This document shows positions 1-64,000 of a DNA stretch of 64,000 nucleotides, in pieces. Origin of the DNA: Edaphochlamys debaryana (lineage: Eukaryota; Chlorophyta; Chlorophyceae; Chlamydomonadales); contig JAEHOE010000052.1 of NCBI GenBank assembly GCA_016858145.1, positions 620,001 to 684,000 on the forward strand. The letters are read 5' to 3'. The notes below the pieces were generated by a model that worked only from the letters and a program-made list of their open reading frames with translations, was not told the DNA's origin and searched no databases. The position numbers were made by a program, and so were the translations under genes. The first letter of the stretch is position 1. Every line of letters starts with the position of its first letter.

Positions 1-3000
1 CCCTCTCCCCTCTTGTCGTCCCCCCCCACCTTGACGTGTGATACCGCCACCACCGTGAAGGGCGAGGCCCGCCCCAGCAGCGCCGCACCGTTGACGATGT
101 CGCCCCGGGACAGGAGCGCAAGCTGGGGGGGGAGGGGGGGCGGGGGCGTGGTTGATAGAGGGGTCGGGGGAGGGGGTGGGGGAACGGGAGGGGGAGAGAG
201 GGGGGAGGCTGGGGCCGAAGTGAAGAGCGCGCCGAGAACCACCCCGCACGCACCCCTATCCGTGTGTCGCCACTCCGGAAAGCGATGAGAGACGCGCAAC
301 GCCCGCACCCCTCTCTCTTTTGTGCCAGTGACCGGCAAACGCTCCCCCTCGCCGCTCCGACGCGCTCCGGCGGTCGCAGCCCCTGCACCGCCCCACCCCA
401 GTCCACCCTCCTCCCCGCTCCTTCTCTCTCTTCGCTATCCAAGTGACATAAGATCTCTCCCCACCTCCCCCCAAGATCTCACCTCATAGGCGTACGGCGA
501 CCGCTTCCGGATCACGCCCCTCATGCCGCCGCCAGCCGCCGCTACACCGGTGGTCGCATCCGCGCCGCCGCCGCCGCCGCCAGCGCCGTCTGCGGCCCTG
601 CCGCCGCCGGCCTGCGCGTTGCCGGGGCCGTCGCCGCCGCCGCCGCCGGCCCTGCCGCCGCCGCCGCCGCCGGCCTTGGCGTCGCCGGGGCGGGCGTCGG
701 GGGCGGGGGCCAACTCCAACAGGCGGTCGGTGGCAGGGGGCACCTGGACAACACGGGTTAAATGTAGGAGATACAAGGAAGGTAGTTGTTGTGGCAGCTG
801 TGGGGCGTCTTTAACCTGCTTTTGCGCTCCCTCGCTCCCCTCGCCTTTCCCCTTTCTCCGCAGCCCCTGATCTCACCCCCTCCCCTTGCCCCCCCTCCCC
901 CAGTCGCTCCGCCCCTCCCTCCTCCTCGCCTCCCCCTCTTGCCTCGCCCCCCCCCCACCTGTCCGGGCCCCTCCGCCACCCACAGCAGCTTGGCCTGCCC
1001 CTCCACGATGAGGTAGACCCGGGGCGGGGGGCAGGCGGGGTCGAGCAGGGGGGCGCCGGGGGGGAACGTCTCGTCCTGGGGGGGGAGGGGAGGGGAGGGG
1101 GGGGAGGAGGGGGGGAAGGAGGGGGATGGAGATGTAAGGGGCGGTGTAAGGGGCGGTGTAAGGGAGGGGCGAAGGGGGGACACGGGCTCAGAAGCGGCGT
1201 CGAGGAGGAGGCTAAATGAAAAGGCCCGCACACCAGATGCCCAGGTCCGACCGGGCCCAGCCATGCCCAGCCGGTCCCGAGCAGGTCCCCGCCAGGCCCA
1301 CCTGGCAGTTGGTTGCAATGCGCTGGAGGTTGTTGGACACGGCGGCCGTCTTCATGATTGCCATGGACTGGGGGCGATGGGCAAGGGTGGGGGGGCAGGT
1401 CAGGAGCGGATTGAAAACATGATGTGGTCGACATCTCCCTCCCCTCTTTCCCTCCAGCCCTGCCCGCCTCCAGGACTCGAGCCCTTGCGCCTCAGCCCTT
1501 GGCGCCTCAGCTCATGCCCCTTGCAACCCCCTCACGCACACACCCCCACAGCCCCTCACCTGGAGCACCTCTACCCGTGCCGCGATGGCCTTCTGCACCT
1601 GCTGCCGTACCAACCGGTTATAACCGGCCTTAGTCACGATTGCAAACTCGCAGGGCTGGGGGGGGCAGAGGATGAGGGGGGAAACCGTGAGGAGACTCGT
1701 CGATACCGATAATGGCACTACCCTCACCCTCACCACAACTGTCAGAGCCCGCTCGGGCATACCCCACGGCCCACTACCAAGCGACGTTGGCTTCGTTGAT
1801 CTACTCAGACCCCGCGGATTGACCTCTCCCAACAGAAGACTTCATCACAGCTTCGATCCCCCACCGTCAGGCATTTGGCCGAGAACGTCCGCTTCTTATC
1901 CGCCGCCGCCGCCACCGCCGCCACCGCCGCCAGGCCGCCGGGGCCGCCGCCAGCGCCGCCTCCGCCTCCGCCGCCCAGCCCGGCGGCAGTGACCCCACCC
2001 GCCCCTCCGCCCAGGCCTGGGGTCGGAGGGTGAGGGGAGGGAAGGGCTCGGCCATGGGAGGGTGCGAAGTGGGGCTGGGGAACGACCGAGCGAGAGCAAA
2101 ACGAGCGCACCGCACAACCCACGGGTTCGCTAATTCCATAAGCCTTTCGCCCACCCACCCGTTAGCGTGCCAAAGTGCTGGCCGCTGGTGCGAGTGCCGA
2201 TCTCCTCGGGGCCCCCCCGGGTCTCCGTGGGCCGGGTCAGGAGCACCTCGCCCTTTGGGGTGGGAGGGGTGGGAGGGGGAAGGAGAGGGGGGAAGGGGGG
2301 AGGGGTAAGCGGGGGGGGGGGGGAGGGGGGGGGGGGGAATCAGATGGGGAGGCGGCATCAGAGGGGAGTGGGAATCAGATGGGCAGTGGAAAGGGAGTCG
2401 GGGGAGAGGCCTACAGTGAGGCGTCGAGGAGGGGCAAGGCACGGGCGCGCGTAAGCGGTTGACGGTTGGCGGTTGGCAGCAGGTAAAACTGTAACCGCCC
2501 ACCTTGAGTACGATGTACGAGAAGTCGACCTTGTCGCCCGCCTCGAAGATGATCGTGCCTGTCGGGGAGGGGGGAGAGGGGTTCAGTCAGGGGCGGGGGG
2601 GGGATTCAGGCGAAGCTCGGCGAGGGATCCGGGCCCGGCCCGGCGGGAGTCCAAGCTCCCATTTCGAGAAAGCCGGCAGGGGTGCGCGGAGGCGAAGCGT
2701 GATACCATATAGCCCATTATCAGCCCTCACCCTCCGGCAGCGCCAGGAATTCGAGCAGCCCGCACAGCTCCCGCCTGTACCTCCATCCCTCCCCCCCTTA
2801 CCCCTTGCCTCCTCCCCTCACCCGCCCTCTCCCCTTACCCTCCGGTAGCGCCAAAAACTCCCCAGCAGCCCGCCCAGCTCCCCTCTGAGCTTCCCCCCCT
2901 CCTCCCCCACTCGCCCCACCCCCCCTTCCCCCCTCACCCTCTGGTAAGGCCAGGAACTCCAGCAGCCCACAGCTTCCCCCCCACCCTCAGCCCTCCCTCC

Positions 3001-4264
3001 CTGCCAGCTCTCCTGCAATCTTCAGTGCCCTAAAAACGTTTTCTGACGCCTGAACCTCTCACCCCCAGCCCCCCCCCCTCACCCTCTGGTAAGGCCAGGA
3101 ACTCCAGCAGCCCGCACAGCTCCCCCCGAAACTCGGGCTGCATGCCGCGGAACAGGTCGGTCACGGCCATGAGCGAGCCGATGTCGGACAGCGTGCGCGC
3201 GTGGCGGCCGGCCCTGCGGTTGGCGGTTGGTGGTTGGTTGGTAGCGGTTGGTTGGGGTGGTTGGGGTTGGAGGTGGTTGGCAGCAGTTGGTTGGGTGTTT
3301 GGTTCGGCCCCCCTCCGTTTCCCCTCCGGCCCCCCCCCCTCACTTGTTCTCCAGCAGGCAGCCCATGGCGCGGAGGCCCTCGAAGCTCTCCCGCGCAGCC
3401 GCCGCCACCACCGCCTGCGGGGGGGGTTGGGGAGAAGGTGAGCAGGGAGCGAGGATCGAGGAGGGGAGTGGGGTTACAATGTGAGGGGCCGGCTGCCGCG
3501 CGCAGGGGAACAGGACGAGGTACGTTGGGAAGGAGGACGGAGCGAGGCGCCCTGACCCTCTTTCCCCCGCTCCCCCAACTCCCCCTCCTAAGTCCTAACC
3601 CGCCAGACCCGCAGTCCCACCCTCAGCCCCTGCACCCCGGCTTGCCTGGTAGTCCACCCGCGACAGCGCCGCAAACTGGCACTTGGTATTGCACTGCGTC
3701 AGGGAAAGGGGTCACGTTACGGGCGTGTTTGAGGGGGGGTTATACCAGCACAGCGGCCTTTGAGCAGAGTAAAGCAAGAGTGGTGTCGCCGACCGCCGCT
3801 GTTTGCCGTCCCGTGCTCCGGGCCCGGGAACGCCCCCTGCCCGACCCCACCTGCTCCCGAGCCTGCCTCCCTCTCGCACTCTCTTCACCTCACCCCCAGC
3901 TCTCCAGTTTGTCCATTGATTGCCCACCCACCCACCCACCCACCCCCCGCCCCGTCCCTCACTCGTATGGTGTGGGGGTACCTGCCGCCCTGAAGCGCCT
4001 CCTCGCCCACGCGCTCAAACACCTGTGGTGGTTGGCGGTTAGCGGTTGGTGGTTGGCGGTTGGGGATTGGGAAATAAAGAAGGTTATCCCTCGACAGTTC
4101 TAGGGCAGCTCCAGGGCGCCTCCGCAGCACCCCTGTCCGCCTCCCACCCCCCTATCCCGGCTAGCTGCACGTTGCTTTGACCCCCCTATCCCCTCCCCCC
4201 CACTCAGTCCCCCTCCCTTGCACCCCCAATCCACCCACCCTCAGCTCCCGGCCCGTCGGCTCGG

Positions 4265-4296
<32 letters not shown>

Positions 4297-7200
4297 GGCA
4301 GGTCATCGAGATCGTCGCCGCCGCCGTCGCCGCCGCCGCCGTGGGTCGACGTGTGTGCGTCGCCCGAGCCGGATACGTCGGCGGGGGCGGGGGTGGGCTC
4401 TGGGGGCGGCGGCTGGACCTCAATAGCCGTACCTGGGGAGGATGCACGGGGGGCGGCATGTTTGTGGGCAGGGAGGAGGGGGCGGGTGTACACAAGGGCC
4501 CTGCAGGCAAGGCAAGGCAGTGCGCGGTGGCCCTCCGACAGGTACCGAGGCACTGAGGGAAGCTCCCATCCCATCCCCCCCCCCCCCAGCCCCCCACCCC
4601 CACCCCCCAATGTCCCCCACCCCCCACCCCCCTCACCCGTCAGCAGCCACAGAACGCTCTACCTCCCCCTCCCTCCTCCTCCATCACCCCCCTCCTCCTT
4701 GACCCTGTCCCTCCTCCAACCCCCTCATCCCCTATCCCGCTGCCGCTCCTTCTCTCCAGTTTGTCAGGAAATCACCCCTATCCCACCCCAACCCCTCCCA
4801 CCCCCCTCACCCGTCAGCAGCCACAGCATGCAGTCCCCCGCCTCCCCCGCCCGCAGCGGCTCCGCGCCCTCCTCCGCCTCCAGCAGCCGGACCCGGTGCG
4901 AGGCGTGGTACCACAGGTACAGCCCGCGCCGCTCGGAGCCGCCGGAGCCGGGGGGGGGGGGGGGCAGCTCGAGGTTGCGGGCCAGCTCAATCAGGTCCCT
5001 AGGGGGGAGGGGGGGCAGAGGGGATCAAAGGAAGGAGGGTAGAGTTAAACCCTCCCCTCCCCACCGGTAGGTCGAGGCCCCGCCTGTCCCCGCCTCCCCC
5101 AACCCCTTTCCCACCACTTCCACTCCTGCCTTCCTTGCCCCACCCCCTCCCCACCGGTAGGTCGAGGCCCTCCGTGCCTTCCCCTCCCCCCTCCCCCCTC
5201 CAGCCCTGTGCGTGCCCCCGCCTCCCCCCGCCCCAAGCCCCCCCCCCTCCCGCCCCTCCCCTCAGACCCCCCCCCCCCCCCACCGGTAGGTCGAGGCCCT
5301 CCGCGCCCCCGCCGACATGCTCAGCAGCTTGACTAGCTCCCCGGCGGCCTGACAGGGGGGGAGGGGCGGGAGTGAGGGAGTGAGGGAGGGAGGGAGGGAG
5401 GGAGGGGTGTTGATTGGGTGGGGAAGGAGGTGAGGGAGAAGCTGAGCACTGCAAAGCTCGTGCTCGCCAATGTCAAGAGTCCCTCCAACCCAAACCCCCA
5501 GAGCGCCCCCATCTCCCACTCAACCCACCCACCCACCCCCACACAGCCCCCACGCCCCCCCACCCCGATTGACGCCTCACCTTGACCTGGTCAGCAACAA
5601 GCACCCCCCCCCCGCACCGCCCCCCACCCCCCCAACTTGACGCCTCACCTTGACCTGGTTGAGGAGGCTGGCCTTGTTGGCACTGGCCCTGTGAGGGGAA
5701 GGGGGAGGGGGAGGGAAGGGAGACAGAAGACGAAGAGTCAGGGTCCGAGCAAGCTTGCAACGAAGCCCTGCAGCGCCCCGCACTGCCCCAGCTCCCCCCC
5801 CCCGTTCCCTCGCACCCCTAGCGCCGTAGTCACCCGATCGGGGACCCCTCCCCAGAGCACAGGCCTGTCCCCAGGGCACGCCTGCAAACCTCGCCGCTGG
5901 CCCTCCCGCGGCCAGCTCTCCCACCGCTTGGCAGGGGGCCTCGCTTGCCCTGAGAGGCTCAGGCTGAGAGGCTTCTCCCACCCCACCCCCACCCCTTCCC
6001 GCCAGGAACCCTGGCAACCTCTGAACGGCCAGCCCCACCGGACGAACAACCCCCCCCCCCTGCTGCACCCACTCGGCGACCAGCTCCGACATGGCGGTCA
6101 GGAGGCCCATCTTCTTGCGGCTGCAGGGGGGGAGGGGGGGGGGAAGGATGGGACGGCAGGAGGGGGAGAGTCGGGAGGGGGAAAGAGGGGCTCGGGCCGG
6201 GGCTGGCCGGCAAGGCGGGGCTGCTGGGCTAAGGAATGGGGCGGCTGGGCAAGGGAGGCGGCATGTCGGGCCCTTTGGCAAAGGGGAAAGGGCTGGCGGC
6301 GTGAAGAGCGGCGGTGGCCCTTCCATGTGGATTGTGGATTGTGGATTGTGGATTGTGGATTGTGGATTGTGAGCCCCCTTGGTGCGTGGGCTGGGCCCCG
6401 CGGCCAGCCGGCGATGCGGGGAGGAGCCCCCGTGCACCTGCTCACGCCCCCCCTCCCCCGTCCCTCCCCCGCCCGGGCTAGGCCACACAGGGCAGGGGGA
6501 GGGGCCAGGCCTACGGAACCCCCCCCTGCCCCTGCCCCTGCCCCCGTCCCTCGCCCCCCCCCCCTGCCCCTGCCCCTGCCCCTGCCCCCCCCCCCTGCCC
6601 CCGTCCCCATCCCTCGCCCCGGCCAGAGTCCCGGATGAGGTGTGGTCGAGCGCCGGGGGCGGGGGGGGGGGGGGGTCAGGGGCGGGGTTGAGGCCCCTGG
6701 CATGGGCGAAGGTCAAGGGCTGGGCCCGCTAGAGAACGGCTGGGCCCGCTAGAGAACGGCCCGGGCCCTGGTCCGGGCCCGGGACGAGGGCCAGGGGGGC
6801 TACACGTGCTGGACCCCCGCTTGGGCGCCGGCTGCTGCTGCCCCAGAGGGCTCCGAGCAGACGGCACCCCAGGGTCCGCCTCATTGGGCGGCCCTAGAGG
6901 TCCGGGTCCGGAGTCGTGCTCTGTACTCGTGCACGGCTGCCCCGCTTGCCCCCCATCGCTCCCTCAGGGCCAGGGCCAGGGCTAGGGCCCCACCCCGTGG
7001 GAGAGCTGTCCCCAAAAGTCTGTCACGTTGCGTGGGTGTCGGTGTGCAGGTGGCGCACCCAGTAGGTGGCGCTCTCGCTCAACCCCTCCCCTTCTGGAGG
7101 CGGTTCCTGCTGTAACCATTGCATCCTGTCCCCGCCCCACACTCGGGGAGCTCTCCAGGGCCAGGGCGAGGCCCAGGGCCAGGGGCCAGGGCCAGGGCCA

Positions 7201-7858
7201 GGGCCAGGGCCAGGGCCAGGGCCAGGGCCAGGGCCAGGGCCAGGGCCAGGGCCAGGGCCAGGGCCAGGGCCAGGGCCAGGGCCCGGAAATGTGCGCTGTG
7301 CTCTTGGGAGCGCACCCCGCACGTCCCTCTTGATCCCTTTACTCCGTACTTGTGCACGCGGGTCCCGCCCTGACCGCCCCCAGAGCCCCACCCCATGGGA
7401 TGGCTGTCCCCCCCCCCTCCCCAGACTCAGGAGCTCCTGAACGCGTCGCCTCCAGCAGGCGGAGGGAGACGCATCTGCCGAACTCCCCACCCAACACGGA
7501 CAGCGGGCGCCAGTACCTCGTGTCCCTGCTCTCCCTCTACCCTCGTCGTATTACAACCTCTCCTGTTGGTAACGTCAGTCGGACACCCGCGACCCCCCCC
7601 CCGTCCCACACCACCCCCAGGAGCACCAGCCCACCTCATCGCCTGCACACGCGCCCGAAAGTTGTCCATCCTCGCGCTCAGGGCCTCCTGCGCCTTGCCC
7701 TGCGCCTGAGTTCGGAGCCCTTGCGGCGCGGGAGGCTCATCGCCATCGCTGCTGCTCCCGTCGCCTCCACCCGGCGAGGGGTTCCTGTCCTTCCCAAAGT
7801 GGGCCATCAGCTGGGACCTGCTGGCCCGGCCCTCGACGGCGCCAGGCGGAGGCGCCAT
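1..7858 (-). CDS. Cyclic nucleotide-binding-domain protein (two cNBD-like modules), 3' end outside window
   Basis: Eighteen exons in transcription order: 7858-7635, 6120-6073, 5688-5649, 5348-5284, 4998-4811, 4432-4239, 4022-3963, 3693-3646, 3414-3344, 3213-3083, 2558-2503, 2252-2159, 2016-1865, 1655-1560, 1367-1302, 1075-959, 743-483, 122-30. They join in phase to 668 codons with no stop, and the gene runs off the left edge. Residues 1-290 are helical and disordered, including a poly-Pro run in the exon at 4239-4432. A first cNMP-binding fold spans about 313-489 (LMAVTDLFRGMQPEF, FEAGDKVDFSYIVLKGEV, TPCEFAIVTKAGY) and a second starts near 496 (RVYLIVEGQAKLLW, then SRGDIVNGAALLGR). Both phosphate-binding cassettes look degenerate: the first has FGTL where FGE-type residues are usual and carries a Gly/Ala-rich insertion, and the second lacks the Glu and Arg. 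It may therefore be a structural rather than nucleotide-sensing protein. It resembles CNBD2-like proteins, but this assignment is tentative. Start ATG at 7858 is the first in frame. Confidence 0.85.
2721..3120 (-). repeat. Exon-tail echoes downstream of the exon at 3083-3213 (cNBD gene)
   Basis: The true exon end plus donor (about 3078-3120, encoding CGLLEFLALPEG then GTGAG) is repeated at about 2931-2975, 2833-2880 and 2721-2775. Each copy keeps the coding-like segment and a candidate donor site, with increasing sequence differences. All copies lie between this exon and the next one at 2503-2558. Confidence 0.85.
4625..5662 (-). repeat. Further exon-tail echoes in cNBD introns
   Basis: Three separate cases. 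The end of the exon at 5649-5688 with its donor (5638-5661) recurs at 5576-5599. The end of the exon at 5284-5348 (TACCGG with GTGGGG) recurs at about 5150-5171 and 5060-5077. The end of the exon at 4811-4998 (LWLLT with GTGAGG, about 4805-4826) recurs at about 4631-4652. In each case the copy is downstream of the real exon in the direction of transcription. Confidence 0.8.
6327..6368. repeat. Heptanucleotide array (GTGGATT unit)
   Basis: Five successive copies of GTGGATT followed by a partial copy, inside the first intron of the cNBD gene. It is notable mainly because it is A/T-containing in an otherwise G/C-only intron. Confidence 0.95.
7183..7282. repeat. (CAGGGC)n hexanucleotide array
   Basis: About 16-17 near-perfect copies of the hexamer CAGGGC on the plus strand, with degenerate copies just before it. 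It lies in the first intron of the cNBD gene. On the sense strand of that gene it reads as GCCCTG repeats. Open frames through it (Gly-Pro, Ala-Arg, Leu-Ala repeats) are artefacts of the repeat. Confidence 0.95.
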
Positions 7859-8327
7859 GGCCCTCCTCGAATGAAAGTCGGAAGTGTCGCCGCAAGCAGC
7901 CCGCTCCTACACGTTCCAATATGGCGAGTGCGCCTTGCGGTCAGGGTGGCCTTGCAAGTCCATTTGCTCGACGCGGAGTCTCTCAATAGCGTGTTGCGAG
8001 TTCCTTTAGGAGCTGCTCGAACCAGCATAGAAAGTATGGAGGTTTAACGTTATTGAGTGATATAGAAGCTCCCAGCGCTTGCGAGCACGTTCGGCTTCAC
8101 TATTCAAGATCGAACCGTCGCGGCCCATGGCGGGTTCATATAGTGGGCAGCTCGCCTCAGCCTCGAGGACACTCTATACCTTCACACAGTCTCTACGAAC
8201 ATTAGACTAACTCCCGCTGAACTGCGTACAGCATCTGTTCATCGCAGCCAACCGCGGCCTGGTGTGCCGCTGAGAAGCCCAAGTATCTCTAGTTCGAGGT
8301 GACAGTACAGTATCTGCGCTGCTGATC
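7859..8327. promoter_or_regulatory. Shared upstream region of two divergent genes
   Basis: Only about 470 bp lie between the start codons of the leftward cNBD gene and the rightward TMEM70-family gene, so both promoters and both 5' leaders must fit here unless the TMEM70 start lies further right. The segment is noticeably less G/C-tract-rich than the flanking introns. No clear TATA box or other core element is visible to me. Confidence 0.5.
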
Positions 8328-11300
8328 ATGTCGCTTGCTGGATCAGCGCCGCTCGCGGCGATGTTGCGGGGACCCATCCAGCTCACGCCGGCGCTACTGG
8401 AGCCGCTGTCCCGGGCGTCGGCTTGGAGCTCAGCGTTTCAGGTCTCGGGCGGTGGTATCGGCAGCCGTGCTGTCTTGGGCACGACGCCCTCGGCATCCGC
8501 CCCATCCCCACGGCCATCCTCGCCTGGGCCCGCGCCCGCGCCGCTGGCTGCCCCTCCTGGCGTGCCAGCGGCGGCCCTTCTGCACAGCAATGGCTCTGAC
8601 AGCACGTACCGTCGCCGCCAGCGGAACTTTGGGTTTTGCGGTGAGCGACGCATGCCCGACGTACCCCTTCCCAGCGATGCCTGCGCTTTGGGTGATGCGC
8701 TGGGGATCGCTGCCGGGTGTTGCACTTGAGCCTCATGTTGTGACTGTCTCTACTAACCTTACAAGATGGATCCCTTCTGATGAAGCGCTTTACCGGCCCT
8801 CAAACGCCACGCCCCAACCCGGACGTACCTGCCCCTCCCTTCGCGCCCCCTGGTCACAGGCTCGGCCCACGGCCCTTGGGTGCTCCACGGCCCCTCACCT
8901 TCCTGCGGCTTCGCTGCCCAGGCCCAACCCGAGGAGCGGTCGCAGGCGCAGGCGCAGGTGGGGGCGGGGGCGGAAGCATCGGGTATGGGGGAGGGGATAC
9001 GGGTGGGGATGCGGGTGGGGTTGCGGGAGGGGAGGCAGGGGAGAGGCCTGGTGGCGGCCTTGGGCGCCGGGCACTGGGTTCCGCGCTGGCGTGGGGGTGG
9101 AGGGAGGGACGGGGACAAGGGTGGAGAGGGAGGCGAGGAGTGCCCGGCCTCGGTTCCGGCACTGGGCGATGGGAGGGGGCCCTGGTTGCCCCTTCGAAGC
9201 GAGCCCTGCGGGGGCCCAGGGGCAGCCCTGGCTACCTGCCCTGCAGTGCTTGGGCGTCAGTACAGTAGTTGGGGCCGCTGCGGTCCGCTGGGCAGCCCGC
9301 TGGCTGCCCCTGCCCCACCACTAGCGGGCAGAACGCCGCGCCTGCCATCCTTTTGGGGGCTACGTATTCCCCAGAGCCTCGCCATCTCAGGCCTCGGCCC
9401 ATGTTTCCAGCTCTAACGAAGCACCTGCTTGTCCTGACCCCCGCCGCCGCTGTTACCCCCCCCCCCTCTGCAGGCGAGCCCCTCCGGCTCTGCTGGCACA
9501 GCGGCGGCCGGGCCCGAGGGCGGCGCTGCGCCCGCTCCCCTGCCCCGGCCCCCCCGGGATGTGGTGTACGAGGGGCCCCTGTCCAGCCAACACAAGCTGC
9601 TCAAGGTGGGGAGGGGGGGAGGAGAGGAGGGGAGGGGAGGGTGGAGAGGGGAGGGGAGGGGCGAGAGGGGAGGGGAGGGTTGAGAGGCTCCAATACACTA
9701 GCCTGGGAAGGGAGGTGGAAAAAGGGCGGGGAGCCGGGTTATGCTGCCCGGCGCGTAGAGGACGAGGCGCCTGCAGAGAGGGATCCAAATCTTTTTCCCA
9801 TACCTCTCCCTCACCCCTTTCCCTTTCCCAACCTCCATCACCTCCACCACCAGCACGCACCCCGCATCTTCCTCCCTGCCTCCCCCTGCACTCCCTTTTT
9901 AGCCCCCACCCACCCACCCAACCTCCCCCCTCCCCCCCACCCGCCCCCCAGCGCATCTCCATCACCAACACCCTCATCGCCACCGCCGCCGCGCCCGCCA
10001 TCGTAGAGCTGGCCGACAACATATCGATGGTCTCGAGGTACGGCCTGGCGGCCAGCCTGGTGTTCTTCGGCATGATCACGACGGGTGAGATTGGGGGGGA
10101 TCGTGGGGGTTGAGGGGAGGATCTTGGGGGGCTTAGGGGACCTGAGGGGGTTTGGGGGGCAGGGATGGCTATTGGAGAGTGGCTGTTCCGACCCGCATCT
10201 GTGCTTCACCGGGCCTCCCTCTTTCCCTCTCCCCCCCAAGGCGCCCTGGGTGGCCCACCCCTATGCCCACGCCCCATCCCTAACCTTGCCTCTCCCCCCC
10301 CCCCCTCCCCTGTCCCCTCTCCCCCCCCCCAAGGCGCCCTGCACTGGGTGGCCCACCCCTACGTCCACGAGCTGAGGTACACGGCCGCCACGGGGGAGGT
10401 GCGCGTGCGGACCACCACCCTGCTGGGCAGGTCCAAGTGAGGAGGGGGGCAAGGGGAGGGGGGATGGGGAGTGGCGGAGCAGATTTGGGTGGACGTGGTT
10501 TCACCCTCCACCCTCCACCCACCCCATCCCCCTCAGGCCTCTCGAACGAATAACCACCCACCCCACCCCACCCCCTTCCCCCCCCAGGTGGCACACCTTC
10601 AACATTGATGACGTCAGGCCCCTGCCCTGGAACCGCCCCGTGGCCACCTTCACGGTGGGAGCGAGGGGGGGCAGAGGGGGGTGCGGGCAGTGTGTTTCGT
10701 GTCACACGTGCGGGGGGGGAGGGGGGGCGGGCGGCCCCTGCTCTGGAAGGCGGAAGGAGCGCCCCCCCCCAAGCCCCTATGTTGCATGCGGAACGTGGTC
10801 TTATTGCTTGGCAGCATATTCTTATTCCTTTCCTCAACGCCCCCAGGCCAAGGGCCAGTTCTATCACACTTATGTCTCCCCTCTCCGCAATGTATCCATA
10901 TTGGGACGCTTGATGTTATGCCTTCCCCCCACCCCCACCCACCACCCCCAGGCCAAGAACCAGTTCTACTACATTGACGTCTTCTCCTTCCCCGACCCCG
11001 ACCTGCTGGCGAGGCTGGTGCCGGACGCCGCGGACGTGCCGCCGGTAGGGGGGGGGGGAAATGGGGGGGGGGGAATATAGGGAGAGGGAGGAGATGGGGG
11101 AGGAGGGAGAGGGAGCCAGGGGAAAGCCCGTTGCCGGGACAGCAGCCGGAAAAGGGAGAGGGGAGCAGGAGTAGCAGGGGGTGGCAAGTCATAGCGAGGG
11201 AGGGAGGGAGGGACGGCGAGGAGCGATGAGGAGCGACGTAGGGAATGGCACGGATTGAAGGGAACGGAGAACTGGGTCGGGCGGACGCCAGAGGGGGATC

Positions 11301-11391
11301 TACGCTGTCCGTCACGCGTCTTGGCCCCCTGCCCGCCCGCCCTACCCACGTGCCCCAGGGCTACAAGGATGACAAGGACGAGGATGACTAA
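8328..11391 (+). CDS. TMEM70: TMEM70-family mitochondrial inner-membrane protein
   Basis: Well-supported exons are 9474-9605, 9952-10084, 10334-10436, 10588-10654, 10952-11044 and 11359-11391, ending in TAA. The first exon is uncertain. An ATG at 8328 opens a presequence-like stretch that could splice near 8440 in the right phase. Alternatively an ATG at 8590 reads MALTARTVAASGTLGFA up to a GTGAGC donor, also in the right phase. The conserved part has VVYEGPLSSQHKLLK, two hydrophobic segments (IVELADNISMVSRYG region and LAASLVFFGMIT), then HWVAHPYVHELRY and a beta-rich tail with WHTFNIDDVRPL. This is the layout of TMEM70 proteins, which help assemble ATP synthase and complex I in the mitochondrial inner membrane. 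The last ten residues are very acidic. Confidence 0.82.
10229..10990 (+). repeat. Exon-head echoes in TMEM70 introns
   Basis: The start of the exon at 10334 with its acceptor (about 10323-10372) has a copy upstream at about 10229-10275. The start of the exon at 10952 (about 10943-10990) has a copy upstream at about 10838-10890. Both copies keep the C-tract and an AG acceptor and then diverge from the real exon, so they are decoy acceptors rather than usable exons. Confidence 0.8.
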
Positions 11392-12108
11392 GCCAACTGC
11401 CAATCAGCCCGCCAATCAGCCCAACCGCCCAACCGTCAACTGCTAAGCGGTGTGTTGGCTGGGGCAACCGGCTGACGAGGGTCGGAGCAGTGACTTCGGA
11501 GGAATAGGAGCTAAGGACATAAGGGATGGCAAGGGCGGGGCAGACTCTCGTTGTTGTTACCGTAGTTACTTGTTGCTGATGGTAATTCTTAGACAAGGGC
11601 ATGAGCCGTGAACTGCCGTACAGGGTGTAGGTCAAAGGGGTAGGGCTGGGGGCTCAGGTTGGAGGGCGGGGGTGAGGGGTCCGGGTGCTCTGAGAAGCCG
11701 GTTTGGTAGGGGGAGCTGCAGAAGGTGTGGCGGCGGTGGATGGTTATGACCTGCCGGGGTCATATGTGACCATGATGAGACCACACAATGACCGATGGAC
11801 GCTGATCAATTAATGGTCTGCTAAGCCCTTTACGCCGTGGTTGGGGTGAAGAGGCAAGGCGGGTGGGACCGGTGGGTAATCACCCGCAGCCGTGTGTGTC
11901 TATGGGGCCATGATGAGTCTGGTGTCTGACGGGCTGGTCCGCCCAGGCCCCCAGGGGTCCGCCCATCCCGCGCGCGGTGGCTTGGGCGAAGGAGGAGGGA
12001 GGCGAAGGCCGCTTGTTGCATGGTTGTGGACGTAGGGCATGAGAGAGAGACTACACAGGCTGATGGACATGCATGCATGAGAGCGATACTATCCTGCGAG
12101 GTATCCTG

Positions 12109-12113
12109 TGTAA
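12109..12113 (+). promoter_or_regulatory. Candidate polyadenylation signal (TGTAA) of the TMEM70-family gene
   Basis: A TGTAA pentamer, the usual signal in chlamydomonad mRNAs, about 720 bp after the stop codon. It implies a 3' UTR of roughly 11392-12130. Confidence 0.4.
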
Positions 12114-12130
12114 CGCGTCATTCCTCAGGA

Positions 12131-15100
12131 GTAGTTCGTTGCTTTCGGCCTGAACACTCGGGCGAGTGCGACGTGACGTTGGTGTGGAAGAAGCCAGGAT
12201 GGGGCTGAAGTGCTGGCCTGCAAGGTGGCCCTTTTGGCGTGGCCCCGCCATGGTTGGTGGCTTAGCTGCGTGCCTGGACGCCCCGACCCCCAGTAACCGG
12301 CACAGCTCTACGGCGTCGACAGCAACAGCATGCCGGTTACTCTAGCATAGCCGTTCTCAGCCGCATCACCGACTACATCTGCTGCGCATACCGCTCCGTG
12401 TAGTGCTAGATAGCCCTGTTGCTAGTGCACTGCATGGAGGCTATGCCCTCCGACCCCCAGCAGCCTGTCTCAATCTCTCTCTCATTCTCAAGGTGGTTGG
12501 GCCTCCCAGACGCAAGGAGCCGGGGTGCGCGCCCTGATTGCGTGTGGCCGGGGCAACCAGTGCACGGGGACCCGCCCATACATGATATGCCCGGGCAGGG
12601 GAACCGGAATACCGGATTGAAAGAACCGGCGGCGGCATAACAGCCGGGTTGCGGCGCGCGGCGCCCCCCCCCGCCCCGCCGCGCCGCCCGTGCCCCCCCC
12701 CCCCCAAGCTCGTAAGGCTCCCTGTCATTGGCCTATGTACATATCCCACGAATGAACCAGGGGTGGCGAAAGAGCACACCTGTTCTGCCACAAGCAAATG
12801 CAAATTCAAGCTCGCGCGCTGCGCATCACGTGCCACCGCTTGCGGCGCACAGGCCTGACGTCCCTGAGCGTGGGCGCGAGGCAGTGAACTATCCTACCTC
12901 ACGCCCCGCATAAGTAATCACAGCAGCAGCTACGTTATTAGCACCATCGCCACCACATCAGGCACAAGCGCGCGCGGTACGCGCCTCACCAGCGAGCGAG
13001 CACACTCCTGGGACACCGCAGGGCCTGCCACCCCCGTCACCCAACACTCAATGTATCCGCCGCACACAGCACACAGCAGACAGCAGACACACAGAACATC
13101 GGCCTCCCCCGCTGCGGCATCCAGCCAACCACATTCGGTCCATCCCTGTTCATCCTCGTTCGCAAGTGGAGTGTTCATTTCACTACTCACGGAAGTTCCG
13201 AGGGGGGCCTTGCTTGATTGAATCAGCCTCATAAATGCCCCTCGTTTGTTCGGGCAGCAAAACCGGCCCGGGCCTTGAACACATTCCCCCAGGGCCCCTT
13301 CGCCAAAGGCCACCCGCCGGCTGCCCCCGCTATGTACAGACAGGGTCGGGCAGGACGCACGAGGGCCAAGGGCGCGAGGCCGGACTAGGAGGCGGTGTGA
13401 TCGAGAACCCCAGCGTAGCCCGCCCGCCCATCAGCCCATGATGACGGCTTAGGGCCCAGCCGTTGCCAGTAATAGACAGACACGCATGCACATGCAAGGG
13501 GCTGCAGTTCAAGAATGCACGCAGCCGCGCCACAAGGCGGCCGCCGCCCGCAAAAGCCCCGTGCTTGATTGTCGCTTGCCATGGCACCGCCATAATGTGC
13601 ACAGCGTTTCAACTTGCCGCCGCGACGGACAATGCAGATGGCAAAGAATACGAGCCAGCCATCTGCCTGGCCTCTTATTCAGCTCCAGAGCCAAAGGTCT
13701 TGTGCGCCACGCATGTGAGCCGCACGAAACCGCTCTCACTCTTGCCCACTCTCTCAGTCGCCAAGGGTTTGCCACGCCAAGTGCTATCCACCCTGTCTGT
13801 TCAACCCAACGTGCTCTAAAGAAAGTAAATTACCCACCCGTTGTCGCGGCTCGTTGACGCCGCTAGGCCATGACATGGCTTTGCGGCTCAATCAAGCCCG
13901 ACCTCGAATCCCTGCCCTCGTGCTTGGCCCGCAAGGCTTGCGGTACTTGCTCGCAATGCCGCTCTCGTTTCTTATTCACCCAGTCAGTTGTTGCACATGG
14001 CCGCAGTCGTTCGGCTCGACCCACGGATCCATCCTCACTTTTCCTCTTGTTCCTCCCGTGAATCAGGCCTCAAGGGTTGCCCTTGGCTCCTCAGTCCCTG
14101 ACGCTGCCTTTGCAGCCGCCCACGTCCGTCATGCGTGGCAGCCGCTGAGCCCACTCGGGCGGGCGGGGAAAGGGGGGCGGGGGGGGGAGGGGCCAGGTGC
14201 GCTCCATCCACGGGACCAGGACCCGGTGGGCAGGGCGACCCATCGGTCCAGGGCCAGGAGGACAGGGCGGTCGACGAGGCCTCAGCACGCCCGTGCGATG
14301 CCCCGCCCCGCGCTGCCCAGAGCGGGCGCGTGGTGCCGAAGCACGGTGCACGACATCGCGACCGCGGTCTGAGCTGCACCATCCCTGGTCGCCCTGAGCG
14401 GCAGGAAGTGGGTCAAGGACACTGGTCAAGGACGTGACGACGAACTGCGCGTTACTTGCGAGCGGAGGCACGCCGCAATGCCGACAGAATCAACCGCACA
14501 GGTCACGCACATTGGCCGCAGCCGCAATGCCCGCCAGCACGAAGCCGTGTCCGCCCCACTCGCGCGCGCGCGCGCGCGTTGTCGCCGCGGCTGTCGCTCC
14601 GCCAAACGAAGGGGAGCAACTCCGCGGGGACTGTCGGGGCATCACCGCAAGGAGTGTTCTCATCCCAGCGCCAGGAAATATACCGCACGACTGCGGCGCG
14701 ACCGCCAAACGCGAGAAAACACCTCACCTGGCGGAATCGACGGGAGGTCCGCGACTAGCGCCAGGGTGAGGTCGAGGTCCAGATTAGCGAACATGGCTCG
14801 CTTAACGTTGCGCCTAGATGCGCTCGACGACGCTCTGTGCGTTTCCGCGGGTGGGTTGGTGCAGCCGGTTGTTACGGTGAGTCGCGCAGTGACGCGTAAC
14901 TTGAGTTGAAGCGAAGGAGAGGTCGACTGTGAACCAAGTGGGAGACAATAACAATCGAAGCAATTGACGCCTTGATTTTTTTGAGGGGAAGAGTTTCCGA
15001 TGCAAAGCTCCATCCGACGCACCCCGGCGACCCAAGTCGCGAGGAATGGCGCAACTATTGCACATTCTCACATCAAGCCAAACTACCACTTAGCGACGGC

Positions 15101-18100
15101 TGTGTTGCAGCCGCGGCTCGGGTTGGACAAAGCAGTACATCGCACGTACACCGTTTCATGCGGGAACACGTTGTGAACGCCACAGGGACTGTACGCGAAT
15201 ACGCGAACTACCCTTGCACAGCAGTAAGCGCGGTTCACTCCGGCAAGCAGTCGCTGCCGCAAGTGGTTCCTCTCCAGGCGAGAAGAAGACGGACCGCTTC
15301 AACAATACAACATGCATGGACAGCGCTGGTGCCTTCGCACACATCTTGACGTAGCAGCACGACAGAGTCGACAGAGTGACCAAAAAGTGCGCAGTTGTGA
15401 GGGTGGCCGCCCAGTCTTCCACCGAAAGAGACAGTGGTGGGGAGAATGGGGAAGGCTGGGGACCCCACGCTCCGCAGCAACTTGCGTTCACATTAGTTCT
15501 TCGTCTTCTACACTTCTATGAGGTTCTATCCACGCCGGCGCAGTTGGCGCCAAAGCGCAAGCGTGGCGCGGGTACTGCGGTTGCGCATTGGACGCGCACG
15601 GGCCCTGCCCTGCGCACGTGGGCCGGAACGGGTGTCCTGCCCATTCCCAACCCTTCCGTCCCAACCAGGGATTACTCAACCCTGCTCCCAGCTGTCCCGA
15701 GGCCCTCGTGACCTGGGAACTCCTCTTGCGCGACCAAGGCTGGCGGCCTTCCAGCGATGCTCGGAGTGAGCTTCACAGGCACAAGGACGGCAGGCGAGCG
15801 ACACTTGCAAGCTGCAGCATGCATTCATCCTAATCGCACGCGCCGCCAGCCCGCCACCGCAGGGCGCCCCTGTCGCTCTTCTCTGTCGCTCCGCGCGCGG
15901 CACAGCCTCGACGAGGTCAGCTGCTTCCCCCGTCGACTATGCTGCACGGCCCCTGCAAGCACAGACCGCCAGACACCCCCATCAGCCTGTGTACTCTCTC
16001 TCTCTCTCCGGGACCTACCGCTTACCACAAGTACCGTTCAGCGAGAGAGCGAGAGAGGGACTTCACACGGTGGACTCTCTCCTTCGGCTTACAGGTACCA
16101 GCTTACGGTATCTCCAGTCACGGCAGGTATCTATGGGGAAGATCGGTGGGGGAGCTACAGCTCCACTAGGGCAGATGAACTCAAGATGCCCCCATGCAAC
16201 CACTAAGTGACACCGCGGTGCACTGCCACCACGGGCACCCCCACGCAGAGGCCCAACCGTCCGATGCCCACAGAGCCTCAGAGCGGAGCCGCCTACCGTA
16301 CGGATGGCCCTCGCGTCCCTAGACACCCATGCATGCAAGACACAAATGCACGGACACAACCTGGCCCCGGTTCAACCCGGGAGCCTTCAACTCTCTGGGC
16401 TCCTCACTGCTTAGGCCAACACCCTTCAGCTGAAGCACGGCATACAAAACCCTTGAACGAGTATGGTGGTACAACCTTGCACGCGCCTTGCCCAGCCCGC
16501 AACACACGATGCAAGCACACTGGAAGCCGAACACAGAGCACATCAGCGGGGAGCCGCCACAAACGAGCGACCTGGCTGCTTATTGACACAGACCGATGAT
16601 TCCTCCAGAAGAGCAAGAGCAGCTCCCAATCCAATCCACCAGCAAGTGCATGACATGGTTGACATCCCAAGGATGAAGGCATAGGAAGTACACATGAACG
16701 CACACAAGCAAACTCCGATGACACACAAGAAGCCACATTGGCAGCCCAATACCCGCACCCCTCCATTGCGGCCGCCATAACCCGCGCGCTGCTTGCAAGC
16801 AAGCGAGGGGAGCGCCTCGCAGGGCCCTGCTTGCAAGCAAAGGGGGGCCTCCGCAGGGCCCTATTTGAGCGCTTGGGGCCAGGTCGCGGGCCGGTAGGTC
16901 CCAGGGCGGCCCCCAAGAGGATACGAAGATTGGGCAAGAAGGACGAAGCACCTCACGCCACGCCGCCCGCCAGCAGGCTGAGACCCACTCACATCAACAT
17001 TAGCCCGTGTCCCCCGACATGAAGGAGCAAAGCGTGGCGGCCCGATGGGACAAGCTCCCAAACTCACCTACTCCCACCACTCCCAGCTATTTAAGGCCGA
17101 GTTGTGTGGTCATATGCCAGAGGGGCCGCCGCCCGATGACGGCCGGCCCCGCCAACCCCCAAGCATAAAAGCTAGTGACAACAGATGCTTTAGCAATCCG
17201 CGCGCGGGTCACAATGAACACACCAGAAACCTCACGCATAACGACACAGCGGGCACATGAGAAGACCGCGCCGGCCTCGCAAAAAAAGTCGTGTTGACCG
17301 ACCCTAAGCAGTGCCGGTGATGATGCGCTGCGTTCCTCGCAGACCAGCCCTCTCTCCATGCGCCGAGGGTGCATATGTGTCTAAGTGAGCTTTATGATGG
17401 ACGCACGATGATCCAAAACCGCCACACATGACTATAGTGACGACAGCAAGTTAGAAGCCGATCCGAGACCAACACACATCAGAAACACCCAAAGCCGCAA
17501 GTGTACATATAAAGGCGGGGCCGCTGCCTTGCAAAATCTCAGGCAGCCCAGGAGCCCCCCCACCTCCCCCGCCTGCGCACGGAAAGGCCCCGGCAACTGT
17601 ACCGGAGCATGCTGTGCACACACCAGGCTGTGCACACACCGCCAGCACACGTGGGCACATGCCGTAACCGCCGTACCCCACCCCCACAATTCTTAGCCTA
17701 CCCCCCACTTCCATGCCACGTACCCACACCCTCCGCAGTGAGTCTCCGCATATGATGAACCCCCATGTGATGAGCCAGTTCGTATGTGCTTAGACAGTAT
17801 TAGGCTAGGTCGCAGTTGCAGCCCCGGTGCAAGGGCCGCTGCCTTCCTTGCATGCACCAGCTGGGGAGCTGACATGCATCGACAAGCGAGCAAGACGGAA
17901 CCCGGACCGCCAGGAGACAAACTGGCCCTAGCGGAGCCCTAGTAAGCAGAAGACAGGCCCTTGCAAGACCCCAGTGCGTGCAACCAAAGCAAGGCGCCTA
18001 GCTGGCTTTGCACGAGCCGCCATATCCAAATGATTCCAATGCCATACCGACACGCCACCTGACACGAGCCCAGTCAGGGGCGAGCCCGGTGCCACCGTCC

Positions 18101-21100
18101 TTCCCCGTTGTGGTTCGCGCGCCTTGTCAGCCCGCAAGGCCTGAGCGGCGTTTAGCACTGCAGATGAACGGGGGCTGGTGAGCCCCACTGTAAAACCTCC
18201 ACTGCGGTAACCCCCAACCGCGCACCCCCTCATGCGCCCGTGGCGACAATCACGCAGGACGCGCATGGGGGGGGCGCCGAGACACGTCAGCGGCCGTAAC
18301 CCATGAGCAGCACGCATGCAGGTGCCGAGATCCGTCCCCACGTGATGAAGCCTCCCTCAAGCGTGCTCGTGGATGGATGGGCTCCGCCCCGTAAGCCCCC
18401 ACGCTCTCGGACTCCCCTCATGCGCCAGTGGCGAGAGCACAACCACGTGGGGAAAGCACGAGGGTGCCGACATGACTAAGCGTGCTCGTGGACCGCCTCC
18501 GCCGCTTGGATCGACCGAGCCGAGCTGGGGCGGCAGCGGCCCAGCTTTCCGATGGTGGTGCTGCCGCTGGGCGGCCGGATGGAGCACACGATGGTTGCTC
18601 GGCAGCCGACAGCGATTATAGGCGTCTCGATTGGCCTGGGACAGGAGGGAGAAGCAGGGACTGGGGCTGGTCAGGGCGGGGCGGAGCGAGGGAGGGGGGC
18701 CACGGAAACCCGCCCGTGGGGGCCACGGGCCAGCCACGGGGTCAGTTTCGCGCGTCGCTGGCGGGAGCGAGCGAGTGAGTGCAAGTACACTTCGAAGGCC
18801 CCCTTCACTGCCCCCTCTCTCTGCCTCTTCTGGTAAAGACGCGTCACAGCCCTCCCGTGCACACCTCGCGAAAGCTGCGGCGACGCGGGCCCTGCTGGCG
18901 CATGAGTCCCGAGAAACGACATCTTCGCAGTGTCCTCCGGGTGCGCAAATGAAGGGCAGCAGCTCCGTGGGGACTGTGGAGTTCGGGCACGAAGCAGGAG
19001 ACGTGTGGGCGCATGGGCACGTGCAGGCAGCTGTGCTTTACTGCGCACCTGGGGCAATGCAGGGCAGTCCCGCAGCGAAACTGAAGTCCGCGTCAACCAT
19101 AGCCGCAGCTGTCATGTGAGGAGTGTAAGAAGGCCGCTGCGCTGCCGAGGCAGTGGCGTTCAGGCTCGGGTGCGATTCGTGTTCGGCTCTGTTGACTGTG
19201 GCGCGACTCAGGTCGCCTTTGAGTGCAAGCTATGTCTGTGAGGTATTCAGCTTAGTGGACACCGAGTCGCTGGTGTAATTCGGCAGGTTTGGCACTTCGG
19301 GTTCGGCAATCCGTTCAGTTGAGCTTCGACCAGATGCAGAACCCGAAAAGTATAAATTTAATTCAGCTGCATCTATTAGATTTAAGCGCAAAGCTAGCAT
19401 TGCCACCTGACCTTGGCCTCGGCCTGCGCCCTTTCGCACTGGGCGGGCCCACAAACCACACCCGAGCGTGCCTCGGCGAGGGTCAGTGCGGGCAATAAAC
19501 ATTGCTACTAGCCGGCTTCAGGGCACCTGCGGAGGATGCTGGACGGCCAATGACTGAGAGTTCCTAAGTTTCAATGGCCGACATGGCCCAGGGTGGCCCT
19601 TCAATGTTGACCTGCCTGCCCTCCTATTCTTCCCAATAACCCGCTGAACTTTTCAAATTTCGCGCATCACAGTCGGGCCCGTCCTTGCGGGGCCGAAAGT
19701 GCAGAAGGGGAGGGGTTTGGGGAAGAACCCTAGCTAGCGCAACTTGAAGGCAGGCGTTTCGCCGCCGCCGCCCATCCAGGACCGCACGCGGCCGACACGA
19801 GCACACTCGGCTCCAGGACCCCTGACCATCTTGATTGCGGCCTTGGCAGTTGGCATAATCGCAAGCAGGGTGCGGAAGTCCAGCAGCAGCAGAGCGTCCT
19901 CGCATGTTACCGTCCGGGTCTGGGGACATGGACCGTCTGTCAGCCCTCCGGCGGCTGGCGGGGCGAAGCCGTCAACCGGCCCCTGGCCCCCTGCTCAACC
20001 ACCTGTCGCCCCCCGCTCAACCACCTGTCGCCCCTGCTCAACCACCTGTCGCCCCCCGCTCAACCACCTGTCGCCCCTGCTCAACCACCTGTCGCCCCCC
20101 GCTCAACCACCTGTCGCCCCCTGCTCAACCACCTGTCGCCCCCCGCTCAACCACCTGTCGCCCCCCGCTCAACCACCTGTCGCCCCCTGGCCCCTGCTCA
20201 ACCACCTGTCGCCCCCCGCTCTACCACCCAAGCAAATGAAGCAATGCACGCTCGCCGCACCTGCTGCTCGCTTCCTGGCCCCTCGTTCGCGTTGGGTGGT
20301 AGGTGGAGCAGGACGGACGGCTGAAGATCATCAAGGAATGGCTGGTGGTCTAGTAGGAGCGAGGGGTACGGCACTACGGCTGCAGTGGACCACCAGCTTT
20401 GCCGCGTGAGCGCGGGCGGAACTGAGCACAAGCAAAGTAGGCAGTATATAGTTGCGGTTGGACAGCGGGAGAGACTTTGCACAGGGAAGGGGCGGGGTAG
20501 AAGGGAAGGCAGGGGCCCCGCCAAGCACTCGATCCCGTCCTTGCTCGCTCATGCGCTGCTGGGGACTGCATACGTCCTTGTGGTGCTTCACTTGCTCACC
20601 CACAACCCCTGCATTGGGAACTGGAGATGAAAGGGCCCTCGAAGGCGCCGTTCCAAGTTTCCATGTGGAAGGCGAAACAGCCGCTAGGGGAGCATCTGCG
20701 GCCGTGCGCGCGGCGGCAGCACGTAGGTGAAAGGCAAGTCGATCCTCACCAGCAGTCGCCAACCGTATCGGCGCGTAGGGCCACAGCAGCCGGCATGCAA
20801 TAGTAGCCAGTGCGGCGGAGGGCTTACGGGGGCGGAGAGCAAGGGTCTGGGCGCTTCTCCTGTCCCAGGGGAGAACAGGGGGCTGGCGGGGCTGGCGCAT
20901 GGGTTCGTGGCGGGGGTGTTGCGCAAGAGCGAAATCCGCGACATCCGCGGCACCTCTTCCGACGTCGAGCAGAGGAGTATGCGTGTGTGCTTAGTAAAGC
21001 GCGACTAACACATACTGCGCAGCTTGGAGCCTCGAGGACGTCCGCGGGGCTGCTGACGATTGCACAGCTCAACGTCCAGACGTTCGCCCGCGCTGCTCCG

Positions 21101-21214
21101 CCGAGTACGCGCATTTGGTGTTTCAGACCAGTGTACAAGATTCCAACGCAACGGCAGTCTAAAGGAAAGCCGGGAGGCACCCGCGAGCCTCATTATCGCG
21201 CCTAGGGCTCTCGG
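12131..21214. other. Gene-poor interval of about 9 kb
   Basis: No open frame here resembles a known protein or links to others through splice sites. Base composition is more balanced than in the flanking genes, with few G/C tracts. Features seen: a (CG)n run at about 14563-14578; a CT run near 15992-16010; inverted TGCTTGCAAGCA-type palindromes near 16790-16842; a roughly 27-bp similarity between about 14590 and 18943 (GAAGGGNAGCANCTCCGNGG); short direct repeats among 18220-18240, 18358-18440 and 18478; and the minisatellite at about 19.99-20.23 kb. The last few hundred bases should include the BCKDHA promoter and leader. Old transposon debris or an unrecognised noncoding RNA is possible. Confidence 0.5.
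19991..20229. repeat. 22-bp minisatellite
   Basis: About ten tandem copies of a unit of 21-22 bp, CTCAACCACCTGTCGCCCCC with 1-2 extra C. Copies differ mainly in the number of C residues, which shifts the reading frame, so the proline-rich frames through it are unlikely to be selected coding sequence. Confidence 0.95.
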
Positions 21215-22422
21215 ATGCTGCCGCTGGCTCCACAGCTGCCGGCAGGCAGCACGGCGCTGCTACTTGGCGCGCTCCGGCGTCTTGCGGGCCTGGCGCCCTC
21301 CCGGGCCCAATCTCCCTCAACGCCATCGTCGACACACCCCGGCACTGTCGCAACCCCAGCCACTGCAGCCGCGATGCGCTTCGCCTCGCACTCCACCAGA
21401 ACTGCCGCTGCAGCAGCAGCTAAGGCCAGCGTTGACGCGTTCCTGGAGGTGCCGGGCGGCCGCGTGCCCTACACATCCCACCTCGCCTTCGCGGGCGGGC
21501 CCGACAACCCCGCGGCGCCCATGCCCGCCTATCGTACTATCGACTCCCAGGGTCAGGACGTTCCGGACGCTGAGGTGCCTTATCCCATCGACAAGGTCAG
21601 ATATGCTTCAACCATCCCGAGCAGGGCAAAGGGCTAGGGGCAGGGACCGGTCTCGAGGGCTTGCCAGAGCCCTGGGGACCTCCGCCGCCCCGGCCCCGGC
21701 CCGTGCCGTACTTCCTTCAGGGCTCCAACTACCGCATTGCCCATACATATCCTCTCCTTGCTTGTGCTATGCTGTGCCTTGTTTTTCAGGACCTGGCTCT
21801 GCGCATGTACACGTCCATGGCCAAGCTGCAGACCATGGACACGCTCTTCTATGAGGCGCAGCGGCAGGTGGGCGACAGGGGGTGCAGGCGGCGGGGCGTT
21901 TTATGGGGGTAAAGGGGGGGGGTATGGGAAAGGAGGGGAACGGAGGGGAACGAAGGGAAACGTAAGAGGAAAGGGAGGTGGGCGAATGATGGAAGGATAC
22001 AGGAAGGGGGAGAGGGGGAGGCTTGCTGAAGCGGGAGGGGGCGGGATGACGGTTTGGGGGAAGCGAAAGGGAGGGCTTGGGGCCCACGCTCTCCGCACCG
22101 CATGCCTCCCCCAACACCCTCGCCTCTCTCCCTTACCTTGCCTCCCCTCCCCCCCTCCTCCCCCCCATAGGGCCGTTTCTCCTTCTACCTGACCTGTCAG
22201 GGGGAGGAGGCGACCAACATAGGGAGCGCCGCGGCGTTGAGCGACAAGGACATGGTGTGGGGGGTGGTGTGGGGGTGGGGCGGGGTCGAGGGGAGAGGGG
22301 GTTCAGGGGAGCGGGGGGTCAACAGGGGGATGGGATGCAAGCACAGCCTGCGCTGCGGGGGATGCAGTAGGCCTTTCCCGCATCACTTGGCGCCGCGGAC
22401 CCGGCCCAAACCCCTCCCCCCG

Positions 22423-22466
<44 letters not shown>

Positions 22467-25400
22467 CCCCCCCCCCCCCCCCCCCCGCCCCCCGCCCCCC
22501 GCCCCCCGCCCCCCGCCCCCCGCCCCCCGCCCCCCGCCCCCCACCCCCCCGCCCCCCGCCCCCCGCCCCCCGCCCCCCGCCTCGCCTCTCCCCCTGCAGG
22601 TGTTTGCCCAGTACCGGGAGCAGGGGGTGCTGCTGTGGCGGGGGTACTCCTTGGAGCAGTTCGCGGACCAGGTGTGTGTGTGGGGGGGGTGAGGGGGCTT
22701 GGGGGGTTGAGAGGGGTGAGAGGAGGGGGGGTGGAGATACTCCCTGGTGCAGTTCGCGGACCAGGTGCGGGGGCTGTGGAATGGGGAGTTTCCCATGTGT
22801 TGTGATGCATGGGCTGGGCGCGTGATACATCCTGCGTGGGGCTTGGAGTTCGGTGGTTTGACGGAACGGGAAGGGGCGGGAGTGGGGATCATCCTATGCG
22901 AGACCGAGCCAGCAACCCCTCCACCATGGCCCCCCCTCCCCGCCCCCAGCTGCTTGGTAACGCGCGGGAGCCGGGCAAGGGCCGGCAGATGCCCATCCAC
23001 TACGGGTCCCCCGCGGTGAGTGGCCGGTGTGGGGGGGAAGAGGGCGGGCAAACGTGTGTGTATGGGCGTGTCACGGGCCGGCAGATGCCCATCCACTGTG
23101 GCTCCCCGGGGGGTGGGGGAGGCCGGGACAGATCTGCGGTGAGCGCGCGAGCGGTGGGCTGTGCCGCGGGGCCAGAGACTCTTTTTTGACTAACGTGACT
23201 CCTCCCGCTCGCTGCATTTCCTCTGATGTGACTCTTGCGGCTCTCTTCCCCCACCCCACCCCACCCCACCCCACCCCACCCCACCCCACCCCACCCCACC
23301 ACTGCCCGCAGCACTGCTACCAGACCATCTCCTCGCCCCTGGCGACACAGGTGGGCGCGTGGGGACTTCGGGGGGAGGGGGCCCTGGGGCAAGCGGCAAT
23401 TCGTATGGGTGTAAAAGAACATCAACGAAGCGAAGCGCTTTGGTTGTGGCGTAGGGCGTGTTCCGCAGACTACGCAGACCTGTGGGGCTTACCGAGTGTC
23501 GTATGGGTACCTGCGGTGTAGAACGGGCGAGAGAATGTATGGGCTGCTCGGACGACACAGGCGCGTGGGGCCTTGGGGGAGGGGCGGAGGAAGTGGCCTC
23601 GGCGGCTGGTGGGAGGGCCCTGCCGCAACACCCGGGTGCTTGCCTGGACTGGAGGGAAGCTTCTTCCGGGATTCTCCGGTGCCTGTGCCACGCTCTCTCC
23701 CCCCCCCGCCGTCCGTACCGGGTTACCCCCCAAACAACTTCCGCGTCTCCCCTCCGTCAGATGCCGCATGCGGTGGGCGCCGCGTACGCCTACAAGGTGG
23801 GGTGGGGTGGGGTGGGGAACGGGACGGGGTAAGAAGCGGTTTTGGGGTTAAGGTAGTGGGGGTGGGGAAGGTGGAGGGTGGTCTAATCACCTGCCTCCCG
23901 TCCGAACGGTTCCGCTGCCTCCGTTTCCTCTGCTCCCCCATACCCCCCACGGCCTCCCTCCCTACCCTCCCCCTCTTCCCTCTACCCCCCAAGGCCTCCC
24001 TCCCTACCCTCCCCCCTCTTCCCTCTACCCCCCCCCCCTCTCCCCCCTCCCCCTTTCCCAGATGGACCGGCGGCCCCAGGTGGCGGTGGCCTACTTCGGA
24101 GACGGAGCGTCCTCCGAGGGGGACGCACACGCGGGTGGGCCTGGGCTGGGCCCACGTTGGGCCTGGGCTGGGCCTGGGTGGGCCTGGGACCTAGCGGGGC
24201 GGAGCGTGCTGGGGAAGTCAGGGCTGGGAAAGTGAAGCTCGGGGCGGCCGGGAAGTTCTGATGGGGCTGTCGCCGGCGGCCAAAGCCGGCCGACCAACCC
24301 GGGGCGTGGGGGTTTTTGTGGGGTTGGCGCCCCAGCTTCACACACCCACGCGAGGGCCCAATCGAGCGTGCGGTTAGCCTGCCTTGACACCCACTCGACT
24401 TTAACTGCCACCTCAGCCCTTCCCTCACCCATTGTTCCCCAGCCTTCAACTTCGCGGCAGTGCTCGGGGCGCCCACCATCTTCATCTGCAGGTGGTTGGG
24501 AGTTGGGAGTTGGCGGCGGTTGGGCGTGCGGGTGGTTGGGGTGGCAAAGTTGTCCGGGCGTGGGGTTGCGCCCGCGCAGCAAACGCACCCCAGCTTCAGG
24601 CCCCGTCGCCTATTCCCCGCGTGCCCACCCTCCTACCTCCCGCTTGCCCCCAGGAACAACGGTTACGCCATCTCAACTCCGGCCCACGAGCAGTACCGGG
24701 GTGGGTGGGGTTGCGGGGGTTGGGGGCCGGAAGGAGGGCGGACAGGGGGGCAGGAAAACACAAAGAAGGGACCTGGCGGGCGTGGGGAAGGGTCCGATGG
24801 AGACGGTTGGGGTTGGCGAGGGGGGCTCGGAGCGCGGGGCAAGCGGGGGCGGGCGGGGGTGGGGCTCGGGGCGCGGTGTGGGTGGGGAGGGTGATGAGGG
24901 CACGATGGGCAGGGGCGGAGCATCTGTCGTGGGGGCGGGGTTGGCGGTACAAAAGTGCCGAGACGCGGACCGACAGGGGGATTGAGATTGAGAGACCGAG
25001 GCGAAGTGCTCCTCCCAGCTCCCCGGGACTCTCAGGCTTTTGGCTACGGCCTTCTCAAGCTACCCTTCCCACCCTCCCCACTGTCTTGACCCTGTTCCCG
25101 GCACCTGACGTGATTGCCGCGTGAGCCCACCCGCACCCCCCCACAATGCCCCCCAGGCGACGGCATCGCCGCCCGCGGCCCCATGTACGGCATGCCGGCC
25201 ATACGGGTGGACGGCGGGGACGTACGGGCCGTGTACAACGCCGTACAGGTACGGTGCGGAGCGGCACCGTCCGGACGCACGTCAGGCGGGCGGGTGCTGT
25301 CGTGCCCTGCCTCACACGCCCCTTACTTAGCCTTACCAGTATCAATGCCGTACGACTGTACCGCAGGAGGCACGCCGCCGAGCCCTGGCCCTGCCGCCGC

Positions 25401-27139
25401 CGGCCCCCCCTGCGGCCTCCGCCGCCAGCGCCAGTCCCGGGGACGCCGCCGCCGCCGCTGCCGCCGCCACGCCCTCCGCGCCCGGCCCCGTGCTGATTGA
25501 GTGCATGTCGTACCGCTCCGGCCACCACTCCACCAGCGATGACTCGACTCGGTGAGGGGAATGGGGGCGGGGCACGGGGGCGGGGAGCACCGCCACCCAC
25601 AGCAGACTGGGGTCCTCTGGGCTCCGACGAAAAACAAAGTGTGGCAGGAAGCCGCATCGTACAGGTGAAGCAGCCGCGCACCAGGGGGGCATGTCGAGCC
25701 TTGGGTCCACCTCCGCCACCCAACGACGAACAAGAACGGGCGGGAAGCCCCACCATCGCCACCACGTTGCCACCGGGCTGGATTGGGCGGGCAGATTCCA
25801 GGGGCAATGAGGGGGTGTGCCGCATCCGGCCCCTACGCAAACCGCCTCTCCTCCACACCCACCCACCCCCGCCCCCGCCCCCCCAAGCTACCCCCAGCTA
25901 GCGAGGAGATGCGGTCCTTTGCCCGCGTCCGCTCCCGCGGTTGACACGAACCCTGGACCCTCTCCCCCCCGCTGCTCCCCCCCGCCCCCCCGTCCCCCCA
26001 GCTACCGCACGAGCGAGGAGATGCGGTCCTGGCGCGCACGTGACCCTGTGGCTCGCTTCCGCTCCTGGATGGGGCGCCAGGGGTGGTGGGACGAGGCCAG
26101 CGAGGCGGCGCTGCGGCGGAGCTGCCGGCAGGAGGCGAGCAGGGGGGGGGGGGAAGAGGACGGTAAAGGCCATGGGGAGGGCGGGGAGGAGGCCACGGCG
26201 GGGGGACGCAGTGGGTGCGAAGCGCGAGCTCGGCGGGGCGGGTCCCATGAGCTGTGGTCCACATAGCCTCACCCGTTTCCTCCCCCCCCTCCCCCCCTCC
26301 CCCCTGTCAGGTCCTGGCTGCCCTGGACGCCGCCGCCCGGGTGCCCAAGCCCCCCATCAGTGACCTCTTCACGGACGTGTACGCGGGGCCGGTGAGCGCC
26401 GGGAAGAGGGGGGAAAGAGGAGATGGGAGTGGAGAGCTTGTGTGTGTGTGTGAAAGGGGTGGGGGAGGGGGGGCCTGCCCCGCACTTCACGGACGTGTAC
26501 GCGGGGCCGGTGAGCGGTCAGGGAAGCGGGAGCGGAGTGGAGTGTGGGGGGTGGGCCGTTGTGGAGGGTTGAAGGCGTGGGGGGTGACGGGGCCTGCCTG
26601 CCCCACACTGACGGGTTTCTACGGTACGCGGGGCCGGTGAGCGCACGGAGGAGGGGAGGGGTGTAGGGAGGAGAGGGAGGGCAATGTCGCGATTGGGGAG
26701 GGGGAATGCGGGGGAGGAGTCAGCGTCGAAGGGGTGAGGGTGGATAGCGCGTGGCCCATAGTTGTCCATACTTACTGCATGGCAGGTACTCGGGGCGGAG
26801 CTGGAGGGTGGCTTCCGCCAAAGTTTTGCGACCTGGGGAGAGGGCGGGGGCGGGTGCACGTGTTGGCCAGGGTATGGGGCGGAGCGGGCAGTCGGCAGGG
26901 CAGCAGCGCTGCTGGCACACGCCAAGCATGGATTCTTCGAGCAGCTCGCAGCCCTCACTCTCCCACCCAGCCCTCCCTTTTCCCGCCTCTCTAAGCCCCC
27001 CACCTCGCCCCCCATCCCCCCCCCCCAACCCCCACCCCCCCAGGACCTGCCCCCCCACCTGGAGGCTCAGCGGAGGGACACGCTGGCCTTTGCGCGGCGC
27101 CACCCCGCCCTCGTGCCGCCGGGCGTGCCGGTGCGGTGA
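21215..27139 (+). CDS. BCKDHA: Branched-chain 2-oxoacid dehydrogenase E1 component, alpha subunit (mitochondrial)
   Basis: Fifteen exons: 21215-21595, 21790-21867, 22171-22254, 22600-22671, 22950-23015, 23312-23350, 23761-23796, 24062-24134, 24443-24491, 24654-24700, 25157-25248, 25367-25551, 26002-26134, 26311-26391, 27044-27139. They join in phase to 503 residues plus TGA. E1-alpha and E1-beta decarboxylate the 2-oxoacids of Leu, Ile and Val using thiamine diphosphate. Diagnostic parts: a mitochondrial-type leader (about 1-60), GKGRQMPIHYGSP, ISSPLATQ, the ThDP motif from YFGDGASSEGDAHA to FICRNNGYAIS, GDGIAARGP, and the phosphorylation-loop segment SYRSGHHSTSDDS. An Ala/Pro-rich insert of about 35 residues sits in the exon at 25367-25551, between EARRRA and VLIEC, absent from animal and plant relatives as I recall them. 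The exon at 26002-26134 appears to use a GC donor. Confidence 0.96.
22414..22588. repeat. Poly-C and CCCCCCG tract in BCKDHA intron 3
   Basis: Nearly uninterrupted C residues for about 80 bases, then heptamer-like CCCCCCG copies up to the pyrimidine tract of the next acceptor. It could adopt i-motif or, on the other strand, G-quadruplex structure, and it may be a region of assembly error. Confidence 0.95.
22643..23112 (+). repeat. Exon-tail echoes in BCKDHA introns 4 and 5
   Basis: The end of exon 4 with its donor (about 22643-22673, TACTCC..GCGGACCAGGTG) recurs at 22737-22771. The end of exon 5 (about 22980-23012, GGCCGGCAGATGCCCATCCA) recurs at about 23077-23110. Both copies lie in the intron just downstream and are nearly unchanged. 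Confidence 0.9.
23247..23301. repeat. (CCCAC)n pentanucleotide array
   Basis: About ten copies of CCACC/CCCAC just before the acceptor of the BCKDHA exon at 23312. It doubles as the polypyrimidine-like tract of that acceptor. Confidence 0.95.
25886..26645 (+). repeat. Exon echoes around BCKDHA exons 13 and 14
   Basis: The start of exon 13 with its acceptor (about 25996-26045, AGCGAGGAGATGCGGTCCT) has a copy upstream at about 25886-25935. The end of exon 14 with its donor (about 26367-26398) recurs exactly for about 31 bp at 26484-26516, and again in part near 26618-26645. The downstream copies keep the GTGAGC donor. Confidence 0.9.
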
Positions 27140-28680
27140 TGGGACACAGATGTACGGCACTGCGGGGAAGTACGACAGCAGGGGCAGCATCCGCCCTGGA
27201 GCCACGTCCACGATCTGGTGCCTCCTGGGGGGTGCGGGTGAGGTGCTGGGGATACGCAGCGTGACACGACGCGTGGGCCTCGCCGGTGGGGTGAGGATGC
27301 CGGGCAGGTTTGGGGCTGAGCCCCCGCCGTCAGGCTCTCGGGGGTCTGGGGCTCAGCCCTTTACCCTGTCCTGAGGAGGACAGACGCCCTTGTTGGAGTA
27401 CTGGGCAGCCAGGGAGCCCGATGCGGGGCTACGGAGGCATGCATGGGGCCAGCGTGCAAACAGCCGTGAGAGTGGGGTCTAGATGGGGGGCGGAATGGGC
27501 CCTTACAGGTGTAGATCAGTCGGCAGGACAACCCAGATAGGGGCACAGGAGTTGTACAATACATTGGAAGCAGAGGAAAGATACCGAGTTGTGCATTACA
27601 GGGTCGTCCTGGCAGGCGTCGCGTGTGCCTTGAGGGCCAACGTAAGCCGGGAACAAGGGAGCCTGCCTCAGCCCCGCCCGGGAGTGGCCATGGAGCGGTA
27701 AAGGGCCTGGCGTTACGGTATGGTGGAGAGGCTTGGCTTGATAAGCCGCTTCCAACGCCCTGAGCCTGCTACGAGGTGTGAAAAGTTGTGTTAAGTATGG
27801 AGTGGCAGGCTCTGAAAGGCGGCCCAAGAGACGTGGTGCGAGGAGACCGGCGTGGCCTAAGCCGCCTAACCGATGGACGCGAGAGTTAATTTAAGAATGC
27901 ACGTAGGCAAAGCCGTGTGCTTGAAGCCCAGTTCGCCGCTTCGTGAAGCCTCCAATGACTCAATCCCCTCGAGAGTTCTGCCCTACGTACCGGTACCTCT
28001 GTCCCCTGCCCTACGCCCCGTCCTACAGCATGAAGCCACCCCCCTACGCCCCATCCTCAAGCATGAAGCCAGCCCGCCTTGCGCTTTCGGCCTACCTGCC
28101 TACCTGCAGCTAGCCCCCAACGGCAGCGCCCAAATTGCGTTGCCAATACCAGCACCATCAAGCCCTCCTCCATCCTCCTTTGCGGCTCCTTGCCCACACG
28201 CTCTCCTCCCAAGTCCCAACTAACGCAGGCACGCCCCTTGCCCCACACCGCGCCGCACAACACCGCGCCGACCTCCCCCCCCCCCTTACCCTGTGCACTG
28301 CTCCCACGGGCAGGCCAAGGGCCACCCGGGCGCCTCATTCCCTTGCCAGCTACTTCAACCTTCCTTCGCTTCTGGCCCTCACACCGGTACTCAACCCAAG
28401 CTTACTAAGCCCTCCCCCCCCAAAGGCGATTGAGGGCCATAGCCGCGAACACAACGCCAGCGCCCTCCGCCGCATCCCCCCCTGCTCCACGCACGTAAGA
28501 AGCCGCTGTCGGCGTCCGTCCATTCCTGCTTAGCGGCTCTCCCCCTTGAGCCCGCTCCCGCACCCGCTCGCAGGCGAGGGAACGCCCAGGGTCCGTAGCC
28601 CGGCACCCCCTGGGGCCTAGGGTCCGTAGGAAGCCCGCCCCCCCCCTTAGCGCCTATGGTCCTCAGCCCGCCCCCCCCCC
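27140..28680. other. Convergent 3' region between BCKDHA and the exostosin gene
   Basis: Both genes end toward this 1.5-kb interval, so it should hold two 3' UTRs. A minus-strand TGTAA signal lies at 27596-27600 for the exostosin gene; I found no clear plus-strand signal for BCKDHA. A direct repeat of about 30 bp containing CAGCATGAAGCCA / AAGCATGAAGCCA lies near 28010-28075. A segment near 28434-28480 resembles the last exostosin coding bases at 28684-28730. Confidence 0.5.
27596..27600 (-). promoter_or_regulatory. Candidate polyadenylation signal (TGTAA, minus strand) of the exostosin gene
   Basis: TTACA on the plus strand, about 1.08 kb beyond the stop codon. The distance is long but similar to that seen for both oxidase fusion genes in this window. 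Confidence 0.35.
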
Positions 28681-31600
28681 CTAGGGCCACAGCCGCGCGC
28701 ACGACGCGACGCTCTCCGCCTCGTTGCACGCCGCCCCCCCCGGGGCCGTCACCGCCGCCTGCCGGATCGACCAGGCGCGCTGCCGCCAGCCGCGGCGCAG
28801 GCAGCGCAAAGGCTCCAGGTCCCACCTGGGGGAGGGCGGGGGGTGGGGGGTGGGGGGGGGGGGAGGGGTCAGCTTGGTCTCGCGGAGGAGGCGGAGGGGA
28901 TGGAACATGTGGAAGCAGGGTACAAGGGGGGCACGGCGGGTTCCATTCGGTAGGTATGCGAGATTGCTAGAAGATTGCAAAGGGGACCCACTTTGAGAAG
29001 GAGCACAGCGGCAGGGAGGTGTTCGCCTCGGACCGCGGGAACAGGCCCGCACCGGCCAGCAGCCGGGAGAGGCCCTTGCCGTTCTGCAGGGGAGGGGGGG
29101 CAGGGGAGGGGGAGGGAGGGAGAGGGGTGGAGGGAGGCGCAAGCGGGCGTGTGGGGGCAGACGGCAGAGCCGGGGCAATTGGGGGGAGGCTGGGCGACAG
29201 ATCCACGCCCAAGCCCCGTCCCATACGGCCGTACAACAGTACAGCACCGTACAACGACGTACCTCGGCGTACAGGTGCTCCCACGTGATGACTGTGTCGT
29301 TGGGCAGCCCGGGAATGGCCAGGGGCTGGGGGTACCGCGCGGCCGCGGCAGCCCGTTCCTTGGCGCCAAAGGCGGACATGTCGACCTCCCCACAGTTGAC
29401 AAAATTTCTACGAGAGGAGCAAGGGGGTTGGGTAGGACAAGGAAGGGGCGATGGATGGCGGCATCAGTGGCTTGCGCGGACATGAACGCCCCCCCGTCTC
29501 CACTTTCCTTTCCTTCCCAGGGCCCGCTGCGGTCCAGGACACTCGGCCATGCAATCCCTCACACCCCGTCCTTCAAGCCCGGTGAAGGTCGAGAGCACGA
29601 GGAGCTTTGGCCCCAGCACCCTGCTTGCCCTCACTGCCCCTACCCCCGGGGCCCGGTGCCGTCCCCACCTGTACTGCTCGTCCGTTTCTGCGTACTTGGC
29701 TGGATCCAGATCCGCGTAGGTCTGCTGCATGCGCAGGATCTCGAGGATGAACTCGAACGCGTCCCATCTGTACGACGGGGAGGTGGGGCGGATGGCAATC
29801 AGGATGCGGGTAAGGGCGAGCCTGAGGGTGAGGGGTGAGGGGTGAGCCGTACGGAACGCACAGCACGCACTCCATGGGTGGCCGATGTGGACTTTGCCCC
29901 CGGTCACCGGTGGCTGCGACGGCTTAGCGGGCCTCCTTCATGCCTGCATTCATCCCACCTCAAGGCGCCACTCTCGGTCATCCCCACCCGTCGCACACCT
30001 ACGTGCCCACGTCACCAAATGAAGGAGCCGCTCATGGTGCGGAACCCCCGACACGCCCTGCCGTGCCAACAAAACACACACGCTTTCCCCTCTCTCGCCC
30101 CCTCAACCCCTCCCCCACCTGCCGTCCTCCTGCATGTACGAGCCGCTCATGGTGCTGAACGCCCGACACGCCCTGCCGTGCCGCCGAAACACACACGCTT
30201 TCCCCCATCTCTACCCCCCCTCCCTCCGCCCCCACCTGCCGTCCTCCTGCATGAACGAGCTGCTCATGGTGCGGAACCCCCGACACGCCCTGCCGTGCCA
30301 ACAAAACACACACGCTTTCCCCCATCTCTACCCCCCCTCCCTCCGCCCCTACCTGCCGTCCTCCTGCATGAACGAGCCGCTCATGGTGCGGAACCCCCGA
30401 CACGCCCTGCCGTGCCAACAAAACACACACACTTTCCCCCATCTCTACCCCCCCTCCCTCCGCCCCTACCTGCCGTCCTCCTGCATGAACGAGCCGCTCA
30501 TGGTGCTGAAGATCATGTGCTGCGCGGCGCAGCGGGCGGCGTCCTGGGGGGGGGGGGGGTTGGGGGGGTGGAAGGGGAGAGGGGACGCGTGGCCGGGTGG
30601 GACGAGGGACTGGGGCGTCAGGAGGGCCGAGGGTAGGGGGCCCAGTGGCGTGGGCATCGCCAGTGGCGTGGGCATCACCCCGGCTTCGCCCCCTTTCCCC
30701 CATATCTTCGCCCCCACCTTTCCCTTCCTTCCCCTCCTTCTCCCCGTTCCCACCAACAGAACACCCACCCAAACACCCGCACCTGCATGCGCTGGTACTT
30801 GGCCTCCCCCACCCCTGCCAGCATCCCGTGCAGCCCCCCCTCCCCCTCTCGCCTCCTTCCCCCCTCACCCTCACCCCTTGCCCCCCCCCCTCAACCCCCC
30901 CCCCCCCCCCCACCTGCATGCGCTGGTACTTGGCCTCGCCCACGCCCCCCAGCACCTCGTGCAGCCCCGGGATATCGGCATGGGCCACCCGGATGGAGAA
31001 CTGAGACCAGTCCATCTCGGGCTCAAAGGGCTGATGTAAGCAGGGCGAGGGCAGGGGGGGGGGTAAGTAAGGGTAGGGCAGGATTGGTCTGGGGAAACAG
31101 ATCGAATGAGTATGGACGAGATTGGGAGGGGCAGTTCTGGGGCTAGTTCTGGGACCAGGGAGGGAGAGAAGATGGGGGAGGGCCCCCTCATTTCGGCTGC
31201 GCCCTCGCCTGCGCCCAGCCCGGGCCCAGGCAGGCCCATCACTGTGGGCCCGCGCCGTCCTGTTCCTGCTTGCTTGCGCTCGCACCTGCATGACGTCATC
31301 GCTGATGACTAAGGGCAGGCAGCCAACCACCGCCGCCAGCGCCTGCGCTCCAAGAGGTGGTCGGGTGGGGGAGGGAAAGGGAGTGGGAGGTCGGAGCAAG
31401 GAGGGAGGGCAGGACTTTAGGAGGGGTTTGGGGGCGGTGGCTGCCCCCCTCGTCTTTCGGTGCGCACACCCTTCACCCCCTACCGTTGCACGCACTCCCC
31501 GGACCCACCTGCCGGTGCCCATGGCCTCCGCCGGAGGGGGATAGGCACCACCTGCCAGGGGGGAAGGAACAAGGCAGAAGGGAGGGGAGAGGGGTGAGGA

Positions 31601-34600
31601 AGGCGCAAGGTCGGCGCACCCTGTTGCGCGTCCAGCGTTTCTGCTTCTGTTTCTTCTTGCGTGTAACATCTCTTACTTGTAGTTGAGGAGATCCACCTGG
31701 TACAGCGGATCCTTGGTTACGATCTTGTAACCGGGGCGCATGTGATGATGGTAGTGGACGAGCTGCCGTACGCCCTGGCTGTAGCCCGAGCTGGCGTTGG
31801 TCTTGCAGTGCGGCCAGTCCTTCTTTGGGTCGGGCTCCGAGGAGTCACCACAGATGCGGCCCTGAGGGGGGCAAGGGGCAAATTGAGTTGGGGGTCTACG
31901 TTGCACTCTGCGCCGTCCACTCCAACCTCACCCCCTCTCTCGCATACCGGTCGACCCCCCCTCCCTGCAACGCGGGCCCTCGACTACCCCCCTCCCTCCA
32001 ACACCCCCCGAGAACAGCCGCTCGTTTTCCCTCCACCCCCTTCCCCCTGCACCCACCGCGAAGAGCAGCTCGTTCTCACGCTTGAGCCGCGGCGCCCTCG
32101 GGTGCAGCCCCGAGGTGGGCACGTACGAGGGCCCCTGGTTGCCGCCAAAGTAGATGGGGATGACCACGTCCTGTTGGGGGAGGCGGGTTGAGGGGGCGAG
32201 GGGGAGCGGGGGGGAGAAAGGGCGTGTGTGTATGTGCGGGCCGTGCCGCCAAAGTAGATGGGGATGACCACGTCCTGTTGGGGGAGGCGGGTTGAGGGGG
32301 CGAGGGGGAGCGGGGGGGAGAAAGGGCGTGTGTGTATGTGCGGGCCGTGCCGCCAAAGTAGATGGGGATGACCACGTCCTGTTGGGGGAGGCGGGTTGAG
32401 GGGGCGAGGGGGAGCGGGGGGGAGAAAGGGCGTGTGTGTATGTGCGGGCCGTGCCGCCAAAGTAGATGGGGATGACCACGTCCTGTTGGGGGAGGGGGGT
32501 TGAGGGGGCGAGGGGGAGCGGGGGGGGAGAAAGGGCGTGTGTGTATGTGCGGGCCGTGCCGCCAAAGTAGATGGGGATGACCACGTCCTGTTGGGGGAGG
32601 CGGGTTGAGGGGGCGAGGGGGAGCGGGGGGGAGAAAGGGCGTGTGTGTATGTGCGGGCCGTGCCGCCAAAGTAGATGGGGATGACCACGTCCTGTTGGGG
32701 GAGGGGGGTTGAGGGGGCGAGGGGGAGCGGGGGGGGGGATAAAGGGCGTGTGTGTATGTGCGGGCCGTGCCGCCAAAGTAGATGGGGATGACCACGTCCT
32801 GTTGGGGGAGGCGGGTTGAGGGGGCGAGGGGGAGCGGGGGGGGAGAAAGGGCGTGTGTGTATGTGCGGGCCGTGCCGCCAAAGTAGATGGGGATGACCAC
32901 GTCCTGTTGGGGGGGGGGGGGGGGTTGAGGGGGCGAGGGGGAGCGGGGGGGGGAGAAAGGGCGTGTGTGTATGTGCGGGCCGTGCCGCCAAAGTGGATGG
33001 GGATGACCACGTCCTGTTGGGGGAGGCGGGTTGAGGGGGCGAGGGGGAGCGGGGGGGGGAGAAAGGGCGTGTGTGTATGTGCGGGCCGTGCCGCCAAAGT
33101 AGATGGGGATGACCACGTCCTGTTGGGGGAGGGGGGTTGAGGGGGCGAGGGGGAGCGGGGGGGAGAAAGGGCGCGTGTGTATGTGCGGGCCGTGCCGCCA
33201 AAGTGGATGGGGATGACCACGTCCTGTTGGGGGAGGCGGGTTGAGGGGGCGAGGGGGAGCGGGGGGGAGAAAGGGCGTGTGTGTATGTGCGGGCCGTGCC
33301 GCCAAAGTGGATGGGGATGACCACGTCCTGTTGGGGGAGGCGGGTTGAGGGGGCGAGGGGGAGCGGGGGGGGATAAAGGGCGTGTGTGTATGTGCGGGCC
33401 GTGCCGCCAAAGTAGATGGGGATGACCACGTCCTGTTGGGGGAGGGGGGTTGAGGGGGCGAGGGGGAGCGGGGGGGAGAAAGGGCGCGTGTGTATGTGCG
33501 GGCCGTGCCGCCAAAGTGGATGGGGATGACCACGTCCTGTTGGGGGAGGCGGGTGGTTGAGGGGGCGAGGGGGAGCGGGGGGGAGAAAGGGCGTGTGTGT
33601 ATGTGCGGGCCGTGCCGCCAAAGTAGATGGGGATGACCACGTCCTGTTGGGGGAGGGGGGTTGAGGGGGCGAGGGGGAGCGGGGGGGGATAAAGGGCGTG
33701 TGTGTATGTGCGGGCCGTGCCGCCAAAGTAGATGGGGATGACCACGTCCTGTTGGGGGAGGCGGGTTGAGGGGGCGAGGGGGAGCGGGGGGGAGAAAGGG
33801 CGTGTGTGTATGTGCGGGCCGTGCCGCCAAAGTAGATGGGGATGACCACGTCCTGTTGGGGGGGGGGGGGGGTTGGGGGGGGGGGGGGGGGGGGGGGGGA
33901 GAAAGGGCGTGTGTGTATGTGCGGGCCGTGCCGCCAAAGTGGATGGGGATGACCACGTCCTGTTGGGGGAGGCGGGTTGAGGGGGCGAGGGGGAGCGGGG
34001 GGGGGAGAAAGGGCGTGTGTGTATGTGCGGGCCGTGCCGCCAAAGTAGATGGGGATGACCACGTCCTGTTGGGGGAGGGGGGTTGAGGGGGCGAGGGGGG
34101 AGCGGGGGGGAGAAAGGGCGCGTGTGTATGTGCGGGCCGTGCCGCCAAAGTGGATGGGGATGACCACGTCCTGTTGGGGGAGGCGGGTTGAGGGGCGAGG
34201 GGGAGCGGGGGGGGAGAAAGGGCGTGTGTGTATGTGCGGGCCGTGCCGCCAAAGTGGATGGGGATGACCACGTCCTGTTGGGGGAGGCGGGTTGAGGGGG
34301 CGAGGGGGAGCGGGGGGGGATAAAGGGCGTGTGTGTATGTGCGGGCCGTGCCGCCAAAGTAGATGGGGATGACCACGTCCTGTTGGGGGAGGGGGGTTGA
34401 GGGGGCGAGGGGGAGCGGGGGGGAGAAAGGGCGCGTGTGTATGTGCGGGCCGTGCCGCCAAAGTGGATGGGGATGACCACGTCCTGAGGGGACCGAGGGA
34501 GACGGTGTGGATGAGACTTGGTACCGCGCGAGCAATTCCCTTCTAGGTCAGACCCCCGGGTCCATCCAAATGCGGTGCGTGGGAGGCTGCGGAGCGGCAG

Positions 34601-37545
34601 CAGCAGCATACAGCTGTTCCCCCTCGGGCTCTCCCGACCGCCCCCCAGCCGCCCTCCCTCCCTCTCTCTCCTCCCCCCACCTTGCCCGGCCGGTGCGCCC
34701 TCCTGAACCCCGCTATGGGCCAGTCCTGAGTCAGGCCCCAGTGGTGGAGCCACGTCATGTTGGCGGTGAGGTCCCGGGTGGACTCCTGACAGGGGGGGCG
34801 AGGGGGGGGGATGTACAGGAGGAAGGGTTTCGAGAGTGGCCCCACACCGGCCCAGGAGACAGGGAGACGGGTGGAGGTCGGAGGGCAGCCTTCACTATCG
34901 ACGCTTCTATTTTTAAAAGCCCTACCCTGAGCCCGCAACCCCCGGGCCCCGTCCCGCCCCCACGCCCCTTCCCCCTCCTCACCGGCACCTCCCCGCGGCC
35001 CGTGTCGCCCGTGTGGATGACGAAGTGCCTGTGGCCCTGGTACCTGTGTGTGTGTGTGGGGGGGGGGTCGGAATGGGATTGAAGGGGGTCGGGCGGCTGA
35101 GCACGACTGCCATCGCATGGCAGCAGCGCAAGTGCATTGGGCAGAGTTGACGGTCAGCCCCTTCCTCTTCTCAAGTGTCGGGGTCAACGGTCAACCAGCG
35201 GTGCTTGCCCAGGGTGCCGGGCCCCGCGCCCGCCAGCGGGTTGGAGTCGAAGAGCCTCGTACCTGTCGTACCACGGCCAGTGCTGCCGTACGTACTCGAT
35301 GGCCTCGTTCAGCTCGTACCCGTCTGTCGTGGTCCGCAGCTTGATGGGCAGGAAGAACCAGTCCTTCGGGGGTGGAGGGGGTGGCGGGAAGGTGGAGGGT
35401 GTGTGAAGGGCTGCTCGCATGAGCCTGGGAGTCTCAGGCGCGGTGGTGAGCCGGCCGGCCTTAGAGTTGGAGGGGTTGGCGGCGGGTGGCAGAAGGGGTG
35501 GGGACAGCGGGGATCACTCAAGGTTACCGTGCGGCCTGGGCCGCCGCCTCTGGCAGCTTCAGCCAGCGAGCTGAAGACTTCTGGAGAGCAACCTCTCCCG
35601 GCAGCGTCCGACAGCCCCGCCGGCTACGTCCGCAACCTGCCCGGCCCCTTGCCATCGGACCCCGTCCGTCCGATGCGAGTCCGAAGCGGGTCCCGGCCTC
35701 CATGGCGGCGAGATGGCCACCCAAGTGCGGGGCTGAGGGGGAACTGACGGGTGGTGGCAGGCTGGTCTTGGCCGCAAGGCGCGATGGGGACGGGCACGCA
35801 GGCCCCGGCGGGGAGACGCTGCGTGCGGCCTCGCCCGCTGCTGAGGGGTATGCGGGTGCCTCGCCCTAACCAAGCCCATAATCAAAGACCCCGAACCGTT
35901 CCCTATCCTTTTGGACAGAGCCCCTTCCCCGTGCCGCCAGGGCCCCTCTCCTCGTTGCAAGCGTCCGGGTCTGCAAGCTACTTGAACGCAGAGCCTGCCG
36001 TACTTGCTTTGAGGTGGCGGGGCCCCCCTTTGAGGTGGCCTCCTCAAGCCGTGAACCGCCCTTCTCTTCCCCCCCACCCCATCCCCACCGCCAACTATCA
36101 ACCCCTGTTGTTGAGCCCTGTCCCAAGCCCTGCCCCCTCCTACTGACGCCCTCCCCGCCTTCCCGTCCCTTCACACCACCTGCCTTCGGCAACCCTCTGT
36201 CGTTGAGCCCTGCCTCCCCCCTTCAGCCACACCTTCGCCAACCCCCTCCCCCTCCCCCACCCCCCCTCTCCCCTCCCCTCCCCGCCCTCCCCCCTCACCG
36301 CCTCCTCGCCGTCCGCTGTGAGCGCCCCGCTCCCCGCCAGCCGCTCCCAAAACACCCACGTCAGCGCGCGGTCCACGAGGCCGTAGTTGTGCCTTGAGGA
36401 AAGCAGGGGTGAGGGGGCGGAGGAGTTGGATGTGTATGGAGAGGGGGGGCCCAGATGAACGCAGATGACTGCACCCCCGCAACCGACCAGGCTTTCCCCA
36501 TGAGCCTCCATCGCGCCCAGCCCACGTCCTCAACCACCCAGGCCCACCTCAGGCCCACCCGGGGTCCCCTCCCCGCCCCCCCGCGCCCTCACCATGACGA
36601 GTACTTGTGCGGTATGTCGTACACGTACACCAGCGGCCGCTTCTTGCGGGGGCTGTAGCCCTGCCCCGCTAGGACCGCCGGCTTGCGGGTGGCGGGGTCC
36701 AGCGAGATAGAGCAGTCCGACCCAAAGTTCCCTGGGGGCGCATGGAAGGAAGGGCGCGCAATGAGTCGACATGTCAGGGCGGGCGTGCAGCGAGGGTTGA
36801 GGGCTGAGGAAAGGGGAGGCCGCAACTCGGGCTAGGGGGGCTGAGGAGCACCGGAAGCACCCCAAGTCATGCGTAGTTGCGCCCTGTAGACCCGTAGGCA
36901 CCGCACCTGGGTCGCAGACGCAGTCGCCCCACGTGCATTTCCCCCGCGACGAGCAGTTGTTGAGGCAGGGCCAGGGCCGATACTTCTCCTTGAAGGACGT
37001 CCGCCGGTACACCGTGAGCTCAGACACCTTGCGTTTGCTGCCGCAGTCATCTCCCGACAGGAACTGCGCCCCGGCAGAAGGCAAGAAACCGCGAGGGGGG
37101 CGTAACGAGCGTGCTGCTGATTGTCAGGTTGGGCACGGCCATCGAGGATGTCCTGACCCCCAGCGCTGAATCGACAACCTCTTATGCAAGCGGATGATGA
37201 CTAGTGTATGGAGTGAGCGTTTACAGTCAGGACTTGCCTTGGGGCAGTCGCATCTTGGCGGCGGGGGGCAGCGGGAGGGGATGTGAGCGTCGGGCGCGGG
37301 TGATGGGTTTGGGAGACTGTGTTGACCGACGGTCACAGCACGACCCACCTGCCGAGCTCCTCCTGGCACATAGAGTCTGCACTGCATTTATTGGGACAAG
37401 CGCCAGCCACTGTCGCGTTCTGCTCCGACCATGCCCGCCGCAGCCCACGGCGCCCTCCTCCGACCCCATTGACTGCTGCGTAACTATTCTGGTGTGATAG
37501 GTGACATGTTGCGGCAAGCAATGCCGCAAGAAGGAGCAGGCGCAT
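28681..37545 (-). CDS. Exostosin-like glycosyltransferase (GT47) with N-terminal EGF-like repeats
   Basis: Eighteen exons in transcription order: 37545-37349, 37253-37238, 37063-36907, 36731-36593, 36392-36299, 35363-35263, 35043-34989, 34785-34681, 32170-32057, 31861-31677, 31551-31509, 31342-31286, 31030-30914, 30543-30470, 29767-29669, 29407-29263, 29083-28992, 28825-28681. They join in phase to 644 residues plus TAG. Residues 1-18 form a signal peptide (MRLLLLAALLAATCHLS). Two EGF-like modules follow (CPNKCSADSMC..RCDCPK and CLNNCSSRGKCTWGDCVC). The GT47 domain has PLVYVYDIPHKYSS, ADWFFLPIKL, RHFVIHTGDTGRG, RPGKDVVIPIYFGG, WCLSPSGGGHGHRQ, GCLPLVISDDVMQPFEPEMD and WSQFSIRVAHADIPGL. Relatives act in the secretory pathway on cell-wall or matrix glycans; the acceptor is unknown. 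The exon at 32057-32170 is preceded by a large array of copies of its own start. The exon at 37238-37253 has only 16 nt. Confidence 0.9.
30010..30510 (-). repeat. Roughly 118-bp tandem copies of an exostosin exon tail and donor
   Basis: The end of the exon at 30470-30543 (MSGSFMQEDGR plus the GTAGGG donor) and the following intron bases are repeated downstream near 30357, 30236 and 30117, with a more divergent copy near 30015. The period is about 118 bp. Most copies keep the coding-like segment and a GT donor. Confidence 0.9.
30784..30962 (-). repeat. Echo of the exostosin exon tail at 30914
   Basis: The last ~45 bases of the exon ending at 30914 (about 30912-30962, encoding GEAKYQRMQ then GTGGGG) recur at about 30784-30835 in the downstream intron. 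Identity is high over about 50 bp. Confidence 0.85.
32140..34490 (-). repeat. Array of about 23 roughly 105-bp units that repeat an exostosin exon start
   Basis: Each unit has a C-rich stretch, an acceptor (CCCCCAACAG in nearly all), the exon start encoding DVVIPI(Y/H)FGG, then a spacer (GGCACGGCCCGCACATACA). The copy nearest 32170 continues into the rest of the real exon. The copy at 34483 has a different acceptor (CCCCTCAG) and is the first met by the transcript. Units differ by 1-3 bases in G/C runs and by a recurring Y/H codon change. From 34483 to 32057 is 2427 bases, a multiple of three, and the minus strand has no stop in any frame through the array. Confidence 0.95.
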
Positions 37546-40500
37546 GGTCGGCCGAACAGCGAAGCATGGTCGCTGCTACAGATAGCCCATAATTTCAACG
37601 CGCTATTGCTATCGCCAATACAGCGTGTTCTTTAAAATAGCCGCGTGAGTTGTTGTAAGTAACCCCTCCGCGACCGAGGAGCGGGGGGCCTGTCCTGGGA
37701 CACGACAGGCCGTGCAAATGCGGGATGCCGGACAGCCCCCTTTTGTTTGCGTATAAACAAGCGCAACTGGGACGGCTATCAGCACCAGGTGCGCTGGGGA
37801 GTTGGGTTTGGTGAAGCACAAGGGGAAGATGAGCTGCCCCTGGGGCGTGTGGGTGAGAGGAACGGCTGGATGCCCTGGAGGAGAAGCCGGCGATGGATGC
37901 AACCATGCCGCTCTTGCCTAATGGAACGGTCCATAGATGATCTCCGCGCCGCGCAGCGGCTCCTCTCCTCCGCGTGCAGACATTTCGTCCTGTCCTAGGA
38001 CACCCTACTGGGTACATGACACACCGTGTGGTTGCGGTGCCCGCCTTGCAGGAGACACGCGAGCTGCAAGCCATGCACCGTACCGTACGACGGGACGAGC
38101 GTGTGCCTGCACTGCGACCCGGCTTCCGCCCCCCTTCGGCCCGCGTCCGCGACAGGTGGCCAAAATTTGAAATTGCGGATCCAAGATTTTGGACGCGGCA
38201 GCGCAGGCACGAGACTCTACGCGATACGGTATAGAACCGCTTTCGCTACCCTCCAACTTGATAGATTCTTGCTACCTGTAGACTGCACGCTGAACAATGC
38301 GGGGCCGGGGAGGCGGAATCTTACGGGCTCAACTGGGCATGGGTGTGGGTATGGGCATGGACCAAGGCCAGGACAGGGGCCCTTCCACAGGCCTGGACCC
38401 GGGCTCGGAGCTGGGACCGGACCTGTCGTGTCTCGACCCGGGCTCGGGCATGTCACGGCCGTCGCCTTTGGCAGACTCCGTCATGGTGCAGCGGGTCGGG
38501 GCGCCGATGTTTGCGGCGCTTGCCGTGGTCGCCCAGGTGCATAGCTCGCTGGGACGCTGGCCTACCTCCGCTGTCTCCGCTCCGTGAGCCGCGAGTCCCA
38601 CCTGTTGCGGCGACTACGAACGCTGGCACGCACCCGGCCAACCCCGCCCCCCAAGACTCTTCCCCCGGCGCGCGAATCCGCAGTTGAACCCCCGCCTTAG
38701 CATCCCTCGCCCCACCCCCCCTCCCCCGCGAACATCCCCTCACCCCAATCCTAAGAGCGCCAGGGCACCCTTCACCAGCTCATGTCAACGTAACGGGTTC
38801 GGGATGGGCGGGATGGGACACTCTTCGGGCAACTCACGGACCGGCCGGCTTTTCACCGCGCCTAAGCTTCCGTCGGCTCAAGCGAGCAGCCATTTACAAC
38901 TTTGTCGCCAGTTGCTGTGCTTGCCGACATTGCCGACCGCCATCGCTCATCCACCGCTTGTCCTCGATGGGTGGGGGTCCCGTGTCCTTCCCTCGCACTC
39001 AACCTGTCGCCGCCGCGTCTTGTGGCATGAACCTAGAGGCCCGACAATAGACCTGACGCGGCAGCAGGGCGAGCAGACTGAAAGCTTCGCAGGTTCAACG
39101 GCTTTCTGGTTGGGCATGCAGGCTGGGGGCCACTCGCACTGCAAGGTTACTCCCAGGCGCAGCTGTCAAGAGCCCCTCTCCCCGCTTTGAGATGGCTTCA
39201 GTGCCCGGCGCACGCAGGGGGGGGGGGTAGGGACAAAAGTTTCGCACCCCATGCCGCAAAAGTTTCTGACCCTCCCGTCCCACCCACCCACCCATGGAAT
39301 ACGATGTACGGCAGCACTTCATATGCGCAAAACGTACGGCAACCTCTTTTATTTCTGCATCTCCCCGTGTTCTATCGTCTTGCAAGCCGTCCTGGGGCGA
39401 ATGCCAGACTCGGGGTCTGTCCATTGAACATGGCCGCGTCCATCGACCCACAGAGAGGGTCCTGCCGCACCTACCACCGTAGCTCTTAGTGCTTCTGGCT
39501 CCTTTTGTTATCAAGTGGCTGTGTGTGACACAACAAGGGGCAGTGAGAATGGAACCCCACGTGTTCTGCAACGGGTGGCATGCTGACATGGCGGGTCCTG
39601 CCCGGCCTGGACCCACCTCCCGACCGCTGTACGTGGTGCTCAGTCATATTCAGGGTTCAAAACTTCTCATTACACGCCTTTTAGACCCCTGGAAGAGCGC
39701 AGGAGCCGCCCGAAGGGGTCCTGCCCGCCGTGACGAAAGTTTCCTGCGCCCACTTGACGAAAGTTCCCAGACCCCCCGACCCACCCACCCACCCTGAACT
39801 TTGGGGGCCCAGATCTTTGCAATAAAAGCCTCGATTTCAATTCTAAAAGCGGATTTAGGCTCCTTTGGCCAAGCGCTTTCCAAAGGAGGCATGGGGTACT
39901 TTTACATCATTCCTACCCCCCCCCCCCCTGGCGCACGGCTCAGGCGGGCGGATGCCACGCTTTCCGAGTGCTCAGCACCCCGCCCCACCCTCCCTCGTTG
40001 TCCGTCACCCCGCCGCCACAGATGCTGTCGCACCCAGTCTCACCCGTCTCCGAGGATGGACCCTTCCCAGCAGCACAAGAGCCCTCATGCGTTACAGTTA
40101 GTTGTGGTTGGCCCAGCCGTGCAGAGCCTCGTAATCCAGTACGCTATCAATGCCAGATTTATGAAGCAAGGTGATTGATCAAGGAAAACCAGTACGTGCA
40201 GACGGGGGCCCGTCCAGCTGCCCTGATGCTTGAGCCCATCCAGTCGAGCCTGATGCACTTGTTCCGTGTCCCGGATGGCTGATGTGTGGGACACTCAACC
40301 ACACAACCAAACCAGTGCAGACTCCTGGCAGCGGGCAACATTAGTCAGCGCCCTGCTGGCCCTGCTTGGCCAGCGTACGGCGGCTGCCTTGACTAGCAAG
40401 GAGACCTAACAATACAACCGACTAGAAAGGCTTTAAAGTAATCATGCACAGACGCTTCTCTCGACAAGGGCTAAAGCCAAAAATCACGCCCCGGACCCTC

Positions 40501-41139
40501 CCTGCCCGGACATTGGCCCCTACAGTCACACGTCAGTCACAACGAATTCTAACGAACCCCTGCAAACGATTAGGAGGACACATGAGCGCTAGCTATGTGC
40601 ATTTCAGCGTCGCGGACAATGGAAAGCCACCACCCAGCAGCCCTGCCATCCTCGGCTCAGTACTACCCCCGCCCCCCTCCGGACACAACCGAGGGACACT
40701 CCCAGACCTTCACCTTGATTGTATGTCGGCGTGGCATATCCAGCGCCCCCACCCAGGCAGTCATCAAACAACACTTCATTCAATCCGTATTCCGGTGCAG
40801 TACCTTAAACACGCAAGCCTTTTGGGCACGCCGTTGGGCGCCTAAACGATCAGTGCTAGAGCCGGCTGCAGCTCAAAACGAGCCCCGACCTTAGGATAGA
40901 GACCCGTTAGCTGGGCCTTGAGGGAGCACGGATCTTCTCACGCAATGCATTCAAAGTTTAGGGGACTATCTATCTATCCAGCACTTCAGAGCGGCACTCT
41001 GACTCCAAGGGTACCAGTAAGATTAAAACCCGATCTACGGTGAAGGCGTTGTGTCATATCTATCTATGATAAGCCATAACCAGTCACTGACTATTCTAGC
41101 CGTCAACTAGCGTGAGGTCCGTGGAGAGCCTTTGAGCTC
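37546..41139. other. Interval between the exostosin 5' end and the first oxidase fusion gene 3' end
   Basis: No recognised gene. The left part should carry the exostosin promoter and the right part, from about 40092, the 3' UTR of the fusion gene. A pair of segments at about 39227-39296 and 39729-39796 share GACGAAAGTTTC-like motifs followed by repeated CCCA. A perfect 9-bp inverted repeat lies at 39860-39868 and 39880-39888 (CTCCTTTGG / CCAAAGGAG). Short CTAT runs occur near 40970 and 41060. The open frames seen are short and unlike known proteins. Confidence 0.5.
40092..40096 (-). promoter_or_regulatory. Candidate polyadenylation signal (TGTAA, minus strand) of the first oxidase fusion gene
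   Basis: TTACA on the plus strand, 1.05 kb beyond the stop. The sister gene has the same motif at nearly the same distance. Confidence 0.4.
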
Positions 41140-44100
41140 TCAAACCGCCGGGGGCTGCGGCTTGCAGATCTTCGTAATCCAGGGGTTGACGGTTGGGTCC
41201 GACAGGGCGGCGTTCTCGTTATCAGCGCTGCCAGGGTAGAAGATCCTGGGGTGCAGGGAGATAAGATGGACGAAATAAGCGGCATGTGGGTCGGGAGGCA
41301 GAGCTTGTTTGGGGGGCAGGCATAGGAGCGCAGTCGGGTGCCTGCCCGAGCCGCCGCTGCCACAGCCAGCGGCCGTCAACCCGCTGCCGACCCCCAACCC
41401 CCGATGTCACGATGTCATGACACGTCTGCCTACGGCGTGCTACGACGCGTTCCTTCACCCTTGCGAGCCTATTACTACCAGACTCGAAGCCCCCCAGAGC
41501 GCAACGGTTATGCGGCTGCTGACCTGTACAGCCCGGCGTTAATGGGGAACTTGAGCGCATCCTGAGTGGCGGTGGCGCCGGCCGACTTGAGGCTGGTGAG
41601 GCTCGCCGTGGGCTTCCAGAGCGCGGGCGGGTACACGGGGTCCTTGTACAGGTCGTACACGACGTTCATCGAGGTGATCTGGAGGCGTGGGGGGCAAGGG
41701 GAGTGTCGAAGTTTGGGAGTTGGGGTGGGGGGGGGTTGTGGGGGGCATGGGAGCTACGGTATGGGTAGCGAGCGGACGTATGAAAGTCGCACATTCGTGC
41801 ATAAGTGCCATGCCCTTCCTTCGCGCGCGGACACGCCGAGTTGGGAGTGGAGAGCTCGGGCTCGCTCAAGGCTGCGCAGGCACCGCCACCCCCAGGAGAC
41901 AGACAGCCCGGACTCACCACCTGGGGGTTGCCCTGCATCGCCAGCGCGGTGGATGCCGTACGCCCCGTGTTGGTGGGGCCCACGTTGTACGACCTGTCGT
42001 ACGACAAGGTGGCGAGCAAGGGTGTGGGTTCCTGACGCCTACGCGGCAATCCGTCCGGTGCATCGGGTCATGGGAAGGAAACAGCAGTACCCGAGTTTCG
42101 GTTCCAGTCCCCTGTTCCCCCCACTTACCTCATCATCTCAGTGTCCTCGTGCACCAGGTTGTGGCAATGGAACATGTACTCGCTGTGTGGTGAAGGGGGA
42201 AGGATGGCACGGAAGGGGCGCAGAGTGAGGAATGGGTGACGAGCCAGGAGGGGCGAACCAGCCCCGCAAGCTCTCGATCGACACCCGCCATAATTGGCAC
42301 CCTGTAACTCACCCCCTGTGCGGCCCGAAGCGGGTCAGCAACGCAACGTCGGAGCTTGGGTTGAGCTGCACCACGTCCTTGGGGGTCAGGCGCTCGTAGT
42401 CATAGACCTGGGTGGGATTGCACAGGGGAGACCGCAAGAGTCAAGTACGGACCGCTAAGCACCCGTACTGCACCCACGCACAGTACGTTCACATCACGTG
42501 GCACGCCCCTTGCACTCTGTCGCACCCCACGCATGTCACGCACCTGCGACTCGTCCCAGTTGCGCGCAAGGACGTAGAAATCGACCAGGTGGATGTGGAT
42601 GGGGTGGAACCAGCCGCCGCCGGTCTCGAGGCACCACAGCTCCCACGTGTTCTGCCCAACGTCGCTCGCGGCAACGCGGGCGGTGTGCCAGGACTCGCCG
42701 TTGATCACCCTGAGGCCGGAGAGGGGAGGGGGAGAAGCAGTAAGAGCCTTAGCACACAAGCATGCCGCTGCCGCTCCCCCTCGCGCCCAGAAACCCCTTG
42801 AAACCCCCAGGGAAGCAGTGCTTGCTCTGCCTGCACGCCTCAGTCCGTGCTCACCAGTGCCCGCGGCGGCGGCCAAACTTGAAGGTGCGCGTGCACTGCT
42901 TGTTGGCCACCATAGCCTTTGCCGCGGCAAAGTCGGCCTGTGGGGAGTGGGAATGATGGGGGTTGCGGAGGGTCAGTGCAGGTAGGTGAGCGATCTTTCC
43001 ATCCCAGGGTCCATTACGTTCTCCTTCAACTCCCGATCAGGCCCACGTCTAGCCAAGTGTACATCAGCTAAGTACTCACGTCCTTCAGGACAGCGTCCAG
43101 TGCGGGGCGTGCGGGCTCAAGGGGTAGGAAAGCAGAGTTGGGCGGCGGGGTCACGGCCTGCGGCTCGATGCGCATGACCAGGTGGCTGTGGCAGAAGAAG
43201 GGCACGTCCTTCATGCGGTAATCGTCCTGGGCGTTCCACAGATAAAGAGTCTTGCCGGCATAGGCCGTGAAGTCGCACACCACCTGGGAAGAAGTGGTAC
43301 AAGGGCGGGGGCGGGATGGCTTAGCTTGTTGTGCTTTGACCTTTCCTCCGTGCTGTTTGCCAACCCTAAGAATATCGCCAGACCAGCCTCCGCCTCACCT
43401 CGTAGCGCTCAGCCACTCCCATGAAGAGACCCGCCCTCGGGAAGGCCGTGGGGTTGCGGCGAATGCCTCCGTCGCCGGCAATGACCTGGCAGACAGAACC
43501 GCTCACGTCCGCCCCCGTGTCATCCACAATCCGAAGCTTCCATGGGCGAGTGGTGGCCGAGTTGAGCCAGCGCAGGCGCTGCCAGCGAGCCTCGGGCTTC
43601 CACACGGGCCACTGGACGCCATTGACGGTGTTGACATCGCCGTACAGGTTGTTCTTGTGGGGGCCCTGAGGGACAGGGTCGCGAAGATGATGACCAGATG
43701 GTGTGTGTGATTTTACTGTACGCCATCGCACTGTCAGTAAATGGAGTGTATTTATATGCCTTTGTAGAACCCGCAGTAACCCGCAACCTCGGGGTCTTTC
43801 GCGGCACGCACCGAGTTCAACATTCTAAAACTCGGGTTGACAGATCGCGACAGAAGGCCGCTGCAGTTCGCGGCAACTATTAGATATGCGATGTTGAGGT
43901 TCGTTGTTTCTGATTATGAAGGTTGGCCTATTGGTCGGCAAGCCCCGAACGACATGCCGCCGACCTGGCCGCCATGCTTGCGCGACAGAGGCGAGCCAGC
44001 CTCACCCAAGTCTCACCTCCCGGTCGTAAAGCAGCTGGCAGCCAGAGTCGAAGACGAGGTCTTTGAAGATCATCGGCGTATCGGGCAGCTCGTCCAGGTT

Positions 44101-47100
44101 CCAGGGCTCGCCGCAGCCGCCGTCCTTCGCAGAGTCGGTGACGACGTACATCCCCGCCAGGCCCAAATAGGCGTTGTCTGGGGGGAAGGCGCGATCCGTG
44201 AGGGTGAAACATGGGTGAGCTGTACGACTGGGACACAGGGGCTGAAGCCTTCAAGATGCTTCACGCAGCTTGGGACCAAGCCTGGCTTCGGACCCAGCAC
44301 GCGCCGCCCTGCGGCGGTACCCTGGAGTGCACTTTCGACGTGCCCTGAGTAAAGCTGCTGCACTCACGTGACGTGATGTCCAGTGCGTGGTCGTGGTACC
44401 AGCCAAAGCCCGGGCGGCGGTTGGCATAGTAGTAATCCTTGCTCTCCCCGCCGCACGTCTCGTCCTCGGCCCAGCCTGGGGCGTTGGACGTTACGGGTTT
44501 TGTCAAGGGGCAGACTTGCAAGGAATGCAGCTAAACCCCAGCCAGAGATGGCAGGTCACGTGTGCCCTGCTGCCGTACAGCCATGCACCCTTTCGCCTCA
44601 CCGTCGTACGGCGCCAGGCTGGCCTCGCCGTGGAGGTGCACACTGATGGGGCGGCCCTGACGACCGTTGGCATCGCAGGGCGGGTACGTTGAAAAGCGGG
44701 TCCCCGCAATCTTCGCCGCGGTCAGCTTGTTGTTGAAGCGAACCAGGGTCTGGGGGCGAGGGCAGGAAATTTTCAAGGGGAGTCTCACTCATACCTCTGC
44801 GAGCAAACCAACTTCGGGATTGCGCAATCAAATCCCAGCAAGGAGATGCAAGCCGGCCAGGCTCCACGTGCGGTGGTACGGATGGCGGGGCATGCAGCTC
44901 GCAAGCCTCGACACCCAAATCACATACCTGACGGCCCTTCGTCACTCGGAACATGGGACCGGGGATGGATCCGTTGTAGGCCAGCAGGGTGGTCAGCGGC
45001 CCCGGGCAGCCCAGGTCCTTAGTCATGATGTCAATGTCGATCTCGTACGCATCGATGGTACGGTCGGTGCCGGGCCTGGGGGTGGAAAGGCAAGGGCAGG
45101 AAAGGGCATGAGCGCGCGAGCTGAATGGAAGCGTTGAAACCGGACAGATGCGGATGCTATGACACGCATTTCTGTCTGGGCTCATTTTGATGTTCGCGCA
45201 CTTGTTATAGGATGCGGCGGGGGTCACGAGGGATGACTTGACAAAGTCCCTGGTGAAGGGCGTCCACGTGAAGGGGCTGGCGGGGAAGCCGCGCACGCGC
45301 ACGTCCGAACCGCCAGAGCACACCTGCGCCCATACCGGTGGCAGAGAGGGACCGTGGCACTTGGCAACGCTGTCTTCTCAAGAGCTAGCCCACCCATACA
45401 ACGCCCGCTCGGCGGCCCGGTTACCCCCGTCCCTCTCCCCAGACGGAGTCCAGCAGCGAAGCCCGCCATGCTGCCGCACGGGCACATCGCCGGTACCCAC
45501 CGAGGCTCCGTTGGTGTAGGGCGAGGCGGGGGGGTTGGCGAGGGTGGTGGCGCCACCCACTGTCACAGGGGTAGCCACGGCGTCGTTGCCGGGGTCCCTG
45601 GTGGGGGCCTCCTCGGGCACGGGGCCGGGGTCGCCGGTGGGCATCCCCGGGTCCGGCTGCGGCGTGGGGCTCACGTCCGCGTAGCGCAGGACCACCTGCG
45701 TGTCCACCACCTGGCGGGGGGGAGGGGGGGGTGAGGGGGTGAGGGGCGGGTGGGGGGGGGGGGAAAGGGGATCAGTACATGACACCCCACGTGGGCCTAG
45801 GGTCTGGGAGGGAGGCCAGGGGAACGCCTGCGTGTCCATCACCTGGTGGGGGGGAGGTCGGGGCAGGGGTGGGGAGGGGCGGGGGGGGGGGGGAGAAAGG
45901 GGATCAGCACGTGACACGTCACGTGGGCCGAGAGGGAGTGGGGTGGGGGGGAGCCAGGGGACCCCCTGCGAGTCGACGAACCAAAGTGCAGCACAGACAG
46001 TGCAAGGGTACCGATAAAATGGATTTCCGGGGTTTCGGTGCGTATGTGCCGAGTGGCTGAAGACGCTGGCGAGGACTGGACCCTGCAGCACGCACCGCCC
46101 TACACGTCCCGAACGCACCTGGCCGGAGGTCGTGTTGAACCGCATGGGGCGGACGCGCGTGGCGCAGCCGCAGCAGCGCTCTGGCGCTGCGATGGAGCCT
46201 GTGGGGAGGGGCAGGCCAGGGAGCTTGAGTCCCGTCGGGTTTGGTCATAGATGGAGGCAAGCACATGAGCTGCCACCAGCAGATAGAGAGGCTTGAGGGC
46301 AGCGGCGCGTCGATGGCACTCACAAGCGGTCCGGGTCAGGCCAAGGAAGCCGCTCGACTTGTAGCAGTCCCTGACGCAAGCGCTGCACGTCGATGCCCCG
46401 CAGGTCTCTGGATGGGAGCAATCCAACGAAGCGGGGAGGCGAGCGTTGTGTGACATGTCAATACCACATGGCCGGGAACACAACCAGAGCAGGATAAGGG
46501 CCCAACCACTTTCCCAGCACTGCTGAGTCCCTGCACCACCTGCACCGCCGCAGCTCCTCGCTGGGCAACGGACACCGGTGCCCTTGGACCCCATGCGCGC
46601 CCTACCGTCGTTACACCAGGTGCAGGTGCTGTAGAGGCTCCTGGTGTCGGCGGTGGCGGGCCCAGCCGTGGCCTGCGCACACGACGCCTCCAGCTGCTGC
46701 CCGCCCGGGCACTCGCTGCCGCTGATGAAAACGGCCTTTGACCGCCCCCAGATGTCCGCACCGTCCGCCTTGGGCGCCCACTTCGCAAACACGGAGACCA
46801 TCTTGAGGTAGGCTGCGCGGTAGTCCCGGTCCCAGGCGGACTGGTCGGCGGCAAAGTTGCGGGTGGCGTCGCGCAGCTGGTTGACCGGGGCGCTGGTCGT
46901 GACGGGGCCCTGCGGGGATGGGTGGGGACACGAACGAGGGAGGAGTGGGGGCACGAAGTGAGCTGGCTAGCGTGTTGGGCTGGCCAGGCACGGCCAGGCC
47001 GGGCAGGCAGTTCTGCCCCTCGCGCCCATGCTGTGATCCCAAGCGCTATGGTTTGGTTATCGCTCTTCTGCTGCGTTGAGAGCGGGGAAACCTTGTCAAG

Positions 47101-50100
47101 GCGCAAACTGAACTCCACATGTTCGGGCCCGGCCGCACCAGAGCGCGCCCATGGCAAGCGGAAGAAATGCAGATGCCTGTTGCGCATGGCGCATGCCACT
47201 GTGAAGCTAAGAGCGCGGTAGTTCCGTCGATTTGGCGCGAGAATGTTGCGCGACTTTGGGCGTGCGCCTCCTCGCTCAAGCCCAGACTGATGTTGATATA
47301 AAGCCTTATACAAATTCATATCTAACAACTCGCTTGTCGCAATGTGTTTCACCGCGCCGCGACCATCCTCCGCCCCCTCCACCCCGAGGCCATGCGCGGA
47401 GCGCGCCGCACGGCCCCCGCGCTTTGACCTTAGCTCGCGCGCACTTCTTATCGCCCAGCATTAAACAGGGCGCAGACCTTTCAACCAGCATGGAGGAAGC
47501 TGACTGTCGTTTTGCTGCACGGCTAGCACGGCACAGTGGCCGTACGGAGCCTTCCTGCCGTACGCACGTACGCACCTGGCACACGAGGCCGGTGTAGGCG
47601 TCGTTGTTGGTGTACCACCAGAAGGAGGAGTGGGGGCAGTTGACGGAGGTGGCGGGCAGGCCGCTGGCGGCGGCGCCCTGTTTGCAGTCAGCGTTGGACC
47701 ACGTGACCTCCACCGGCTCGTCTGGAACCACCTCCTCCGCCATCTTCCCAGCCTGCTTGTTAAGTGGGTGGGCAGGTGCGGGTGAAGGTCTGAGGTCACG
47801 ATAGCAGAGGCACACGGTAGAAGGCCTATGCATCCCTGCTGAGGACCCTCAGCGGGGGCAGGGACGCCACTGACGCTCCCGCTCGGAATGCGGTAATCTG
47901 ACTGGGCCGTTTGGAATGCGGTTGCTGACATTCAGTGGGAGATCCTTCTGGAGGGAAACCGAGAGCCACGCACAGAGCTCACGGCTGTCCGTCTACCTGT
48001 CTGTCCCTACTGTCCCCACGATTCGGCCAGGTGATTGGCCCTGTCGACCCACCCGCTGCTTCTTGAGGACGTTGCGAGCGGCCGCACGACCGGCTTGGCT
48101 GGTGAACTGAGAGCGGATGGAGGATGGAGGAAGCGGCAGAGTAACCGAGAGGAAGGACACACGAGCGCAAGGGAGGGTGCGACGGACGGGTCATTTATCC
48201 GAGCGGCTCGAACTGGCCACCCATTGCCATCCTGGCGCCTCTTTCGGCACCAAGCCCCACCTGCCTCGGGGACCCCGCCGGCTCACCTTGCACGTCTCCA
48301 GCTTGTCCTCTGCATCAATCTCGGGCTCGGTCATTCCGACAATGCGAGTCTCCGCCATGCGCACCTCGTCGGCCGGCACCTCCCGGACCTTGAGAGTCGC
48401 AGAGCATATGTCCTTGTAGTAGTGATTCTCCCACCTGCGAGGTGGGGAGGGGAGTTGGGAAGGGAAGGGGGGGAACTCGAGCGCAGGGGCCAAACGTTCA
48501 GGAGGGCTGCTCAGGGCGCCACAATGTAGGAACAGCGTAAAATCATCTCAGGTGGGAAGCCAGGGAGGCAAGCTGGCCAGGGGCTAAGGGACAGCAGCGG
48601 CGCTGTTAGGGGGCCGCGTGCTTAGCTATTTGGAAGCGAGATAGAATGCTGTGCGCACCTGAACATGCGGACGTTGGAGCAGTCCTGGGTGTCAGGGTCG
48701 CAGAAGTCACTGCGTTCAGGGCCCTTGAAGCAGCCCTGCGTGGGTGCAAACGGGGCGGCGATCACTTTTCCTGTTGGGGTGGCACAGCAGAGCATACCCC
48801 GCACGCTCGCTTCTCTTGCCTCACGCAACACACCTGCGAGTCTACGAGGCAGTGGCTGCCCATCAATGCAGCCGCCTCGCGTGGGGTGAAGCCACGCTCA
48901 GCCCAGAAGTTGAGGAACGCGGCGGTACCGGCGGAGGCGGAGGGCAGGTTGCCTGGCGGGGACGGGCGAGTCGAGTCGACGCGCCCAACGCGCAGGTTGG
49001 CGTTGGTTCCGTCGAGGATGCGGAGGCGGCCGTTGCTGAGGACCTCGGGTGCCACCGCAGCACAGACCTATAGTCAGGGTCGAGCGGGTTTGGGCGAGGT
49101 GTGTTATGGCGTGACTTTTGCCTCGCCGAGTGGCCGGCACAACGGAGGCCCCCGCGGGCCCTGGGCCCCCCAGCGCGCGCGCCCTCGCTGCCCGCCCGCT
49201 GCCCGCCTGCTGCCCGCCCCCCAGACCCACCGCCACGGTGTCTGCCACGCTGATGTCAAAGAACGAAGCGATCTTCTTGGCGGCCCGGGCGGTGATGAGC
49301 GCAAAGTTGTCATCGACACTGCAGGGGCAGGCAGGAGGTCGGCGCGTTCACCATTAGGCAGCCGGGGATTGCAGTACAGGTCCTCGTCTGCCATGTCTAA
49401 TACATCACGCACCCAGCGCCATGCTGTATCGCCAACCTGCCATCGTCTTACTTTTCGGGACGTGCAAGCTCTTCGATAGTCAGGAAGAGCGAGGCGTCTG
49501 CTCCGCCGCACTGGGGGCCAGGGCACTACAGGAGGGCCAGAGGGAAAGAGGCAGATAGATCACAACGTGCAAACCCTCGGAGGCCACCCTGGAGGTACGG
49601 CGCCTTCTAGCGCTTCGGACGTATGCCTAGCAGGGGCATGGCCGGGGATCACCTCAGCGTGCGGCGGCCTGGGGTTGCGCGTGCGGCAGGCCGGTACCCA
49701 GGGGTGGATCAACCCTGCCGGTACCGGCATCCGACAGGGTTGGCTAACCGGAGGCAGGGAAAGGGCCGCGGGGTTCCAATGCTGAGCGGATGCTGCGCAC
49801 CACGGCACGCAGATGCTCGCACCCAGCCATTTCCCCGTTGGAACCCCGCACCCCATTCCATGTGTTCCATGTGCCTATGGAAGATGCATACACGCACGCA
49901 CCGCATTCCGCCTCCCCCTCAAGGACACAGTGCAGGCGTAAGCAAACCATCGATTGGCATGTGCACCCACCTTCGTCACATCCACGCTCTGGGAGTCGTG
50001 GAAGGAGGAGCGGATGAAGAAGGACGCAAAGCGCTTCTCGTACTGAAACAGGGCGCGGCACACGGAGACGACCTGAGGGGAGGAGGTGGGGGGATGGGGG

Positions 50101-50844
50101 CAAGGAGTGGGAAGGGAGGTGAGCCCTGGCGCGATTGAGTTGTGCCCTGACAGCGATAGTGCGCCCGGACAGACGAATAGAGCCGGGTTCATCTGCGAGC
50201 AGCCATCAACCGGGGAGAATAGCGCGTAGTCCACAACTTCTTGCGCTTACCGAGGCCCAGTCCTTTCCGCGCGGGTCATAGTCCTGGCCAGGGGTGCCGG
50301 ATGGCACCTTCGGCGACCAAAGCTTCACGCGGGCGTTCAGGTTAATGACACCAAGGGATGCATGCGAGTCCGCGTAAGTCTTGACGTTTAAGCACAAGAG
50401 GCCCGAGCACTGGACGGGGTTGGTGAGGTAGTTGGTGACGTCGTTGACTGTGCCCGTGCAGGTGGTGACCTGGTGGGCAACGGAGACATGGATGGAGGGG
50501 AGTTGGAGCGAGAGGGCAGGGATGACGAAGGTTGGGACGGAGGGGGCGTGGGGGAGGGTTCGCCGATTGGCCGTGGTGGCCTGTGGTGGCCGGGTGCCAC
50601 CTAGGCACGGCAGGGCCCCTTGCCCGCGCACCTTGCTGCCGACCAGGCCGAGCAAGGACGCGACAGAAGAGGTGATGGCGGTCAGCAAGGATGCAGCGAA
50701 GCCAAACAGCCCTGAGAGGAGCTGGGCCTCCGCGCCAGGGAAAGGACACCCGTTTCGCGACGGCATGAGGGCGATGGCCAGAGCCGCGACAGCGACAGCT
50801 GCCGCTGCCGCTGCTGCGCGCCGACGAGAACGCACTCTTTCCAT
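41140..50844 (-). CDS. Heme peroxidase-multicopper oxidase fusion protein, copy 1 (complete)
   Basis: Twenty-eight exons join in phase to 1318 residues plus TGA. Exons: 50844-50632, 50469-50251, 50072-49971, 49525-49452, 49318-49231, 49067-48834, 48735-48659, 48434-48287, 48106-48053, 47752-47576, 46909-46606, 46407-46324, 46198-46119, 45710-45501, 45323-45202, 45075-44928, 44749-44602, 44475-44368, 44177-44017, 43665-43399, 43283-43080, 42937-42855, 42709-42544, 42407-42313, 42182-42129, 41993-41918, 41678-41524, 41245-41140. Residues 1-30 are a signal or signal-anchor. About 72-560 is a plant-type peroxidase: distal Arg165/His169 (FFIRSSFHD), GGADASLFLT, SVADTVAV, proximal His304 (LMGSHC). 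A Cys-rich segment and Pro/Gly linker (about 564-690) lead to a CotA/bilirubin-oxidase-like multicopper oxidase with HLHG (816/818), WYHDH (855/857), HPIHIH (1137-1142) and HCHNLVHEDTEM (1194-1205, Met axial to the type 1 copper). Probable substrates are phenols, metals or pigments; none can be named from sequence. Confidence 0.9.
45700..45960 (-). repeat. Roughly 123-bp tandem duplication carrying an exon-head echo, fusion gene copy 1
   Basis: The acceptor and first codons of the exon at 45501-45710 (GTGGTGGACACGCAG) are repeated upstream near 45826-45850 as GTGATGGACACGCAG. The flanking G/C-rich intron bases (AAAGGGGATCAG, CACGTGGGCC) are repeated too, so the whole block is a tandem duplication across an intron-exon junction. 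Confidence 0.8.
47005..47480 (-). mobile_element. Dispersed repeat of about 530 bp, inverted copy in a fusion gene 1 intron
   Basis: Read on the minus strand it matches the plus-strand copies near 54.45-55.39 kb and 61.39-61.92 kb, for example CTCGCTCTTAGCTTCA-like, CAACATGTTGAGTTCG-like and GGCCGTGTGGCGCGCTCCGC-like blocks. It lies in the intron 46910-47575, which is only about 196 bp in the sister gene. It has no coding capacity. Ends and target-site duplications could not be fixed by eye. Confidence 0.7.
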
Positions 50845-52872
50845 GGGATCGCAGCTGGGTGTCAGGGGCTTCAGCAGGGAGTGCGCGCGCACTCACGCGG
50901 CTGTTCGAAAGTCGTTGACAGCCGGGGCCCAGCGCCCAAGTAAATTCTCCTATGCAAATGTACACAAAGTAGTGTTTTGCAGGAGGATCGTCATCCGCTT
51001 TGAAAGGACTTGAGCCCTCGGTTCCCCGCGCGGTACGTAATGCAACAGCTCTGGATGCCTAAGCGGGGCCCCGAGTAACCGTGAAGCGGAGTTAATGGGC
51101 AATACATGAAGCCTATGCTGGTGATGAGCATGGCTCGTAACTCACCTGAAACCGCGAAGGGACTCCCAGTCAAGCCGCAGCTCGCGAGCTGTTGGGCCCC
51201 CGCTTGGCACAATAGCTCTGCGATGGCAAGCGACTACTTGACTCAAGTCGGGGAGGCCTTGGGCTGCCGGCGCGCCCAGCGAGACATGTCCGACCTACCA
51301 CGCACCCCTGATGCCCCGGTTCCCCGGCAACGTGGCATCGCGAACAAGAGCACACATGTCAGACGTGAGCCACTAGCATTCATCGGAGCACGACCCACGT
51401 GCCGGGGGTGGACTCTGCACTCCAGACACTGCACGATGGCAATGTCCGTCAGGCGAGTTACCAGCCGCATGGCGAAGTGCGGCGTAGGGGTCTGGCCACA
51501 ATGCCCGCCGTCCCACACAGATCCCCCCCTTTGGATAAGCTGATCAGAAATTGGCCTTTCCGGACGCCACTGCGATGGCCAACGGCCACCTGTCGAGTTG
51601 TCGAACGACCCGCCCTTGACACATCGCCCCTCCGGACGTCACCTCTGTGGCAGCTGTGTGGCATGGATTGTCTCACCGAGTGCATGCATGTGTACCGCCA
51701 CGCGTCTCCCATAGGCCAAACGCAGGCCCCAGGAATGCGTCTCTTCAAGCCTCCTCACCAGCCCTACCTCCGGTCCGGACTCCTCCGGACTCCTCCGGAC
51801 TCCGCCGGACTCCGCCGGACTCCTCCGGACGCCTCGCTCCCTAACTCTTGGGGGTTACACGGCTACCGTAGGCAAGCACGCGCGCGGGTGTTGGGGGCGT
51901 ACCGGTAGATACGGTTCCATGGGCTGAGCAGCCCTTTTGCCCTAGAGCTGGTGGGGCACGGCATGCTTCTCCGGGATCCAGCGGAGGGGCGCCGGGCGCC
52001 ATGGGAGGGGGCCCAGGGCAGGACACGACCCCCAGGGCCCGGGCTGCAGGGGAGGGCTCCCAGGGTGGCACTGGCGGAGGGCATGTGAGGGTAGAGGAGG
52101 GGCGCCGGGCGCTGGGCACCGCCCCCACCAGGAGAAGGCTCCCAGCCAGCACGAAGCTCCGTACGGACGCACGCCGTACAGCGTGATCACGCCGTGTCCA
52201 TAAGTATGAACTCAAGCGAGCTCAGAGCTAGCTGTTCTGTCAGTGACCAGCGAGGCCGGGGGTGGGGGGCAGGGTCGGTCCAGGCAAAGCCGTGCTGGTA
52301 AGCAGCAATGCCCGCGGGTCCTGGGGACCGGCGACAACAGAAAGGCGCGCGTCCCTGGCCGGTGTGAGCATTGCCTTGAGGGGTGGCGAAGCTTGGGACG
52401 CACCGCGAACGGCGCACGCCCTGGTCAGTGGTTCCTCTCGTACCCCTCACCAGTTGCTCGCTGGGAGCAAGTGGCTTGAACCGTGTCGTCACGTGCCCTT
52501 TCGGTAAGAATCCGTAGCAGAAGGGCCGTGGGCAGTTGTGTGCGCCTACTTGTTGTATGCCTGTCACCCCGGTAGGGAGCGAGGCGGGTGTGTGGGGGCG
52601 AACGAAGGCGCCTGAGGACCGCATACCCTAGATCTAGCTTTACCCGCTTCGCACCAGAGTCCAGGAACCCCCGTGCCGTCCTCATACCTCCCCCTTTGCC
52701 ACTACCCCCTTCCCCGCCCTCCCCCCTAACCAACTCCGCATGCATGGCCGGTGGAGTGCCAGGACCCTCCAGCCTATGTACGTGTTCCAGTCTGACGGCG
52801 TTGAAAGAAAATGGCATGCGACAGATCAAGCAGAAGGAAAAGAGAAGCTCGTGCTCTTCGTGCGTGCAGATG
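50845..52872. other. Interval between the two fusion genes (promoter of copy 1)
   Basis: About 2 kb from the start codon of copy 1 to the candidate polyadenylation signal of copy 2. It should include the copy 1 promoter. I see no recognised gene or clear core promoter. It contains the 10-bp minisatellite near 51771-51830 and the inverted pair GGCGCCGGGCGC(C/T) around 51986 and 52100. Confidence 0.45.
51771..51830. repeat. 10-bp minisatellite (TCCTCCGGAC)
   Basis: Six tandem units, two of them with TCCGCCGGAC. It lies about 930 bp upstream of the copy 1 start codon. Confidence 0.95.
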
Positions 52873-52877
52873 TTACA
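52873..52877 (-). promoter_or_regulatory. Candidate polyadenylation signal (TGTAA, minus strand) of the second oxidase fusion gene
   Basis: TTACA on the plus strand, 1.05 kb beyond the stop codon of copy 2, closely matching the spacing in copy 1. The 3' UTR would therefore be about 1 kb in both. Confidence 0.4.
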
Positions 52878-53929
52878 AAGCTCATCTGCGCAGATGGGCG
52901 CATGCACCCAGCCACCGCCGCCCATCAACGCCCATCATACCGGGTGCGCACCAGGTTGCAGCATAGCGCTGCCGCAGAATACCTACCTGAACACTGGTTC
53001 CCCCGTGTGTGTGGGGGGGTGCCCTTGAACATGTACTCACTCCCCACCTTCCTTGAACATCCCCGCATCCCAATCCCCGCGCGCCACGCAAAAGACCACA
53101 CTCACACGTACTATGAATGCCACTTAGGGACGATAGCACCACACAGTGCCCAAGATAACTTTGAAGCAGTAACGCTACTCTCACATGCTCTCTCAAGCAG
53201 ACTATTGGGCTATTCGTCGATGGGCAACATCAGTACACACGCTCGAGCCATTGCTGCAGTGCTGCCCCTCATGCATGCATGCGGTGCTCACTCCAATTGC
53301 TGGCCGAGTAACAAACACAAACCAGACGCCCCATGGGCAACTCTTAACGATGCTCAAGAAACGCCTTGAGATAGCCACGGCTCCCTTCTAGACTATCTAG
53401 ACCAAGCAAACAACTATGGGTACAGTAGCCACGAACTGCCAGGGGTTGAGCCAGGCTCGAAACTGCATACATGACACAGAAAAGGTACTTGGTGGATGGT
53501 AAATAAAGTTGCGGGTGAAGCACGTTCGGGGATTTGATCCCCCTGGGGACTGCACAACATGTGCAGACGCCCCAGACTAGGTCCGGATGCCTCCAACGGC
53601 ACCAGATGGATAGGAGTTTCAAGCTGAGTGGGTTCGTAAAAGCACACAAATGCGGGTGCGCTTGGCGCCTCTGCTGCAATTGCCTTCAGACGCCAGCCAG
53701 CGGCTGCGGTGCCATTCCTAAAAGTGCTGTTGGCTGCTTAAGCAACCTCAAGGGCGCAACAGACCTCACGTGAGCGCCCCCACAAGTATGGGCTAAGCAT
53801 CCAGGTGGCTATGCATGATCCCTGCATGCCAGGCATTCAGGCCCACAGCCTGCCCGGCATTCTATGCACAAGGGGCTACAGCCGCCCTAATCGGCGCGGT
53901 CCCTTAAACCCTACAATAACGACAATAAC

Positions 53930-56900
53930 CTAGGCGACCGGCGCTGCAGGCTGCGCCTCGCAAATCCTAGAAATCCAGGGGTTGAGGTTCGGGTCGGTCA
54001 GCAGCGTCGTCGACTCGCCATCGGCGGTCCCGGGGTAGAACATCCTGCCGGGTTGGAGGAGGGGCCGCAAGGGGAGGCCAAAGGGTCATGAGCCTGACAG
54101 GCACGGGCGGGGGCACGTCTTGCCGGGACCACCCAGCAAGCGCATCAATCGACAGCAATACCAAGCAGGCCCCTGGCGGGTAGTTCACACTCTGTTCGCC
54201 AAGCACGCAGCGTTGTCCACGCAGCTCCCACCTGTAGAACCCTCTGCGGATGGGGAAAGAAAGAGCGTCCGTGGTTTCGGCTGATGCGAGCTTGAGCGAT
54301 TTGATGCCCGACGTGGGGCGCGCCGCTGCGAGCCCGTATACGGGGTCCTTGTACAGATCGTACACGATGTTGCCGGAGGTAATCTGAGGTAGGAAAACGG
54401 CGGGCCAGAGGCAACCGGATGTCAAGCGGCATGGACATGCGGCATGGCAGTGACAAGAAGGGTGTAAGCTTCCTTGAAGCTGGAGTAACGAGCCCTGGAA
54501 TAAGTGGGCAGCGGGTATGCGTACAGGCACGGTGCAAAGCGGGGAGCCATGCGGCGAGCTCCGCGCGTAGCTTCGGGGGGAAAGGGTGCCGGAGGATGGA
54601 CGCGGGGTAATTCACAGTTCCATGCCGACCAGCGATGAAGAGTGAAACTACTTCTACCTAAGGTATCTGTGTTGCTTGGAAGCAACATATCATATCATCC
54701 GCGGTCGGGCCGACCGACCCCGCAATGGAATGAAAGGCCTCGCTCCGGCAGGAAGTGTGAGTCTGCTCGCACATCAACCCTGCCAGTCATCGCATAGTGC
54801 ATCACAGAAGCTACCACGAGTATTGCAGCAAGTTTGCCCCTAGCCTTCCTTGACATCGACGGCATCGCGTCTGCACATGTGCAGCAGGACATGTTCCAAA
54901 AGCAGCCATGAGTGAAGCATTGACACGCAAGACACTATCAAATCCCGCACAAGGTCGCTCGATGCTGGACGACCCAACAAGCCACGGTGCAAGCACGGTG
55001 CAGGCCGCCGACCGGCGGCAATCTGTTTCAGAAACTTACTCTACTGACGTGAGGTTAGATAGCAACATCGCGCTCGGTTCGGGCTTGACTGGCGAGGGTT
55101 GACCAAAGTCGGCACCGCAACGTCCTCTCGCAGCTGCTGACAGCTGCGCGCGCAAACTTTGCTAACAACCTCGCTCCGAGCTTCACACTGTGCAAGGCAC
55201 CTATAAAAAGGATTGACGGATCGCTCCTCGGGCTATGGGGGCGAAGTGGTGCGGCTGCCTTCTCGCCCAACATGTTGAGTTCGCGCCGGAGAAGGTTCCT
55301 TGCTCTCAACTACACACAATAAGGATAAGCAGACGATAGCCTGTGGCATCGTGGGCTGCGCGTGAGTCGCACGTTTGTGCGTCCCACTACACGCACGCCC
55401 GGGGGGACTACCCAGCCTCAAACCCTCCCCGTGACTTCTTGCATGCCCTACTCCATCTCTGCCCCAAACTTACCACTTCCGGGTTGTTCTGCATCGGCAG
55501 GGCAGAGGCTGCGTTGCGACTGTTCGGGGTGGGTATCACGTTGTACGACCTGCGGAGGGGAGGAAAGGATGGCTGGATGAGGGGCGGGTGGAGCCACAGC
55601 AGCGCATGCTATCTGCAACTATCCCAGCCTCGATCCCAGCAGCCGCCTGCAGGCTGCCGGGCTGTCCATAGCCCGAGTCCGCCGCTCGCTTACCTCATCA
55701 TCTCAAAGTCCTCGTGCACCAGGTTGTGGCAGTGGAACATGTACTCGCTGGACGGTGGGAAAGGGCATGAGGTGCGCGGGCGGGGCAGGCGGGTGAGAAG
55801 GAGGGGAGGGTTTCGTCTCATTGCGGTCTGGACCAGCCTGTCCTGAGCATACTATTCAATTTCAGCAGAGCCGTCCTGCACCTACCTCCACAAAGAAACG
55901 AAGCCCTTTCCTAGGGCTGGCCATACGGTACTCCAACACCGCTCCCACCTTCCCGCCAATCTCTTGCCTCTTACCCCCTGTGCGGCCCAAAGCGGGTGAG
56001 GAGGGCCACGTGGGACCCCGGGTTGAGCTGGACCACGTCCTTGGGGGTCAGACGCTCGTAGTCATAAACCTGGACGGGATTGCACAGGGAAGCCCGCAAG
56101 AGTCAAGCCGCGGTGGCGAGGCGAGCAAAGAGTCAAGTATGGACCGCTGCGCACCCGTACTGCACCCACGGTACGTTCACATCACGTGGCACGCCCCTTG
56201 CACTCTGTCGCACCCCACGCATGTCACGCACCTGCGCCTCATCCCAGTTCCGCGCAAGGACGTAGAAATCGACCAGGTGGATGTGGATCGGGTGGAACCA
56301 GCCGCCGCCGGTCTCGAGGCACCACAGCTCCCACGTGTTCTGCCCAACGTCGCCCGCGGCAACGCGGGCAGAGTGCCAGGACTCGCCGTTGATCACCCTG
56401 AGGCCGGAGAGGGGAGGGGAAACAGCAGTGCGAAGAGGAGTGGGCAGTCAGGTAGAGATGACAGGGCGCAGGATACGCGTTGTGCCGCGCGTTGACAGGG
56501 AAAGCAGACTCGCTCCCCGAGGCCCGAGCCCGTGCTCACCAGTGCCCGTGGCGGCGGCCAAACTTGAAAGTGCGAGTGCACTGCTTGTTGGCTACCATAG
56601 CCTTCGCCGCGGCGAAGTCAGCCTGTGGGGAAGGGGGAGTCCACGAAGGGGTAAACCGCGGTGCCTCCCCAGCAGCGTTGCTATCTTATTTTGGCGTAGC
56701 TAAGTCTTCCAGGGACAAACCCCCCTGGGTGGGCCGGATTAGCTAAGTGCATGAAAGGACTGTGGCGCTGCAGCCGGCCTAATTAGCCAAGTGACGGCCC
56801 CATTAGCCAGGTGACGGACAGGGGGCGGCGCAGGCACAATGAGTCCTTTCTCTCAGGTAGGGTGCCAACAGGGCAGGTTGCGACACACGCCCTACGCCCA

Positions 56901-59900
56901 CAAGAAGGCGCTTCATCCATGCACACACCCTGCCGCGCGGCTCTGCGGGTTGCCAGCCCTACCTATCGGGTCCACGCCTTGCTCACACCCCAAAGATTCG
57001 CTAAGTACTAGCAAGGAAACGAGGTGCCTTGGCCGGAAAATTAGCCAAGTTCCTCAGGGACAAAAGTCTCAGATTCCAGGAATTAGCCAAGTTCACTTGG
57101 CTAAAAAACGTAAACTTAGCTAAGATAGCAACACTGCTCCCCAGATCCCGGCTATCCTGGGCCCCAATGTCATTTGCACACTCACGTCCTTCAAAACCGC
57201 GTCCAGAGCGGGCTTTGCGGCGACGACAGGGTTGCCCGGATTAAAGGCAATGGCCTGGGCCTGGGCCTGAGTCAGAGCCGGGACAATGGCCTGCGGCTCG
57301 ATGCGCATGACCAGGTGGCTGTGGCAGAAGAAGGGCACGTCCTTCATGCGGTAATCGTCCTGGGCGTTCCACAGATACAGAGTCTTGCCGGCATAGGCCG
57401 TGAAGTCACAGACCACCTGGAATGGAGTGGGACAAGGGCGGGGGTGGGGATCGGGTGCGGTGGCTTAGCTCGTCTTGCGTTTTGGCACTGTCGCACCCAG
57501 CCGCGTCCGCCGCCTCACCTCGTACCGCTCAGCCACTCCCATGAAGAGACCCGCCCTCGGGAAGGCCGTGGGGTTGCGGCGGATGCCTCCGTCGCCCGCA
57601 ATGACCTGGCAGACAGAACCGCTGACGTCCGAACCGGTGTCATCCACAATCCGAAGCTTCCATGGGCGAGTGGTGGCCGAGTTGAGCCAGCGCAGGCGCT
57701 GCCACCGGGCCTCGGGCTTCCACACGGGCCAAGCCACGCCGTTCACCGTGTTGACATCGCCGTACAGGTTGTTCTTGTGGGGGCCCTGAGGGACAGGGTC
57801 GCGCAAATGATGACCAGATGGCGTGTGTGATTTTACTGTACGCCATCGCACTGTCAGTAATTTGAGTGTATTTGTATGCCTCTGTAGAACCCGCAGTAAC
57901 CCGCGACCTCGCGGTCTAGCAAGGCACGCACCGAGTTCAACATTCTAAAACTCGGGTTGACAGATCGCGACAGAAGGCCGCTTCAGTTCGCGGCAATTAC
58001 TAGATATGTTATGTTAAGGCTCGTTGCTGTTAATTATCAAGGTTGGCCAAGGTCGGTAAGCCCCGAACGACATGCCGCCGACCTGCCAGCCATGCGCGAC
58101 AGCGGCGAGCCAGCCTCACTCAAGCCTCACCTCCCGGTCGTAAAGCAGCTGGCAGCCAGAATCGAAGACGAGGTCTTTGAAGATCATCGGCGTATCGGGC
58201 AGCTCGTCCAGGTTCCAGGGCTCACCGCAGCCGCGCTCCTTCGCAGAGTCGGTGACGACGTACATGCCGGCGAGGCCGTAGTAGGCATTGTCTGCGGGGA
58301 AAGGTAGGGGGAGCAAGGCATAGCGTGAGCGTGGGGTGTACGACCGAAAAGAGGGCGGTCAAAGGGGGCGAGCCAGGCGTAGGGTGTAAGCGGGTGTGAG
58401 TGCAACGTGTACGGCTGCTACCCTGGCTGGCTTTTGATGAGCGGCGGTGCACTCACAAGATGTGATGTCCAATGCATGGTCGTGGTACCAGCCAAAGCCG
58501 GGGCGGCGGTTGGGGTAGTAGTAGTCCTTGCTCTCCCCGCCGCAAGTCTCGTCCTCAGCCCAACCTGAGGGGGTGAGGAAGGGCCGTTCAGGCAACAGGT
58601 TCGCACACAGGTGCGTGCAAAACTTCCATAACGCCAGCAGCCGCAGATGTATGGGCAGATGCCGTACCGCCTCACCGTCGTACGGCGCCAGGCTGGCCTC
58701 GCCATGGAGGTGCACACTGATGGGGCGGCCCTGACGAGTGGCGGTGTCGCAGGGCGGGTGCGACACGAACGGCGTTCCCGCAGTCCTGGCCGGGGCCAGC
58801 TTGTTGTTGAAGCGGACAAGCGTCTGAGGCAACGGGGGAGAAAAAACGAGGCCGCACACATGCATGGAGCGGGGTTGGATAGGAGGGGCCCTCAAGACCA
58901 CGTACGCAAGGGCGGGAGCAGGTGACAGGCAGGGTTGACCTCCCTGCATGCTGAATTCAGGCAGAGGGTCGCCCCCTTCTCCCAGCCAGGCACCACACCT
59001 GTCGGCCCTTGGTGACTCGGAAAGTGGGGCCTGGGATGGAGGTGTTGTACGCAAGCAGCTTGGTGATCTTTCCAATCCCGCACAGTCCTAGATCCTTCTC
59101 GATCCAGTCAATGTCAACCTCGTAGGCGTCGACGGTCCTGTTTGTGCCAGGCCTGTGTGCGGGTGCGTGAACAGAGAGTCAGAGCGCTTTCCGAGACACC
59201 AGCAGACAAGCGGAAGCAACCCGCTCAGCTCTCACGGCATTGAGTGGTACCCCTGGCACTCACTTGTTGTAGGAAGCGGAAATCCTCGCGGCGGGGGGAC
59301 TGCTGAACGGTTTGGTGAAAGGAGCGAACACGAAAGGGCTTGCCGGAAAGCCGCGAACGCGGACAGCGCCACCACCAGAGCAGTCCTGGTCCCGAGTGTG
59401 TGGCAGGGAGAGGGGCGTTAGACTGGGACCAGGGTTGCCCTGCAGCAAGCGAAACGCAGCCTCCGGCCCATGGCAACGGCTCCCACGGCAGATCAGAGAC
59501 CACTCACTCCTGCACCGGCGTAGGGTGACACGGGCGGGCTGGCCATGACACCATTCACAGCCACCGAGGGGGGCATGGCGTTCCTGTTCGTATCCTCATC
59601 GAAAGCAGGCTCAGGCGCCGGCAAAGAGTTGTCCGTGGGCAGGCCGGGGTCGGGCTGAGTCCAGGGATTGACGTCCGCAAAGCGCAGGATGACCTGCGTG
59701 CGAACAACCTGCGGCGGACAACCAGGTGCGGATGGAATGAAGGGTACTGAGGTGAGGGGGATGCATGCGGCATGTGCCGTGCCGTGCAGCTGTAGCAGCT
59801 GCCTGCCAAGGGTGCGCCCAGTGTGGACTCTCCCTCCCTCGGCTCCCCTAGCGCACGCACCTGTCCCGAGGTCTTGTTGTACTGCAGCGGACGGAGGCGT

Positions 59901-62900
59901 GTGTCGCAACCGCAGCAGCGCTCCGGCTGGACAATAGTGCCTGAGCGCGCGTTGGACCAAATGGATTAGTCAGTGCAAGCATACATGTGGGAGCCTGGCT
60001 AATGTCGGGGCTCAAGGCCAGTGCGGTGACCGAAGCCATAGCAAGCGCCTGAAAGCAACTCACAGGGTGTGCCCAGGAGGCCGAGGAGCCCTCCCTTGAC
60101 GCACTTCTTGAGGCAATAATTGCAGGTGTCCAGCGAGCAGGTCTCTGTGAGCAAGGAGGCGAGGGCGTACAAACGAAGTCAGGGGCACGGCTTGCGCTTG
60201 GTCAGGTGTCATCATGCATCTCTGCCTCACCCACCCGCAGACAAATCCCTCCCCTCCCCTCCCCTCCCGTCCCGTCCCGTCCCGTCCCCTCCCCTCCCCT
60301 CCCCTCCCCTCCCCTCCCCTCCCCTCTCCTCCCCTCCTAGGTCAGAAGAGTGTGCTCACCATCATTGCACTCGAAGCAGTCGTTGTACAGCTCCCTGGTA
60401 TCGGCATTGGCCGTACCGTTATACGACTGAGCGCAAGACGCCTCAAGCTGGTGCCCGGTGAAGCACTCGCTGCCGCTAATGAATACCGCCTTTGACCTGC
60501 CCACGGAGTCCACACCGTCCGCCTTGGGCGCCCATTGAACGAATCTCGTGACCATCTTGATGTACGCACTGGCGTAGTCCCGATCCCAGGCGGCCTGGTC
60601 GGCGGCAAAGTTGCGGGTGGCGTCGCGAAGCTGGTTGACCTTGTCGTTGCTGGTCACCGGGCCCTGGCGGACGGGGACACGAGGGGCAAGGATGCGGAGG
60701 GCACAATGACATGCAGATGTTGGTGCAAGACGCAGGCCATGGGAGCGAAGGCCACGTGGCTGGGTCATGCTGGAGAACGCCCCCGGGCACACACACTGAG
60801 TGCGGTGCCGTACATCTGCCGTACAACGCCCTCCTGCCGTACGGTACGCACGCACGCACCTGGCACACGAGGCCGATGTATGCGTCGTTGTTGGTGTACC
60901 ACCAGAAGGAGGAGTGGGGGCAGCTGACGGAGGTGGCGGGCAGGCCGCTGGCAGCGGCGCCCTGTTTGCAGTCGGCGTTGGACCACGTGACGGAAACGGG
61001 CTCGTCGGGGGCGGCATCCTCGGGCACCGTGCCAGCCTGCAGGAGAGTTGGTCTCTTTGTGACACGGCTGGCGCGGCGCAGGGCGCGGCGCGGCAGGGCG
61101 CCGCAGTGCGCACCGGCGGGACCTACCGCCGACTTGCGCTGCAGGGGCGCTGGCCTAGCTAGCAGCAGAGGAGCCTATCTGCCCAAGCCTCCCGTCACGG
61201 ACCCACCCGTTGCTTCTTCAGGACGTTCTGTGCTGCCTGCTGGCCAGCCTTGCTGGTAAACTGCAAACAGGTAGGGAAGGAGCAACCAAGGAAGGGGTCA
61301 CTCAGCCAAACTGTCATCAGCGGCCCCCCGGGAGCACATATGCCACATGAGCGGTGCGCCCCAGCGCTTCCCACCTCGACCCACACCACAAGACAAGATG
61401 GGTGTCAGCTTCCTCGAAGCTGGGAAATGGGCTGAGCCCTAGAATGGCTGGGCAGCGGTATATGCGTGCAGGCACGGTGCAACGCGCGGGGCCGTGTGGC
61501 GCGCTCCGCGCGAAGCTTCGGGGGGACAGGGCTGAGGATGGACGCGGGGCGAAACACAATTCCACGCCGACCGGCGACAAAGTGTTGCCCTTACTTCCAA
61601 GGTAAGATAGCAACATCGCGCTCGGTCCGGGCTTGGTCGGGGGGTTTGACCGGAGTCGGCACCAGCCATCCTCGCAACAGCCGCGCCCAAACTTGTCGAA
61701 ACTACCTCGCTCTTAGCTTCAAAGTGCTCTATATATACCTATCGTTTGGAATGCTCCGTGGGCTATGGGTGCGAGGTGCGACTGCCTTCCCAACACGTTG
61801 AGTTCGCGTAGGGTCGATAAGTTTCCCTGCTCTTAATCACAAGCGATAGGGATAAGGAAACTAAAGCTTGTGGCATCGCGGGCTGGGCGAAAAATCGCAT
61901 GTTTGTGCATGACGCAGGCACGGACACCGACACGGGGTAACTCATAGAGGCTGAGCCCCCCGGCTGGCGCTTCGCGCCAGGCGCTACGCGCCGGGGGCTC
62001 AGCCCAAAACCCGCACGATACGCCTCGCCTCACCTTGCACTTCTCCAGCTTGTCTTCTGCTTCATACTCGGGCTGAGTCATGCCGCGGATGGGGGTCTCC
62101 ACCATGCGCACCTCGTCGGCAGGCACGTCCCGGACCTTGAGGGTCGCAGAGCAGATGTCCTTGTAGTAGTGGTTCTCCCACCTGCGGGGGCGGGGGCGCG
62201 CAGGGGTAGCGGGATAAGCGGGATAACTTTATCCGGTCCAGGGCGGGAAGCACGGAAAGCTAGCGAGGGACGCCCGGGATGGAGGCAGGCTGAGTGACGA
62301 CAGAGTGAAAGCTGACTCGTAGCGCGGGCGGGCATTGGGAGCGAGTGCGCAAAAACATATCGTAGTTCTAAATCTATGGAAGGCGCGGTGGGTCAGCACT
62401 CAGCAGATCTATCTGGGATCTGGGTCAGGAGACACAGCGGGGCAGAATGGGGTGGTCTGCATGGTCGAGAAGCAGCCTCCGGACTGGATGGGGAGTGGAG
62501 GACTGCTGGGTGAAAGTTGCGCCCTACATCCCACGCACCTGAACATGCGCACGTTGGAGCAGTCCTGGGTGGAGGGGTCGCAGTAGTCACTGCGGCCAGG
62601 GCCCTTGAAGCAGCCCTGCGTAGGTGGGACGGAGCAGGGGGCCGGCGGCCAGCTTCGGGTGGGGGCTGCAGGAGCCACGCACAGCAGCATACGCTGCGCA
62701 CGCCAGCACGCACGCTTACCCAGCACATGCCGCTACGCACTCACCTGCTCGTCGACCAGGCAGTGGCTCCCCATCAGCGCGGCTGCCTCACGTGGCGTGA
62801 AGTCGCGATCAGTCCAATAGTTCAGGAACGTGGGGGTAGTGGCGGAAGTGGCCGGCAGGTTGCCGGGTGGCGCAGGGAGAATGGAGTCGAGGCGGCCCAC

Positions 62901-64000
62901 TCGGAGGGCTTTGGTGGTACCGTCAAGGATGCGGAGCCGGCCATTGCTGAGGACCTCGGGTGCTACAGCCGCACAGACCTGAGGGAGGGTCACAAGGGAG
63001 TGGCGTAGGAAGCGGGTGGTTTGTGGCATAATGACATGCCATGGTGACGGAATGGTTGCCTACCCTATGACCTAGCTAGCTGGAGGGGCGGCATGACGAA
63101 GTGACCACGGGTGCCCTGACGTACGGCGGGGGCAAAGCGGCCCATAGGGAGGGCACAGTAGACACATTCCTGCGACACGTCTACCCCCCCAACCCACCGC
63201 CACGGTGTCTGCCACGCTCATGTCAAACCAGGAGGCAATCTTCTTGGCGGCTTTGGCGGTGATAAGCGCAAAATTGTCGTCGGCACTGAAAGGATAACAG
63301 ACAATTATGTAAGAGGATGTATGGCTCAGACAGGCCAGGGTACAGAGCCCATGCACGGCAACAGCCTCTGCACAAGCAAACCGCTCCGCTCACTTTTCGG
63401 CACGGGCGAGCTCTGCGATGGTGAGGAAGAGGGAAGCGTCGGCTCCGCCACAGTTAGGGCCGGGGCACTGCGCGGGTACGGTCGGGAGTGGAGAGCAGCA
63501 GCTGAGGGACCAGGGCTCGACGTGGCAAGGGCGCACAGGGGGATACTCTATGTACGGCTACCCCCCTTTAAACGCAATGCAGGACGATGCTCACTTGCGT
63601 CACGTCCACGCTCATTGAATCGTGGAAGGAGGAGCGGATGAAGAAGGACGCAAAGCGCTTCTCGTACTGGAACAGGGCGCGGCACACGGAGACGACCTGG
63701 GGGGAAGAGGGGCAGGAAAGGATATATAGGGAGGGGTCGATGAGGAGGGGCAAAAGAGTTGCAGCCCTAATAAGAGGTTACTGTCAAACCGCAGCTGACC
63801 ACAGGTGTTGCGGTAGGCACGCACCAGGTGAGCATATCTGAGCTGTTACCGTTGCGTGCGCCTTACCGAGGCCCAATCCCTCCTGGCCGGGTCGTAGTCA
63901 TTGGCGGCCATGCTACTCGGCATCTTGGGCGACCACAGCAGCACTCGGGCGTTGATCTCTGCCACCAGAGTCTTGTTGTGCGTCTCGGCGTAGGCGGTCA
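53930..64000 (-). CDS. Heme peroxidase-multicopper oxidase fusion protein, copy 2 (5' end outside window)
   Basis: Twenty-seven exons, all in phase, the first cut by the window edge: 64000-63867, 63696-63595, 63467-63394, 63285-63198, 62978-62745, 62615-62539, 62181-62034, 61260-61207, 61036-60860, 60663-60360, 60144-60064, 59940-59861, 59708-59508, 59385-59264, 59152-58999, 58823-58676, 58564-58457, 58291-58131, 57785-57519, 57416-57186, 56622-56540, 56397-56232, 56069-55975, 55747-55694, 55549-55474, 54383-54232, 54044-53930 (TAG). Gene structure matches copy 1 exon for exon. Peroxidase residues (FFIRSSFHD, GGADASLFLT, ALMGSHC) and copper motifs (HLHG, WYHDH, HPIHIH, HCHNLVHEDFEM) are all kept. 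Differences include a 9-residue longer loop after FCHSHLVMRIEPQA and a diverged Cys-rich segment (CSLDTCNYCLKKC). Several introns are enlarged by repeats. Same strand and order as copy 1 indicate tandem duplication. Confidence 0.9.
54440..55385 (+). mobile_element. Dispersed repeat, interrupted copy in a fusion gene 2 intron
   Basis: Left part about 54440-54665 and right part about 55055-55385 match the uninterrupted copy at 61.39-61.92 kb in the same order. The middle ~390 bp has no counterpart there, so a second sequence seems to have inserted into this copy, or the other copy was deleted. The host intron (54384-55473) is 1.09 kb, against 239 bp in copy 1. Confidence 0.7.
56673..57136. mobile_element. 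Non-autonomous hAT-type element (MITE), 464 bp
   Basis: Terminal inverted repeats CAGCGTTGCTATCTTA (56673-56688) and its near-perfect complement TAAGATAGCAACACTG (57121-57136) differ at one position. They are flanked by a perfect 8-bp target-site duplication CTCCCCAG (56665-56672 and 57137-57144). The CAG-N-G terminus and 8-bp duplication are hallmarks of the hAT superfamily. The inside has repeated TTAGC(C/T)AAGT motifs in both orientations and no transposase. The element sits in a fusion gene 2 intron; the matching copy 1 intron is about 140 bp and lacks it. Confidence 0.9.
60247..60336. repeat. CCCCT/CCCGT pentanucleotide array
   Basis: About 18 pentamers, mostly CCCCT with a block of four CCCGT, in the intron between the exons at 60064-60144 and 60360-60663 of fusion gene 2. 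It is close to a CCTAG acceptor-like sequence on the opposite strand that is probably irrelevant. Confidence 0.95.
61386..61925 (+). mobile_element. Dispersed repeat of about 530 bp, best copy, in a fusion gene 2 intron
   Basis: This is the only uninterrupted forward copy. It begins near GTGTCAGCTTCCTCGAAGCT (a short palindrome) and ends near a GCATGTTTGTGCATG segment. A TATATATA stretch lies near 61731-61738 with no open frame after it. The host intron (61261-62033) is 773 bp, against 180 bp in copy 1. It looks like a short non-autonomous element; class unknown because clear terminal repeats were not found. Confidence 0.7.
61951..62003. repeat. GC-rich palindrome (hairpin) in a fusion gene 2 intron
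   Basis: CTGAGCCCCCCGGC at the left pairs with GCCGGGGGCTCAG at the right, with one unpaired base. The loop holds a nested GGCGC-TTC-GCGCC hairpin and a second CGC-rich dyad. It lies 30 bp upstream (in transcription) of nothing coding, just inside the intron after the exon ending at 62034. Confidence 0.85.

Follow-up and report, generated by a model that had tools for sequence, protein, structure and literature searches.

Tandem genes of the green alga Edaphochlamys debaryana for a predicted secreted protein joining a plant-type heme peroxidase to a multicopper oxidase

Peroxidases work alongside laccases both where lignin is made and where it is broken down. Would a green alga carry both kinds of enzyme in one polypeptide? 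The question is raised by a stretch of the Edaphochlamys debaryana genome, 64,000 nucleotides in length and called the window here (contig JAEHOE010000052.1, positions 620,001 to 684,000), in which a sequence-only reading had proposed two tandem genes for a heme peroxidase fused to a complete multicopper oxidase. All features described below lie on the minus strand and are numbered from the first letter of the window.

The entire coding region of the first gene, copy 1, occupies 41140..50844 in a splice model of 28 exons. In our own splice-site search, for which GT-AG introns were imposed as a requirement, the top-scoring donor/acceptor pair was taken at 26 of the 27 junctions, and the second-ranked donor was chosen at junction 6 because it is conserved in copy 2. 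The result is 1318 codons plus a stop with zero internal stops, so that an independent search arrives at the exon count, phase closure and length read earlier. Copy 1 is already in the databases as the E. debaryana hypothetical protein HYH03_010165 (1313 aa, row P0002), which is 100% identical to the splice model but shorter by the pentapeptide CPGPQ, encoded where exon 4 begins at its acceptor; CPGP is present there in all 15 other volvocine database rows and in copy 2. The tandem paralogue, copy 2 (53930..64489), also has 28 of 28 exons, exon 12 having been located by a separate search, with 1326 codons plus a stop. Its exons 2-28 fall within the window (53930..64000), while exon 1 lies at 64280-64489 in window numbering, 280-489 bases past the window end. 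Intron phases equal those of copy 1 at 27 of 27 introns and the positions share an alignment column at 26 of 27, which bears out the common exon order proposed for the two paralogues. Ten open frames from elsewhere in the window, chosen among the longest, gave zero Pfam domains. The tandem pair is thus real, but it is part of a larger set: the genome holds seven loci similar to the peroxidase exon 6, paired with seven similar to the oxidase exon 20, hence at least seven such loci in place of two.

Is each of these a single gene, or have adjacent peroxidase and oxidase genes, both for secreted products, been merged by gene prediction alone? The latter could find room in the 666-base intron that separates exon 10 from exon 11 in copy 1, and in the poor conservation of the region from the Cys-rich segment (exons 12-13, 46119..46407) to the Pro/Gly-rich linker (exon 14, 45501..45710), which at 59.1% identity between the copies is among their least conserved parts (the C-terminal tail has 58.4%). 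Set against this are the phase closure in both copies, the pairing of peroxidase and oxidase loci in seven of seven cases, and purifying selection across both halves and the linker, omega between the copies being 0.31 over residues 515-695. In the exon-encoded sequence of the joined proteins, a Met leading into a hydrophobic run was not seen ahead of the oxidase, whereas ten of eleven oxidase-only relatives inspected start, by eye, with a hydrophobic N-terminus right before the conserved pre-oxidase segment (C...GFPASPF..TPF; exon 15, 45202..45323) that they share, P0059 being the exception. The motif TGTAA is absent from the between-halves introns of both copies, which lends weak support to one gene, but beyond each stop, too, the first TGTAA comes only after about 1 kb. 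Sixteen named volvocine proteins are modelled as fused, and the metagenomic relatives P0018 (on a 3917-base contig) and P0020 are fused as well. Two separate genes are therefore very improbable, and the claim of one gene is supported.

The fused architecture sought in chlorophytes is found in Chlamydomonas, Pleodorina and Volvox, with at least 16 annotated volvocine fusion proteins and two relatives in Chlamydomonas reinhardtii; this distribution is a lower bound, the homologue searches having scored the 8000 candidates with most shared words. A third search (27 matches among 8000 scored candidates) returned mostly short proteins of peroxidase types already seen and gave the peroxidase half no class. 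P0026 and P0170, of the volvocine peroxidase type, are without an oxidase, on contigs of 2787 and 1578 bases that may be cut. As to novelty, a natural protein with both a peroxidase and a laccase-like oxidase is undescribed in the open-access literature searched, a body of work mostly outside the subscription journals, and no mention of XP_001690611, XP_001690431, HYH03_010165 or VOLCADRAFT_87571 was found in that same literature. The earlier remark that no well-described enzyme of this layout was known thus survives for that literature but not for the databases, where the 16 volvocine proteins were already annotated.

Exon 1 (50632..50844) encodes a basic N-terminus, an Ala-rich hydrophobic stretch and the sequence GAEAQ. 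This had been taken for a signal-anchor; a cleavable signal peptide is more likely, as an end of the GAxAQ or VDAQ type recurs in rows with a full N-terminus. The peroxidase domain follows in exons 2-11 (46606..50469). A Pfam check of the joined protein recovered both expected families, the peroxidase half matching PF00141 over residues 147-347 with 61.5 bits against a gathering score of 27 (E 1.4e-16) and the oxidase half matching the Cu-oxidase families PF07732 and PF07731. The distal heme helix R165-S-S-F-H169-D lies in exon 3 (49971..50072) and the proximal heme His304 (LMGSH) in exon 6 (48834..49067); R165 and H169 are kept in 17 of 18 volvocine rows and H304 in all 18, in agreement with the plant-type peroxidase first proposed. 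Asp454, in the WWYTNNDA of exon 10 (47576..47752), is the probable proximal Asp, a candidate suggested by the LNADM motif of P0018-type peroxidases; the corresponding W.YTxNDA is kept in 17 of 18 rows, and the automatic alignment set it off from LNADM. Since this probable Asp and the probable last helix (WDRDYRAAYLKMV, exon 11) come about 150-195 residues past the proximal His, the fold probably extends into what had been called the Cys-rich segment, which is present as described but in part probably covered by the peroxidase.

How close is this half to known peroxidases? With the non-animal heme peroxidases (class I, including APX and CcP; class II, including the Coprinopsis enzyme, MnP and LiP; and class III) it has in common PF00141, the distal Arg/His, the proximal His and the probable proximal Asp, but it differs in a large insert between the proximal His and the probable last helix, and in its fusion to an oxidase. 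Its PDB matches do not assign it clearly to one of these classes: 1ly8 'Peroxidase' at 2.3e-6, which we take to be the class II enzyme of Coprinopsis, ascorbate peroxidase (class I) at 3.6e-6 and peanut peroxidase (class III) at 0.018; P0170 had zero PDB matches at E 0.001. With no solved peroxidase more than a weak relative (best E 2.3e-6), this half gives no direct reading of its substrate. For predicted structures, the relatives P0018 and P0026 served as stand-ins for the 1313-aa protein. The P0026 model (mean pLDDT 39) aligns with the peroxidase fold beyond the Pfam span, at low confidence, and its residue geometry was disregarded given its poor quality.

The oxidase half resembles bilirubin oxidase, at E 3e-73 in the PDB, and it has the fold of three cupredoxin domains, with a single set of copper motifs in a sequence that aligns full-length with a three-domain enzyme. 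These motifs are HLHG in exon 17 (44602..44749), WYHDH in exon 18 (44368..44475), W-F-HPIHIH in exon 23 (42544..42709) and HCHNLVHEDTEM, with type 1/3 ligands and the axial Met, in exon 25 (42129..42182). Across the 18 volvocine rows, H.HG, HPIHIH and HCHN..HED..M are kept in 18 and WYHDH in 17. Exon 20 (43399..43665) is the oxidase exon most similar between the copies (98%). To judge from its sequence, this half is a complete three-domain CotA/bilirubin-oxidase-like multicopper oxidase with an axial Met, just as the sequence-only reading had it. Compared with the bilirubin oxidase of Myrothecium verrucaria and the CotA type, the algal version is the C-terminal part of a longer protein, with some 700 residues ahead of it that include the heme peroxidase, and it adds a conserved C-terminal tail (YRIFYP...NPW...C; exons 26-28, 41140..41993) common to relatives without PF00141.

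Could such an enzyme be a ferroxidase for iron uptake, similar to FOX1 or LPR1, with the peroxidase removing H2O2? The first His of HPIHIH, which we take to be a type 1 Cu ligand as established for CotA, underlies a comparison with LPR1, for in exon 23 a Trp stands two residues before it. Chlorophytes do have multicopper ferroxidases, as an excerpt of PMC9168544 describes for Fox1, but that protein is six-domain against three-domain here, and the D462 which the same excerpt places two residues before H464 in LPR1 is replaced by Trp in 18 of 18 rows. A ferroxidase is thus decidedly unlikely.

Nor is it probable, though slightly less remote, that catalysis is confined to a single half, the other serving as a structural or binding module. 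The volvocine peroxidase half is strongly diverged from solved peroxidases and carries inserts, as such a module might, but of the 18 rows 17 or all 18 retain each heme-pocket and copper motif, and the halves have diverged equally (identity 0.74 for the peroxidase and 0.73 for the oxidase, distance ratio 0.97, over 45 pairs from 10 chosen rows of the 18). The translated protein might instead be cleaved during secretion, its peroxidase and its oxidase becoming separate subunits; this would suit the variable Pro/Gly linker, and the laccase of the green alga Tetracystis aeria, an extracellular phenol oxidase reportedly described by Otto & Schlosser in 2014, is said to be hetero-oligomeric when purified. 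Of the alternatives it is the least improbable, and we consider it rather doubtful.

The fusion itself probably arose more than once, since the metagenomic relatives combine the same oxidase lineage with clearly different peroxidases. In the oxidase-half tree (47 rows, P0006 and P0025 having been removed beforehand as incomplete; the oxidase-only relatives are a sample of every sixth of P0059-P0169, plus P0056, P0057 and P0129), the volvocine fusions group together (100), as do the P0018-type fusions (94, judged against other fusions only), and P0056 and P0065, without PF00141, are nested within the latter group. When volvocine proteins are compared with the P0018 type (5 rows, 50 pairs), identity is 0.21 for the peroxidase and 0.48 for the oxidase, with a distance ratio of 2.9 that is inflated by saturation. 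It is on this divergence that more than one origin rests, for AU tests rejected neither a single clade of all fusions (p 0.060) nor any of the smaller groupings: volvocine with the P0018 type (0.32) or with P0024 (0.55), the P0018 type by itself (0.46), and the P0018 type with P0024 (0.084). The same divergence pattern would result if the fusion had happened once and its peroxidase had later been exchanged for another.

What, then, might such a protein do? The reading we favour, with in our estimate an even chance of being right, is one secreted polypeptide of roughly 140 kDa acting as a dual oxidant of phenolics, and perhaps of Mn(II), through tethered O2 and H2O2 sites. In it, a plant-type heme peroxidase domain is followed by the Cys-rich segment, a flexible linker and the three-domain oxidase. 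The latter may take single electrons from phenolics or Mn(II) and reduce O2 to water; its semiquinone products could pass electrons on to O2, forming superoxide and from it H2O2, which the tethered peroxidase would use, together with H2O2 made by the cell, to oxidise the same class of substrate. The metal centres would cooperate via shared substrates and products, without direct electron transfer, yielding a two-acceptor extracellular oxidant partly independent of outside H2O2. Fungal Hybrid B heme peroxidases are likewise natural fusions of a heme peroxidase to another module, but their partner, in an excerpt of PMC5571214, is a carbohydrate-binding domain, whereas the algal partner is a second redox enzyme.

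It speaks against this reading that, according to the review PMC8517187, citing Otto et al. 2015, neither C. reinhardtii nor V. carteri had shown laccase activity; a table there marks chlorophyte laccases and polyphenol oxidases with question marks. PMC6890756, on the isolate to which the possible Mn(II) link goes back, leaves as an open point the soluble extracellular protein behind Mn(II) oxidation by algal filtrates. More speculatively, and with little probability in our view, a eukaryotic secreted oxidase lineage may have captured unrelated peroxidases at least twice, probably three times, because a tethered O2-reducing oxidase can feed a peroxidase H2O2 derived from the oxidase's own products ("self-fuelling"), and may be the missing soluble Mn(II)/phenol oxidase of green-algal filtrates. 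The fusion thus bears both on the question of chlorophyte laccases and on the identity of the algal Mn(II)-oxidising soluble protein, and both are directly testable because C. reinhardtii, with its two relatives, permits the making of mutants. If both centres cooperate, the protein would be a ready-made model of oxidation driven by H2O2 as well as O2, and a conserved two-in-one enzyme of this kind could explain extracellular phenol and metal oxidation by such algae.

Copy 1, one of two tandem minus-strand genes encoding a peroxidase fused to a multicopper oxidase, occupies 50844..41140. When splice sites were searched around the conserved exon cores, the coding region resolved into 28 exons and 1318 codons plus stop, the same count as in the sequence-only reading. 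All 27 junctions are GT-AG; 26 use top-ranked sites, and at junction 6 the second-ranked donor was taken because it is conserved in copy 2. The deposited E. debaryana protein HYH03_010165, retrieved by database search, is 100% identical to the copy 1 protein except for five residues (CPGPQ) dropped at the start of exon 4 (49451-49525, minus strand), as if an acceptor 15 bases downstream had been used. Since CPGP is kept there in 15 other volvocine rows and in copy 2, the exon 4 start of the earlier reading is probably the better one.

Copy 2 (64489 to 53930, minus strand) has all 28 exons. Exon 1, which falls outside the window, was taken from the adjoining stretch of the contig; exon 12, too diverged for the first comparison, was located by its frame and Cys pattern. 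The exon order previously proposed for both paralogues is borne out, with equal intron phases at 27/27 junctions and 26 of the 27 intron positions coinciding in the alignment. A Nei-Gojobori comparison of the two copies gives an overall dN/dS of 0.28, made up of 0.27 in the N-terminus, 0.26 in the peroxidase region, 0.31 across the Cys-rich segment and linker, 0.23 in the oxidase and 0.43 in the C-terminal tail; the linker is thus under purifying selection, which is not expected of an intergenic region. TGTAA, the chlorophyte polyadenylation signal, is found within copy 1 only once (exon 11, coding) and in exon 1 of copy 2, the next being about 1 kb past the stop in both; this is weak evidence for one gene, given that even downstream of each stop the closest copy of the word is distant. 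The gene model is conserved across the two copies and their relatives, and we consider it very probable that the fusion is real, conserved and encoded by a single gene.

A Pfam search of the joined copy 1 protein, as the earlier reading had proposed, matched the peroxidase family PF00141 (E 1.4e-16, residues 147-347) and the oxidase families PF07732 (E 2.3e-10) and PF07731 (E 4.3e-21), with no other family up to E 1. Catalytic motifs were counted across 18 rows, made up of the two copies and the named volvocine fusions P0002-P0017, P0002 being the deposited copy 1. The distal Arg/His, proximal His, copper ligands and Met first picked out by eye are kept almost throughout: proximal GSH, H.HG, W.HPIHIH and HCHN..HED..M in 18/18 rows, distal R..FHD, W.YTxNDA and WYHDH in 17/18. 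The misses fall in seemingly truncated or mis-spliced models: P0017 starts past the distal helix, P0006 lacks the stretch carrying WYHDH, and P0016 lacks the NDA region. We read the Asp of W.YTxNDA as the candidate proximal Asp by comparison with LNADM of the peroxidases of the metagenomic P0018 type, two motifs that the automatic alignment does not place opposite each other.

The closest solved structure to the oxidase half is Myrothecium verrucaria bilirubin oxidase (E 3.2e-73), followed by CotA (about 1e-38), in agreement with the kinship initially suggested. In the alignment, the oxidase half and bilirubin oxidase have in common a Trp that precedes the type 1 copper His by two residues. 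This we take to be W396 of bilirubin oxidase, which is cross-linked to that His and tunes the site; structure titles list W396 mutants among the solved bilirubin oxidases. LPR1 ferroxidases have an acidic residue at that place (PMC9168544), which is absent from the fusion.

How widespread is this architecture? Each homologue search scored the 8000 candidates sharing most words. The first returned 51 proteins, including 16 named volvocine ones (E. debaryana five, C. incerta five, C. schloesseri two, C. reinhardtii two, Pleodorina one, Volvox one). All 16 combine PF00141 with PF07731, and 15/16 also have PF07732. All three families are likewise present in the metagenomic P0018, P0020 and P0024, and relatives from the rotifer Adineta vaga and the diatom Stephanodiscus triporus lack PF00141. 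A search with P0018 gave 159 matches, the best 120 of which were examined; among the matches listed, at least five (counting P0018) have all three families, at least one more has PF00141 and PF07732, and nearly all others have only the oxidase families and are about 650 residues long, one being from the rotifer Rotaria sordida. By eye, 10 of 11 oxidase-only proteins inspected start with a hydrophobic stretch, directly followed by the segment found ahead of the oxidase in fusions. The metagenomic P0019 carries an apparent P0018-type peroxidase end, the oxidase and three cellulose-binding CBM1 modules; P0174, a peroxidase piece, is possibly part of the same gene, as the two contigs are equal in size (13,488 bases), and together they hint at an enzyme directed against cell walls. 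P0173 is a class I-like peroxidase of P0018 type without oxidase, having a long N-terminal part with a hydrophobic stretch.

Searches of the whole E. debaryana genome, using for the oxidase the exon with the highest similarity between the two copies, yielded at least seven loci for the oxidase exon and at least seven for the peroxidase exon, both counts being lower bounds. Each oxidase locus has its own peroxidase locus on the same strand at a distance of 4.2 to 5.3 kb, with the peroxidase exon upstream in 7/7 pairs; neither exon was found without its partner in these searches. Two pairs lie on C52 and three close together on C159, while C140 and C3 carry one each; the oxidase match on C3 spans only residues 40-89 of 89. 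In the oxidase tree, the four proteins taken from E. debaryana form one group, which points to lineage-specific duplication. Another multicopper oxidase lies at C134:192587-194886 (open frame of 468 aa, PF07732 and PF07731). The window itself also holds a tandem array at 32140-34486, in which a 104-base unit, 95% alike, recurs about 22 times (alternatively a 209-base unit 11 times). GC skew is strong in this stretch, and the longest open frame across the array has no Pfam match. A second tandem array at 30019-30510 consists of four 117-base units, 93% alike.

Within the volvocine proteins (10 of 18 rows, 45 pairs) the peroxidase and oxidase halves are equally diverged (identity 0.74 / 0.73, distance ratio 0.97); within the P0018 type (10 pairs) the identities are 0.64 / 0.69 (distance ratio 1.22). 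Between the volvocine and P0018 types, identity is 0.21 for the peroxidase and 0.48 for the oxidase (distance ratio 2.9, 50 pairs), and between volvocine proteins and P0024 0.27 and 0.45 (1.9, 10 pairs); in a second alignment, against the eight other proteins compared, identity is 0.15-0.25 for the P0024 peroxidase and 0.45-0.57 for its oxidase. The P0018-type peroxidase of P0173 matches ascorbate peroxidases at 1.6e-21, the volvocine type at 3.6e-6 only. Because the peroxidase halves diverge more and their ascorbate peroxidase matches differ, we read one oxidase lineage as joined to different peroxidases. On the other side, AU tests on the oxidase tree leave a single clade of all fusions unrejected (p 0.060), as they do the other groupings (0.084 to 0.55), and replacement of the peroxidase after one fusion is a possible alternative.

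According to a review (PMC8517187), class III peroxidases are confined exclusively to streptophytes, chlorophyte polyphenol oxidases and laccases carry question marks, green algal laccase-like sequences are likelier ascorbate oxidases, and laccase activity was undetected in V. carteri and C. reinhardtii. Being of the bilirubin-oxidase/CotA kind, the fusion family probably differs from the laccase-like sequences classified in that review. The novelty first suspected stands in part: no description of a peroxidase-multicopper oxidase fusion was found in searches of an open-access library, but the architecture is already in sequence databases. What is new is therefore not the sequence itself, but its description, probable recurrence and testable function.

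The conserved gene model has a secretion-type N-terminus, the usual heme-pocket residues and a complete copper oxidase. An enzyme of this kind could use two oxidants, a mechanism to which we give an even chance: the oxidase half would convert phenolics to radicals with O2, autoxidation of these radicals would yield superoxide and H2O2, and the peroxidase tethered to the oxidase would then consume this H2O2 in oxidising the same substrates. A plausible second substrate, by analogy, is Mn(II), since multicopper oxidases and heme peroxidases are each linked to its oxidation in other systems. It is plausible also because Mn(II) is oxidised by filtrates of a Chlamydomonas isolate, where an unidentified soluble protein is responsible and the reaction depends on superoxide (PMC6890756).
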